From: Aldrovandia affinis
Lineage: Eukaryota > Chordata > Actinopteri > Notacanthiformes > Halosauridae
DNA: 64,000 nucleotides
Reading direction: 5' to 3'
Assembly (NCBI GenBank): GCA_029706075.1
Contig: JAINUG010000371.1
Coordinates: forward strand, 245,001 to 309,000
The notes under the pieces are model-generated. The model saw nothing but the letters and a program-made list of their open reading frames with translations, searched no databases and had not been told where the DNA came from. The position numbers and the translations under genes were made by a program. Below, in pieces: positions 1 through 64,000 of the stretch (positions are counted from its first letter, which is position 1; each line of letters begins with the position of its first letter).

Positions 1-241
1 GTCCCCCTGGCAACCAAACAAAGCGCTCAGAATCAACAACGGCTGGGTCAATAAATTTAGAGTCACGCGGCTGGGTAGCTGAACACAGGAGCGCTCAAGG
101 GAGAGAACAGAAATAACAAACGTGTCCAAACGTCAAGTATTGAGATTGGAGCTGATCCAGGTGACCTTTGCATGAGGGTACAGACCAAGGTAACAGGCAA
201 CACTAGTGACGTGGAAGAAGCTAAGAAGAAAATGATTTTGC

Positions 242-336
242 TTCAACATCCAACATCAACATCAATATCCAACATCCAACATCCAACATCAACAACAACA
301 TCAACATCAACACCAACATCAACATCAACATCAAAA
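242..336 (+). repeat. ATCAAC/CATCCA microsatellite
   Basis: Imperfect hexamer repeats of ATCAAC with CATCCAAC variants. Confidence 0.85.
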
Positions 337-952
337 GCATGCTTGACAATGTGAGGCAGAACCAATTTGAAGAGCGTTTATTAAGATGCCATCTTGGTCC
401 GACAAAGAATTTCCAACGCCCACGCCTTACGACAGGAAACCTTCATCAGGGCGTAGGCAATCCTGTCTTCTCCCAATTTGCAACGACCATTCGCCCATCT
501 CATCACAACAGGTTCTCCCCCCCCCCACTTTGGGAGAGCATGGCTGACGTGGGGAAGGCCTCCAGAACCATCCAGAACTGTCCAGAACCATCCAGCCACT
601 CCCCACCAGTCCCCAAATTCATCATTTAAGCAGTGAATGCTGACAGAATATCTAACCTTTGATTCCAGTTATAAAACCTGCCAGAAAGGCTGGTTTTAAT
701 AATGGTTTTATATGACTGTACCTTTGAAACAGAGAGTGAAACATTTGGGGGTCAGTGAGTGAATACTATGACTGGCAATTACAATTAAGTCATTAACCAG
801 GTGATTAAGTCCTTTGGCAAGCGGACAGCATTCATTATGTGGTGTCATATCAACCGTTCGCAGAGGGAACATCACAAACAGCAGCTCGGCGTCGAGAGGA
901 AAAGAGTCTGTTGTGTGTTTTTGCCCGCAGGCATATTTGTGAGCCTCCTTAC

Positions 953-3097
953 TTTGGGTCCTGCACGTCCAACGGGTCCATGGTCACCAGGAAGTCCGGC
1001 TGGACCCTGAAATGAAGACCAAGTTGTTCAGATAAACAAGGGGGGAGTACCGGGTTACAGTTGACAGCATGACGAGTGCCGCCCTGGGAGGAGATGATTT
1101 GTCTGAAACACTGCCTCAGGGCTACAGCAGCGAGTTCACAATACGAGGGGGGATTGACATGAAAATAGAGGGGGTAATTGGCTACTAAATTAGGAGAAAA
1201 TGGGATAAAATCAGAAACAAATTCTTTTAAAAAAAAGAAACATTCTCTGAAGCACGATCAATATTATTCCCGGATTTATTCTCATTAAACGTTAATATCT
1301 AAAAAAGGAGCTCGATGTTCATTCTGGCGGAGGTGGAAAAGGCCCAGGAAATGGACAGGTTTACAAGCACTTTTTATTATTTCTATGTCCAACCAAAAGC
1401 TTGCCCTGGGTTTTTTTTTTGTTAACACTCTGTCCTGGGGATCCTTTCAAATGGGACCGTTATCGCTGGTGAAACTTAGGGGACAAACGTGGCGACACGT
1501 CTCCTACCGGGACAACCCCTGAGCAAGAGCAGGAGAATCGCACCACGGAAGCTGCTGGAGGGGCCGGAATTTAGAGAATAAGGCGTGACCCTGCCCCCCC
1601 TCGCTAATCCTACGGGACAAAGTGCGGCCCAGCGTTACAATAATACACCGCAACGTTCGATTCACTGTGTTATTTACACTCACTGAGATCAGGGTTACCC
1701 ATAATCCCTCATTCACATTCCATAAGTGCACATTTGGGAAAACCGGCTCAGACTGGATAATGAATCTCCCGGGGGGAAACATTTTCAAATACTCACTCAA
1801 ATTTTTTTTCCACTAGGGAAGAAATTAAAAAAAAATAAAAACAGCAAAAACAATCATTTGGATTATTGTATATAATCACATATAATAATAATAATAATAA
1901 TAATAACCACAACACCAATAATATAATAATATTCATATAATTAAAAAAAGATAACAATGATCACTCCTAGCCCCCGATCACTCCTGAATGTTAAATGATA
2001 ATTGTAAAACTGTAAAACACAGATTATGCAGGAGGTGAATGGACACTAGGAGCCGTTAAAACACGTTACTTTAAAAACAGACGAGTGGAGTGTACCTGCT
2101 CTCCTCTAGATCCTTGTGGTCCTGAAGAACCATCCGGGCCCTGCGGGAAATCACCAGAACATCCATTAGTCACGGCAACGGCCAATGAGATTGTACGAAA
2201 ACCAGAAATATAGGGGCAGTCGCCAATCAGATCGCGTGGAAATCGTAACCGGACACGGGGCAGTAGCCAATCAGATCGCACGGAAAGCGGAAATAAAGAA
2301 GAGCCTACCTGTTCTCCTTTCACTCCCGTCGCTCCACACTCCCCTATCTCCCCCTTGGACGTGAAAACAATAAAAAAAGAAGAAAAAACAACATTTGAAC
2401 ATTTTCAGACAAACCCGACGAGGGACCCACCCGATTTTCCGCCATTTAAATTTTTTTCTGTTTAAATCTTTCTCTTATCATTTTTTGTTTAATCTAATTT
2501 GAATTGACTCATGGTGATGGTGTCATGGTAACCCATTTTTAAAAGAGTAGGGGGGCGTTAACCCCCCTGGTGTCCTGGTCAAATTCCCGCAAAAAAACTG
2601 CCTCTCTACACAATCCCACCTAACCATCCACCCTACATCTGATTGGCTGCACAATCCCACCTAACCATCCACCCTACATCTGATTGGCTGCACAATCCCA
2701 CCTAACCATCCACCCTACATCTGATTGGCTGCACAATCCCACCTAATCATCCCCCCTACATCCGATTGGCTGCACAATCCCTTGCACTCCCCTGCCCCAC
2801 TTTGATTCCCCAGGCCGTTGCTGCAAAAGAGAAACTAACTATTGGTTGATCTACCTGCTTAAACACAGGTACATAAAGAATAGTAAAAATTAAGCGATAC
2901 GAGAACCCGTATGACATCATGAGAATCAACACGGCGCACATAAGGCGCAACGATATTAAAAGGATTAAAAGTAAAAATTAAAAGTACGAACATTCCATTT
3001 AGCCGTGCAGTTCATTGTGAATATCACCACTGCCAGGAAGTCTGGTTGACCAATCAGCATCCAAGACCAGAAATATGCATTTTATAATAATAAACAC

Positions 3098-3133
<36 letters not shown>

Positions 3134-6100
3134 GGTACAAAGGCAGATTACCTTGTCTCCCCTGCCACCAGGCCTGCCCTGTAACAGAAGAGAGGGGAGG
3201 AGACAAAACATTTGCTCAAGAATATTCTCACACTCCTGCATTGCGCTGATTCAATACAGGGTGACCAGGGCCCTGTCTCACAAAGGAAGTTCAACATAGT
3301 CAGGGTGTCTTTGCGTTAGCTGGCTACACAAAGCCTAACAAAGGCAATTAAGGCTAACCTGTCTTACGACGGTGGTTATAAACTCGCTCTGTCAACCCTG
3401 TTCTTTCTGATCGAGCTATGAGCGTGTGCACACAAAAGGGGCAGCGTTTGTAACACAGTCAATCGCATGCAACACGGAGAGATCGAGAGCACTGTTTCAC
3501 ACACAGGAGATCATGCACATTCTGTACATAAATTAATCTGCATCTGACAATAACTAAATACACTACACACAGTACCTATGTGCAAAAGCAGGAAGTCTGA
3601 CTCAACAAGCAGGAAGTGCACAAACAGGAAGTCTGACTCAACAAGCAGGAAGTGCACAAGCAGGAACTTTGAATCAACAAGCAGGAAGTGTGTATGATAT
3701 ACCGGAAATCCTTCACTTCCTGAAAGGCCGTTGACACCAGGTTCTCCCTGGTGAGCAAAACAGAAAAGGTTGGCATGAAAAAAACCACTCTCAAAGCAGA
3801 ATCCAGACCTTGGGGCTCATCCACACACTATAACAGTACTGTAACAGCATGAGCCACCCAGTGCCCCCCTTAAATATATTTTTTCTAATTGTCAGTAATC
3901 TGCAGGAATTTCAATGACATCTGAAGGGTTCAAGGATTTCAAAGAATGCAATCAACCTTAGTGTAGTGTAATGGTTGTAGTGGTTAGGTAGCTGGGCTTG
4001 TAACTCAGAGGTTGCAGGTTCAATTCCCAGGTGGGGCACTGCTGTTGTACCCTTGAGCTAAAGGCACTTAACCTGAATTGCTTCAGTAAAATATCCAGCT
4101 GTATAAATGGATTGTATGTAAAGAAATGTAAACTGTGTAAGTCGCTCTGGATAAGAGCGTCTGCTAAAAGCCTAAAATCAATCAATTAATCAGTCAGTCA
4201 GTCTGATTGGCCGGGAGAGTGCTTACCCATAATCCTTTAGGGCCGACCGGCCCCTGGGGTCCATCGTCCCCTATTTTACCCTGAGAGTAGAAAATAAATA
4301 AATAAATAAAAGGTAATTTGTGGTTTGAAAAGCCATGATGCACATCCAACAGCCTGGCCATCTCTTATCATCCTGTAATCACTCATAACCTCTCTCCCAC
4401 AGCCTGGTCATCTCTTATCATCCTGTAATCACTCATAACCTCTCTCCCACAGCCTGGTCATCTCTTATCATCCTGTAATCACTCATAACCTCTCAGCCCA
4501 GCCCAGACCAACATGTGCCTCTGATGCCTCTGCCTCATGTTTTTATTGAGAAAAAAAAAGATGATAAAAGATAAAGGAAAAGTCCCCTATGGAGCATGTA
4601 GTCCTTAGGTCCAAATGTACATGTTATTTTAGGCTATCATGACGATGTCGGGCTTGCAGGAGGGAGGGGGAGGGGGGCCGGATTCACCCCACCATTGTCC
4701 GACTCCTAATCCCGTTTGTTGGCAGAATGCCTTTCTGCTGTAGCATGATGAGTTACTTCCTTTAAACACACAGCTGTCAAAATAACTTTCCCCGAGGGAC
4801 ATGGGGGGGGCTGCTACACTTGCATTGTGGGAAATCCCCCTGGCTGACCCCTTCACCCCCCGATCTCTTTGTCTCTAGCGCCCCACTGACCCCCGCGCGG
4901 CGCAGAAGATCACAGACGGTGAAATCCGGCGAACAGGTAGCTTTATCCGCCACTCCGTCGGCCTGTAACCTCGATCGGCCGAGGTTCACAGCCCAGCACG
5001 GGGGGCGGGGTTTCTCACACAGGGGCGTGGCCCCCACCTGATTGGGTGAGAGTGCGCATCCGTTCTGAGGAGGTCACCTCGCTGTTCCTCGACCGCGATA
5101 TGGCTGCCGGTCGATGGATGTCTTTGTGAAGCTGGGAAGAGACCTGCAGCCCAAATGGCCTTAGTCTTCGTCTGTATTTAGAGATTTATGCAGTTTTTTC
5201 TTTCTTTCTTTTGTAAAGAATTCGTTTTTGATTTTATCCCATTCTCTCCTAATTTAGTAGCCAATTATGCCCCCTCTTTTTCGTGTCAATCCCCCCCTCG
5301 TATTTTGAGCTCGCTGCCGTAGCCCTGTGACCGGCGGTAACAAAGGCGAAGCATCATCTCCTCCGAGACGGAGGAGGAGCACGACGCCCTGAGGAGCGCG
5401 ACGACGCCCTGAGGAGCCTGACGCCCTGAGGAGCCTGACGCCCTGAGGAGCCTGACGCTCTGAGGAGCGCGACGCCCTGAGGAGCCTGACGCTCTGAGGA
5501 GCCTGACGCCCTGAGGAGCCTGACGCCCTGAGGAGCCTGACGCTCTGAGGAGCGCGACGCCCTGAGGAGCCTGACGCTCTGAGGAGCCTGACGCTCTGAG
5601 GAGCGCGACGCCCTGAGGAGCCTGACGCTCTGAGGAGCCTGACGCGCCCTGAGGAGCGCGACGACGCCCTGAGGAGCGCGACGACGCCCTGAGGAGCGCG
5701 ACGACGCCCTGAGGAGCGCGACGACGCCCTGAGGAGCGCGACGACGCCCTGAGGAGCGCGACGACGCCCTGAGGAGCGCGACGACGCCCTGAGGAGCGCG
5801 ACGCCCTGAGGAGCCTGACGCCCTGAGGAGCCTGACGCCCTGAGGAGCCTGACGCCCTGAGGAGCCTGACGCCCTGAGGAGCCTGACGCCCTGAGGAGCC
5901 TGACGCCCTGAGGAGCGCGAAGACGCCCTGAGGAGCGCGAAGACGCTCTGAGGAGCGCGACGCCCTGAGGAGCCTGACGCTCTGAGGAGCCTGACGCCCT
6001 GAGGAGCCTGACGCCCTGAGGAGCCTGACGCTCTGAGGAGCGCGACGCCCTGAGGAGCCTGACGCTCTGAGGAGCCTGACGCTCTGAGGAGCGCGACGCC

Positions 6101-7672
6101 CTGAGGAGCCTGACGCTCTGAGGAGCCTGACGCCCTGAGGAGCGCGACGACGCCCTGAGGAGCGCGACGACGCCCTGAGGAGCGCGACGACGCCCTGAGG
6201 AGCGCGACGCCCTGAGGAGCGCGACGACGCCCTGAGGAGCGCGACGACGCCCTGAGGAGCGCGACGCCCTGAGGAGCCTGACGCCCTGAGGAGCCTGACG
6301 CCCTGAGGAGCGCGACGCCCTGAGGAGCCTGACGCCCTGAGGAGCCTGACGCCCTGAGGAGCCTGACGCCCTGAGGAGCGCGAAGACGCCCTGAGGAGCG
6401 CGAAGACGCTCTGAGGAGCGCGACAACGCCCTGAGGAGCGCGACGACGCCCTGAGGAGCGCGACGACGCCCTGAGGAGCCTGACGCCCTGAGGAGCCTGA
6501 CGCCCTGAGGAGCCTGACGCCCTGAGGAGCCTGACGCTCTGAGGAGCCTGACGCCCTGAGGAGCACTACGCCCTGAGGAGCACTACGCCCTGAGGAGCCT
6601 GACGCCCTGAGGAGCCTGACGCCCTGAGGAGCCTGATGCCCTGAGGAGCCTGACGCCCTGAGGAGCGCGACGCCCTGAGGAGCGCTACGCCCTGAGGAGC
6701 ACACCCCCGTTACGTGAGGATCATACAGTCGAGCTACGACACTAATCCCTCCTCATACATACACACAGGTAACTGCATGCTTTGATGAGCACAAAAACAA
6801 CGCAAACCATACGCCACGGCCAGCTCAGTCAGCGGAGCCCAACGCAACTGAACACTTACGGGAGGTTCTGGAGCGGCGCCTGAGACGGTGTCTTCCGCCC
6901 CCATCAACAAAACACCAAATGATGGACTTTCTTGTGGAAGAATGGTGTTGCATCCCTCCAACAGAGTTCCAGACACTTGTAGAATCTGTGCCAGGGCCCA
7001 CTGAAGCAGTCCTGGTGGTACGTGATGGCTAGACGCCCTATTAAGACACTTTATGTTGATGTTTCCTTTATTTTGGCAGTTACCTGCAGATGAACGCTCA
7101 ACTCACCTGGCTCCCAGTTGGACCTTTTTCCCCCTTTTCACAAAAACAGGCTTTCGGCTGCGGACACTGAAACAGGAAACGTAACGACACAACCTAACTT
7201 CAATAACTGCACAGCATTGGAGATCATCATCATCTTCATCATCATCATCATCTTCTGAATCAAATAATATACACAGATCCCAAAGAATGCAAAAAGAGAG
7301 GGACATTTGAACTGACAAACCATTTTTCAACAAATGTTGAATATATTTTTGACGTGTATAAGAATTAGGACAGCATAAGGATTGGAAAGTCCATCAAATA
7401 TATAATTCAATTTTGAAGTACGAAAGTATTTGCTTGTGTAAATATGCATCGCACTACTCAAGCAACATGCATTGTTCAGCGTTATGTGCTCTGTAATTGA
7501 TGCAAAAAATATGTCAAAGATCATAACTGATATGATAATCATATCATATTTCATTTGGAAACATGTATGGTATAAGTTGGAATACTTACTCCCTCACTGG
7601 CCAGTTTATTCTGAAAAAGATGTAAAAGTAGACAGACATAAGTCATTTGCTTAAAGGACGTATGCATCCACA

Positions 7673-7725
<53 letters not shown>

Positions 7726-7739
7726 TCAGTCACACTCAG

Positions 7740-7787
<48 letters not shown>

Positions 7788-7869
7788 ACACACACTCAGT
7801 CACACACACACAATCAATCACGCACACACACTCAGTCACACACACACACACACTCACACACACACTCAG

Positions 7870-7909
<40 letters not shown>

Positions 7910-7911
7910 AG

Positions 7912-7967
<56 letters not shown>

Positions 7968-7973
7968 AGTCAG

Positions 7974-8017
<44 letters not shown>

Positions 8018-10007
8018 CAGCTCATCCTCCAGCTTGTCCTCCAGCTGGGCGTCGGTCAGGCTGAGCACGTGGGTGTGTGGCGGGGCGCTGGCGATGGACC
8101 GCAGCCTGGCGGCGTTGGCCGGCTCGCGCGCCAGGTCCGACAGCCCGACGGCGAAGAGCCGCACGCCGCTGTTCTTGGCGTCGGCGGCGGCGGACACCGC
8201 GCTGGGGCTGCGGGGGTGGTCCGCGCCGTCGGTCATGAGCACCGCCACCCGCAGCCCGCCCGGCTCGGCCTCGCGGGCGAACATCGCCGTGGCGTTGCCC
8301 ACGGCGTAGGCGGAGAAGGTGCCGTGCCCGATGTACGCCATGCGGCCCACGCGGCTGCGGAACGCGTCCAGGTCCTGCCAGTCGCGGAGGTCGTGCTCCA
8401 CGGAGACGGCGCTGCTGTACTGGAGCGCCGCCAGCCGCACCCGCAGCCGCCAGCCCGCGATCTGCATCTGCAGGAGCCGGCGAGAGAGGCCGAGCACCAA
8501 CGCCCGCTGCTTCTCGAAGAGGAGGAGCTTGGCCTTCTCCGAGCTGTCCAATAGGAACGCGATGTCCAACGGGCAAACCAATCCTGGGAGCACGGAGAGG
8601 GCAATCAACCAATGAGGGGAGAGAGTGGGGAGGAGCTGTGTACTCTTCTGTCAACATCGACTTATCGCGATCGTTTACTTTTCCCTTAACGTTTCTTAAA
8701 GTCTTTTTACAGCAGACGTCCTTTCTGCCACAGCGGTGAGGCACTGAGGCACAAGAGACGTCACACGGCGCTTTTGGGACCCGACTTAAAAACACCAGAG
8801 TGCGCCTCCTCCGTTTGGATGACGTTGCTGAGGTGTGCCCGTGTTCCTGAAAAATGGACTGGCTTTTCCGCAAGCTACAGTGGAGAAAGTCTGCACTTTC
8901 AGCCAGACCCTCCTATGACCCAGGCTGGGCTCAGCTATAATTAGGGGGAGCTGGTCTTACCAGCTGATCCAGGATTCAGGTATCAACACAGGCATGTTAT
9001 GACAGAGTGGTGTCATAACTGTTACACACTGCCTGTAGTATATCCCAGGATTGTGTTGTGCAGCGTGTGGTCCCCCACCACACCCACACACGTGCCAGAC
9101 GCCCACAAGCTAGGCCTCTCCTCTGACCGCCGCTAGCTCTCTCCTGTAGTACTGTGTGTGGCAATGTAGGGTGTAAAATAGTCAATGTCTCTCTCCTGTA
9201 GTAAGTACTGTGTGTGGCCTGTCGGGTGTAAAATAATCACTGTCTCTCCTGTAGCATTGTGTGTGGCCTGTAGGGTGCAAAATAATCACTTGCTCTCCTG
9301 TAGTACTGTGTGTGGCCTGTAGGGTGTAAAATAGTCACTGGCTCTCCTGTAGCACTGTGTGTGGCCTGTAAGGTGTAATATTGGTCACTGGCTCTCCTGT
9401 AGTACTTTGTGTGGCCTGAAGGGGGGAGAATAGTCACTGGCTCTCCTGTAGTACTGTGTGTGGCTTGTAGGGTGTAATATTGGTCACTGGCTCTCCTGTA
9501 GTACTTTGTATGGCCTGTAGGGTATAAAATAGTCACTGGCTCTCCGGTAGTACTGTGTGTGGCCTGTAAGGTGTAAAATAGTCACTAGCTCTCCTGTAGT
9601 ACTGTGTGTGGCCTGTAAGGTGTAAAATATTCACTGGCTCTCTCCTGTAGTACTGTGTGTCGCCTGTAGGGTGTAAAATAAGACACTGGCTCCCCATGTC
9701 TTTCTGATGACAACTGGTAGCCTGAGAAACTAGAGCAGTGGTTTGTTATCATACCATGTGTAAATGCACATCTTGTAAGTTGCTCTGGATAAGAGTGTCT
9801 GCTAAATGCCTAAAATGTCAACGTAAATGTAACACGCAACCTGCGGGTTATAACTGTAAGCTCCTCTCTCTCTCTCTCACCCTTTGGCTCCTCCTTGACG
9901 ACGAGGTTGCTCACGTGGTGTGTCTTCGTCTTCCTCTTCCTGCCCTGGCCCCTGGCTGTGTGCGAGAGGGCCAGCAGCAGGAGGCACAGTGCCACGCCTT
10001 TACCCAT
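953..10007 (-). CDS. col28a1: Collagen XXVIII alpha-1-like gene, 5' part (3' end outside window)
   Basis: Secreted extracellular-matrix collagen with an N-terminal von Willebrand A domain. Exons read on the minus strand: 10007-9881 (signal peptide), 8583-8018 (VWA), 7610-7590 (21 nt), 7157-7107 (linker PKACFCEKGEKGPTGSQ), 4280-4227, 3747-3703, 3178-3152, 2353-2309, 2140-2096 and 1006-953. The last six are 54, 45, 27, 45, 45 and 54 bp; each starts with a Gly codon, reads as perfect Gly-X-Y (for example GEPGVNGLSGSEGFP) and has AG/GT borders. The first intron is phase 1 and the others phase 0, so all exons join in frame. The order signal, VWA, Cys-X-Cys-Glu-Lys-Gly, collagen is typical of COL28A1, as is the LLDSSE...LLF start of the VWA domain. 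Human COL28A1 neighbours RPA3, as here. Further exons may be missed between 4.3 and 7.1 kb. Assignment to a particular fish paralogue (a1 or a2, a or b) is not possible by eye. Confidence 0.85.
1082..1238 (+). mobile_element. SINE 3' fragment (same family as 10.1 kb)
   Basis: It shares with the copy at 10098 the stretch around GGGCTACAGCAGCGAGTT, then ATACGAGGGGGG, GGCTACTAAATT and a final AACAAATTCTTTTAAAAA. The tRNA-like head is missing. It lies in a col28a1 intron. Confidence 0.7.
2607..2780 (+). repeat. 41-bp minisatellite, about four copies
   Basis: The unit starts CACAATCCCACCTAACCATC and ends GATTGGCTG; the fourth copy is diverged. It lies in a col28a1 intron. Confidence 0.9.
3583..3695 (+). 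repeat. Short minisatellite of GCAGGAAGT units
   Basis: About three imperfect repeats of AAGCAGGAAGTCTGACTCAA with GTGCACAA spacers. It directly adjoins the 45-bp Gly-X-Y exon at 3703. Confidence 0.85.
3958..4180 (+). mobile_element. tRNA-derived SINE with UnaL2-type tail
   Basis: A tRNA-like head with A box (TAGTGGTTAGGTAGCTGGGC) and B box (GGTTCAATTCC), then a CTTGAGCTAAAGG body and the tail GTCGCTCTGGATAAGAGCG. It is very similar to the copy at 13.0 kb. It lies next to a Gly-X-Y exon of col28a1. Confidence 0.85.
4350..4497 (+). repeat. 50-bp minisatellite, three copies
   Basis: The unit starts CAGCCTGGTCATCTCTTATC, with starts at 4350, 4400 and 4450. The copies are almost identical. Confidence 0.92.
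5215..5380 (-). mobile_element. SINE 3' fragment adjoining the GC-rich VNTR
   Basis: Reverse-complement copy of the family at 10098, with the CCCCCCCTCGTAT block and GCTGCCGTAGCCCTGTGACCG. Going 5' in the SINE, it runs straight into the VNTR at about 5381, where the tRNA head would be expected. The VNTR probably grew from within or beside the SINE body. Confidence 0.7.
5381..6702 (-). repeat. 1.3-kb GC-rich VNTR in a col28a1 intron
   Basis: The units are variants of GACGCCCTGAGGAGCCT (15-16 bp) and GCGACGACGCCCTGAGGAG (18-19 bp), with higher-order blocks repeated. The unit contains no stop in several frames, which makes open frames of 390 and 472 codons (reading APQGVRLLRASGSSGR), but there is no independent sign of coding. 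Confidence 0.93.
7673..8013 (+). repeat. CA/GT microsatellite at col28a1 splice donor
   Basis: About 340 bp of CA repeats broken by CACTCAGTCA interruptions. On the gene's strand it is a GT tract that starts at intron position 6 after the VWA-exon donor GTGAGT. Confidence 0.95.
8018..8583 (-). CDS. col28a1: VWA-domain exon of the col28a1-like gene
   Basis: A single 566-bp exon encodes the whole VWA domain, from GLVCPLDIAFLLDSS to LTDAQLEDKLEDEL. The acceptor is CTCCCAG/GA and the donor CTG/GTGAGT. The metal-site (MIDAS) elements are visible: the aspartate of LLDSS, the threonine of GHGTFS and the aspartate of LMTDGADH. The first element reads D-S-S-E-K rather than D-x-S-x-S, so its second serine is replaced by lysine. 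The exon is very GC-rich, with mostly G or C at third codon positions, unlike the AT-rich introns around it. This makes long open shadow frames on both strands that are not genes. The phase-1 entry and phase-0 exit fit the neighbouring exons. Confidence 0.9.
9131..9690 (+). repeat. 49-50-bp minisatellite, about eleven copies
   Basis: The unit starts CTCTCCTGTAGTACTGTGTG and includes GGGTGTAAAATAGTCACTGG. It lies in the first intron of col28a1. Confidence 0.92.
9765..9830 (+). mobile_element. SINE/LINE tail fragment
   Basis: Only the 3' tail is left (GTAAGTTGCTCTGGATAAG, GTGTCTGCTAAATGCC). It lies in the first intron of the col28a1-like gene. Confidence 0.6.
9881..10007 (-). CDS. col28a1: Signal-peptide exon of the col28a1-like gene
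   Basis: The coding part runs from the ATG at 10007 to a GTGAGAG donor after 9881 (127 nt, phase 1). It starts MGKGVALCLLLLALSHTARG, a clear signal peptide, followed by a basic stretch (GRKRKTKTHH). An upstream in-frame ATG at 10043 would add 12 polar residues (MSPVCTGRKRGI) before the hydrophobic core. The start at 10007 is preferred because it puts the hydrophobic core directly after the usual short positive head. A SINE begins about 90 bp upstream of the chosen ATG, so the promoter or 5' UTR is short or overlaps it. Confidence 0.8.
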
Positions 10008-10097
10008 GATCCCCCTCTTCCTCCCCGTGCACACTGGAGACATAGGGGAGCAGTGTTACCCCACCACCACCACCACCTCCTCCCACATTCAACACAA

Positions 10098-10475
10098 GAT
10101 GGCCTCCCGGGTGGTCTAGCGGTTACAACGTTCGACGCTGGTCACTGCGACCGGGGTTTGATTCCACCTGCCACGCCAGAGTCGGCTCTGGCCGGGAGTG
10201 CCACTAGGGGGCGGCGATTGGCTGTCCACCTCAGGGAAGGGGGGAGGGAAGACAACAGGATTTTGCTGCGTATAGGAGTGGCTCTGGAGTACCGGAGGTC
10301 GATGGCTTGGTCGACTCGGAGGAGACGATACTTCGCCTTTGACACTGCCGGTCACAGGGCTACGGCAGCGAACTCCCAATACGAGGGGGGGATGGACATG
10401 AAAAAGAGAGGGTGTAATAGGGCTACTAAATTGGGTGAAATTGGGTGAAATCTGAAACAAATTCTTTAAAAAAAA
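10098..10475 (+). mobile_element. tRNA-derived SINE upstream of col28a1
   Basis: The tRNA-like head has an A box (GTGGTCTAGCGGTTAC) and a B box (GGTTTGATTCC). A body of about 300 bp follows, with ACGAGGGGGG near the 3' end and an A-rich tail. The 3' halves of the same family lie at 1082 and, inverted, at 5215. It begins about 90 bp upstream of the col28a1-like start codon, so it lies in the promoter or 5' UTR. It carries a CTCF-like motif at 10201. Confidence 0.8.
10201..10214 (+). promoter_or_regulatory. CTCF-like motif in SINE near col28a1 start
   Basis: CCACTAGGGGGCGG fits the CTCF core CCASYAGRKGGCRS at all 14 positions. It is carried by the SINE about 200 bp upstream of the col28a1-like ATG. 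Binding is inferred from sequence only. Confidence 0.5.
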
Positions 10476-10479
10476 CAAA

Positions 10480-12024
10480 AGAAAACATGGAAGGATACTC
10501 AGGGAACATGAATACCCCCCCCATAAACATCTCTCACACACACACACATAGACAAAAGGAATGTGCTTAGCTCCCTGTCAAAAACGTAATTTACAATGAC
10601 TGAAAACCTCTTGCTTCACCCGAGGGCAATGTCGCTGCAATAGCTTCGCACCTGTGTCCTCTTCCAATAACGTCAACTTACAATAATCATTAAATGTATT
10701 ATTTTTCACAGCAGTTGTCATAAGCAGACATTATTACTCTTACAAAAAAAACACATGTATCATTACAGTAGTAGTCGAGAAACACCATACAGTAGCTACT
10801 TTAACAATCCGGGCTTAAAGCCAAAACGTGTTATAATTGAACTACGCCAGCGCGTTTTCCATGACCTATAGCGCAGAAAGCGAACGCCAAAGTAATGGGT
10901 TAGTGGTTACATACTAGATTGTTTTATGCCCTGTTCTAGATTGAATAACGTGCTATGTGTTTACCTTTTCAGCGCAACAATTGCATTGGCGGATGATGTC
11001 ATGTTTGTGTGCAGGTGGTGTAACTTCCTGTTTCCTGTGCTATGACGTAATGGGCGCATGATTCGGGGTCACTCCTCAAGGAGTTTTTCAGAAACCTCCG
11101 TGGTCATAACCATCTACGTTCTCACCATTACAAAAGAGAGGAATGTATTTCATCCCCATTTCAATTTGATTACCCATTTACACACACATTTTAATAACAT
11201 ACATTATTAAGTTCAGCTTGATAATCATAAAACAAACAATTGCCCCGGGGGATTTGGTTCTTGTTTCCCAAATACCTCTGCACCCAATACGGCACGGATC
11301 ATAAAATTAATGTACAACGGCACAAAATATTAGTCTCGGATTACTCATGCATAGCCTATAATGTTACGTAATTAAATCAAGACTCGTAATTTTTATGAGG
11401 AGTAAGAACCACGTTGAAAGTAACTGCTATTTATTTTGTTGTAACTTAAAAGGCACAATTCTGTGTAAAATTGTTTAGACCATTTTTGAGAAACCATGTA
11501 ACATGTTAAGTTGTAATTCAACGCTAACAGTGTTGATATGAATCCAACTGGGATTTTTTTTAAAGTACTCTATCACAGAGTTGATTTAACGCTGACAATA
11601 TTGATGCTCCTTTGCCCTTCTATAATTACTCAAATACGGCTGTACTCGGCACAACTGCAGGCCGTTTGTATCACGTGCACATTGAACGATAACAACATTT
11701 TTTATTGATGGTAGGTAGGTAATGCATGCATGAAAAAAAATACAAGCTCCAAAATCATAAACAGTATATGCAATTAAATTTGTTTTTCCCTCCGGTACTC
11801 TATATGACATGCAATTAAATACATGCAGACACGATTTAGCCGATTGCGGCGTCGCTGAACAGCGCGTGCATGCGAAATGCTGTCCAAGGCACGGCGGATA
11901 AATGCACAGTCAAACTCACACTACAAACAATCTATTTAGATCGTACAGCGCTGACAATCTCAAACGTTTTCATTCATATCACGTCTCTCTCGCGTGCGTA
12001 AACTACGGGCAAAATGAACGCGCG
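10480..12024. other. Intergenic, no gene recognised
   Basis: AT-rich sequence upstream of col28a1 with only short unsupported frames. No exon-like or repeat-family signal stood out. Confidence 0.5.
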
Positions 12025-12395
12025 CCAACTCGCGCTCACACATGTGCCAAGTGCAAGGACTGTCTTTGGAAAGAGAGCTTTTATGTGCTCTGCTCCGCTT
12101 GCCTGGAATAGTCTCCAAAAAGACTTGAAACTAAGCGAAATGGTCCCTCTACCTGATTTTAAAGCTCGCATAGGTGAAATGATAAATGATTCAGCTGGTA
12201 CTTGTCAATATGTGTAGGTATTTTAACTTCTGACTTCCAAATGCACTTTCCTTTTGTTTTTTCTGTTGTGTAGCTACTGTATGTTCTGTCTGTAACTTAT
12301 TTGCTGCTATGTTGGCCAGGTCTCCCTTGAAAAAGAAATCGATGATCTCAATGGGACTACCTGGTAAAATAAAGGTAAAATAAAAAAATAATTTA
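12025..12395 (+). mobile_element. 5'-truncated non-LTR retrotransposon 3' end
   Basis: The frame from about 12026 reads LALTHVPSARTVFGKRAFMC and continues SAPLAWNSLQKDL, which resembles the C-terminal end of fish LINE reverse-transcriptase proteins. It ends at a stop near 12217. A 3' UTR follows with CCAGGTCTCCCTTGAAAAAG, AATCTCAATGGGA-like sequence (GATCTCAATGGGAC), and a tail of AATAAAGGTAAAATAAAA. Only the last few hundred bases remain. Confidence 0.7.
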
Positions 12396-15150
12396 AAAAA
12401 CACAGAAAATCTTCCCAGGTGTGATCAGATTCCGTATCGATTTTAATCTTACCTAGAACCTCATTCAAAGCCTGCCGCTGTCCTTGGTCGCCCTTTCATC
12501 CGGATTAAATAACATCTTTCTCCGCACAAAAAAGTACTGTCTTCGGCGCAACCTTGCGAAGCCAGAGAGACCGTCTAAACCCGAGAGGGGGACGCGCCCC
12601 ACATTTATGAATATTAACGAGGGCGCATTTACCTCCGTGGAAGTTCATGAGAGAGGAAAAAAGAACGACTCGCGATGTCCCTCTCTTCGTCGTCGTAAAA
12701 AAAAGCAATTTACTCACGATCAGAATTCGTTGTGTCATTTAGCCTATATTCCGAGTAAAATTTATTTTTAGGCTAGCCTACTCCATAAACCTAATCTACT
12801 TAATACTTTCCTTTAAGGACACGTAGTAGGCTACATTCGTTTTATTAAATAAAAAAATACAATATGTCAAATAATAATCAACTTATATCGTTATAAAGCA
12901 ATGATGACAAACTTGTCCTGTATAAAAGTTTTTTTATACATATTGACATTTCATATTTCATAATTCACTGTAGGCTACTGTCAGCTTTGCCTGCGGTCAA
13001 ATGGCCAGGCATCCTGTGAAATTGTGATGAGTTAACAGGCAGGCAGTGTGGTATAATGGTTAGGGGAACTGGGCTTGTAACGTTAAGGTTGCAGGTTCAA
13101 TCCCCAGGTGGGACACTGCCGTTGTACCCTTGAGCTAAAGGTACTTAACCTGAATTGCTTCAGTTAATATACAGCTGTATAAATGGATTGTAAGTCGCTC
13201 TGGATAAGAGCGTCTGCTAAATGCCTGTAATGTAATGTAATGTAATGTAATTAACACCCGTTCTGCGTGGTGTAATACAGTAGCACACAATAAACGAATG
13301 TGCATACTAGTGTCACAACGAAATGAGGGTATCAAACAGCAGCAAGGCGCAGCTTCGCTTCTAATCAACGCGAGCTCCCTAAGAACCAGGTGATGCGTCA
13401 GGTCAACGTGATAGGTCAACGCCAATCTACAGCGCGAGGAACAGGAACACGGGCTCGTGCTCGTGCACAGATCCTGGTTAGCGGCGAGTTACAGAGTGTG
13501 GCATATAAAGTTTGGTCAAATGCCTCCGCCACCCTCTCCGGATTCGGGACTGATTAGTATATTTTATAGACATGTCAGGCACTTTCTCCTTGCACCACAT
13601 TCTTCATCTTACCTGCCATAGACACCTGGCTGCTCTTTGAGTGTCTGTCACTCCAAACTAATGATTCGTCCTGCGGTATTTCTCCCTGCAGTTCGCGGCT
13701 CCTATTTAACTCCTACTGACTCAACCGAATGGCTCTGGTTAGTATCCAGTTCTAATGAGTAGGCTACCATATTCAAAATGTACCGAAGAGAGATAGAGTA
13801 CCGAGTACCGAGGTGAGATGACGGACCGGACGGACAGTGGAGAGGTGGAAAATGCTTTCTTGTTCGTCTGCGAAAATTTATTAATTCCTATTGCGTCGGG
13901 AGAAGCTCTGCGGTTGCCCTCGTTTTGACCTCGCGAGAGCCGCAACATTCATCTGGAAACATTTTCCATTCCGTGTCTCTCGGGCTGGGAAAGACATTCG
14001 TGTAAATAGGCTACGGTGCTCCGCACTCGTCTTCTGATACATTCTGTCAATTCCGTTAAAAAAAAGAAAAAAGGTTATGTTTATCTTTTCCAGGACACCC
14101 AACCATAAACCACCTCAACTGCCGGTCGTTTAAACATCAAAACACAGCGAGGTCACAAAAGCCCATAAACAATATGACTAATGGACGAGGGCTAGGTAAG
14201 ATACAGTCCAGGTAAAACACCTAGCTCTAGGGGACGGGGTTAAATATCTGTAAAGGCACATAAAAGTACAGGAGATGATTAGAAAGATTGCTTTGTAAAT
14301 GACTAATGGCTCTTGAGATTATATACTGCGGTTTGGCTCGTCGCAGTAGGGCCCCACGAACAAGCGCGTGCACTTGCGCAGCGTTTGCGTATTCCAAAAG
14401 ACCGTTGTCTGTTAAAAAATAATAATACACGAATTGAAAAGAAAAACCCGCTGCCGTAACTCACCTGAGCAGCTCAGATAAGGCCGTCGTCCCACGCTCT
14501 GATACAAATCAAACGCGTCAGCGGGAGGAGAGAAAAGTGCGCTTCTTTCAGCACATAAACGCCGAGTCGCTGACGAATCTGTAACGGGATTTTTTACGAC
14601 GTGTTTTACGAGGGGGGCCCCCCACATTGGCTATGGGTCTAATGCGAAAGCTCATTGTAAAAAAAAAAAAAAAAAAAAAATCAAGACACTGGACCAGGAG
14701 ACGTATAAGTGTGCAAATGGCGCACTGAACGCGGTCTCTACGAACAGGCTGCTGCATGCTGGTCTGTATCACACAATGCATTCAGAAAATACCACAAGAC
14801 ATGCGCCAAATGGGCATACTTCTTTTCACAATTCATATCGTGATCACATGAATTATGACTTTTTCTCAAACTGATTTGCATTTTTACGCCGCTCAGCTGT
14901 CAGCCGCCGAACTCGGTCGTAAACTCTCTCAGTAGCCGCAGGGTACAGTTGCCTATAGAACGTGATGATATATGGGGGAAAGAAGTAGCCATATTCGATC
15001 TTGGACACAGATGGACTGCTGGACGGCGGGTGCTATAGTCGGGAGGTCTGCAGACCGCCGAGGCAAGAGCAACGGGCGGCAGCAATACCGATGTGGGCAG
15101 AGGGAGATAGATACTGGCAACTGCTCAAGTTAAAGCAGCGGTATGTTAAC
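12396..15150. other. Intergenic, only a SINE and a poly-A run
   Basis: Apart from the SINE at 13041 and a run of about 21 A at 14660, nothing was recognised. No MIOS-like coding sequence was seen, although that gene lies near COL28A1 and RPA3 in human. Confidence 0.45.
13041..13252 (+). mobile_element. tRNA-derived SINE with TGTAA repeat tail
   Basis: Same family as 3958. Head GGTATAATGGTTAGGGGAAC, B box GGTTCAATCC, tail GTCGCTCTGGATAAGAGCG and terminal (TGTAA) repeats. The tail hairpin plus pentamer repeats match the UnaL2/UnaSINE group of fish retrotransposons. Confidence 0.88.
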
Positions 15151-15430
15151 CTGGGGGGATCAGACTCATAGTACTGTAAGATTATGAGCAGCCTGGTCAG
15201 GCTCATAGTACTGTAAGATTATGAGCAGCCTGGTCAGGCTCATAGTACTGTAAGGTTATGAGCAGCCTGGTCTGGCTCATAGTACTGTAAGGTTATGAGC
15301 AGCCTGGTCTGGCTCATAGTACTGTAAGGTTATGAGCAGCCTGGTCAGGCTCATAGTACCGTAAGATTATGAGCAGTCTGGTCAGGCTCATAGTACCGTA
15401 AGGTTATAAGCAGTGTGGTCAGACTCATAG

Positions 15431-15582
15431 TGTGGTTTCTGTGGCTCAGTTGGTAGAGCACAGCGTTGGCAACGCTTAGGTTGTGGGTTCAATCCCCACT
15501 GGGGCCACATATACTGAAAATGTATGCATTCACTACTGTAAGTCACTTTGGATAAAAGCGTCTGCTAAATGGCGTATATTAT
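15431..15582 (+). mobile_element. tRNA-Ala-like SINE inside minisatellite, copy 1
   Basis: The head folds as a tRNA: the D arm contains CTCAGTTGGTAGAGC, the anticodon stem-loop AGCG-TTGGCAA-CGCT would give anticodon GGC, and the T arm has GGTTCAATCC. It is followed by a tail with AAAGCGTCTGCTAAATGGCG, so it is a SINE and not a tRNA gene. It sits within the 37-bp minisatellite. Confidence 0.85.
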
Positions 15583-16065
15583 AGTACCGTAAGGTTATGA
15601 GCAGCCTGGTCAGGCTCATAGTACCGTAAGGTTATGAGCAGCCTGGTCAGGCTCATAGTACCGTAAGGTTATGAGCAGCCTGGTCAGGCTCATAGTACCG
15701 TAAGGTTATGAGCAGCCTGGTCAGACTCATAGTACTGTAAGGTTATGAGCAGCCTGATCAGACTCATAGTACCGTAAGGTTATGAGCAGCCTGATCAGAC
15801 TCATAGTACTGTAAGGTTATGAGCAGCCTGGTCAGACTCATAATACTGTAAGGTTATGAGCAGCCTGGTCAGACTCATAGTACTGTAAAGTTATGAGCAG
15901 CCTGGTCTGGCTCATAGTACTGTAAGGTTATGAGCAGCCTGGTCTGGCTCATAGTACTGTAAGGTTATGAGCAGCCTGGTCAGGCTCATAGTACCGTAAG
16001 ATTATGAGCAGTCTGGTCAGGCTCATAGTACCGTAAGGTTATAAGCAGTCTGGTCAGACTCATAG

Positions 16066-16220
16066 TGTGGTTTCTGTGGCTCAGTTGGTAGAGCACAGCA
16101 TTGGCAACGCTTAGGTTGTGGGTTCAATCCCCACTGGGGCCACATATACTGAAAATGTATGCATTCACTACTGTAAGTCGCTTTGGATAAAAGCGTCTGC
16201 TAAATGGCGTATATTATAGT
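16066..16220 (+). mobile_element. tRNA-Ala-like SINE inside minisatellite, copy 2
   Basis: Copy of the SINE at 15431, 635 bp downstream, flanked by the same ordered minisatellite variants. It differs by CGTT to CATT in the anticodon stem. It arose by duplication with the surrounding repeats and not by a second insertion. Confidence 0.85.
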
Positions 16221-16676
16221 ACCGTAAGGTTATGAGCAGCCTGGTCAGGCTCAGTACTGTAAGGTTATGAGCAGCCGGGTCAGGTTATGAGCAGCCTGGT
16301 CAGGCTCATAGTACTGTAAGGTTATGAGCAGCCTGGTCAGACTCATAGTACTGTAAGGTTATGAGCAGCCTGATCAGACTCATAGTACCGTAAGGTTATG
16401 AGCAGCCTGATCAGACTCATAGTACTGTAAGGTTATGAGCAGCCTGGTCAGACTCATAATACTGTAAGGTTATGAGCAGCCTGGTCAGACTCATAGTACT
16501 GTAAGGTTATGAGCAGCCTGGTCAGGCTCATGGTACTGTAGGGATGTACTGGGTTGGTGTAGAAATACTTTTTTATAAGAGGCCTCTGTGCTAAACTACA
16601 AGCATGAGGCAAGCTGAGGCATCACCAAATTACGTCGTATTCAGCCTATACCATGTATAACTCCCGCGTCTATACA

Positions 16677-16810
16677 TACCATTTAACAAATGCTTTTATC
16701 CAAAGCGACTTACAGTAGTGAATGCATACATTTTTCAGTACATGTGGTTCCCAATGGGAATCGAACCCACAACCTAAGCGCAGCTCTACCCCCTGAGCCA
16801 CACAGAACCA
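16677..16810 (-). mobile_element. SINE of the tRNA-Ala-like family, inverted
   Basis: Reverse complement of the family at 15431: the tail CCATTTAACAAATGCTTTTA comes first, then GGGAATCGAACCCACAACC (the T arm) and CTGAGCCACA. It lies just outside the minisatellite. Confidence 0.8.
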
Positions 16811-17967
16811 CTGAGTCTGAGTTTATCTCCAAGCTGTCTGTGTTTTGGTGTCATTAAGCATGTCGGCTGCTGACCTTCCTCCTTCACCTTGACTTTTTCT
16901 CCCTGGTGGGCGATGAAAGAAAGGTGTTCCTTGAAAAATCCCTATGCGTCATCTTGCTTTGTAAATAAAGCCACCAGCTTCAATCCTAATTTTCGGACGT
17001 TTTGGAGAAGTCTCGAGCGAGCGCAGTCTTCAGAGCTGATCTTGCTGCATTCTCATCGGCAAGTGTGCACGTGCACGGACTGAAGCGTTTTTTTTTATAA
17101 CCCCCCCCCCTCCACACACACACAAAATGAAGTGAGGAAGACCATGTCAATGCTATCCAAAGAATGCACCAAATATCTATACCCTTTTTGGCTACGTTCA
17201 TAGTTTTAAACACATCCTGTGTCATCCCCGTCATTACGCTCAAAATAAACGTTTTTGGAAAAAGCGAAATTCTCTCATCAACACGGAACTTCAAAGTGTC
17301 AGACGTATCTGCGAGCTGTCCGTGTGAGTGACAGTTTTGCGCTCGTGGGTCTTCGCCTCGCATCGCTTCCAGGTATGTAGTTTTCCTGAACTCTGTGCGC
17401 TTGTGTAATTTGTTAAACGTGTCAGAGAGTGACAAGGCAAGCCCTGCCTCCGGCGCACGAGGCATTCCCAGGGCTGACAGCAACACGCAGGAGGATCAGA
17501 TATTTTTCTTGGTCTCTTGACAGGATTTATGATATTTCTTTCCCATTGAGAATGCGTTTGATGTGTTTTACCACGAAGACGTGTATCGAGTGAAGCTATT
17601 AGATCGTTGACAAAATGTAACGTTAAGTCACTCGAGCGCTGCGCTGGAATGCGACGCGTTCACTTTTCACGTTTCCAGGCGAGGGATACGAGCGAGGGCA
17701 GCGCTGCCCACTCGAACAGGAGCAGAAGCGCTCTCGGGCGGGTTTGAATCGGTGGATCATTGAAAAGAAAATCCCAGCCGTTAACCACTGGGGCCAGCTG
17801 GGGCAGGGGGAGGCATTTGCACCCCCTACTGTTGAGATGAAAATATAACAATTTTCAAATCAATGTCAAAAAACATTGAAAAGAAAGATTAAAACTCTAA
17901 AATCGCCACTGACGCAGGCTATGTCCAACGGCCCGTGAGAAATTACGCGTGGATATACAGCGTAGAT
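16811..17967. other. Intergenic, no gene recognised
   Basis: Mixed-composition sequence. A 166-codon minus-strand frame (16986-17486) has no recognisable domain or splice context. Confidence 0.45.
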
Positions 17968-18128
17968 CAGGGGTATTCAAATCCAGGCCTCGAGGTCCGC
18001 AGTGTCTGCAGGTATTTACTCCAACCATGTACTACACCACCTGATTTCGAATAGTTTACCTCCTTGGTCCGGGAAGCGAGCCAATTAGTGAAATCAGGTG
18101 ATGTAGTGCCTGGATTTGAATACCCCTG
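17968..18128. mobile_element. hAT-like MITE
   Basis: A 161-bp element with inverted ends CAGGGGTATTCAAATCCAGG and the matching CCTGGATTTGAATACCCCTG. It is flanked by an imperfect 8-bp duplication (GCGTAGAT and ACATAGAT). CAGGGG ends with an 8-bp duplication are typical of hAT elements. Confidence 0.8.
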
Positions 18129-18197
18129 ACATAGATGATAAGGCTACACTCTGCCCTTCAACTTAGCTTCACACTACTAAGGGGTACAAAATGATAA

Positions 18198-19456
18198 ACA
18201 TACATATGGGTCAATGACATGACATGCATATTTTTGTGTCCGAGTTCATTATTTCCATTTAAAAATAAATTAATCAATTCAAGTCATATATGATTTTATT
18301 ATATAAAACATGTTTAGTTTGAATCAATTTTCAGTACATTCAAATAATATATATTACTTTGTGTTTTGGCATCTCAAACCCCCAAAATGTCAGGTGGCGC
18401 AACCGTCCGAGCAAAGGAACAGATTAAGAAAACTGTAAAAAGTGGTATTTTAATAATAATAAATTCAATATAAAATACTGTGGCATGATTTTATGTTTGA
18501 AACCTTTCAAATAAACACAATTTTACAAATAACAATAGTTTTAAAGCTATTGAGATAATTGAGGAACTTTTGTCCGGCAATTTGTGCTTTTCAAATGTCA
18601 GGGTGGCACAACCGTAAACATGGGACTTTTATTTTAAAGTCAAGAGGCTATTGCATCAGCCAGATGTTGCATTATCCAGAGGACCCTATCTGACATCCAT
18701 GGCTGACTGAAAAGGTTTGCAGAGCTCTCTCAAATATTGATAAAAATAGCTACGTTCACCTCATAGGTAGGATGGTACACTTTCCATGTCAGGTGGTACA
18801 ACCAATGTAAAACTAGGAAAATGTTATTTTATCATAAAACTACTTATTCTGTTTTAAAATGATTTGTATGCTATTGCTAGCATAGGTCAAAGCTAATGCA
18901 GGTGTCCAAGTAGAAGCCTGTTTAATTTGAAATCAGTTGCAAAAGTCAGGTGGCGCAACTTGTAAGTCAGGTGGCAAACCGTAAGGAATGCCACTATATG
19001 AAATAAATAATATTATTTAAAGCTTCAAGATGCTCTAAAATGTTTATTCGTTTCAAGTTAAATATGTTATACGCGTTGGATGTTAAAAATACTAAATAAC
19101 TGACCCTTAGAATGCAGTAATCTTAAATTATTGTTAATATAATAATCAACTCCCCAAAAACAAATCTGTAAGGCACTATAGACACTCTAATAGATACTTG
19201 ACCAAGATTTCACTTCAAATAAATAAAAAATAAATAATAGGAAAATATAAATAATTTTACAAATATTTGGTTGCGCCACCTGACATTTTTGGTCAGTCAA
19301 GTTAAAAATAGTCAAAAAATGAATTTAAACACATTGAAATGTTATTTAACAAATGAGGCTTGTTTAAGCACATTGTCACAGATTAAAAAATATGCATTTT
19401 ATCTATTTTGAACAAACTTTTTAGAGGCCTTATTTGTCATTGACCCATATGTATGT
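18198..19456. mobile_element. Inverted-repeat element with recurrent internal motif
   Basis: Both ends share a 22-bp perfect inverted repeat beginning ACATACATATGGG. The AT-rich interior has no coding capacity. The motif GTCAGGTGGCGCAACC occurs at about 18388, 18596, 18787, 18945 and 18966 in one direction (the second to fifth slightly diverged), and once inverted at 19269. Repeated subterminal motifs of this kind are known transposase-binding sites in several DNA-transposon families, so a non-autonomous DNA transposon is likely. The superfamily and target duplication could not be fixed. Confidence 0.55.
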
Positions 19457-19597
19457 ATATAGATATACATTAAATCAGACATTTCCCACCATTTACACAT
19501 TTAACCCTCCAACTTATAGGTTAACTTTTCTCAACATTAAAAATATAAAACTATGTATGTCTAGGGCTCTCTATCTCTATCTCTATATATATATATA

Positions 19598-21219
19598 CAG
19601 TGCCGTGAAAAAGTATTTGCCCCCTTCCTGATTTCTTCTTTTTTTGCATATTTGTCACACTTAAATGTTTCAGATCATCAAACAAATTTTAATATTAGAC
19701 AAAGATAACCTGAGTGAAAACAAAATGCAGTTTTTAAATGATGATTTCATTTATTAAGGGAAAAAAGCTATCCAACCCTACCTGGCCCTATGTGAAAAAG
19801 TAATTGCCCCCCCTTAATAAATCAACCGATTAACCACATTTTTTTGAAAGCTGAGTTCAATTTCATAGCCGCACCCAGGCCTGATTACTGCCAGACCTGT
19901 TGAATCTAGAAATCACTAAAATAGAACCTGTCTGACAAAGTGAAGTAGGCTAAAAGATCTCAAAAAGCAGCACATGATGCCGTGATCTAAAGAAATTCAA
20001 GAATAGATGAGAAACAAAGTCATTGACATCTATCAGTCTGGAAAAGGTTACAAAGCCATTTCTAAGGCTTTGGGACTCCAGCGAACCACGGTGAGAGCCA
20101 TTATCTACAAATGGAGAAAACTTGGAACAGTGGTGAACCTTCCTAGGAGTGGCCGGCCTACCAAAATTACTCCAAGAGCGCATCGACGACTCATCCAGGA
20201 GGTCACAAAAGACCCCAGACGAACATCTAAAGAACTGCAGGCCTCACTTGCCTCAGTTAATGTCAGTGTTCATGATTCCACAATAAGAAAGATACTGGGC
20301 AAAAATGGCATCCATGGGAGAGTTCCAAGGCGAAAACCACTGCTGACCAAAAAGAACACAAAGGCTCGTCTCACATTTGCCAAAAAACATCTTGATGACC
20401 CCCAAAACTTTGGGGAAAATATTCTGTGGACTGACGAGTCAAAAGTGGAACTTTTTGGAAGTTGTGGGTCCCGTTACATCTGGCATAAAACTAACACAGC
20501 ATTCTATAATAAAAACATAATACCAACAGTCAAACATGGAGGTGGTAGTGTGATGGTCTGGGGCTGCTTTGCTGCTTCAGGACCCGGACGACTTGCCGTA
20601 ATTGATGGAACCATGAATTCTGCTCTCTACCAGAAAATCCTGAAGGAGAATGTCCGGCCATCAGTTCGTGACCTCAAGCTCAAGCGCACTTGGGTTATGC
20701 AGCAGGACAATGATCCGAAACACACCAGCAAGTCCACCTCTGAATGGCTCAAGAAAAACGAAATGAAGGTTTTGGAGTGGCCTAGTCAAAGCCCGGACTT
20801 AAATCCGATTGAGATGCTGTGGCATGACCTTAAACAGGCAGTTCATGCTCGAAAACCCTCCAATGTGGCTGAATTAAAACAATTCTGCAAAGAAGAGTGG
20901 GCCAAAATTCCTCCACAGCGATGTAAAAGACTCATTGCCAGTTATTGCAAATGTTTGATTGCAGTTGTTGCCGCCAAGGGTGGCACAACCAGTTATTAAG
21001 TTCAGGGGGGCAATTACTTTTTCACATGGGTGATATGGGTGTTGGATAACTTTTTTCCTTCAATAAATGAAATAATCATTTAAAAACTGTATTTTGTGTT
21101 TACTCGGGTCCTCCTTGTCTTATATTACATTTTATATGAAGATCTGAAACCATTCAGTTTGACAAATATGCAAAAATAGAGGAAATCAGGAGGGGGGCAA
21201 ATACTTTTTCACGGCACTG
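19598..21219 (+). mobile_element. Tc1/mariner-superfamily transposon, near full length
   Basis: A 1622-bp element flanked by TA on both sides, inserted in a TATATA tract. Both ends read CAGTGCCGTGAAAAAG outward to inward. The inverted repeats are about 215 bp, and each contains an outer and an inner copy of GTGAAAAAGTAWTTGCCCCC, the inverted-repeat/direct-repeat arrangement known from Sleeping Beauty-type Tc1 elements. Left and right repeats differ at several sites, so the insertion is not brand new. The only gene inside is the transposase. Confidence 0.93.
20007..20999 (+). CDS. Tc1-like transposase, N-terminally interrupted
   Basis: A 330-residue open frame encodes a DD34E transposase. It has an N-terminal paired-like helix-turn-helix (SGKGYKAISKALGLQRTTVR) and a GRP linker (RSGRPTKITPR). 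The catalytic residues lie in WTDESK, QQDNDPKH and DLNPIEMLW, with 34 residues between the second Asp and the Glu. A glycine-rich stretch, HGGGSVMVWGCF, is also present. The family's usual start lies ten codons upstream (ATG at 19977), but that stretch has two in-frame stops, a TGA at codon 3 and a TAG at codon 10. The catalytic domain is otherwise intact. If translation began at 20007, the protein would lack about ten N-terminal residues; it is probably inactive or close to it. Confidence 0.92.
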   Translation: MRNKVIDIYQSGKGYKAISKALGLQRTTVRAIIYKWRKLGTVVNLPRSGRPTKITPRAHRRLIQEVTKDPRRTSKELQASLASVNVSVHDSTIRKILGKNGIHGRVPRRKPLLTKKNTKARLTFAKKHLDDPQNFGENILWTDESKVELFGSCGSRYIWHKTNTAFYNKNIIPTVKHGGGSVMVWGCFAASGPGRLAVIDGTMNSALYQKILKENVRPSVRDLKLKRTWVMQQDNDPKHTSKSTSEWLKKNEMKVLEWPSQSPDLNPIEMLWHDLKQAVHARKPSNVAELKQFCKEEWAKIPPQRCKRLIASYCKCLIAVVAAKGGTTSY

Positions 21220-21221
21220 TA

Positions 21222-22482
21222 TATATATATATGTGTGTTTTGCATCGTTTCCAAAACGAATTAAATCCACCCCCTGCTTGAAGGCATTGATGCGCTGTGT
21301 TACCACCGCAGAAAACACTAACGGATTAATGACTTTTTGCTGCTTTTTAAACCTTGATATGTAACAAAAATGCACAATCTTTGCCACCGACCCAAACTTT
21401 TCAAAAGCTACGATTAAAACCCTGCGAACGTCTGGTGCATTTATTTCTCATTCACAAATGACAGGCATGTCTCGGTTTATATTCTCAAGGACATGGCACA
21501 ATATTCTGTGAGTATGTGACGAGGTGATATGGCTGATGGCGGATATTTAACCAATATTTTTAGGAGGAAAAACTGATTTCTATTTATGAGCATAAGCATC
21601 GAGGAAGATGACCCACCGATACCAGTCTCAACTACACCATTTCACAGAATACTATGGGACCCAGCTGTTTAGATTCTTGACATAGGCTACTACTGCAAAT
21701 AATTACCATAATCAGTGACTTATAACCAAAACATATAAATGCTATTTTCAGTGCAAGTTCACCTCAAAATATCTCAGAGGCAATCTGGTATTAACGTAGT
21801 ACTTCCCTACTTTCTGTTCACCCAATAAGATCACTTTCTGTAGTATCACACAACAGAGTAGCATGAACCGCCTGCTGTCGGAAAGAGTGGGATAAATGAA
21901 GGACTTTTTGGTTGAATAGTAGAGGCTACTTATGAGTGAAACCACATTTTGAGGCACAATCTCAAAACAGTTTTGTGTCTACAAAGGCACCCACTTCACT
22001 CTTCAGTGACCGACGACTCTTGATAGTAGAATTATGGGAGAAACCAGTGAGCTGTCTAAACACTGATACTGCAAGCCTCGACAGTAAGCGACACCAAGCT
22101 AATTAGACAGCAAGTAATTCGACCAATGTTAAACATTCCCAAGGACAGTGGGATATTTGATCACTTTCCATGGTGCAAATATTTTCAGGGATTTTCAGGG
22201 ACCATGGGAACTCTGTGGGAGGCATTATAAATTATAAACTCATTTTATAATGAATACAAATTGATTATAAATTGAGCGCATGACCCAATACGACCGCAAA
22301 TTCAACAATCACAAACGTTTAATAAAACTATTAACAAAGGGGTGAAAAAATGGAGAGGAAAAACAAGACATTTAAAGAACGCCATTGTTTTGTACAAGAA
22401 CATTGTGCCAATGACTTATTTCTTTAAAAAAACAAAAAAAACAAGTGAAGGGAAATGGGACCGCTGTTCGGGTCGGGACCGT
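21222..22482. other. Intergenic between Tc1 element and rpa3
   Basis: No gene or repeat family recognised. The last part should include the rpa3 3' UTR, with an ATTAAA on the minus strand at 22318-22323. Confidence 0.5.
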
Positions 22483-25059
22483 TCACCCGCTGGTCTTCAC
22501 CTCAAACGGGTAGTGCTGGGGAAACTCGTGGATAATCTTCAGGCCTTCATTGTACAGCTCAAGGTCTGTGAAAGGAAAGATTCATAAAAGAATAAAAGAA
22601 ATGGCTGACATTGACACTCAAAACATAAATAACACACTTGTGTCAACACTGTACGGCCTTTGTTCATAAAAGTGTATGTAACGGAGTTGATTCTGCCCAC
22701 AGTGAGTTCGGAACTGAGGATCTTGACGCGACAAGAGAGCGATTTAGCTCGCCGAGATAAAGACTCAAGTCTCTTAACTCTGGGAACTAATCACACTCTT
22801 ACCGACGTCACATTCTGTAGCGGGCGCTCACATACCAGAGCTCACCCGCTACATGTACACTGTAAACAAATGCCCTGAAGAACATACTTGCCATGAACAT
22901 ACTGCATTATTGCGTTTCTTATTGTACTGTAATTATTTCAGTACTAGATTACTAGTATCAAGGCCGTAACCATGGAATCAACATTGGGGGGGATATATAA
23001 ATAAAAATATCAGCTAGGCTATATATTGGGGGGGACATTTTGAGCATATCTGAATATTGGGGGGGATGTGTCCCCCCCAATATATATGGTAATTTCGGCC
23101 TTGACTAGTATACTTCCACAGCTGTTTACCTCCTACTGTATTTGATGTAAACAGCCTACCACAGTGCTTGTTGCAGTATCTATTACCTACTGAAATAATA
23201 ATAACACCAATACACAGTATTTTACTGTAGTCTACAGCAGGGGAGGGCAACTCCGGTCCTGGAGGGCCAGTGGGCACGCAGGATTTTTGTTTCTACCAAT
23301 TACCCCTGTGGCTCAATTAGCCAATTAGTTTAATACACCAATGCTGGTTTCACTTGTAGATTAGACCACAGTAAAATGTTTCACACGGGAACGCAAGTCT
23401 TCAGCTGTCATTCATGGGCTTATCAAGAAATGTAGCTAAAATGTGACATCACGTAAATGATTGAGCTAATTAAATAATTAAGAGCAGAAGTTGGCATGAA
23501 ATCCAGAAACGGATACGGCCCTCCTTGCCCACCCCTGCAATGGGCGAAACTTTTGAAAATTGTATAGAAACAGAGCCGACCGAAATCCTTAGCTCTGCTA
23601 AATGCATTTCATAAGCCTTGTCTTCATAATGGTTTTCACTTACCCCGTGTGGCAACAAGTGTTGGACGCCTGCTTCCCTCACGTTCAATAATAGACAAGC
23701 GTGCTGCGTTATTTTTATTCTTAAAGCAAGTACACATCACATACCGAACTGCGTTCCCTTGTCCTCTCTGAAGATAGTGTAGGCTGTGGCCATGATTGTC
23801 GCTTTGTTGGAAACCATTCCGATCACCTCCACGATCCCACTCAACTCCTCATCAAGCTAGAAGGCACACGAAACATACCAAAATTAAATGCGTCTGTGGT
23901 TTTAATGTCCTTTTTGGGGGGGGTTATGTTGGTTTTGACGCTTGGCTAGCACAACACTCAAAAAACATTTATCGTTATTGTCCACTGTATTTTGACGGAA
24001 CCAAGCAGCAGCAATAACCGTAATTTGCCCGTTGGCGAGCTGACGTCGAATACTCACTCACCGGATCGCTGAGCTCCACCGAGGCGTGTTTCCCCTCTCC
24101 GTCCGCCAGCGTGAACGACTTCCCCGTCGGATTGACCTGTGGGCGGATTGGGCACGCACGGTCATCAGCCAACACGTTTCTGTACATTTACATTTTAAGC
24201 ATTTAGCAGACGCGTTGGTGTTGTAGGCTAGCAGTTATTGTTATATCCGAGGAAATTGTCAAAGTCAAAGTCAGCTTTATTGTCAATCACAGTATATACA
24301 CGACATACAGGGATTGAAATTGCGTTTCTCTCTCATCCACAGTGCAGTTAACATTAATACAAACAAACAACACACACACAATACAAAACACACAATATAA
24401 AAACGAAATCTAAAAATAGTTATAAATATAAATATAAAATATGTAAATGGTGCAAATGAATGCTGTGCAAATATTGATTTAAGTACAGTTACAGTGCAAT
24501 AGCAGTATTAGGTAAAGTAAAGTTACCTAATAGACCGAATTTACACCGTCCAGACACACAACATCGTATTAAATATTAAATGTTATGAAGACAGTTCTGG
24601 TTACAGTAATGTACGTACCATTTAACAACATCTCGTGGATACTGGGCTGAACGACTAACGTTAACGTACACTGCAGCTGGCATTGTTTAATCCCACGTAA
24701 CGTAATTTGACACAAGAAAATATGTAAGATTTTAAATGCATGCATTTCTTTATTCAATTTCTGCCCCTCATAAAATACACAAGGTATTACCTTGCCTTCA
24801 GCATAAAACAAAGTCCGCTTGCACTGATAAAGCAAGCGCATATCGAAATAGTCTGTCAGACTGGTTGGCACATGAAAACCATTTAACGTTGGCTAACTGG
24901 CTAGTCACAATAACAGAGCTAAAGACAGACTACAAATACCCGGTGATTATAGTTCTTTACCTTATGAACACGTCCAACAAAACACACGGGTCTGCTTATG
25001 TACTGAGAGAGCATGCCGGTGTTGATACGAGTTTTCGGGAGTTCATAAACGCTTGCCAT
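22483..25059 (-). CDS. rpa3: Replication protein A 14-kDa subunit
   Basis: Small OB-fold subunit of the RPA heterotrimer, which binds single-stranded DNA in replication and repair in the nucleus. Four exons: 25059-24961 (starts [20 protein letters not shown], 99 nt), 24136-24062 ([20 protein letters not shown], 75 nt), 23856-23745 ([20 protein letters not shown], 112 nt) and 22565-22483 ([19 protein letters not shown], then stop, 83 nt). All borders are AG/GT and the joins are in frame. The product is 122 residues, close to the 121 of human RPA3, and the same landmarks appear in order: RINAGML, HPTGKMF, DGEGK, SGIVEV and LYNEAVKIIHDFPQ. An ATTAAA at 22318-22323 (minus strand) could be the poly(A) signal. 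No interrupting stop or frameshift was seen, so the gene looks functional. Confidence 0.95.
22958..23104. mobile_element. Small MITE near rpa3
   Basis: A 147-bp element whose ends read TCAAGGCCG and CGGCCTTGA, with a longer imperfect inverted repeat (ACCAT). It is flanked by the 6-bp direct repeat CTAGTA. The interior has several G-runs before TATA-type sequence. It lies in the last intron of rpa3. The family is not recognised. Confidence 0.6.
23238..23537. mobile_element. hAT-like MITE in rpa3 intron 3
   Basis: A 300-bp element with ends CAGGGGAGGGCAACTCCGG and, inverted, CAGGGGTGGGCAAGGAGGGCC. CAGGGG-type ends suggest a hAT-derived non-autonomous element. No clear 8-bp target duplication was found. 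It lies between exons 3 and 4 of rpa3. Confidence 0.7.
24184..24215 (-). mobile_element. SINE/LINE tail fragment
   Basis: A short inverted remnant of the common tail (AAGCATTTAGCAGACGCG) directly upstream of rpa3 exon 2. Confidence 0.45.
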
Positions 25060-26746
25060 TTTCTCGCTTTGGCTCGCTAATTTCTTATACCGGAGACAAG
25101 AAGCTACTAAACCGCGCGAAAAATGTTGGATTTTTACGTCATTTCCGCACAGGTCCTACAATGAATTTATTCCCCCTGGAAACTATTGTTTCTCTGAGCA
25201 AATATTGCTACCTATGTTCTCTGGATACGTACATACATTATTCAGGGGGTTTAATTCAAATTTGTGGCTATAAAAATCTAATTCAGGACCAAAAATACGT
25301 GTGATGAACGAAGTGAGGAGAACCTCCTTAGCTAACTAACGTTACCTAGCAGGCCTGAGCCAAGGCACAGATCATAGATATACATATGTAGATGCCGCAT
25401 TGGCTGCTGTTGTATGTTGTAACGATACGTCTGCACGGCCGCCATATTGAGGCGGGCAAGATCCGCGTCTAAACAAACGTAAGTGTATTGAGAAATGCAA
25501 TTTCCCCTGATGAAAATCTGCTGTAACTCGCTTAATTCTCAACCGATTTTTCTTTTTCTTGATTCTTTTTTTCGCTCCCTACTCATACTTTCTACATTTG
25601 TCTCGATCTCTGCTGTTGCTTGTCATTTTACCACGCAGTCAGGCTTGGCTACGGGTTACACCTGCATGTGAGCAGCATAGGGATCGCTACTTCCTACTTC
25701 CTATAACGTCAATTTTCAAAAATTAAGCTTAAGCTTAAGCTATGTATTCCCTGTGTCACAAACATACATATATTTTTACTTATATTATTTTATATTTAAA
25801 AATTATCATAACAATACAATTAATTAATTAATTTCCCCTCTCACCACCACGGGGCCCTGTGAAGGGCGGGGCCTGGTGCCGGTTACCGCCCCCTAAAGAC
25901 GGCCCTGATCCCAGCACAGCATCATGTTCATCATCAGGCCTTTAAAAAAAAAAAAAAATAAAAAAATGTTAAAACATTTTTATACTGTTTTGACCTTAAA
26001 TAATGGCAGTCACACATACGGGAAGAGGTTTCGACACGTGTGAGAAGAGTACATGCGCTTCGCTGAAGAAAACTGATTCAGCCTAGTTACATTTATTTGC
26101 AGATGCTCGTCTTTTAAAAACAGTTAACTGCTGAAGAAAACTGATTCAGCCTAGTTACATACAGAACACGATTAGCCCACTGAGCTAAAGACTCTAGCCC
26201 CCAGCCAAGGGAGCTAAACATATGTCACTTTCTGCAGCGGACGCTCACGTGCTTAACTCACGTCTTCCGAGCTCCGCTGCATTTCCACACCCTGCTTTTT
26301 GCTTTACTTTACACCTGGACATCTATTAGAACCAATTCAGGTGAAGCACCTTTCTTGATTTTAGGTCTGCTTAGGCCACTCCTATCAGTGACCTCTGTGG
26401 TGGCCTTCAGCCCTACAACGCCAGCACAGCAAGATCGACAGTCAAAAGTGGTGTCAGTCGAACAGCCAGCCCCTGGTCTATTTTCAACTACCTACTTTCT
26501 ACTCCCAAGAAATTGAGTGCAAAGTTGGCAACATCAGGTACATCGTAAATGTGAAAATAAAGGCAGAGGATGCTGTAATCAAGGTTTTTTTGCATTGCAA
26601 GGATTCAAACACTAATGTTTATTTAAATAGATAGATAAATCCTTGCTAGGCTTTAGGTATACCATAAGACCTGTTTTATATAAAAAAGCTTTTAATCACA
26701 TCCAAATATTTGATGCAGGCTCCATTATGTATAAATTATGCATATA
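25060..26746. other. rpa3 upstream region
   Basis: Sequence 5' of rpa3, with a short CpG-richer start that probably holds its TATA-less promoter. Further up is a 31-bp phrase repeated 70 bp apart (CTGAAGAAAACTGATTCAGC at about 26062 and 26132). No divergent gene was recognised. Confidence 0.45.
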
Positions 26747-27393
26747 CAGTAGGCCCTGTTTTTATTCACACCCTTAATAAAGATTAACAAAAGAGATATA
26801 AAAGTAATGAGGTATATTTTATGCTCAAAACTGTTTGAAAATTATATTCTTTAATAATAATGCATTGGCACAAACCACAATCGAATGGTTCACAAATTAT
26901 AATTTTTTCCAAGAAAAATCAAGAATCACAAATATTCACACCCCTGTTATCAGTACTTTGCGTCAGTCAGCTTCTGTAGTGCCGTACGAGGTTATGAAAC
27001 TTCTTGGGGGGGATCCTCCATGCACCATTCCTCCATGCAGAATTGTTCTAGTTCCTTCAGATTCTTGGGTTGATATTTGCTTTTTTGAGTTCAAACCACA
27101 AATATTCAATTGGATTCAGATTTGGAGACTGAGATGGTCATGTCAGGACATTGATCTTATGCCCTGTCAACCATTTCTTAGGTTCTTTGGATGTTTTTTT
27201 GGGATCGTTGTCTTGTTCATCTGTGGCCAAAGTGTAGCTTCCTGGCAGAGAGAACAAGGTTTTTGGACAAAATGTCTTGGTACATGCTGAAGTTCATGGT
27301 TACATCTATTTTAATAAGGGCCCCAGGGCCTGTGGATGCAAAACAACCCCAAAGCATTAAAGATCCACCGCCATATTTCACCGCAGTCATGAG

Positions 27394-27860
27394 TGTAATG
27401 GGAAGCTGGTGATTTAGTGAACCCAAGCACAGAGACGCGATCAGAAATGAAAATCTTTACTGAAACGATAAAGCTCTGGTCAGTACAAACGTGACAGAAG
27501 GTAACACTAAACAGCTAACAAACAAAAGTGGAACAAACACGGTTCCCAAAACATAGAGCTTCAAACAGTGACCCAAAATCACAAAAAGACAAAAGGGTAA
27601 ATACAAAAGAGTCCTGGTAAGCATGCAAACACTGGCTGTAACTCCGGGCAAGAGAAACTCAAGACTGAGCACAGATCCATGAAAGCAGACAACTTATATA
27701 GTGAATGTAAACGAGACACAGGTGAAAACACTGAGACAATAATCCATTTAAACAATCAAGACAATAAAACCAATACCAATACCAAACAATAAGGCAATTA
27801 GGGAAAAACCAAGTGTCCGATGCCGCCCCCTGGTGGCGAACAGCCCGACGTGCCATCACA
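27394..27860 (-). mobile_element. Solo LTR nested in the Tc1-like element
   Basis: A 467-bp block starting TGTAATGG and ending CCATCACA (TG...CA) is flanked by a perfect 5-bp target duplication ATGAG (27389-27393 and 27861-27865). It splits the transposase frame of the host Tc1 remnant. On the minus strand it carries a TATA-like TATATAAG (rc of 27694-27701) and an AGTAAAG upstream of the LTR end, which fits LTR promoter and polyadenylation signals and sets the orientation. No internal retroelement coding sequence is present. The retroelement family cannot be named from the LTR alone. Confidence 0.85.
27823..27836 (-). promoter_or_regulatory. CTCF-like motif in solo LTR
   Basis: On the minus strand CCACCAGGGGGCGG fits the CTCF core at all positions. 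It lies about 25 bp inside the LTR end, between rpa3 and the Ly6 array. Confidence 0.5.
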
Positions 27861-29560
27861 ATGAGGTGCTTTTCAAAAATTACTTGCATTCTTTGGACGC
27901 CAAACATAATGCTGATGTGCATGTCCAAAAAGCTACATTTTAGTTTGATCTGAACACAAGACACAATTTGTTTCATCTGCCTTTTTCAGTGAATTGTCTT
28001 CAAAAGAGGCTTCCTTCTTGCAACTCTGCCATAAGGCGATTGTCATGTAGGCGTTGTCGAATGGTAGCTTTACACACCTTGTGACCCCAAGATGCCAGGT
28101 TGTTTTGGAGATCTTGAACTGTGCCCCTTGGAGTTATTTTTGCCTCTCGAACCATCCGTCTCTCTACACGTGGGGGCAAGATAGGCTTGATAGACAAAAT
28201 AGACTTCCTCTACCTGGGAGGTTAGCCACTGTTCCAGTGGCCTTAAACGTCCTAATAATTGACACAAGAGTGGAAAGCGGTATCTATTAACTTTTTAGTT
28301 GTTTGTAGCCATCTCCTGATCTGTAGAGGTCAATAAACTTTTCTCTGATAATTCAGGGGTGTCCTTTGCCTTCCACCATGATGATGGCTGACCACAGTAT
28401 TTCAAACGTGTTCCCTCCTTTTTATTCCCAAGGGAAACAGGAAACCATTGTTGGCCACTGTATAGTTCCATTACCTAACAATTAACTTCAAATGAGTTGT
28501 ATATTTATGAAGATTTGTTTTCGTTGGATTAAATGTAAAATAATAGTTCGGGATATGAATAATTGTGATCCAGATGTTTTCTAGGGAAATGAATCAATTA
28601 TACAAAATAAACAAAATGCATCAAATATACCTCATTACTTATACAGTTTATTTTATATGATCTATTTTGTTCATCTTTATCAAGGGTGTGAATAAAAACA
28701 GACCCTACTGTACATACGTGTAAGGCTCAGCTTGTAAGACTGACAAACACATTTTCAGTATTTCAAGTATTTCAAGGTATGCTTTTATTTAACATCTGGT
28801 TTTGTAATTACACTGACATTTAAAACAGAGATAGGCCAGAGTGATTCAAAGGAATACTCACATCAAATATAGTTTAAAAAAAGAAGACAAGCTTGAAAGG
28901 GTTTCCAGAATTCAGTGGTGTCAAAAAAACATTACATTACATTCTTCCGAAAAGGGGATTCATTTAAAGTTGTCAGTGTACACAAAGGGTGCAAACTGTC
29001 AGGACAGGCACATCAATGAGAGGGTGAGGTTTTAGCAAAGGGAGTCGCCTGGAATGAGCAGGTTTTCCACAGTGTTGCTGCATGTCAGAGCTACTGAACG
29101 ACAACAACGTGAGTGTGTATAGTGTTGAGTGGAGGTGCAAGAGAGAAGTAAAATGCATCTGAACTAATGGGGAATGGCTGTGATGCAGTAAGCTGGTGGC
29201 TCCATTGCAGATAACTGAACATATTATCTGTGTACCTCTGACCCTGCAGCAGGAGGTTTTATAATTATTATATAATTATGGGGACCAACATCCACTGTGC
29301 AAGGGGTAAACTACCTAATTATGAACGAGGGCATGAGGGATTTGTGGGAAAATGGAGCTACGATGCCGTTAGTCTCCCAATGATAAATCAACAAGGTTCA
29401 GCGCTTTTCCATACATTTGCTGGTTCGAGGCAGACAAGACCTGGGAAGAGACAGTGCAGGACCGAAGAAGAGTCAAACCGGTTCAATTAGACTCAGAGCT
29501 CAGTGCAACCTGATGAGAGGCTGAAGATGAGCGACCCGATCTGGCTCTTCACTGCAGCGT

Positions 29561-30337
29561 CTAATACTGCCAGCTGCCCCACACGGTGGCCACCAGGGCG
29601 GCGCTGGCGGCAGCAGTCAGGGACAGCTGTACAGAACCGGCCCCGCTGACCACGGGGTTGCAGTTGTCGGTGGCGCAGCAGGTGCGGGTCACCGTGTACG
29701 CGGCACCCAGGATGGTGCCATTGGTTGTGCTGTTGCAGGAGGCGGAGTCAAGGCAGCCCTGGGTGTTGAAGCCAAGGAACTCACTGATGGAGGGGAACGC
29801 TGTGGGGGGAAGGGGTTATGGTAAATACACCATCAAGGAACTGGATTCACAATGCATGTAATCTTAATCTTAATGTTTTTCATGTTAATCTTCATTTCTT
29901 ATATTAAATCAAGGTTCAAGTTCTGGAATTAGTGGAATTTCCTGAAGGGGGGCACCACAGCAGACAATCCTAACAATGAATCGCAATGTTCATGGATAGA
30001 TCTGAACCTCACAGACAGGCACTCTGGTATTCTGAAATCTCTTCCCAATTTTAAAGTTATTTTCTCCCAACTGAGAATGCTCAATTTGTGTGTCTTCCTG
30101 CTCATCGCTGCAACCTCCTCTGTCAATTTGGGAGAGCTCAGGCAAGCACGCTCTATTCATGATGGAGAATGAAAGAATGCGTTTGGGGGGGGGGGGGCAG
30201 TGGAGGGGTGTAAACGTGTCCTCACCTGCTTTTCCAGTGTAGCAGTTGGGCATGGACGCATCACACTCCACAGAATCAGGGATCAGGCATCTGCCCAGAA
30301 TCCCCACGCTGCATTCGTTACACGTCAAGGCTGTTTC

Positions 30338-30370
<33 letters not shown>

Positions 30371-33300
30371 TGAACTGGACAATTACCAATAATCAATGAC
30401 ACATTTACAAACACTGTTAAAGCACGGTGTTCTCACAATGCAAAAAATCATGAAAAGCAACAGGAATATGATGCAAAATTCTGTTGATAAGACGTGCACT
30501 GGTATTCACAACCTTTAATAATCTTAAACAATATGAGGCAGACACACTCTGTAAATGCAGCTCACACTGAATCAACACGTTTTATGAATGACATGCGTTG
30601 TATGCAACACGTTTTTATCACTATTGTGTTTTCAGGAGTGTCCCCCCATATCCCCCCCATAAACGACCCCTACGCAGTCTAGATACACATTCACGGAACA
30701 TTGGCTCACATTGGCTCATTGAACACATTGAACATCGGCTCAGCTCGAACAGTCCTGGCTGAATAGTAACCCTATTTTCCCCTATTTTGTCCAACTCTCG
30801 CGAGGTTTGACTAAGTCCCCATAGTAACGAAGGAAAGTGTCCAACCCTCGTTCCAGCTGTGTTAAACCCACTAGCACTACACAACATGGCCACTAGCACT
30901 ACACAACATGGCCACTAGCGCTACACAACATGGCCACTAGCACTACACAACATGGCCACTAGCGCTACACAACATGGCCACTAGCACTACACAACATGGC
31001 CACTAGCACTACACAACATGGCCACTAGCACTACACAACATGGCCACTAGCACTACACAACATGGCCACTAGCGCTACACAACATGGCCACTAGCGCTAC
31101 ACAACATGGCCACTAGCACTACACAACATGGCCACTAGCACTACACAACATGGCCACTAGCGCTACACAACATGGCCACTAGCACTACACAACATGGCCA
31201 CTAGCTACACAACATGGCCACTAGCACTACACAACATGGCCACTAGCGCTACACAACATGGCCACTAGCGCTACACAACATGGCCACTAGCACTACACAA
31301 CATGGCCACTAGCACTACACAACATGGCCACTAGCGCTACACAACATGGCCACTAGCGCTACACAACATGGCCACTAGCTACAACATTACACACAACATG
31401 GCCACTAGCGCTACACAACATGGCCACTAGCGCTACACAACATGGCCACTAGCGCTACACAACATGGCCACTAGCACTACACAACATGGCCACTAGCGCT
31501 ACACAACATGGCCACTAGCACAACATGGCCACTAGCGCTACACAACATGGCCACTAGCGCTACACAACATGGCCACTAGCGCTTACACAACATGGCCACT
31601 ACCACACAACATGGCCACTAGCACTACACAACATGGCCATAGCGCCACAACATGGCCACTAGCACAACATGGCCACTAGCACTACACAACATGGCCACTA
31701 GCGCTACACAACATGGCCACTACACAACATGGCCACTAGCGCTACACAACATGGCCACTAGCACTACACAACATGGCCACTAGCAGCTACACAACATGGC
31801 CACTAGCGCTACACACAACATGGCCACTAGCACTACACAACATGGCCACTAGCACTACACAACATGGCCACTAGCGCTACACAACATGGCCACTAGCACT
31901 ACACAACATGGCCACTAGCACTACACAACGCTAGCTACACAACATGGCCACTAGCGCTACACAACATGGCCACTAGCGCTACACAACATGGCCACTAGCG
32001 CTACACAACATGGCCACTAGCGCTACACAACATGGCCACTAGCTACACAACATGGCCACTAGCACTACACAACATGGCCACTAGCGCTACACAACATGGC
32101 CAGGCCACTAGCGCTACACAACATGGCCACTAGCACTACACAACATGGCCACTAGCGCTACACAACATGGCCACTAGCGCTACACAACATGGCCACTAGC
32201 GCTACACAACATGGCCACTAGCGCTACACAACATGGCCACTAGCGCTACACAACATGGCCACTAGCAACACACAACATGGCCACTAGCACTACACAACAT
32301 GGCCACTAGCAACATACACAACATGGCCAGGCCACTAGCGCTACACAACATGGCCACTAGCACTACACAACATGGCCACTAGTGCTACACAACATGGCCA
32401 CTAGCGCTACACAACATGGCCACTAGCACTACACAACATGGCCACTAGCGCTACACAACATGGCCACTAGCGCTACACAACATGGCCACTAGCACTACAC
32501 AACATGGCCACTAGCACTACACAACATGGCCACTAGCACTACACAACATGGCCACTAGCGCTACACAACATGGCCACTAGCGCTACACAACATGGCCACT
32601 AGCGCTACACAACATGGCCACTAGCACTACACAACATGGCCACTAGCACTACACAACATGGCCACTAGCAACTGGCCACACAACATGGCCACTAGCGCTA
32701 CACAACATGGCCACTAGCACTACACAACATGGCCACTAGCACTAGCACACAACATGGCCACTAGCACTACACAACATGGCCACTAGCACTACACAACATG
32801 GCCACTAGCGCTACACAACATGGCCACTAGCAGTACACAACATGGCCACTAGGGCTACACAACATGGCCACTAGTACTACACAACATGGCCACTAGCACG
32901 CACTACACAACATGGCCACTAGTGCTACACAACATGGCAATTCACCTAACTCTAGTCTCTATGACACTTGGAAGATTTGTATATTTTTCTGCTGTGGTCA
33001 TTGCAAGATTATTCCACTAAAATGATAGTTTATCTTGTGAATTTCTATCACAAACTTAAGGTAGCTGCAACTAATCTTAGCTACCTTATTCTCAGCTGCA
33101 TTCATAATGATGAACTTACGGTAGCTGCAGGTAACCTTTACATAACCATTGTTTCATGTAAATATTAAACTGTGTCAAAGAACTGAAACTTTGTATGCCG
33201 CCACCGTTAAGGCCTCAGTATACTTCAAACGAAATCGAAATAGAATCGAATATGGCGCTGCGAGTAAAGGAAAAGTAAATGTTTAAAAACAGTTAATTAA

Positions 33301-36300
33301 CTCATTAAAACCACCCTGTAACATTTTCTCATTGACGCATAACAACTATCCCTCGCGAAGCGCATGCCCCCATGTAGATCCTGTATCAGCCTCTCTCTCA
33401 GCTTGGATCGGTTAATCTGCAGAGAGAGTGTGGGGGTGATGTAGGTTTTTCTGCCCTCTGCTGGACACCTACTGCAGTTCACCGACATTTAAAAAAAAGT
33501 ACCTTTTGCACTAGTTGATGGGTACCACAACCCATGCCAACATGAACTTACCTATATTTGCTGCTTTTATTTTACCTGGGCCGAACAGAAAACAAATGGT
33601 GTTAGTTTAGCTAGCTAGCTACTGACTAGCTAACACATTCTGAACATGTTCTGATGAAGTAACTACGTTAGCTCACTAGGACATGTGTAACACACTTGAT
33701 ACACAACAACAGGTGGTTTGAAATATGGGGGTTGGGGGTATTCACAGCCTTTTATAATCTGAAATAATATGAGGCAGACACACACTGTAAACGCAGATCA
33801 CACTGAATCAAAACATTTTGTGAATGACATGCGTTTGCATTGTAACTCATAGGAAGCCACTACAGACAGTAACAAACAGTGGGACTCGTTTAGAAAACAA
33901 GAATAGCAAAATCTAAAAATGGTTTTAAATTGTTTTAAATGTGGCAGTAGCCTGCAGGCTACATTACGTACATTTGTCTTAAGTCATTTTATCTGGCGAT
34001 AAAACAACAAACGATTGCAATGATGCACATCTGTGTGCTCCAAACGGGTGTTTCTACATTATCATACTTGTCAAACCTGTGTTTAATATGAACATGGACA
34101 CATACTGTAAAGCACTGAGTTCCTATCATATTACCAAATTGAAGTCATACTGCTGCATTATATAATTTGTGGTTAGGGCTAAATATATATGGGTAAAACG
34201 TGTACTATAGTCCATTATATGTAAAAAGTCTGAAGATTTAAACTTACCAAAAATTTTTTATCTTCTTCTTTTTTAGCTGGGACTAACAGAAGAAAATTTG
34301 TGTTAGTAAGTAGCGACCTAAACTAACACATACTGAACATCTATTGATGAAGTAACTAAGTTAGCTGACTAGGACATGTGTAACACATTGATACACAACA
34401 ACAGGTGGTTTGAAATAAGGGGTTTGGGGGAATTCACAGCCTTTAATAATCTGAAATAATACGAGGCAGACACACTGTAAACGCAGCTCACACTAAATCA
34501 ACACGTTTTATGAATGACATGCGTTGTATGGAAAAAAATAGGGTTACTATCCAGCCATGACCCTAGCTCCAGTCATGAACAAACAAACCTCAGAACCCCG
34601 GAACACAATTTGTCATCACTGGGATAGGCTAATCACCGATTAACGTTAAAAAACGAAATTATTCACAAAGCAATTTAATAATATTGAATTTACCGTCTAC
34701 GAAACGGGTGGTTGTCGTTTCATTCTACAAAACCATACTTCTCAAATTAGTTTTTAATAAACAATGACCATGGACACACACTGTAAAGCACTGAGTTCCT
34801 TTCAAATTGAAAAACTAAATTCACACTGATGCATTATACATCTTGAGGATAGGACTAAATATATAGGGGTTAAATGTATACTAGAGTTAATTGTCTGTAC
34901 ATTGTCTTAAGATTTAAACTTACCCATGCCTGCGTAATAGGAACCTGGGATTAACAGAAAAAAAATGGTGTTAGTTCAGCTACTGACAAGCTAACACATA
35001 CTGAACATGTACTGATGAAGTAACTAAGTTAGCTGACTAGGACATGTGTAACACACTTCATACACAACAACAGGTGGTTTGAAATAAGGGGGGTTGGGGG
35101 TATTCACAACCTTTAATAATCTGAAAGAATATGAGGCAGACACACTCTGTAAATGCAGCTCACACAGAATCAACACGTTTTATGAATGACATGCGTTGTA
35201 TGCAACATGTTTTTTATACATTGTGATTTATTGTGTTTTCAGGCGTGTCCCCCCATCGCCCCCCCATAAACAACCCCTATGCAGTCTAGATACACATTCA
35301 CTGAACATGGGCTCACATTGGCTCATTGAACACATTGAACATTGGCTCAGAACATTGAACATCGGCTCAGCTCGAGCGGTCCTGGCTGAATAGTAACCCT
35401 ATTTTCCCCTATTTTGTCCAACTCTTGCGAGGTTTGACTAAGTCCCCATAGTAACGGAGGAAAGTGTCCAACCCTCGTTCCAGCTGTCTTAAACCCACTA
35501 GCACTACACAACATGGCCACTAGCGCTACACAACATGGCCACTAGCGCTACACAACATGGCCACTAGCACTACACAACATGGCCACTAGCACTACACAAC
35601 ATGGCCACTAGCGCTACACAACATGGCCACTAGCGCTACACAACATGGCCACTAGCGCTACACAACATGGCCACTAGCGCTACACAACATGGCCACTAGC
35701 GCTACACAACATGGCCACTAGCACTACACAACATGGCCACTACACAACATGGCCACTAGCACTACACAACATGGCCACTAGCACTACACAACATGGCCAC
35801 TAGCGCTACACAACATGGCCACAACATGGCCACTAGCGCTACACAACATGGCCACTAGCGCTACACAACATGGCCACTAGCACGCACTACACAACATGGC
35901 CACTAGCGCTACACAACATGGCCATTCGCCTAACTCTAGTCTCTATGACACTTTGAAGATTTTTTTATTTTTCTGCTGTTGTCATCGCAAGATTATTCCA
36001 CTAAAATTATAGTTTATCTTGTGAATTTCTATCACAAATTTAACGTAGCTGCAACTAATCTTAGCTAGCTTATTCTCAGCTGCATTCACAACGATGAATT
36101 TACCGTACCTGCAGGTAACCTTAGCTAGCGTTAGCTAGCTAGCTATCTTATTCACAGCTGCATTCACAACGAACCACAAGTCTATCGATTGGAAACACCC
36201 TCTAACGTTTAACCCTCATTTGAGCTATTTCTGCAAACTGAGAGTTGCTCAAAAGACTTGGTAAGAAAACGTGCTCAACTCAAATTCAAATAGTCAAATA

Positions 36301-37492
36301 CACGGAGGTTTATGGTCACTCTTCACATTGTTTCATGTAAATATTAAACTCTGTCAAAGAACTGAAACTTTGTATGCTGCCACTGTTAAGGCCTCAGTAT
36401 ACTTCAAACGAAATCGAAATAGAATCGAATATGGCGCTGCGAGCAAATGTCTGGAAGATTTGGAAAAAAATAGGGTTACTATCCAGCCATGACCCTAGCT
36501 CAAGTCATGAACAAACAAACCTCAGAACCCCGGAAAACAATTTGTCATCACTGGAATAGGCTAATCACCGATTAATGTTAAAAAACGAAATCATTCACAA
36601 AGCAATTTAATAAGATTGAATTGACCGTCTACCAAACGGGTGGTTGTCGTTTCATTCTACAAAACCATACTTCTCAAATGTGTTTTTAATATGAACAATG
36701 ACCATGGGCACACACTGTAAAGCACTGAGTTCCTATCATATTACCAAATTGAAGTCATACTGCTGCATTATATAATTTGTGGTTAGGGCTAAATATATAT
36801 GGGTAAAACGTGTACTATAGTCCATTATATGTAAAAAGTCTGAAGATTTAAACTTACCAAAACATTTTTTATCTTCTTCTTTTTTAGCTGGGCCTAACAG
36901 AAGAAAATTTGTGTTAGTAAGTAGCGACCTAAACTAACATATACTGAACATCTATTGATGAAGTAACTAAGTTAGCTGACTAGGACATGTGTAACACATT
37001 GATACACAACAACAGGTGGTTTGAAATAAGGGGGTTGGGGGTATTCACAGCCTTTAATAATCTGAAATAATACGAGGCAGACACACTGTAAACGCAGCTC
37101 ACACTAAATCAACACGTTTTATGAATGACATGCGTTGTATGCAACACGTTTTTCATACATTGTGATTTATTGTGTATCTAGACGTGTCCCCCCATCGCCC
37201 CATAAACGATGCCTACGCGGTCTAGATGCGCATGCGCCACTGAACATCGGCTCAGCTCGAGCGCCTTCCTCAATCGTGAACGATCAAACCTCAGAGCCCT
37301 GGAACACACTTTTAATCGCTGGGATAGGCTAATCACCGATTTACCTTAAAAACTAAATCATTCACAAGGCAATTTAATGTGTTTTAACTTACCCTCTGCA
37401 TTTCCTTTAACGCCTGCATTTCCTTTACTGCCTGCAAGTCCCCCTCGAAGAAAAGGCAGAATGCAAAAAGACCCCCATAGATGAACGTTCAT
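29561..37492 (-). CDS. Ly6/uPAR-domain GPI-anchored protein, array gene A
   Basis: Predicted small secreted, GPI-anchored three-finger protein; ligand unknown. Exons: 37492-37393 (signal peptide, 100 nt), microexons 36887-36858 (30 nt, KKEEDKKCF), 34944-34924 (21 nt, SYYAGM) and 33575-33552 (24 nt, KIKAANI), then LU exon a 30336-30226 (111 nt, ETALTCNECSVGILGRC) and LU exon b 29799-29561 (239 nt). All junctions are phase 1, as in classical Ly6 genes; the total is 525 nt, about 174 residues. The LU domain has ten cysteines, begins LTCNEC and ends TCCATDNCN. It has NST and NGT glycosylation sequons and a Ser/Gly/Ala stretch before a hydrophobic C-terminus. A fourth microexon-like copy at 34276-34248 is 29 nt and would break the frame, so it was left out. 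The signal peptide is altered by three single-base deletions relative to the paralogues. AATAAA lies at 28784-28789. Confidence 0.75.
30869..32936 (+). repeat. 22-bp minisatellite array in gene A (large)
   Basis: Roughly 90 copies of GCCACTAGCRCTACACAACATG. Several units are truncated or have small indels (for example near 31,380 and 31,600-31,680). It lies in the intron between LU exon a and the 24-nt microexon. Confidence 0.97.
33451..33464 (-). promoter_or_regulatory. CTCF-like motif, Ly6 gene A body
   Basis: Minus strand CCAGCAGAGGGCAG, a full match to the CTCF core, about 90 bp on the 3' side (lower coordinates) of the 24-nt microexon. It lies in a conserved block with GGATCGGTTAATCTGCAG. 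Confidence 0.4.
33540..35210 (-). repeat. Tandem microexon modules in gene A
   Basis: Three consecutive ~690-bp modules, each with one candidate microexon at the same position: 33552-33575, 34248-34276 and 34924-34944 (start spacing 696 and 676 bp). Each module shares the donor context GTAAGTTTAAATC or GTAAGTTC and an upstream acceptor reading YCCCAG or CCCAG. Each also carries a shared block around the phrase GATACACAACAACAGGTGG and a block with TTTAATAATCTGAAA. The middle copy is one base short in a homopolymer. Confidence 0.7.
35496..35924 (+). repeat. 22-bp minisatellite array in gene A (small)
   Basis: About 19 copies of the same 22-bp unit, in the intron between the 21-nt and distal 30-nt microexons. 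Its flanks (GTTAAACC-type sequence on the left, TCGCCTAACTCTAG on the right) match the other arrays. Confidence 0.97.
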
Positions 37493-37504
37493 CTCTACAG
37501 TGTT

Positions 37505-37575
37505 CACTGGGGTTTTCTCTCACGATGCACAAGTTCTTAAAAATGAAAACCCAACCTCTGCTTTGAATTGGTGGA
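37505..37575 (-). promoter_or_regulatory. Possible core promoter of Ly6 gene A
   Basis: On the minus strand a CCAAT sequence (37567-37571) is followed by a TATA-like TTTTTAAG (37533-37540), about 45 bp before the start codon. The same arrangement is kept upstream of genes B and C. This would leave a very short 5' UTR, so a further upstream promoter with a 5' exon is equally possible. Confidence 0.25.
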
Positions 37576-38198
37576 GGAGAAGAGTTGTTGCTGAGTTGAG
37601 AATCAAGGACAGTGGACAGTTTTATGCTCTAATCTGGGGGGGGGGGGGTAGAGGTGTGACAGGTTTTTTCTCATTCTTTGACAGGAATGAACTGGGTTTT
37701 TTTGGGGGGGTGGTAATTAGTTTCGATGGCTGGGAGAGACCGTTCCGAATGCGCCTATAGCCAAGACGAGAATTGACGTGTTTGATAAAACAAATACGTT
37801 TGCTCGCCGACGGACCCCCTCCTCTCAGCTGAGGGGTGTGTTGTATATTAAGGACGCAACCTGCTTTGGTCTCCAACCGTATATTTTTTTCATTGAAGAA
37901 ACAGTGTACTATATCAATGCTGCTACCCAATTCACATGTAATAGGCCTAAACATGGTGACCGATTTCCAGCCACTATGTGAGTGGATTTCACGTGGAAGG
38001 TTTCTATGTCCTAATTTAAGGGAAAATACACGTTTAAAAACAGAATTAACTCATTATAACCACCCTTTTACATTTTCCCATTGACGTATAACAACTATCC
38101 CTCGGGCAGCGCGTGCCCCCATGTAGATCCTGTATCAGCCTCTCTCTCAGCTTGGATCGGTTAATCTGCAGAGAGAGTGTGGGGTGATGTAGGTTTTT

Positions 38199-38212
38199 CT
38201 GCCCTCTACTGG
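38199..38212 (-). promoter_or_regulatory. CTCF-like motif upstream of gene A
   Basis: Minus strand CCAGTAGAGGGCAG, about 700 bp upstream of the signal-peptide exon. Confidence 0.4.
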
Positions 38213-38318
38213 ACACCTACTGCAGTTCACCGACATTTAAAAAAAGTACCTTTTGCACTAGTTGATGGGTACCACACCCATGCCAACATGACAGTGCGTG
38301 TGGGGGGCAGAATTGAGA

Positions 38319-38455
38319 CGTTACAGATTTTATTCCCAGCATGGGGCACATCAGTTGTACTCTTGAGCAAGATACGTTCGGCTGTGTAAAATGATTGTAA
38401 GTTAAAAAATATAAACTATGTGAGTCGCTCTGGCTAAGACTGTCTGCCAAATATA
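38319..38455 (+). mobile_element. Old tRNA-SINE remnant in Ly6 unit (copy 1)
   Basis: It has the diverged body CTCTTGAGCAAGATACGTT and tail GTCGCTCTGGCTAAGACTG. The same remnant occurs at 44751-44885 and 53930-54068, so it predates the array duplication. Confidence 0.6.
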
Positions 38456-38649
38456 ATTCTGACAAAGTGGCTCCCAGAACAGAACAAAAGCAGCCATATC
38501 TCAGAGCGTAGAACCTGAAACCTTCTGATGACGATTTAATTAATTAACTGAACATGAACTCTTTCATTAACGCACCACCAACATGCTTTGCCTTTGAGGA
38601 CGACAATGAGAGAAAAGAACGCACTGTTTTTGCATTACGAATCTAACAA

Positions 38650-38835
38650 ACGCGAAAAAACGTGAGAATGACGAGCGTGAGTCAGGCTCCGCCGCCATCT
38701 CACTCCCCTTCACGTGCACGAGCGCGCACTCTGCGCACGTTCTGTCTTGGAGCTCCGCTCGTTTTCCTTTCGCGTTTTCCGACCGAAAGCTTCGTCATTT
38801 CAGAGGACAGTTGAGCCTTTCTGTATCATTGCTCC
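38650..38835. other. Conserved CpG-rich block between Ly6 genes (copy 1)
   Basis: A short GC- and CpG-rich stretch (ACGAGCGCGCACTCTGCGCA, TTTCGCGTTTTCCGACCG) in otherwise AT-rich intergenic DNA, about 1.2 kb upstream of the gene A signal exon. Copies lie at 45075-45250 and 54250-54425. It could be a promoter element or unmethylated island. Small open frames cross it, but none is conserved among the copies because of 1-bp indels. Confidence 0.5.
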
Positions 38836-39314
38836 CAAAAACGTCACTATTTTTGACGTTGACATAATTTAAGTTGTTTATTTTGCGATAATCACAAGGT
38901 TTAACAAACATTCATATTTGTTTCTGCTTCGCTGCAATCGACATTCGCACTTGATGAATCCGATACAAATTCGGCCAAACTATAATTTTCTAAAAACGGC
39001 TATGACGTTGTAAAACATAAGATAATGTACCTGTAAGTGAGAAAGTATATCATAGCCAAGGCCTTCTTTCCCCCCCTCCTTTCTGTAGTGTGCAGTGTTT
39101 GACACACCAACACCAGTGTGTTAGCATATCTGGACCGCTACTGTATTCCATTAAAAGCATTTGATGATATTTGGAAGACGGAGTCAGTTACTTGGGGGTG
39201 GGGGCATTTCAACACGGTCCTTTTTGATTACCAAAAACACTAACCCTCTTTTTACTGATTGAAGTGTTTGACACGCACCAGTAGATTACATGACTATAAT
39301 GATAAAGTACAATG

Positions 39315-40060
39315 CAGTCAGGTCCAGAATTATGGACACCCTTGATTAAAGTGAGCAGGGAAGGCTGCATAAAGCAAACAATACAGGTTATGAGATACAT
39401 TGTATGCTCAAAAATTGGGAAATTATATTATTTTATACTAATAGAATTATTCAGAGAAAAATATTTAAAGTTATATTTAAAGAAACATGTGTCACAATTA
39501 TTGGCATCCCTATTAATTTTTTAAATAAAATCAACAAAATAAATCAACATGTCATCTTCTTATCGAAGATGTTTTATGAGATTGTTGAACATATTGGGGA
39601 GGATCTTTGAACATTCTTCCATACAAATTCTTCCAAAATCCTTCAGATCCTTTGGTCTGTGCTTGTGTGCTGCCCTCTTCAATTCAAACCACACATTTTC
39701 AATTGGGTTCAAGTCTGGAGACTGAGATGGCAAAGCAGTCATTTTGTGGTCAGTTAACCATTTTGGTGTAGTACTATTTATATAGTGGGTATAAAAAGTA
39801 TTCACCCCCCATTTTTCACATTTTATTTTCTTACTTTGTGCAATCAAATGGATTTAATTGGGATTATTTTCCACTGATCAACACAAAATACTCTATGAAG
39901 TCAAATGAAAAATAATTGAAAGCTTTTTGTTCATTAATAAAAATTAAAAAAACAGACAACAATTTACCTCATAAGAATTCACCCCCTTTTCTAAGACACA
40001 CCTGGATAAACTCTGGCGCAATCAATTCTCTTGAATTCTCACAAATTCACTTTATGTATA
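39315..40060 (-). mobile_element. Two truncated Tc1-like elements fused (copy 1)
   Basis: 39315-39775 starts with the terminal repeat CAGTCAGGTCCAGAATTATG and encodes on the minus strand the C-terminus of a Tc1 transposase (LPSQSPDLNPIENVWFELKR). It breaks off abruptly at 39775. It is followed by the end of another Tc1-like element (ATAGTGGGTATAAAAAG, then a run of C) up to the GT microsatellite at 40071. Both are 5'-deleted relics. Confidence 0.85.
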
Positions 40061-40068
40061 TGTATATG

Positions 40069-40070
<2 letters not shown>

Positions 40071-40107
<37 letters not shown>
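40071..40107 (+). repeat. GT microsatellite, Ly6 unit copy 1
   Basis: A pure GT tract of about 37 bp downstream of gene B's 3' end. Homologous tracts lie at 46302-46358 and 55667-55699, each of different length. Confidence 0.9.
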
Positions 40108-40738
40108 AGTGCTGGTCTATTCCAGAGCTTTGCATCACTGAACCCTGCAATACACTGCACTGACAAGCCCAACAGGCTCAACTTGTAAGAGTAACAAACA
40201 AATGTTCAGCATTTCAAGTATTTCAAAGGATGCTTTTATTTAACATTTCCTTTTGTAATTACACTGACATTTAAAACAGAGATACACCTGAGTCATTCAA
40301 AGATAAATACTTTTATAAAATACAGTTTTTAAAACAAAGACAAGCTTGAAAGGGTTCCTAGAATTCAGTGTTGTCAATGAAACACTACATAGTTCAGCTT
40401 CCAAGTCACTTGAAAGGGATTCATTTAAAGTTGTCAGTGTACACAAAGACACTTTGTGACAGGATGCAAACAGACAGGACACGCACATCACTGAGAGGGT
40501 GAGGTTTTAGCAAAGGGAGTCGCCTGGAATGAGCAGGTTTTCCACAGTGTTGCTGCCCATCAGAGCTACTGAACGACACCCTAGTGAGTGTGTACAGTGT
40601 TGAGTGGGGACTGCATATTCCATACAGGTGCAGATAGACCAACCAATTTAATGTGGTGCAGAACGGGATCAATTGGGGCATGAACAAGGAGAGGCTGTTT
40701 GAAGACGGGCGACCCAATCTGGCTCTTCACCGCAGCCT

Positions 40739-43700
40739 CTAATACTGCCAGCTGCCCCACACGGTGGCCACCAGGGCGGCGCTGGCGGCAGCAGTCAGGG
40801 ACAGCTGTACAGAACCGGCCCCGCTGACCACGGGGTTGCAGTTGTCGGTGGCGCAGCAGGTGCGGGTCGCCGTGTACGCGGCACCCAGGATGGTGCCATT
40901 GGTCGTGCTGTTGCAGGAGGCGGAGTCAAGGCAGCCCTGGGTGTTGAAGCCAAGGAACTCACTGATGGAGGGGAACGCTGTGGGGGGAGGGGGTTATGGT
41001 AAATACACCATCAAGGAACTGGATTCACAATGCATGTAATCTTCATCTTAATGTTTTTCATGTTAATCTTCATTTCTTATATTAAATCAAGGTTCAAGTT
41101 CTGGAATTAGTGGAATTTCCTGAAGGGGGGCACCACAGCAGACAATCCTAACAATGAATCGCAATGTTCATGGATAGATCTGAACCTCACAGACAGGCAC
41201 TCTGGTATTCTGAAATCTCTTCCCAATTTTAAAGTTATTTTCTCCCAACTGAGAATGCTCAATTTGTGTGTCTTCCTGCTCATCGCTGCAACCTCCTCTG
41301 TCAATTTGGGAGAGCTCAGGCAAGCACGCTCTATTCATGATGGAGAATGAAAGAATGCGTTTGGGGGGGTCAGTGGAGGGGTGTAAACGTGTCCTCACCT
41401 GCTTTTCCAGTGTAGCAGTTGGGCATGGACGCATCGCACTCCACAGAATCAGGGATCAGGCATCTGCCCAGAATGCCAATTGTGCATTGGTTACACGTCA
41501 AGGCTGTTTCTGTGTGTGAGAGAGAGACTATTGTGTTTTCAGGAGTGTCTCCCCATCTCCCCCCCATAAACGACCCCTACGCAGTCTAGATACACATTCA
41601 CGGAACATTGGCTCACATTGGCTCATTGAACACATTGAACATCGGCTCAGCTCGAACAGTCCTGGCTGAATAGTAACCCTATTTTCCCCTATTTTGTCCA
41701 ACTCTCGCGAGGTTTGACTAAGTCCCCATAGTAACGAAGGAAAGTGTCCAACCCTCGTTCCAGCTGTGTTAAACCCACTAGCACTACACAACATGGCAAC
41801 TAGCACTACACAACATGGCCACTAGCGCTACACAACATGGCCACTAGCGCTACACAACATGGCCACTAGCACTACACAACATGGCCACTAGCGCTACACA
41901 ACATGGCCACTAGCGCTACACAACATGGCCACTAGCACTACACAACATGGCCACTAGCGCTACACAACATGGCCACTAGCGCTACACAACATGGCCACTA
42001 GCACAACATGGCCACTAGCACTACACAACATGGCCACTAGCACTACACAACATGGCCACTAGCGCTACACAACATGGCCACTAGCACTACACAACATGGC
42101 CACTAGCGCTACACAACATGGCCACTAGCGCTACACAACATGGCCACTAGCACTACACAACATGGCCACTAGCACTACACAACATGGCCACTAGCGCTAC
42201 ACAACATGGCCACTAGCGCTACACAACATGGCCACTAGCGCTACACAACATGGCCACTAGCGCTACACAACATGGCCACTAGCGCTACACAACATGGCCA
42301 CTAGCACTACACAACATGGCCACTAGCACTACACAACATGGCCACTAGCGCTACACAACATGGCAATTCGCCTAACTCTAGTCTCTATGACACTTTGAAG
42401 ATTTTTCTGCTGTTGTCATCGCAAGATTATTCCACTAAAATTATAGTTTATCTTGTGAATTTCTATTACAAATTTAACGTAGCTGCAACTAATCTTAGCT
42501 AGCTTATTCTCAGCTGCATTCACAACGATGAATTTACCGTACCTGCAGGTAACCTTAGCTAGCGTTAGCTAGCTAGCTATCTTATTCACAGCTGCATTCA
42601 CAACGAACCACAAGTCTATCGATTGGAAACACCCTCTAACGTTTAACCCTCATTTGAGCTATTTCTGCAAACTGAGAGTTGCTCAAAGACTTGGTAAGAA
42701 AACGTGCTCAACTCAAATTCAAATACACGGAGGTTTATGGTCACTCTTCACATTGTTTCATGTAAATATTAAACTCTGTCAAAGAACTGAAACTTTGTAT
42801 GCTGCCACCGTTAAGGCCTCAGTATACTTCAAACGAAATCGAAATAGAATCGAATATGGCGCTGCGAGCAAATGTCTGGAAGATTTGGAAAAAAATAGGG
42901 TTACTATCCAGCCATGACCCTAGCTCAAGTCATGAACAAACAAACCTCAGAACCCCGGAAAACAATTTGTCATCACTGGAATAGGCTAATCACCGATTAA
43001 TGTTAAAAAACGAAATCATTCACAAAGCAATTTAATAAGATTGAATTTACCGTCTACCAAACGGGTGGTTGTCGTTTCATTCTACAAAACCATACTTCTC
43101 AAATGTGTTTTTAATATGAACAATGACCATGGGCACACACTGTAAAGCACTGAGTTCCTATCATATTACCAAATTGAAGTCATACTGCTGCATTATATAA
43201 TTTGTGGTTAGGGCTAAATATATATGGGTAAAACGTGTACTATAGTCCATTATATGTAAAAAGTCTGAAGATATAAACTTACCATAAAATCCTTTATCCT
43301 TTTGTTTTTTAACTGGGCCTAACAGAAGAAAATTTGTGTTAGTAAGTAGCGACCTAAACTAACACATACTGAACATCTATTGATGAAGTAACAAAGTTAG
43401 CTGACTAGGACATGTGTAACACATTGATACACAACAACAGGTGGATTGAAATAAGGGGGTTGGGGGTATTCACAGCCTTTAATAATCTGAAATAATACGA
43501 GGCAGACACACTGTAAACGCAGCTCACACTAAATCAACACGTTTTATGAATGACATGCGTTGTATGCAACACGTTTTTCATACATTGTGATTTATTGTGT
43601 ATCTAGACGTGTCCCCCCGTCGCCCCCCATAAACGATGCCTACGCGGTCTAGATGCGCATGCGCCACTGAACATCAGCTCAGCTCGAGCGCCTTCCTCAG

Positions 43701-43922
43701 TCGTGACGATCAAACCTCAGAGCCCTGGAACACCATTTTAATCGCTGGGATAGGCTAATCACCGATTCACCTTAAACAACGAAATCATTCACAAGGCAAT
43801 TTAATGTGTTTTAACTTACCCTCTGCATTTCCTTTAACGCCTGCATTTCTTTTACTGCCTGCAAGTCCCCCCTCGAAGAAAAGGCAGAATGCCGCAAAGA
43901 CCCCCCATAGATGAACGTTCAT
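40739..43922 (-). CDS. Ly6/uPAR-domain GPI-anchored protein, array gene B
   Basis: This is the shortest copy and has the simplest structure. Exons: 43922-43820 (signal peptide MNVHLWGVFAAFCLFF, 103 nt), one 30-nt microexon 43312-43283 (KKQKDKGFY), LU exon a 41509-41399 (ETALTCNQCTIGILGRC, 111 nt) and LU exon b 40977-40739 (239 nt, stop TAG). All introns are phase 1 and the total is 483 nt, about 160 residues. The LU domain keeps all ten cysteines, including CCATDNCN, and a hydrophobic tail that ends SWQY. It differs from the others at NQCTIG instead of NECSVG, and its microexon is the most divergent of the 30-nt type. Polyadenylation signal AATAAA at 40235-40240. With few exons and no broken module, it is the best candidate for an unambiguous gene model. 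Confidence 0.8.
41776..42364 (+). repeat. 22-bp minisatellite array in gene B
   Basis: About 27 copies of the unit, with the same flanking sequence as in gene A. Confidence 0.97.
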
Positions 43923-44629
43923 CTCTACAGTGTTCACTGGGGTTTTCTCTCACGATGCACAAGTTCTTAAAAATGAAAACCCAACCTCTGCTTTGAATTG
44001 GTGGAGGAGAAGAGTTGTTGCTGAGTTGAGAATCAAGGACAGTGGACAGTTTTATGCTCTAATCTGGGGGGGGTAGAGGTGTGACAGGTTTTTTCTCATT
44101 CTTTGACAGGAATGAACTGGGTTTTTTTGGGGGGTGGTAATTAGTTTCGATGGCTGGGAGAGACCGTTCCGAATGCGCCTATAGCCAAGACGAGAATTGA
44201 CGTGTTTGATAAAACAAATACGTTTGCTCGCCGACCGGACCCCCCCTCCTCTCAGCTGAGGGGTGTGTTGTATATTAAGGACGCAACCTGCTTTGGTCTC
44301 CAACCGTATATTTTTTTCATTGAAGAAACAGTGTACTATATCAATGCTGCTACCCAATTCACATGTAATAGGCCTAAACATGGTGACCGATTTCCAGCCA
44401 CTATGTGAGTGGATTTCACGTGGAAGGTTTCTATGTCCTAATTTAAAGTGAAAATACACGTTTAAAAACAGTAAATTAACTCATTATAACCACCCTTTTA
44501 CATTTTCCCATTGACGTATAACAACTATCCCTCGGGCAGCGCGTGCCCCCATGTAGATCCTGTATCAGCCTCTCTCTCAGCTTGGATCGGTTAATCTGCA
44601 GAGAGAGTGTGGGGGTGATGTAGGTTTTT

Positions 44630-44643
44630 CTGCCCTCTGCTGG
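44630..44643 (-). promoter_or_regulatory. CTCF-like motif upstream of gene B
   Basis: Minus strand CCAGCAGAGGGCAG, about 700 bp upstream of the signal-peptide exon, in the same conserved block as for gene A. Confidence 0.4.
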
Positions 44644-44750
44644 ACACCTACTGCAGTTCACCGACATTTTAAAAAAAGTACCTTTTGCACTAGTTGATGG
44701 GTACCACACCCATGCCAACATGACAGTGCGTGTGGGGGGGCAGAATTGAG

Positions 44751-44885
44751 ACGTTACAGATTTTATTCCCAGCATGGGGCACATCAGTTGTACTCTTGAG
44801 CAAGATACGTTCGGCTGTGTAAAATGATTGTAAGTTAAAAAATATAAACTATGTGAGTCGCTCTGGCTAAGACTGTCTGCCAAAT
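44751..44885 (+). mobile_element. Old tRNA-SINE remnant in Ly6 unit (copy 2)
   Basis: Duplicate of the remnant at 38319, with the same tail GTCGCTCTGGCTAAGACTG. Confidence 0.6.
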
Positions 44886-45074
44886 ATAATTCTGACAAAG
44901 TGGCTCCCAGAACAGAACAAAAGCAGCCATATCTCAGAGCGTAGAACCTGAAACCTTCTGATGACGATTTAATTAATTAACTGAACATGAACTCTTTCAT
45001 TAACGCACCACCAACATGCTTTGCCTTTGAGGACGACAATGAGAGAAAAGAACGCACTGTTTTTGCATTACGAA

Positions 45075-45250
45075 TCTAACAAACGCGAAAAAACGTGAGA
45101 ATGACGAGCGTGAGTCAGGCTCCGCCGCCATCTCACTCCCTTCACGTGCACGAGCGCGCACTCTGCGCACGTTCTGTCTTGGAGCTCCGCTCGTTTCCTT
45201 TCGCGTTTTCCGACCGAAAGCTTCGTCATTTCAGAGGACAGTTGAGCCTT
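45075..45250. other. Conserved CpG-rich block (copy 2)
   Basis: Homologue of the block at 38650, upstream of gene B. Confidence 0.5.
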
Positions 45251-45543
45251 TCTGTATCATTGCTCCCCAAAACGTCACTCTTTTTGACGTTGACATAATT
45301 TAAGTAGGCTACATGTAGTCTATTTTGCGATAATCACAAGGTTTAACAAACATTCATATTTTTCTGCTTCGACATTCGCACTTGATGAATCCGATACAAA
45401 ATCGGCCAAACTATAATGGTTAGTTGGGGAGTGAAATTTCAACACGGTCTTTTTGACTGTCAAAAACACAAACCCTCCTTTTACTGATTGAAGTGTTTGA
45501 CACGCACCAGTAGATTACATGACTATAATGATAAATTACAATG

Positions 45544-46290
45544 CAGTCAGGTCCAGAATTATGGACACCCTTGATTAAAGTGAGCAGGGAAGGCTGCATA
45601 AAGCAAACAATACAGGTTATGAGCTACATTGTATGCTCAAAAATTGGGAAATTATATTATTTTATACTAATAGAATTATTCAGAGAAAAATATTTAAAGT
45701 TATATTTAAAGAAACATGTGTCACAATTATTGGCATCCCTAATAATTATTTTAAATAAAATCAACAAAATAAATCAACATGTCATCTTCTTATTGAAGAT
45801 GTTTTCTGAGATTGTTGAACATATTGGGGAGGATCTTTGAACATTCTTCCATACAAATTCTTCCAAGATCCTTCAGATCCTTTGGTCTGTGCTTGTGTAC
45901 TGCCCTCTTCAATTCAAACCACACATTTTCAATTGGGTTCAAGTCTGGAGACTGAGATGGCAAAGCAGTCATTTTGTGGTCAGTTAACCATTTTGGTGTA
46001 GTACTATTTATATAGTGGGCATAAAAATTGTTCACCCCCCAATTTTCACATTTTATTTTCTTACTTTGTGCATTCAAAATGGATTTAATTGGGATTTTTT
46101 ACCCACTGATCAACACAAAATACTCTATAAAGTCAAATGAAAAAAAATCTAAAGCTTTTTGTTCATTAATTACAAATAAAAAACCAGACAACAATTTACC
46201 TCATAAGAATTCACCCCCTTTTCTAAGACACACCTGGATAAACTCTGGCGCAATCAATTCTCTTGAATTCTCACAAATTCACTTTATGTG
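45544..46290 (-). mobile_element. Two truncated Tc1-like elements fused (copy 2)
   Basis: Same fused relic as at 39315, with the same breakpoints (transposase C-terminus PSQSPDLNPIENVWFELKR). The shared junction shows that it was copied with the Ly6 unit and did not insert independently. Confidence 0.85.
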
Positions 46291-46300
46291 TATGTATATG

Positions 46301-46301
<1 letters not shown>

Positions 46302-46357
<56 letters not shown>

Positions 46358-46358
46358 A
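46302..46358 (+). repeat. GT microsatellite, Ly6 unit copy 2
   Basis: About 57 bp of GT, homologous to the tract at 40071. Confidence 0.9.
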
Positions 46359-46989
46359 GTGCTGGTCTATTCCAGAGCTTTGCATCACTGAACCCTGCAA
46401 TACACTGCACTGACAAGCCCAACAGGCTCAACTTGTAAGAGTAACAAACAAATGTTCAGCATTTCAAGTATTTCAAAGGATGCTTTTATTTAACATTTCC
46501 TTTTGTAATTACACTGACATTTAAAACAGAGATACACCTGAGTCATTCAAAGATAAATACTTTTATAAAATACCGTTTTTAAAACAAAGACAAGCTTGAA
46601 AGGGTTCCTAGAATTCAGTGTTGTCAATGAAACACTACATAGTTCAGCTTCCAAGTCACAGGAAAGGGGATTCATTTAAAGTTGTCAGTGTACACAAAGA
46701 CACTTTGTGACAGGATGCAAACAGACAGGACACGCACATCACTGAGAGGGTGAGGTTTTAGCAAAGGGAGTTGCCTGGAATGAGCAGGTTTTCCACAGTG
46801 TTGCTGCCCGTCAGAGCTACTGAACGACACCCTAGTGAGTGTGTATAGTGTTGAGTGGAGACTGCATATTCCATACAGGTGCAGATAGACCAACCAATTT
46901 AATTTGGTGCAGAACGGGATCAATTGGGGCATGAACAAGGAGAGGCTGTTTGAAGACGGGCGACCCAATCTGGCTCTTCACTGCAGCGT

Positions 46990-49900
46990 CTAATACTGCC
47001 AGCTGCCCCACACGGTGGCCACCAGGGCGGCGCTGGCGGCGGCAGTCAGGGACAGCTGTACAGAACCGGCCCCGCTGACCACGGGGTTGCAGTTGTCGGT
47101 GGCGCAGCAGGTGCGGGTCACCGTGTACGTGGCACCCAGGATGGTGCCATTGGTCGTGCTGTTGCAGGAGGCGGAGGCAAGGCAGCCCTGGGTGTTGAAG
47201 CCAAGGAACCCACTGATGGAGGGGAACGCTGTGGGGGGAAGGGGTTATGGTAAATACACCATCAAGGAACTGGATTCACAATGCATGTAATCTTAATCTT
47301 AATGTTTTTCATGTTAATCTTCATTTCTTATATTAAATCAAGGTTCAAGTTCTGGAATTAGTGGAATTTCCTGAAGGGGGGCGGCAGAGCACCACAGCAG
47401 AGCTTTGCATGAAATCCTGACAATTAATCGCAATGTTCATGGATAGATCTGACCCTCACAGACAGGCACTCTGGTATTCTGGACTCTCTTCCCAATTTTA
47501 AAGTTATTTTCTCCCAACTGAGAATGCTCAATTTGTGTGTGTTCCTGCTCATCGCTGCAACCTCCTCTGTTAATCTGGGAGAGCTCAGGCAAGCACGCTC
47601 TATTCATGATGGAGAATGAAAGAATGCATTTGGGGGGGGCAGTGGAGGGGTGTAAACGTGTCCTCACCTGCTTTTCCAGTGTAGCAGTTGGGCATGGACG
47701 CATCACACTCCACAGAATCAGGGATCAGGCATCTGCCCAGAATCCCCACGCTGCATTCGTTACACGTCAAGACTGTTTCCATCAGTTTATAGCCTGGGAA
47801 CACCCAACAACGTTTAACCCTCATTTGAGTTATTTCTGCAAACTGAGAGTTGCTCAAAAGGCTTGGTAAGAAAACGTGCTCAACTCAAATTCAAATAGTC
47901 TAATACACGGAGGTTTATGGTCACTCTTCACATTGTTTCATGTAAATATTAAACTCTGTATGCTGCCACCGTTAAGGCCTCAGTATACTTCAAACGAAAT
48001 CGAAACAGAATCGAATACGGCGCTGCGAGCAAATGCCAATGTATTCGCTGCGACTTCAGGTCTGTTCGTTTAATGACACTCCACGCCAGATGGGGGAGCT
48101 TGCTAGTCGCTAGACTACAGAACCACAAATATAAATACTAATGGAGCAAACATCGACAAGAGCCGAATGTGCAACGCATTCATGCTTGATGTACAAAATA
48201 ACCTTGTTTAAACCATCATACCTTATGATAGGACCCCATAACAGACATAAGAAAATGTCCTCCAGAAAACTGCAAAATGTCACTTCTCATTGTACGTTGT
48301 ATATAGCATCAACTGACTGTGAAATTATTTTTTGATGTAGTAGAGCATAGGTTAGCCTGGTCTACATTACATTTAGACAACTGTGTATCGGCAATTGTCA
48401 TTACTAAGCAGGGTTCCTTTTCTTTTGATGATAACTTCAAATAAATGGTATCTGACTATCCGTATTAATATACTGTTGCTAATTAGCAAGCTGGTTAATT
48501 TAATTAACAACTAGCCTGTGTCACAGAATTGGTGGTGAACTGAGGCCATAGATAACGTCAAATAACTAATGACGATTTTGGTGACAAGCCAACTACAGCT
48601 AAACTTTGGTGTAGCTAGCTACAAAGTGGTGCATTTACCCAAGAACAACGTTTCCAACTGGATTCGCAGAAAAAAAAAAGCCTGTCAACACAAAATATAG
48701 CTAGCTAGAGCTGACGACACAAGGAGAGGAACAGCTGGACGCGAAGATAATAAGATGTAAAGCGGCCCAAATACATCCGTAAAAAACGAACCAAGAACAA
48801 GATCGGAAATCGAAGCCCAACACAGCGCATCGTTTCGGCCACAAACCCACCATCTTGCCTGTGCGAACATGCCAAATTGCATTTTGTTTGAAGTATACTG
48901 AAGCCTTAAGTCATTTGCCTCAACAAATAGCGGCAAATGCGCATGCGCGAGATCTGGAAAAAATAGGGTTACTATCCAGCCATGACCCTAGCTCCAGTCA
49001 TGAACAAACAAACCTCAAAACCCCGGAACACAATTTTTCAACACTGGGATAGGCTAATCACCGATTAACATTAAAAAACATTGATGCATTATACAAGTTG
49101 AGGATAGGACTAAATATATAGGGGTTAAACATATACTAGAGTTCATTGTCTGTGCATTGTCTTAAGATTTAAACTTACCCATGCCTGCTGGAGCGGCACC
49201 TGCGACTAACAGAAGAAAATGGTGTTAGTTCAATTACTGACAAGCTAACACATACTGAACATGTACTGATGAAGTAACTAAGTTAGCTGACCAGGACATG
49301 TGTAACACATTGATACACAACAACAGGTGGTTTGAAATAAGGGGTTTGGGGGTATTCACAGACTTTAATAATCTGAAATAATACGAGGCAGACACACTGT
49401 AAACGCAGCTCACACTAAATCAACACGTTTTATGAATGACATGCGTTGTATGGAAAAAAATAGGGTTACTATCCAGCCATGACCCTAGCTCCAGTCATGA
49501 ACAAACAAACCTCAGAACCCCGGAACACAATTTGTCATCACTGGGATAGGCTAATCACCGATTAACGTTAAAAAACGAAATTATTCACAAAGCAATTTAA
49601 TAATATTGAATTTACCGTCTACCAAACGGGTGGTTGTCGTTTCATTCTACAAAACCATACTTCTCAAATTAGTTTTTAATAAACAATGACCATGGACACA
49701 CACTGTAAAGCACTGAGTTCCTTTCAAATTGAAAAACTAAATTCACACTGATGCATTATACATTTTGAGGATAGGACTAAATATATAGGGGTTAAATGTA
49801 TACTAGAGTTAATTGTCTGTACATTGTCTTAAGATTTAAACTTACCCATGCCTGCGTAATAGGAACCTGGGATTAACAGAAAAAAAATGGTGTTAGTTCA

Positions 49901-52900
49901 GCTACTGACAAGCTAACACAGACTGAACATGTACTGATGAAGTAACTAAGTTAGCTGACCAGGACATGTGTAACACACTTCATACACACAACAACAGGTG
50001 GATTGAAATAATCTGGGTGAGGCAGACACTCTGTATTCAGAATCAACCTTTAATAATCTGAAAGAATATGAGGCAGACACACTCTGTAAATGGGCGGCTC
50101 ATTGAACACATTGAACATTGGCTCAGCTCGAGCGGGACTGGCTGAATAGTAACCCTATTTTCCCCTATTTTGTCCAACTCTCGCGAGGTTTGACTAAGTC
50201 CCCATAGTAACGAAGGAAAGCGTCCAACCCTCGTTCCAGCTGTGTTAAACCCACTAGCACTACACAACATGGCCACTAGCGCTACACAACATGGCCACTA
50301 GCGCTACACAACATGGCCACTAGCGCTACACAACATGGCCACTAGCACTACACAACATGGCCACTAGCACTACACAACATGGCCACTAGCACTACACAAC
50401 ATGGCCACTAGCACTACACAACATGGCCACTAGCACTACACAACATGGCCACTAGCGCTACACAACATGGCCACTAGCGCTACACAACATGGCCACTAGC
50501 GCTACACAACATGGCCACTAGCGCTACACAACATGGCCACTAGCTACACAACATGGCCACTAGCGCTACACAACATGGCCACTAGCGCTACACAACATGG
50601 CCACTAGCGCTACACAACATGGCCACTAGCGCTACACAACATGGCCACTAGCGCTACACAACATGGCCACTAGCGCTACACAACATGGCCACTAGCGCTA
50701 CACAACATGGCCACTAGCCACGCTACACAACATGGCCACTAGCACTACACAACATGGCCACTAGCGCTACACAACATGGCCACTAGCACTACACAACATG
50801 GCCACTAGCGCTACACAACATGGCCACTAGCACTACACAACATGGCCACTAGCGCTACACAACATGGCCACTAGCGCTACACAACATGGTCACTAGCGCT
50901 ACACAACATGGCCACTAGCACTACACAACATGGCCACTAGCGCTACACAACATGGCCACTAGCGCTACACAACATGGCCACTAGCACTACACAACATGGC
51001 CACTAGCGCTACACAACATGGCCACTAGCACTACACAACATGGCCACTAGCGCTACACAACATGGCCACTAGCACTACACAACATGGCCACTAGCACTAC
51101 ACAACATGGCCACTAGCGCTACACAACATGGCCACTAGCGCTACACAACATGGCCACTAGCGCTACACAACATGGCCACTAGCGCTACACAACATGGCCA
51201 CTAGCACTACACCACATGGCCACTAGCGCTACACAACATGGCCACTAGCACTACACAACATGGCCACTAGCACTACACAACATGGCCACTAGCACTACAC
51301 AACATGGCCACTAGCACTACACAACATGGCCACTAGCACTACACAACATGGCCACTAGCGCTACACAACATGGCCATTCGCCTAACTCTAGTCTCTATGA
51401 CACTTTGAAGATTTTTTTATTTTTCTGCTGTTGTCATCGCAAGATTATTCCACTAAAATTATAGTTTATCTTGTGAATTTCTATCACAAATTTAACGTAG
51501 CTGCAACTAATCTTAGCTAGCTTATTCATTCAGCTGCATTGCAGGTAACCTTAAGCGTTATGCTAGCTATCTTATTCACAGCTGCATTCACAACGATGAA
51601 TTTACCGTACCTGCAGGTAACCTTAGCTAGCGTTAGCTAGCTAGCTATCTTATTCACAGCTGCATTCACAACGAACCACAAGTCTATCGATTGGAAACAC
51701 CCTCTAACGTTTAACCCTCATTTGAGCTATTTCTGCAAACTGAGAGTTGCTCAAAAGGCTTGGTAAGTAAACGTGCTCAACTCAAATTCAAATAGTCAAA
51801 TACACGGAGGTTTATGGTCACTCTTCACATTGTTTCATGTAAATATTAAACTCTGTCAAAGAACTGAAACTTTGTATGCTGCCACCGTTAAGGCCTCAGT
51901 ATACTTCAAACGAAATCGAAATAGAATCGAATATGGCGCTGCGAGCAAATGTCTGGAAGATTTGGAAAAAAATAGGGTTACTATCCAGCCATGACCCTAG
52001 CTCAAGTCATGAACAAACAAACCTCAGAACCCCGGAAAACAATTTGTCATCACTGGAATAGGCTAATCACCGATTAATGTTAAAAAACGAAATCATTCAC
52101 AAAGCAATTTAATAAGATTGAATTTACCGTCTACCAAACGGGTGGTTGTCGTTTCATTCTACAAACCATACTTCTCAAATGTGTTTTTAATATGAACAAT
52201 GACCATGGGCACACACTGTAAAGCACTGAGTTCCTATCATATTACCAAATTGAAGTCATACTGCTGCATTATATAATTTGTGGTTAGGGCTAAATATATA
52301 TGGGTAAAACGTGTACTATAGTCCATTATATGTAAAAAGTCTGAAGATTTAAACTTACCAAAAATTCTTTTATCTTCTTCTTTTTTAGCTGGGCCTAACA
52401 GAAGAAAATTTGTGTTAGTAAGTAGCGACCTAAACTAACACATACTGAACATCTATTGATGAAGTAACTAAGTTAGCTGACCAGGACATGTGTAACACAT
52501 TGATACACAACAACAGGTGGATTGAAATAAGGGGTTGGGGGTATTCACAGCCTTTAATAATCTGAAATAATACGAGGCAGACACACTGTAAACGCAGCTC
52601 ACACTAAATCAACACGTTTTATGAATGACATGCGTTGTATGCAACACGTTTTTCATACATTGTGATTTATTGTGTATCTAGACGTGTCCCCCCGTCGCCC
52701 CCCATAAACGATGCCTACGCGGTCTAGATGCACATGCGCCACTGAACATCAGCTCAGCTCGAGCGCCTTCCTCAGTCGTGACGATCAAACCTCAGAGCCC
52801 TGGAACACACTTTTAATCGCTGGGATAGGCTAATCACCGATTTACCTTAAACAACTAAATCATTCACAAGGCAATTTAATGTGTTTTAACTTACCGCCTG

Positions 52901-52997
52901 CATTTCTTTTATTGCCTGCATTTCTGTTACCGCATGCAAGTCCCCCCTCGAAGAAAAGGCAGAATGCCGCAAAGACCCCCCATAGATGAACGTTCAT
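46990..52997 (-). CDS. Ly6/uPAR-domain GPI-anchored protein, array gene C
   Basis: Exons: 52997-52895 (signal peptide, then a Cys/Asn/Arg-rich tail CGNRNAGNKRNAG, 103 nt), microexons 52388-52359 (30 nt, KKEEDKRIF), 49866-49846 (21 nt, SYYAGM) and 49199-49179 (21 nt, AAPAGM), LU exon a 47793-47668 and LU exon b 47228-46990 (239 nt). LU exon a is 126 nt rather than 111. A deletion joined it to intron sequence from further upstream, and the new acceptor TTCCCAG adds GYKLM before ETVLTCNEC while keeping phase 1. The total is 540 nt, about 179 residues. All ten LU cysteines remain. LU exon b shows SGFLG and CLASAS where A and B have SEFLG and CLDSAS. The extra cysteine after the signal peptide is unique to this copy. 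AATAAA at 46485-46490. Confidence 0.75.
49165..49990 (-). repeat. Tandem microexon modules in gene C
   Basis: Two modules 667 bp apart carry two versions of the 21-nt microexon, one reading SYYAGM (49846-49866) and the other AAPAGM (49179-49199). The last residues AGM and the whole donor side are shared, so one arose from the other by module duplication followed by divergence of the exon's 5' half. Confidence 0.7.
50252..51375 (+). repeat. 22-bp minisatellite array in gene C
   Basis: About 51 copies of the unit, nearly all full length, between the microexon modules and the distal 30-nt microexon. Confidence 0.97.
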
Positions 52998-53713
52998 CTC
53001 TACAGTGTTCACTGGGGTTTTCTCTCACGATGCACAAGTTCTTAAAAATGGAAAACCCAACCTCTGCTTTGAATTGGTGGAGGAGAAGAGTTGTTGCTGA
53101 GTTGAGAATCAAGGACAGTGGACCGCAAGTTTTATGCACTAATCTGGGGGGGTAGAGGTGTGACAGGTTTTTTCTCATTCTTTGACAGGAATTAACTGGT
53201 TATTTTTGGGGGTGGGGGGAATGGTCATTAGTTTCGATGGCTGGGAGAGACCGTTCCGAATGCGCCTATAGCCAAGGCGAGAATTGACGTGCTTGATAAA
53301 ACAAATACGTTTGTTCGCCGACCGGACCCCCCCTCCTCTCAGCTGAGGGGTGTGTTGTATATTAAGGACGCAACCTGCTTTGGTCTCCAACCGTATATTT
53401 TTTTCATTGAAGAAACAGTGTACTATATCAATGCTGCTACCCAATTCACATGTAATAGGCCTAAACATGGTGACCGATTTCCAGCCACTATGTGAGTGGA
53501 TTTCACGTGGAAGGTTTCTATGTCCTAATTTAAGGAAAATAAATGTTTAAAAACAGTTAATTAACTCATTATAACCACCCTTAACATTTTCCCATTGACG
53601 TATAACAACTATCCCTCGGGCAGCGCGTGCCCCCATGTAGATCCTGTATCAGCCTCTCTCTCAGCTTGGATCGGTTAATCTGCAGAGAGAGTGTGGGGGT
53701 GATGTAGGTTTTT

Positions 53714-53727
53714 CTGCCCTCTGCTGG
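53714..53727 (-). promoter_or_regulatory. CTCF-like motif upstream of gene C
   Basis: Minus strand CCAGCAGAGGGCAG, about 700 bp upstream of the signal-peptide exon. Confidence 0.4.
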
Positions 53728-53929
53728 ACATCTACTGCAGTTCACCGACATTTAAAAAAAGTACTTTTGCACTAGTTTTTGCACTAGTTGATGGGTATTG
53801 GGAGCCAGCTAGTTGACCCATGCCAACATGACAGTTATAAGGGCCAACATGACAGGAAATGGGGTCACAGAAGGAGGGGGAGTTTTCCGGTGAATATACA
53901 GTAGCCCATTTGTAAATTAATAAAAGACG

Positions 53930-54068
53930 TTACAGATTTTATTCCCAGCATTGGGTTACAGCACATCAGTTGTACTCTTGAGCAAGATACGTTCGGCTGT
54001 GTAAAATGATTGTAAGTAAAACAATATAAACTATGTGAGTCGCTCTGGCTAAGACTGTCTGCCAAATA
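53930..54068 (+). mobile_element. Old tRNA-SINE remnant in Ly6 unit (copy 3)
   Basis: Duplicate of the remnant at 38319. The sequence just 5' of it (53770-53925) contains small local insertions absent from the other copies. Confidence 0.6.
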
Positions 54069-54249
54069 TAATTCTGACAAAGTGGCTCCAGAACAGAACA
54101 AAAGAAGCCAAAGAGCGTAGAACCTGAAACCTTCTGATGACGATTTAATTAATTAACTGAACAGAACTCTTTCATTAACGCACCACCAACATGCTTTGCC
54201 TTTGAGGACGACAATGAGAGAAAAGAACGCACTGTTTTAGCAGTACGAA

Positions 54250-54425
54250 TCTAACAAACGCGAAAAAACGTGAGAATGACGAGCGTGAGTCAGGCTCCGC
54301 CGCCATCTCACTCCCCTTCACGTGCACGAGCGCGCACTCTGCGCACGTTCTGTCTTGGAGCTCCGCTCGTTTCCTTTCGCGTTTTCCGACCGAAAGCTTC
54401 GTCATTTCAGAGGACAGTTGAGCCT
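54250..54425. other. Conserved CpG-rich block (copy 3)
   Basis: Homologue of the block at 38650, upstream of gene C. Confidence 0.5.
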
Positions 54426-54912
54426 TTCTGTATCATTGCTCCCAAAAACGTCACTATTTTTGACGTTGAAATAATTTAAGTTGTTTATTTTGCGATAATC
54501 ACAAGGTTTAACAAACATTCATATTTGTTTCTGCTTCGCTGCAATCGACATTCGCACTTGATGAATCCGATACAAATTCGGCCAAACTATAATTTTCTAA
54601 AAACGGCTATGACGTTGTAAAACATAAGATAATGTACCTGTAAGTGAGAAAGTATATCATAGCCAAGGCCTTATTTTGGCTGCCAACCCCCCTCCTTTCT
54701 GTAGTGTGCAGTGTGTTAGCATATCTGGACCGCTACTGTATTCCATTAAAAGCATTTGATGATATTTGGAAGACAGAGTCAGTTACTTGGGGGGAGTGAA
54801 ATTTCAACACGGTCCTTTTTTGATTACCAAAAACACTAACCCTCCTTTTTACTGATTGAAATGTTTGACACGCACCAGTAGATTACATGACTATAATGAT
54901 AAATTACAATGC

Positions 54913-55660
54913 AGTCAGGTCCAGAATTATGGACACCCTTGATTAAAGTGAGCAGGGAAGGCTGCATAAAGCAAACAATACAGGTTATGAGATACATTGT
55001 ATGCTCAAAAATTGGGAAATTATATTATTTTATACTAATAGAATTATTCAGAGAAAAATATTTAAAGTTATATTTAAAGAAACATGTGTCACAATTATTG
55101 GCATCCCTATTAATTATTTTAAATAAAATCAACAAAATAAATCAACATGTCATCTTCTTATCGAAGATGTTTTCTGAGATTGTTGAACATATTGGGGAGG
55201 ATCTTTGAACATTCTTCCATATAAATTCTTCCAAGATCCTTCAGATCCTTTGGTCTGTGCTTGTGTGCTGCCCTCTTCAATTCAAACCACACATTTTCAA
55301 TTGGGTTCAAGTCTGGAGACTGAGATGGCAAAGCAGTCATTTTGTTGTCAGTTAACCATTTTGGTGTAGTACTATTTATATAGTGGGTATAAAAAGTATT
55401 CACCCCCCATTTTTCACATTTTTTTTTCTTACTTTGTGCAATCAAATGGATTTAATTGGGATTATTTTCCACTGATCAACACAAAATACTCTATGAAGTC
55501 AAATGAAAAATAATCGAAAGCTTTTTGTTCATTAATTACAAATAAAAAACGGACAACAATTTACCTCATAAGAATTCACCCCCTTTTCTAAGACACACCT
55601 GGATAAACTCTGGCGCAATCAATTCTCTTGAATTCTCACAAATTCACTTTATGTGTATGT
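54913..55660 (-). mobile_element. Two truncated Tc1-like elements fused (copy 3)
   Basis: Third copy of the fused Tc1 relic with the same internal junction. It lies between the 5' flank of gene C and the 3' end of gene D. The minus-strand transposase tail again includes DLNPIENVWFELKR. Confidence 0.85.
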
Positions 55661-55665
55661 ATATG

Positions 55666-55666
<1 letters not shown>

Positions 55667-55699
<33 letters not shown>
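55667..55699 (+). repeat. GT microsatellite, Ly6 unit copy 3
   Basis: About 33 bp of GT, homologous to the tract at 40071. Confidence 0.9.
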
Positions 55700-55700
<1 letters not shown>

Positions 55701-56332
55701 AGTGCTGGTCTATTCCAGAGCTTTGCATCACTGAACCCTGCAATACACTGCACTGACAAGCCCAACAGGCTCAACTTGTAAGAGTAACAAACAAATGTTC
55801 AGCATTTCAAGTATTTCAAAGGATGCTTTTATTTAACATTTCCTTTTGTAATTACACTGACATTTAAAACAGAGATACACCTGAGTCATTCAAAGATAAA
55901 TACTTTTATAAAATACAGTTTTTAAAACAAAGACAAGCTTGAAAGGGTTCCTAGAATTCAGTGTTGTCAATGAAACACTACATAGTTCAGCTTCCAAGTC
56001 ACAGGAAAGGGGATTCATTTAAAGTTGTCAGTGTACACAAAGACACTTTGTGACAGGATGCAAACAGACAGGACACGCACATCACTGAGAGGGTGAGGTT
56101 TTAGCAAAGGGAGTCGCCTGGAATGAGCAGGTTTTCCACAGTGTTGCTGCCCATCAGAGCTACTGAACGACACCCTAGTGAGTGTGTATAGTGTTGAGTG
56201 GGGACTGCATATTCCATACAGGTGCAGATAGACCAACCAATTTAATTTGGTGCAGAACGGGATCAATTGGGGCATGAACAAGGAGAGGCTGTTTGAAGAC
56301 GGGCGACCCAATCTGGCTCTTCACTGCAGCAT

Positions 56333-59300
56333 CTAATACTGCCAGCTGCTCCACACGGTGGACACCAGGGCGGCGCTGGCGGCAGCGGCAGCGGCGGTCA
56401 GGGACAGCTGTACAGAACCGGCCCCGCTGACCACGGGGTTGCAGTTGTCGGTGGCGCAGCAGGTGCGGGTCACCGTGTACGCGGCACCCAGGATGGTGCC
56501 ATTGGTCGTGCTGTTGCAGGAGGCGGAGTCAAGGCAGCCCTGGGTGTTGAAGCCAAGGAACTCACTGATGGAGGGGAACGCTGTGGGGGAGGGGGTTATG
56601 GTAAATACACCATCAAGGAACTGGATTCACAATGCATGTAATCTTAATCTTAATGTTTTTCATGTTAATCTTCATTTCTTATATTAAATCAAGGTTCAAG
56701 TTCTGGAATTAGTGGAATTTCCTGAAGGGGCACCACAGAGCACCACAGCAGAGCAATTTGCATGAAATCTGACAATTCACAGACAGGCACTTTGGTATTC
56801 TGGACTCTCTTCCCAATTTTAAAGCTATTTTCTCCCAACTGAGAATGCTCAATTTGTGTGTGTTCCTGCTCATCGCTGCAACCTCCTCTGTTAATCTGGG
56901 AGAGCTCGGGCAAGCACGCTCTATTCATGATGGAGAATGAAAGAATGCGTTTGGGGGGGGGGGGCAGTGGAGGGGTGTAAACGTGTCCTCACCTGCTTTT
57001 CCAGTGTAGCAGTTGGGCATGGACGCATCGCACTCCACAGAATCAGGGATCAGGCATTTGCCCAGAATCCCCACGCTGCATTCGTTACACGTCAAGGCTG
57101 TTTCTGTGTGTGAGAGAGAGAGAGAGAGAGAGATGAACTGGAGAATTAGCAATAATCAATGACACATTTACAAACACTGTTAAAGCATGGTGTTCTCACA
57201 ATGCAAAAAATCATGAAAAGCAACAGGAATATGATGCAAAATTCTGTTGATAAGACGTGCACTGGTATTCACAACCTTTAATAATCTGAAACAATATGAG
57301 GCAGACACACTCTGTAAATGCAGCTCACACTGAATCAACACGTTTTATGAATGACATGCGTTGTATGCAACACGTTTTTTTATCACTATTGTGTTTTAAG
57401 GCGTGTCCCCCCATCTCCCCCCCATAAACGACCCCTACGCAGTCTAGATACACATTCACGGAACATTGGCTCACATTGGCTCATTGAACACATTGAACAT
57501 TGGCTCAGAACATTGAACATCGGCTCAGCTCGAGCGGTCCTGGCTGAATAGTAACCCTATTTTCCCCTATTTTGTCCAACTCTCGCGAGGTTTGACTAAG
57601 TCCCCATAGTAACGAAGGAAAGCGTCCAACCCTCGTTCCAGCTGTCTTAAACCCACTAGCGCTACACAACATGGCCACTAGCACTACACAACATGGCCAC
57701 TAGCACTACACAACATGGCCACTAGCGCTACACAACATGGCCACTAGCACTACACAACATGGCCACTAGCCTACACAACATGGCCACTAGCGCTACACAA
57801 CATGGCCACTAGCACTACACAACATGGCCACTAGCACTACACAACATGGCCACTAGCACTACACAACATGGCCACTAGCACTACACAACATGGCCACTAG
57901 CGCTACACAACATGGCCACTAGCACTACACAACATGGCCACTAGCACTACACAACATGGCCACTAGCACTACACAACATGGCCACTAGCACGCACTACAC
58001 AACATGGCCACTAGCGCTACACAACATGGCTACTAGCACTACACAACATGGCCACTAGCGCTACACAACATGGCCACTAGCACTACACAACATGGCCACT
58101 AGCACTACACAACATGGCCACTAGCGCTACACAACATTGCCACTAGCACTACACAACATGGCCACTAGCGCTACACAACATGGCCACTAGCACTACACAA
58201 CATGGCCACTAGGGCTACACAACATGGCCACTAGTACTACACAACATGGCCACTAGCACGCACTACACAACATGGCCACTAGCACTACACAACATGGCCA
58301 CTAGGGCTACACAACATGGCCACTAGTACTACACAACATGGCCACTAGCACGCACTACACAACATGGCCACTAGCGCTACACAACATGGCCACTAGCACT
58401 ACACAACATGGCCACTAGCACTACACAACATGGCCACTAGTGCTACACAACATGGCAATTCACCTAACTCTAGTCTCTATGACACTTGGAAGATTTGTAT
58501 ATTTTTCTGCTGTGGTCATTGCAAGATTATTCCACTAAAATGATAGTTTATCTTGTGAATTTCTATCACAAACTTAAGGTAGCTGCAACTAATCTTAGCT
58601 ACCTTATTCTCAGCTGCATTCATAATGATGAACTTACGGTAGCTGCAGGTAACCTTTACATAACCATTGTTTCATGTAAATATTAAACTGTGTCAAAGAA
58701 CTGAAACTTTGTATGCCGACACCGTTAAGGCCTCAGTATACTTCAAACGAAATCGAAATAGAATCGAATATGGCGCTGCGAGTAAAGGAAAAGTAAATGT
58801 TTAAAAACAGTAAATTAACTCATTAAAACCACCCTGTAACATTTTCTCATTGACGCATAACAACTATCCCTCGCGAAGCACATGCCCCCATGTAGATCCT
58901 GTATCAGCCTCTCTCTCAGCTTGGATCGGTTAATCTGCAGAGAGAGTGTGGGGGTGATGTAGGTTTTTCTGCCCTCTGCTGGACACCTACTGCAGTTCAC
59001 CGATATTTAAAAAAAAGTACCTTTTGCACTAGTTGATGGGTACCACAACCCATGCCAACAGGAACTTACCTATATTTGCTGCTTTTATTTTACCTGGGCC
59101 GAACAGAAAACAAATGGTGTTAGTTTAGCTAGCTAGCTAGCTACTGACTAGCTAACACATTCTGAACATGTTCTGATGAAGTAACTACGTTAGCTCACTA
59201 GGACATGTGTAACACACTTGATACACAACAACAGGTGGTTTGAAATAAGGGGGTTGGGGGTATTCACAGCCTTTTATAATCTGAAATAATATGAGGCAGA

Positions 59301-62300
59301 CACACTGTAAACGCAGATCACACTGAATCAAAACATTTTGTGAATGACATGCGTTTGCATTGTAACTCATAGGAAGCCACTACAGACAGTAACAAACAGT
59401 GGGACTCGTTTAGAAAACAAGAATAGCAAAATCTAAAAATGGTTTTAAATTGTTTTAAATGTGGCAGTAGCCTGCAGGCTACATTACGTACATTTGTCTT
59501 AAGTCATTTTATCTGGCGATAAAACAACAAACGATTGCAATGATGCACATCTGTGTGCTCCAAACAGGTGTTTCTACATTATCATACTTGTCAAACCTGT
59601 GTTTAATATGAACATGGACACATACTGTAAAGCACTGAGTTCCTATCATATTACCAAATTGAAGTCATACTGCTGCATTATATAATTTGTGGTTAGGGCT
59701 AAATATATATGGGTAAAACGTGTACTATAGTCCATTATATGTAAAAAGTCTGAAGATTTAAACTTACCAAAAAATGGTTTATCTTCTTCTTTTTTAGCTG
59801 GGACTAACAGAAGAAAATGTGTGTTAGTAAGTAGCGACCTAAACTAACACATACTGAACATCTATTGATGAAGTAACTAAGTTAGCTGACTAGGACATGT
59901 GTAACACATTGATACACAACAACAGGTGGTTTGAAATAAGGGGTTTGGGGGTATTCACAGCCTTTAATAATCTGAAATAATACGAGGCAGACACACTCTG
60001 TAAATGCAGCTCACACGATAGGCTAATCACCCGATTAACGTTAAAACGAAATTATTCACAAAGCAATTTAATAATATTGAATTTACCGTCTACGAAACGG
60101 GTGGTTGTCGTTTCATTCTACAAAACCATACTTCTCAAATTAGTTTTTAATAAACAATGACCATGGACACACACTGTAAAGCACTGAGTTCCTTTCAAAT
60201 TGAAAAACTAAATTCACACTGATGCATTATACATCTTGAGGATAGGACTAAATATATAGGGGTTAAATGTATACTAGAGTTCATTGTCTGTACATTGTCT
60301 TAAGATTTAAACTTACCCATGCCTGCGTAATAGGAAGCTGGGATTAACAGAAAAAAAATGGTGTTAGTTCAGCTACTGACAAGCTAACACATACTGAACA
60401 TGTACTGATGAAGTAACTAAGTTAGCTGACCAGGACATGTGTAACACATTGATACACAACAACAGGTGGATTGAAATAAGGGGGGTGGGGGTATTCACAA
60501 CCTTTAATAATCTGAAAGAATATGAGGCAGACACACTCTGTAAATGCGGCTCATTGAACACATTGAACATTGGCTCAGCTCGAGCGGGACTGGCTGAATA
60601 GTAACCCTATTTTCCCTATTTTGTCCAACTCTCGCGAGGTTTGACTAAGTCCCCATAGTAACGAAGGAAAGCGTCCAACCCTCGTTCCAGCTGTGTTAAA
60701 CCCACTAGCGCTACACAACATGGCCACTAGCGCTACACAACATGGCCACTAGCGCTACACAACATGGCCACTAGCGCTACACAACATGGCCACTAGCACT
60801 ACACAACATGGCCACTAGCACTACACAACATGGCCACTAGCACTACACAACATGGCCACTAGCGCTACACAACATGGCCACTAGCGCTACACAACATGGC
60901 CACTAGCACTACACAACATGGCCACTAGCACTACACAACATGGCCACTAGCACTACACAACATGGCCACTAGCACTACACAACATGGCCACTAGCGCTAC
61001 ACAACATGGCCACTAGCACTACACAACATGGCAATTCGCCTAACTCTAGTCTCTATGACACTTTGAAATTTTTTTATTTTTCTGCTGTTGTCATCGCAAG
61101 ATTATTCCACTAAAATTATAGTTTATCTTGTGAATTTCTATCACAAATTTAACGAGCTGCAACTAATCTTAGCTAGCTTATTCTCAGCTGCATTCATAAC
61201 GATGAATTTACCGTACCTGCAGGTAACCTTAGCTAGCGTTAGCTAGCTAGCTATCTTATTCACAGCTGCATTCACAACGAACCACAAGTCTATCGATTGA
61301 AACACCCTCTAACGTTTAACCCTCATTTGAGCTATTTCTGCAAACTGAGAGTTGCTCAAAAGGCTTGGTAAGTAAACGTGCTCAACTCAAATTCAAATAG
61401 TCAAATACACGGAGGTTGGTCACTCTTCACATTGTTTCATGTAAATATTAAACTCTGTCAAAAAGAACTGAAACTTTGTATGCTGCCACCGTTAAGGCCT
61501 CAGTATACTTCAAACGAAATCGAAATAGAATCGAATATGGCGCTGCGAGCAAATGTCTGGAAGATTTGAAAAAAATAGGGTTACTATCCAGCCATGACCT
61601 AGCTCAAGTCATGAACAAACAAACCTCAGAACCTGGAAAACAATTTGTCATCGCTGGAATAGGCTAATCACCGATTTACCTTAAAAAACGAAATCATTCA
61701 CAAGGCAATTTAATAAGATTGTTTTAACGTCTACCCTCTGCATTTCATTCTACAAAACCAACTTCTCAAATTTCTTTTAATGAACAATGACCAAGTCACA
61801 CTCGAAGAAAAGGCTAGATATTACCAAATTGAAGTCCCTGCTGCATGAATAATTCATCTAGGGCTAAAGTTATATGGGGTGTTTATAGTCCATTATATGC
61901 AAAAGTTCTTAAAACCAAAAAAAACCTTTATCCTTTGTTTTTAACTGGGTGGAACAGAAAAATTTTGTTAGTAAGTAGATTGAGAAACTAACACATACTT
62001 TACATCTATTGATGAAGTAGAGGTGTGACAGGTTTTTTGTCATCTTTAACAGGAATGATACTGTTTTTTTTTTGGTTTGAAATAAGGGGTTTCGATGGCT
62101 GGGAGAGCCTTTAATAATGCTGAATAGGCAAGGCAGAATCTGAAACGCTTGCTAAAACAAATCGTTTGTTTTATGAATGATCCCCGTCCTATGCAACACG
62201 GGGTGGTTGTTATTAAGGACGCAAGCTGCTTTGGTCTCCAACCGTATATTTTTTCATTGAAGAAACAGTGTACTATATCAATGCTGCTACCCAATTCACG

Positions 62301-63985
62301 TGTAATAGGCCTAAACATGGTGAACGATTTCCAGCCACTATGTGAGTGGATTTCGCGTGGAAGGTTTCTATGTCCTAATTTAAGGAAAAATAAATGTTTA
62401 AAAACAGTTAATTAACTCATTAAAACCACCCTGTAACATTTTCTCATTGACGCATAACAACTATCCCTCGCGAAGCGCATGCCCCCATGTAGATCCTGTA
62501 TCAGCCTCTCTCTCAGCTTGGATCGGTTAATCTGCAGAGAGAGTGTGGGGGTGATGTAGGTTTTTCTGCCCTCTGCTGGACACCTACTGCAGTTCATCGA
62601 CATTTAAAAAAAAGTACCTTTTGCACTAGTTGATGGGTACCACAACCCATGCCAACATGAACTTACCTATATTTGCTGCTCTTATTTTATCTGGGCCGAA
62701 CAGAAAACAAATGGTGTTAGTTTAGCTAGCTAGCTACTGACTAGCTAACACATTCTGAACATGTTCTGATGAAGTAACTACGTTAGCTCACTAGGACATG
62801 TGTAACACACTTGATACACAACAACAGGTGGTTTGAAATAAGGGGGTGGGGGTATTCACAGCCTTTTATAATCTGAAATAATATGAGGCAGACACACACT
62901 GTAAACGCAGATCACACTGAATCAAAACATTTTGTGAATGACATGCGTTTGCATTGTAACTCATAGGAAGCCACTACAGACAGTAACAAACAGTGGGACT
63001 CGTTTAGAAAACAAGAATAGCAAAATCTAAAAATGGTTTTAAATTGTTTTAAATGTGGCAGTAGCCTGCAGGCTACATTACGTACATTTGTCTTAAGTCA
63101 TTTTATCTGGCGATAAAACAACAAACGATTGCAATGATGCACATCTGTGTGCTCCAAACGGGTGTTTCTACATGATCATACTTGTCAAACCTGTGTTTAA
63201 TATGAACATGGACACATACTGTAAAGCACTGAGTTCCTATCATATTACCAAATTGAAGTCATACTGCTGCATTATATAATTTGTGGTTAGGGCTAAATAT
63301 ATATGGGTAAGACGTGTACTATAGTCCATTATATGTAAAAAGTCTGAAGATTTAAACTTACCAAAAAATGGTTTATCTTCTTCTTTTTTAGCTGGGACTA
63401 ACAGAAGAAAATTTGTGTTAGTAAGTAGCGACCTAAACTAACACATACTGAACATCTATTGATGAAGTAACTAAGTTAGCTGACTAGGACATGTGTAACA
63501 CATTGATACACAACAACAGGTGGTTTGAAATAAGGGGGTTGGGGGTATTCACAGCCTTTAATAATCTGAAATAATACGAGGCAGACACACTCTGTAAACG
63601 CAGCTCACACTAAATCAACACGTTTTATGAATGACATGCGTTGTATGCAACACGTTTTTCATACATTGTGATTTATTGTGTATCTAGACGTGTCCCCCCG
63701 TCGCCTCCCATAATCGATGCCTACGCGGTCTAGATGCGCATGCGCCACTGAACATCGGCTCAGCTCGAGCGCCTTCCTCAATCGTGACGATCAAACCTCA
63801 GAGCCCTGGAACACACTTTTAATCGCTGGGATAGGCTAATCACCGATTTACCTTAAAAAACTAAATCATTCACAAGGCAATTTAATGTGTTTTAACTTAC
63901 CGTCTGCTCTTTTTTTACCGACTGCAAGTCCCCCCTCGAAGAAAAAGCAGAATGCCGCAAAGACCCCCCATAGATGAACGTTCAT
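56333..63985 (-). CDS. Ly6/uPAR-domain GPI-anchored protein, array gene D
   Basis: Exons: 63985-63901 (signal peptide MNVHLWGVFAAFCFFF, then VGKKRAD, 85 nt), five microexons 63391-63362 (KKEEDKPFF), 62690-62667 (KIRAANI), 60337-60317 (SYYAGM), 59797-59768 (KKEEDKPFF) and 59093-59070 (KIKAANI), LU exon a 57103-56993 (111 nt) and LU exon b 56580-56333 (248 nt). All are phase 1; the total is 573 nt, about 190 residues. LU exon b has nine extra bases that lengthen an alanine run in the tail. A degenerate signal-exon and microexon region at 61.7-62.2 kb lies inside this model, so D may be a fusion of two ancestral units by unequal crossing-over. The alternative is that the distal exons belong to a different transcript. 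AATAAA at 55828-55833. The 5' flank runs off the window at 64000. Confidence 0.65.
57654..58457 (+). repeat. 22-bp minisatellite array in gene D (proximal)
   Basis: About 36 copies. It shares the CACGCACTACACAAC and GGGCTACACAAC variants with the 3' end of the large gene A array, so the two are closest relatives. Confidence 0.97.
58969..58982 (-). promoter_or_regulatory. CTCF-like motif, gene D body (proximal)
   Basis: Minus strand CCAGCAGAGGGCAG, homologous to the one at 33451, next to the 24-nt microexon at 59070. Confidence 0.4.
59060..60500 (-). repeat. Tandem microexon modules in gene D (proximal set)
   Basis: The modules correspond to those of gene A in the same order, carrying the 24-nt (59070-59093), 30-nt (59768-59797) and 21-nt (60317-60337) microexons. 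Here the 30-nt copy is in frame (KKEEDKPFF). The spacing between the second and third is only 549 bp because part of one module is deleted near 60,010. Confidence 0.7.
60703..61032 (+). repeat. 22-bp minisatellite array in gene D (distal)
   Basis: About 15 copies, with the same flanks as the array in gene C. Confidence 0.97.
61680..62215 (-). pseudogene. Mosaic remnant of a Ly6 signal exon and microexon
   Basis: Short pieces of the signal-exon module (CTCTGCATTTC, CTCGAAGAAAAGGC, GAGGTGTGACAGGTTTTTT) alternate with pieces of the microexon module (ATTCTACAAAACCA, ATTACCAAATTGAAGT, TAACACATACT), at the matching positions of each. A 30-nt microexon relic near 61920 has lost its GTAAGT donor, and no start codon is left. 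It lies within the gene D model. Confidence 0.6.
62566..62579 (-). promoter_or_regulatory. CTCF-like motif, gene D body (distal)
   Basis: Minus strand CCAGCAGAGGGCAG, next to the 24-nt microexon at 62667. Confidence 0.4.
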
Positions 63986-64000
63986 CTCTACAGTTCACTG

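Follow-up and report, generated by a model that had tools for sequence, protein, structure and literature searches.

A 64,000-nt stretch of the Aldrovandia affinis genome, hereafter the window, carries four Ly6/uPAR genes in tandem on the minus strand (positions 63985-29561; units A to D), each of which consists, in our exon-by-exon rebuild, of a signal exon, candidate microexons at a phase-1 junction, and LU exons a and b (Table 1). We favor, with a probability of roughly 0.55, a reading of these sequences in which microexons derived from a repeat have been recruited and then diversified by selection, and would give each gene a variable cationic stalk before a near-constant LU domain. Two elements, read from the sequence, are new relative to a first-pass annotation of the window: the repeat origin of the microexons and the acceleration of exon over flank.

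Gene anatomy and family extent

Units A, B, C, and D contain five, three, one, and three in-frame microexons of 21, 24, or 30 nt, and have coding lengths of 573, 540, 483, and 525 nt, respectively, the length for D being that without its 29-nt copy. The first-pass annotation had proposed the same four-unit anatomy, and the rebuild gave identical lengths. All acceptors used in the four units are AG; signal exons and microexons share the donor GTAAGT, and LU exon a has GTGAGG. The signal exon and two LU exons have phase-1 joins in all four gene models, but the usual LU form of three coding exons is not matched, as every unit has extra candidate exons. The microexons following the signal exon are symmetric and a multiple of three in length; the exceptions in the window are the 29-nt copy in unit D (34276), where a T-run is one base short, and a degenerate 19-nt block in unit A. 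The unit D signal exon falls 3 nt short of its counterparts in B and C, the net result of several indels, which also alter the signal sequence.

Table 1. Exons and related features of the four Ly6/uPAR units, in window positions
Feature	Position	Strand	Details
Unit A signal exon	63901..63985	-	85 nt, phase 1 end
Unit A microexon 1	63362..63391	-	30 nt, AKKEEDKPFF
Unit A microexon 2	62667..62690	-	24 nt, DKIRAANI
Unit A sixth block, degenerate	61926..61944	-	19 nt, donor lost
Unit A microexon 3	60317..60337	-	21 nt, ASYYAGM
Unit A microexon 4	59768..59797	-	30 nt, AKKEEDKPFF
Unit A microexon 5	59070..59093	-	24 nt, GKIKAANI
Unit A LU exon a	56993..57103	-	111 nt
Unit A LU exon b	56333..56580	-	248 nt, hydrophobic tail and stop; UPAR_LY6 E = 4.2e-8
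Unit B signal exon	52895..52997	-	103 nt
Unit B microexon 1	52359..52388	-	30 nt, AKKEEDKRIF
Unit B microexon 2	49846..49866	-	21 nt, GSYYAGM
Unit B microexon 3	49179..49199	-	21 nt, GAAPAGM
Unit B LU exon a	47668..47793	-	126 nt; altered acceptor adds 15 nt in frame
Unit B LU exon b	46990..47228	-	239 nt
Unit C signal exon	43820..43922	-	103 nt
Unit C microexon	43283..43312	-	30 nt, VKKQKDKGFY
Repeat fragment around unit C microexon (example)	43172..43422	-	span aligned with ten dispersed loci, not the repeat's ends
Unit C LU exon a	41399..41509	-	111 nt
Unit C LU exon b	40739..40977	-	239 nt; UPAR_LY6 E = 1e-7
Unit D signal exon	37393..37492	-	100 nt; indels summing to a multiple of three
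Unit D microexon 1	36858..36887	-	30 nt, AKKEEDKKCF
Unit D microexon 2	34924..34944	-	21 nt, GSYYAGM
Unit D 29-nt copy	34248..34276	-	splice sites intact, out of frame
Unit D microexon 3	33552..33575	-	24 nt, GKIKAANI
Unit D LU exon a	30226..30336	-	111 nt
Unit D LU exon b	29561..29799	-	239 nt

A profile search of the LU exons, which the first-pass annotation had suggested, placed UPAR_LY6 above its curated cut-off of 24.8 bits in units A (34 bits) and C (32.8 bits). Each of the four LU domains has the ten cysteines previously described and ends in CC-x4-CN. By eye, the C-terminus of the gene models is formed by small residues and a hydrophobic tail, and the LU domain is probably GPI-anchored. 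The predicted stalks are 24 to 51 residues long and net cationic in all four units, with K+R exceeding D+E (13/9, 8/4, 7/3, and 8/5). The idea of a modular stalk holds at the level of sequence, in which phase-1 microexons predict differing stalks before a near-constant LU domain.

The four genes described earlier as an array are all present in the window, but the family is larger, with LU pairs elsewhere. A fifth pair (unit E) lies immediately right of the window and has lost its LU exon a acceptor, and no unit E signal exon was found as far as C1880:338000. Further LU pairs are found on five other contigs, C776 (two pairs), C2172, C843, C2114, and C44, signal exons having been sought within the fetched stretches. 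Contig C776 carries another 29-nt copy together with other single-base losses, including losses in signal and LU exons, and LU exon a of C843 is truncated. These defects, the missing parts of unit E, and the indels in the unit D signal exon are what might be expected if the array were decaying or misassembled and the exon differences were noise. We consider this very unlikely, as units A, B, and C are fully open and D is open without the 29-nt copy; moreover, in the summed divergence count described below, flanks are less divergent than exons, and the exon excess in one microexon family, F1, survives without C776 (exon 11/30 vs. flank 5/120).

A dispersed repeat and the microexon blocks

By homology, each microexon is embedded in sequence that represents part of a dispersed repeat, a relationship not noticed in the first-pass annotation. 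A first block search matched array contigs only (20 of 20 candidates), as if the block were private to Ly6 genes, but a second block gave dispersed copies, and the idea of a Ly6-confined block was therefore dropped. At least 17 of at least 41 block matches (40 of 74 candidates scored) are on at least 16 contigs without an LU match among the 29 listed. Ten dispersed loci were read, and all ten have the same flanks and a Lys-rich exon; AG is present in 10/10, a GT donor in 8/10, and CTAAC in 9/10. The reading of the repeat in one of them (L052), NMKRKADIRTFFKSQGQK, follows the same frame as the Ly6 genes. The repeat's peptide presumably resembles the start of hAT-type transposases. A hAT origin was considered but not adopted: of 4288 hAT-domain candidates, the 150 that were scored included none close to the ten loci. 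A Pfam search with a partly guessed peptide built on the repeat gave no convincing family (best E = 0.099), and no transposase was recognized by eye in approximately 6 kb around each of two repeat copies.

A flank profile identified 41 homologous blocks in the fetched stretches, 35 of which have intact splice sites. With AG at -5/-6 also accepted, 32 of the 35 are in frame and open, corresponding to 22 of 25 distinct exons; restriction to the primary AG lowers the figure to 18 of 24. The broken blocks comprise two 29-nt copies, one 41-nt copy, blocks with lost acceptors in C2114, C2172, and C44, and the block with a lost donor at 61944. Frame is kept in 22/25 distinct array exons vs. 2/8 dispersed exon lengths, a comparison in which dispersed exons were judged on length alone and array exons on length plus an open frame, AG at -5/-6 being accepted. 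By these counts, the microexon blocks retain splice sites and frame beyond chance.

Divergence of exon bodies and their flanks

The exon bodies of the array copies diverge, by our sequence counts, approximately 2.6 to 5 times faster than their intron flanks, and the change appears mostly amino acid altering and mostly frame keeping. Eight disjoint pairs chosen by hand gave 47/234 differences in exons vs. 39/959 in flanks. Tree counts with 60-nt flanks, omitting C776, the 29-nt copies, C2114 10017, and C2114 176, gave 55/184 vs. 65/721 (ratio 3.3); with 200-nt flanks, omitting the degenerate block 306944 from F1 and both C2114 176 and C843 409 from F3, the counts were 68/144 vs. 364/1983 (ratio 2.6). 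Pairs with a flank divergence of 0.15 or more were left out of the first pair listing. Excluded from the results were a left-flank profile of conservation by distance, which free end gaps distort, with its flank indel figure, and ungapped cross-family identity, owing to small left-flank shifts. Five copies in C843 form ten pairs with flank differences of 0/120 in each, exon differences of up to 5/30, and no synonymous change. In the C-D pair, the microexon has 7 nonsynonymous changes in 30 nt and the LU exons have 5 in 206 sites. Microexons as unconstrained as the introns were among the findings that, according to the first-pass annotation, would have refuted its reading. This is not what we observe: for the most part, the microexons retain their length and frame, and the exon body outpaces the introns.

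The excess is uneven among families. With 60-nt flanks, three of the six families are not significant alone (F2, p 0.075; F3b, 0.31; F5, 0.52), nor are F2 (ratio 0.9), F4, and F5 with 200-nt flanks, and all p-values are too small because the copies are related. The C2172-C44 pair in F2 is a counterexample in which the exon is slower (4/30 vs. 19/120). Among the 27 pairs of LU exons with a defined pN/pS, the value exceeds 1 in nine, six of these nine involving the C2114 copy. The LU domain therefore does not provide a clean, strictly conserved contrast.

The dispersed copies provide a second comparison, in which eight dispersed loci were set against 8 of 11 array rows; of the ten loci read, L051 was left out as a repeat of L050 and L055 for its loss of homology. 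Divergence in dispersed copies is 0.176 for the exon and 0.209 for the flank (ratio 0.84), the exon being faster in 10/28 pairs, whereas in array copies it is 0.559 and 0.141, the exon being faster in 28/28. The lack of an exon excess in dispersed copies, together with their poor retention of frame relative to array exons, argues against the blocks being intronic repeat fragments with inherited splice-like ends, passed over by transcripts that join the signal exon directly to LU exon a. Such an arrangement is compatible with the identical acceptor and donor of dispersed copies that lie apart from any LU match, with exon phases that permit the direct join in every unit, with a C1841 relative that resembles a plain three-exon gene, and with the broken blocks, but we regard it as distinctly unlikely. 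A further point against it is that the signal-exon tail, which is read regardless, varies strongly in B vs. C and D: between B and C there are 8/40 differences in the tail, 0/63 in the signal part, 0/119 upstream, and 4/120 in the next intron. The tail is not faster in C vs. D (1/40) or C vs. C776-Y (0/37).

It is unlikely, in our estimation, that the microexons are used but owe their rapid change to gene conversion, segment exchange, or local mutation bias rather than to selection on the stalk. Clustered differences in F4, and in unit C within F1, do resemble exchanged segments, C776 matches several C1880 places at 93-98%, and F1 exons are A-rich. A sequence bias should also act in the dispersed copies, where exons are not the faster part; F2 exons are not A-runs and have only nonsynonymous changes; and we see no reason why conversion tracts would stop at splice sites.

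Known systems and a possible role for the stalk

The first-pass annotation knew of no Ly6 family with this architecture, a statement to be qualified by partial precedents: GPIHBP1 and SP-10 are Ly6/uPAR proteins that each have one extra exon encoding a disordered N-terminal segment, which in GPIHBP1 is acidic and of speculated BCL11A origin (PMC6600238, PMC3339605). Shared with both are a single LU domain, an extra exon between signal and LU exons (in our case in the gene models), and an N-terminal arm of variable length. Unlike GPIHBP1, the window units have one to five microexons with dispersed-repeat homology that differ between tandem paralogues, and the arm is net cationic, an acidic arm being absent. 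Teleost LU clusters are likewise tandem, with a signal exon, two LU exons, and phase-1 introns, but are described in the usual intron-exon form, with repeat-derived microexons unmentioned in the portion of that account available (PMC6600238). Accelerated segment switch (ASSET) in snake three-finger toxins radically alters short exon stretches between paralogues (PMC2711939). The likeness lies in radical change of short exon stretches between members of a three-finger family; the ASSET segments are within toxin exons, whereas in the window it is entire microexons, lying outside the LU domain, that differ. In schistosome micro-exon genes, most of the coding sequence is made of micro-exons, whereas here they would encode a short stalk ahead of the LU domain. 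Those genes, whose products are found in secretions, resemble the present family by description in their micro-exons, recent expansion, and raised dN/dS (PMC4350168).

In the reading that we favor, a dispersed, transposon-like repeat in intron 1 would have supplied a ready exon, complete with branch point, acceptor, Lys-rich coding stretch, and donor, and the block would then have been duplicated to one or several copies per gene. Each copy would be spliced in between the signal and LU exons with phase 1 at both ends, so that copies could be added, lost, or skipped with the frame intact. Selection may then have reshaped the encoded peptides, with the consequence that genes with a near-identical LU domain and C-terminal anchor would bear different flexible cationic stalks. 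Most likely, the stalk would act at the cell surface as a variable arm for electrostatic contact or capture, analogous to the GPIHBP1 arm, which is acidic and thus opposite in charge, and would face a changing partner such as a microbe, gamete, or other ligand.

More tentatively, the array could be a vertebrate cassette system, in which symmetric, perhaps combinatorially spliced repeat microexons form a fast-changing recognition arm on a GPI-anchored three-finger scaffold; we find this possible but doubtful. If it were so, unit A alone could yield up to 32 splice forms, provided that each of its five microexons is skippable. If the microexons are used, they would clearly exemplify how exons from a repeat can become the most rapidly evolving portion of a vertebrate surface protein, and the dispersed copies would serve as an internal control that helps to tell selection from mutation bias. 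A compact disulfide-bonded scaffold would then gain variable binding arms with its fold untouched, and the driver of Ly6 expansions would become testable through the stalk.

Gene anatomy and the microexon block

The four minus-strand Ly6/uPAR (LU) genes in the window, units A to D, each comprise, in order, a phase 1 signal exon, microexons (30, 24, or 21 nt each), and the two LU exons, a and b, with five, three, one, and three in-frame microexons, respectively, and a further 29-nt copy in unit D. The coding lengths of 573, 540, 483, and 525 nt that the first-pass annotation had claimed for A to D were borne out in rebuilt models. Each LU domain contains ten cysteines, and units C and A scored above the Pfam cut-off for UPAR_LY6. 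Using profiles of the left and right intron flanks, we found 41 microexon blocks (microexon plus flanks) in the stretches fetched, 35 of them with intact splice sites. Allowing use of an AG lying 5 or 6 nt farther upstream as well, 32 of the 35 are in frame and open, which amounts to 22 of the 25 distinct exons; when just the primary AG is considered, the count is 18 of 24 distinct exons.

Features of the window
Feature	Position	Strand	Remarks
Unit A	63985 (start)	-	
Unit B	52997 (start)	-	
Unit C	43922 (start)	-	
Unit C, LU exon a	41509-41399	-	contains CAATGCACAATTGGC
Unit D	37492 (start)	-	
22-bp minisatellite	41770-42360; about 30620-32300		intron preceding LU exon a
Tc1/Sleeping Beauty-type transposase	20007-20999	+	open 330-residue frame; HTH_Tnp_Tc3_2, DDE_3, HTH_SB
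von Willebrand A domain	7970-8650	-	E = 7.9e-23
Long minisatellite	5254-6752	-	three frames open
Frames near von Willebrand A domain	2066-2404; 3511-3816		collagen-like by eye; no Pfam match

A dispersed repeat and divergence of the exons

With the block of array contig C2172 as query, at least 41 matching places were detected (40 of 74 candidates scored), at least 24 on contigs carrying Ly6 arrays and at least 17 on 16 other contigs, none of which appears among the 29 matches listed by the assembly-wide LU protein search. Only three of the 17 off-array matches are near full length, the remainder covering the left flank and exon start, or the right flank. Ten off-array loci read in sequence have both flanks in common, as well as 48-64 nt of exon-like sequence, with the acceptor AG kept in 10/10, the CTAAC branch point in 9/10, and the GT donor in 8/10. 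The exon-like sequence encodes a peptide (NMKRKADIRTFFKSQGQK in one copy, L052) in the frame used by the Ly6 genes, and this would explain why the stalks are rich in Lys.

Inside block families (F1-F5), divergence tends to be higher in the exon than in its own flanks. Tree counts with 60-nt flanks gave, for exon and flank, 11/30 and 5/120 in F1 (P = 3.3e-5), 11/30 and 24/120 in F2 (P = 0.075), 19/39 and 8/120 in F3ac (P = 6.8e-7), 5/40 and 10/120 in F3b (P = 0.31), 7/21 and 10/121 in F4 (P = 0.008), and 2/24 and 8/120 in F5 (P = 0.52), P values that are too small because they assume independence of related copies; the sum is 55/184 against 65/721, a ratio of 3.3. With 200-nt flanks the ratios were 5.6 (F1), 0.9 (F2), 3.9 (F3), 1.9 (F4), and 4.2 (F5), and 2.6 summed (68/144 against 364/1983), the F2 and F4 counts taking in flanks of seemingly non-homologous sequence. 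Eight hand-picked disjoint pairs gave 47/234 against 39/959, a ratio of 4.9. Among five copies on contig C843, 120 flank bases are identical in 10/10 pairs, and exon differences reach 5/30, all nonsynonymous.

The dispersed copies provide an internal control. In eight of them, the exon-like stretch diverges at 0.176 versus 0.209 for the flanks, is faster in 10/28 pairs, and has a length that is a multiple of three in 2/8; in eight array blocks, the exon is faster in 28/28 pairs, at 0.559 versus 0.141, a value that includes segment replacement, since exons of different families align poorly. An excess confined to the array copies argues that it is tied to the Ly6 context and not to the sequence as such.

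The variable zone extends into the signal-exon tail past the assumed cleavage site in some comparisons: units B and C differ there at 8/40, versus 0/63 for the signal part, 0/119 for the upstream sequence, and 4/120 for the next intron, and B and D at 9/40. No such change is seen in C versus D (1/40) or in C versus Y776, a unit of contig C776 (0/37).

The LU family across the assembly

Protein searching (29 matches, 30 candidates scored) identified eleven close LU exon pairs, of which five lie on C1880, the contig of the window (four of these inside the window, C1880:245001-309000), two on C776, and one each on C2172, C843, C2114, and C44. The fifth C1880 unit, E, lacks the LU exon a acceptor and no signal exon was detected for it; LU exon a of C843 is truncated, C776 exons carry single-base losses, and 3/11 of the signal exons found are frame-shifted. 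C776 (18.4 kb) carries three related signal exons, matches several C1880 places at 93-98%, has two and one microexon blocks in its two complete units, and is either an allele or a separate array.

LU exon pN/pS is <1 in 18/27 defined pairs and >1 in 9/27, C2114 taking part in six of the nine. The motif NQCTIG in LU exon a is common to units C, E, and C776-X; the site elsewhere reads NECSVG or NKCSVG, C843 being truncated there. Clustered LU exon a changes in loop 1 are possibly a second variable segment.

A more distant relative on contig C1841 (62% for LU exon b) looks like a three-exon gene (signal exon, LU a, and LU b), the signal exon being chosen by hand from two candidates; no microexon flanks above background were found within 5.6 kb (best E = 0.57). 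Near it lies a second, partial LU match (within C1841:354201-359800; 41% over 37 residues, E = 0.18).

Stalks and precedents

PMC6600238 describes LU genes as typically having three exons with phase 1 introns, and names GPIHBP1 and SP-10 as the only human proteins, two in all, in which an additional exon encodes a disordered N-terminal segment; in GPIHBP1 this is an acidic arm that speeds ligand capture, and the origin of its exon 2 is discussed in PMC3339605. The predicted stalks of units A to D (24-51 residues) contain 13/9, 8/4, 7/3, and 8/5 K+R/D+E residues, and are thus net cationic in 4/4, in contrast to the GPIHBP1 arm. By analogy, the Ly6 stalk could act as a variable, cationic capture arm. 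A literature search that reached few subscription papers turned up no publication in which Ly6 genes carry microexons that are multiple or derived from a repeat, and so gives weak evidence of novelty. Judged from sequence, the LU scaffold is ordinary, and the stalk exons, as candidate exons, appear unusual in being repeat-derived and fast-changing.
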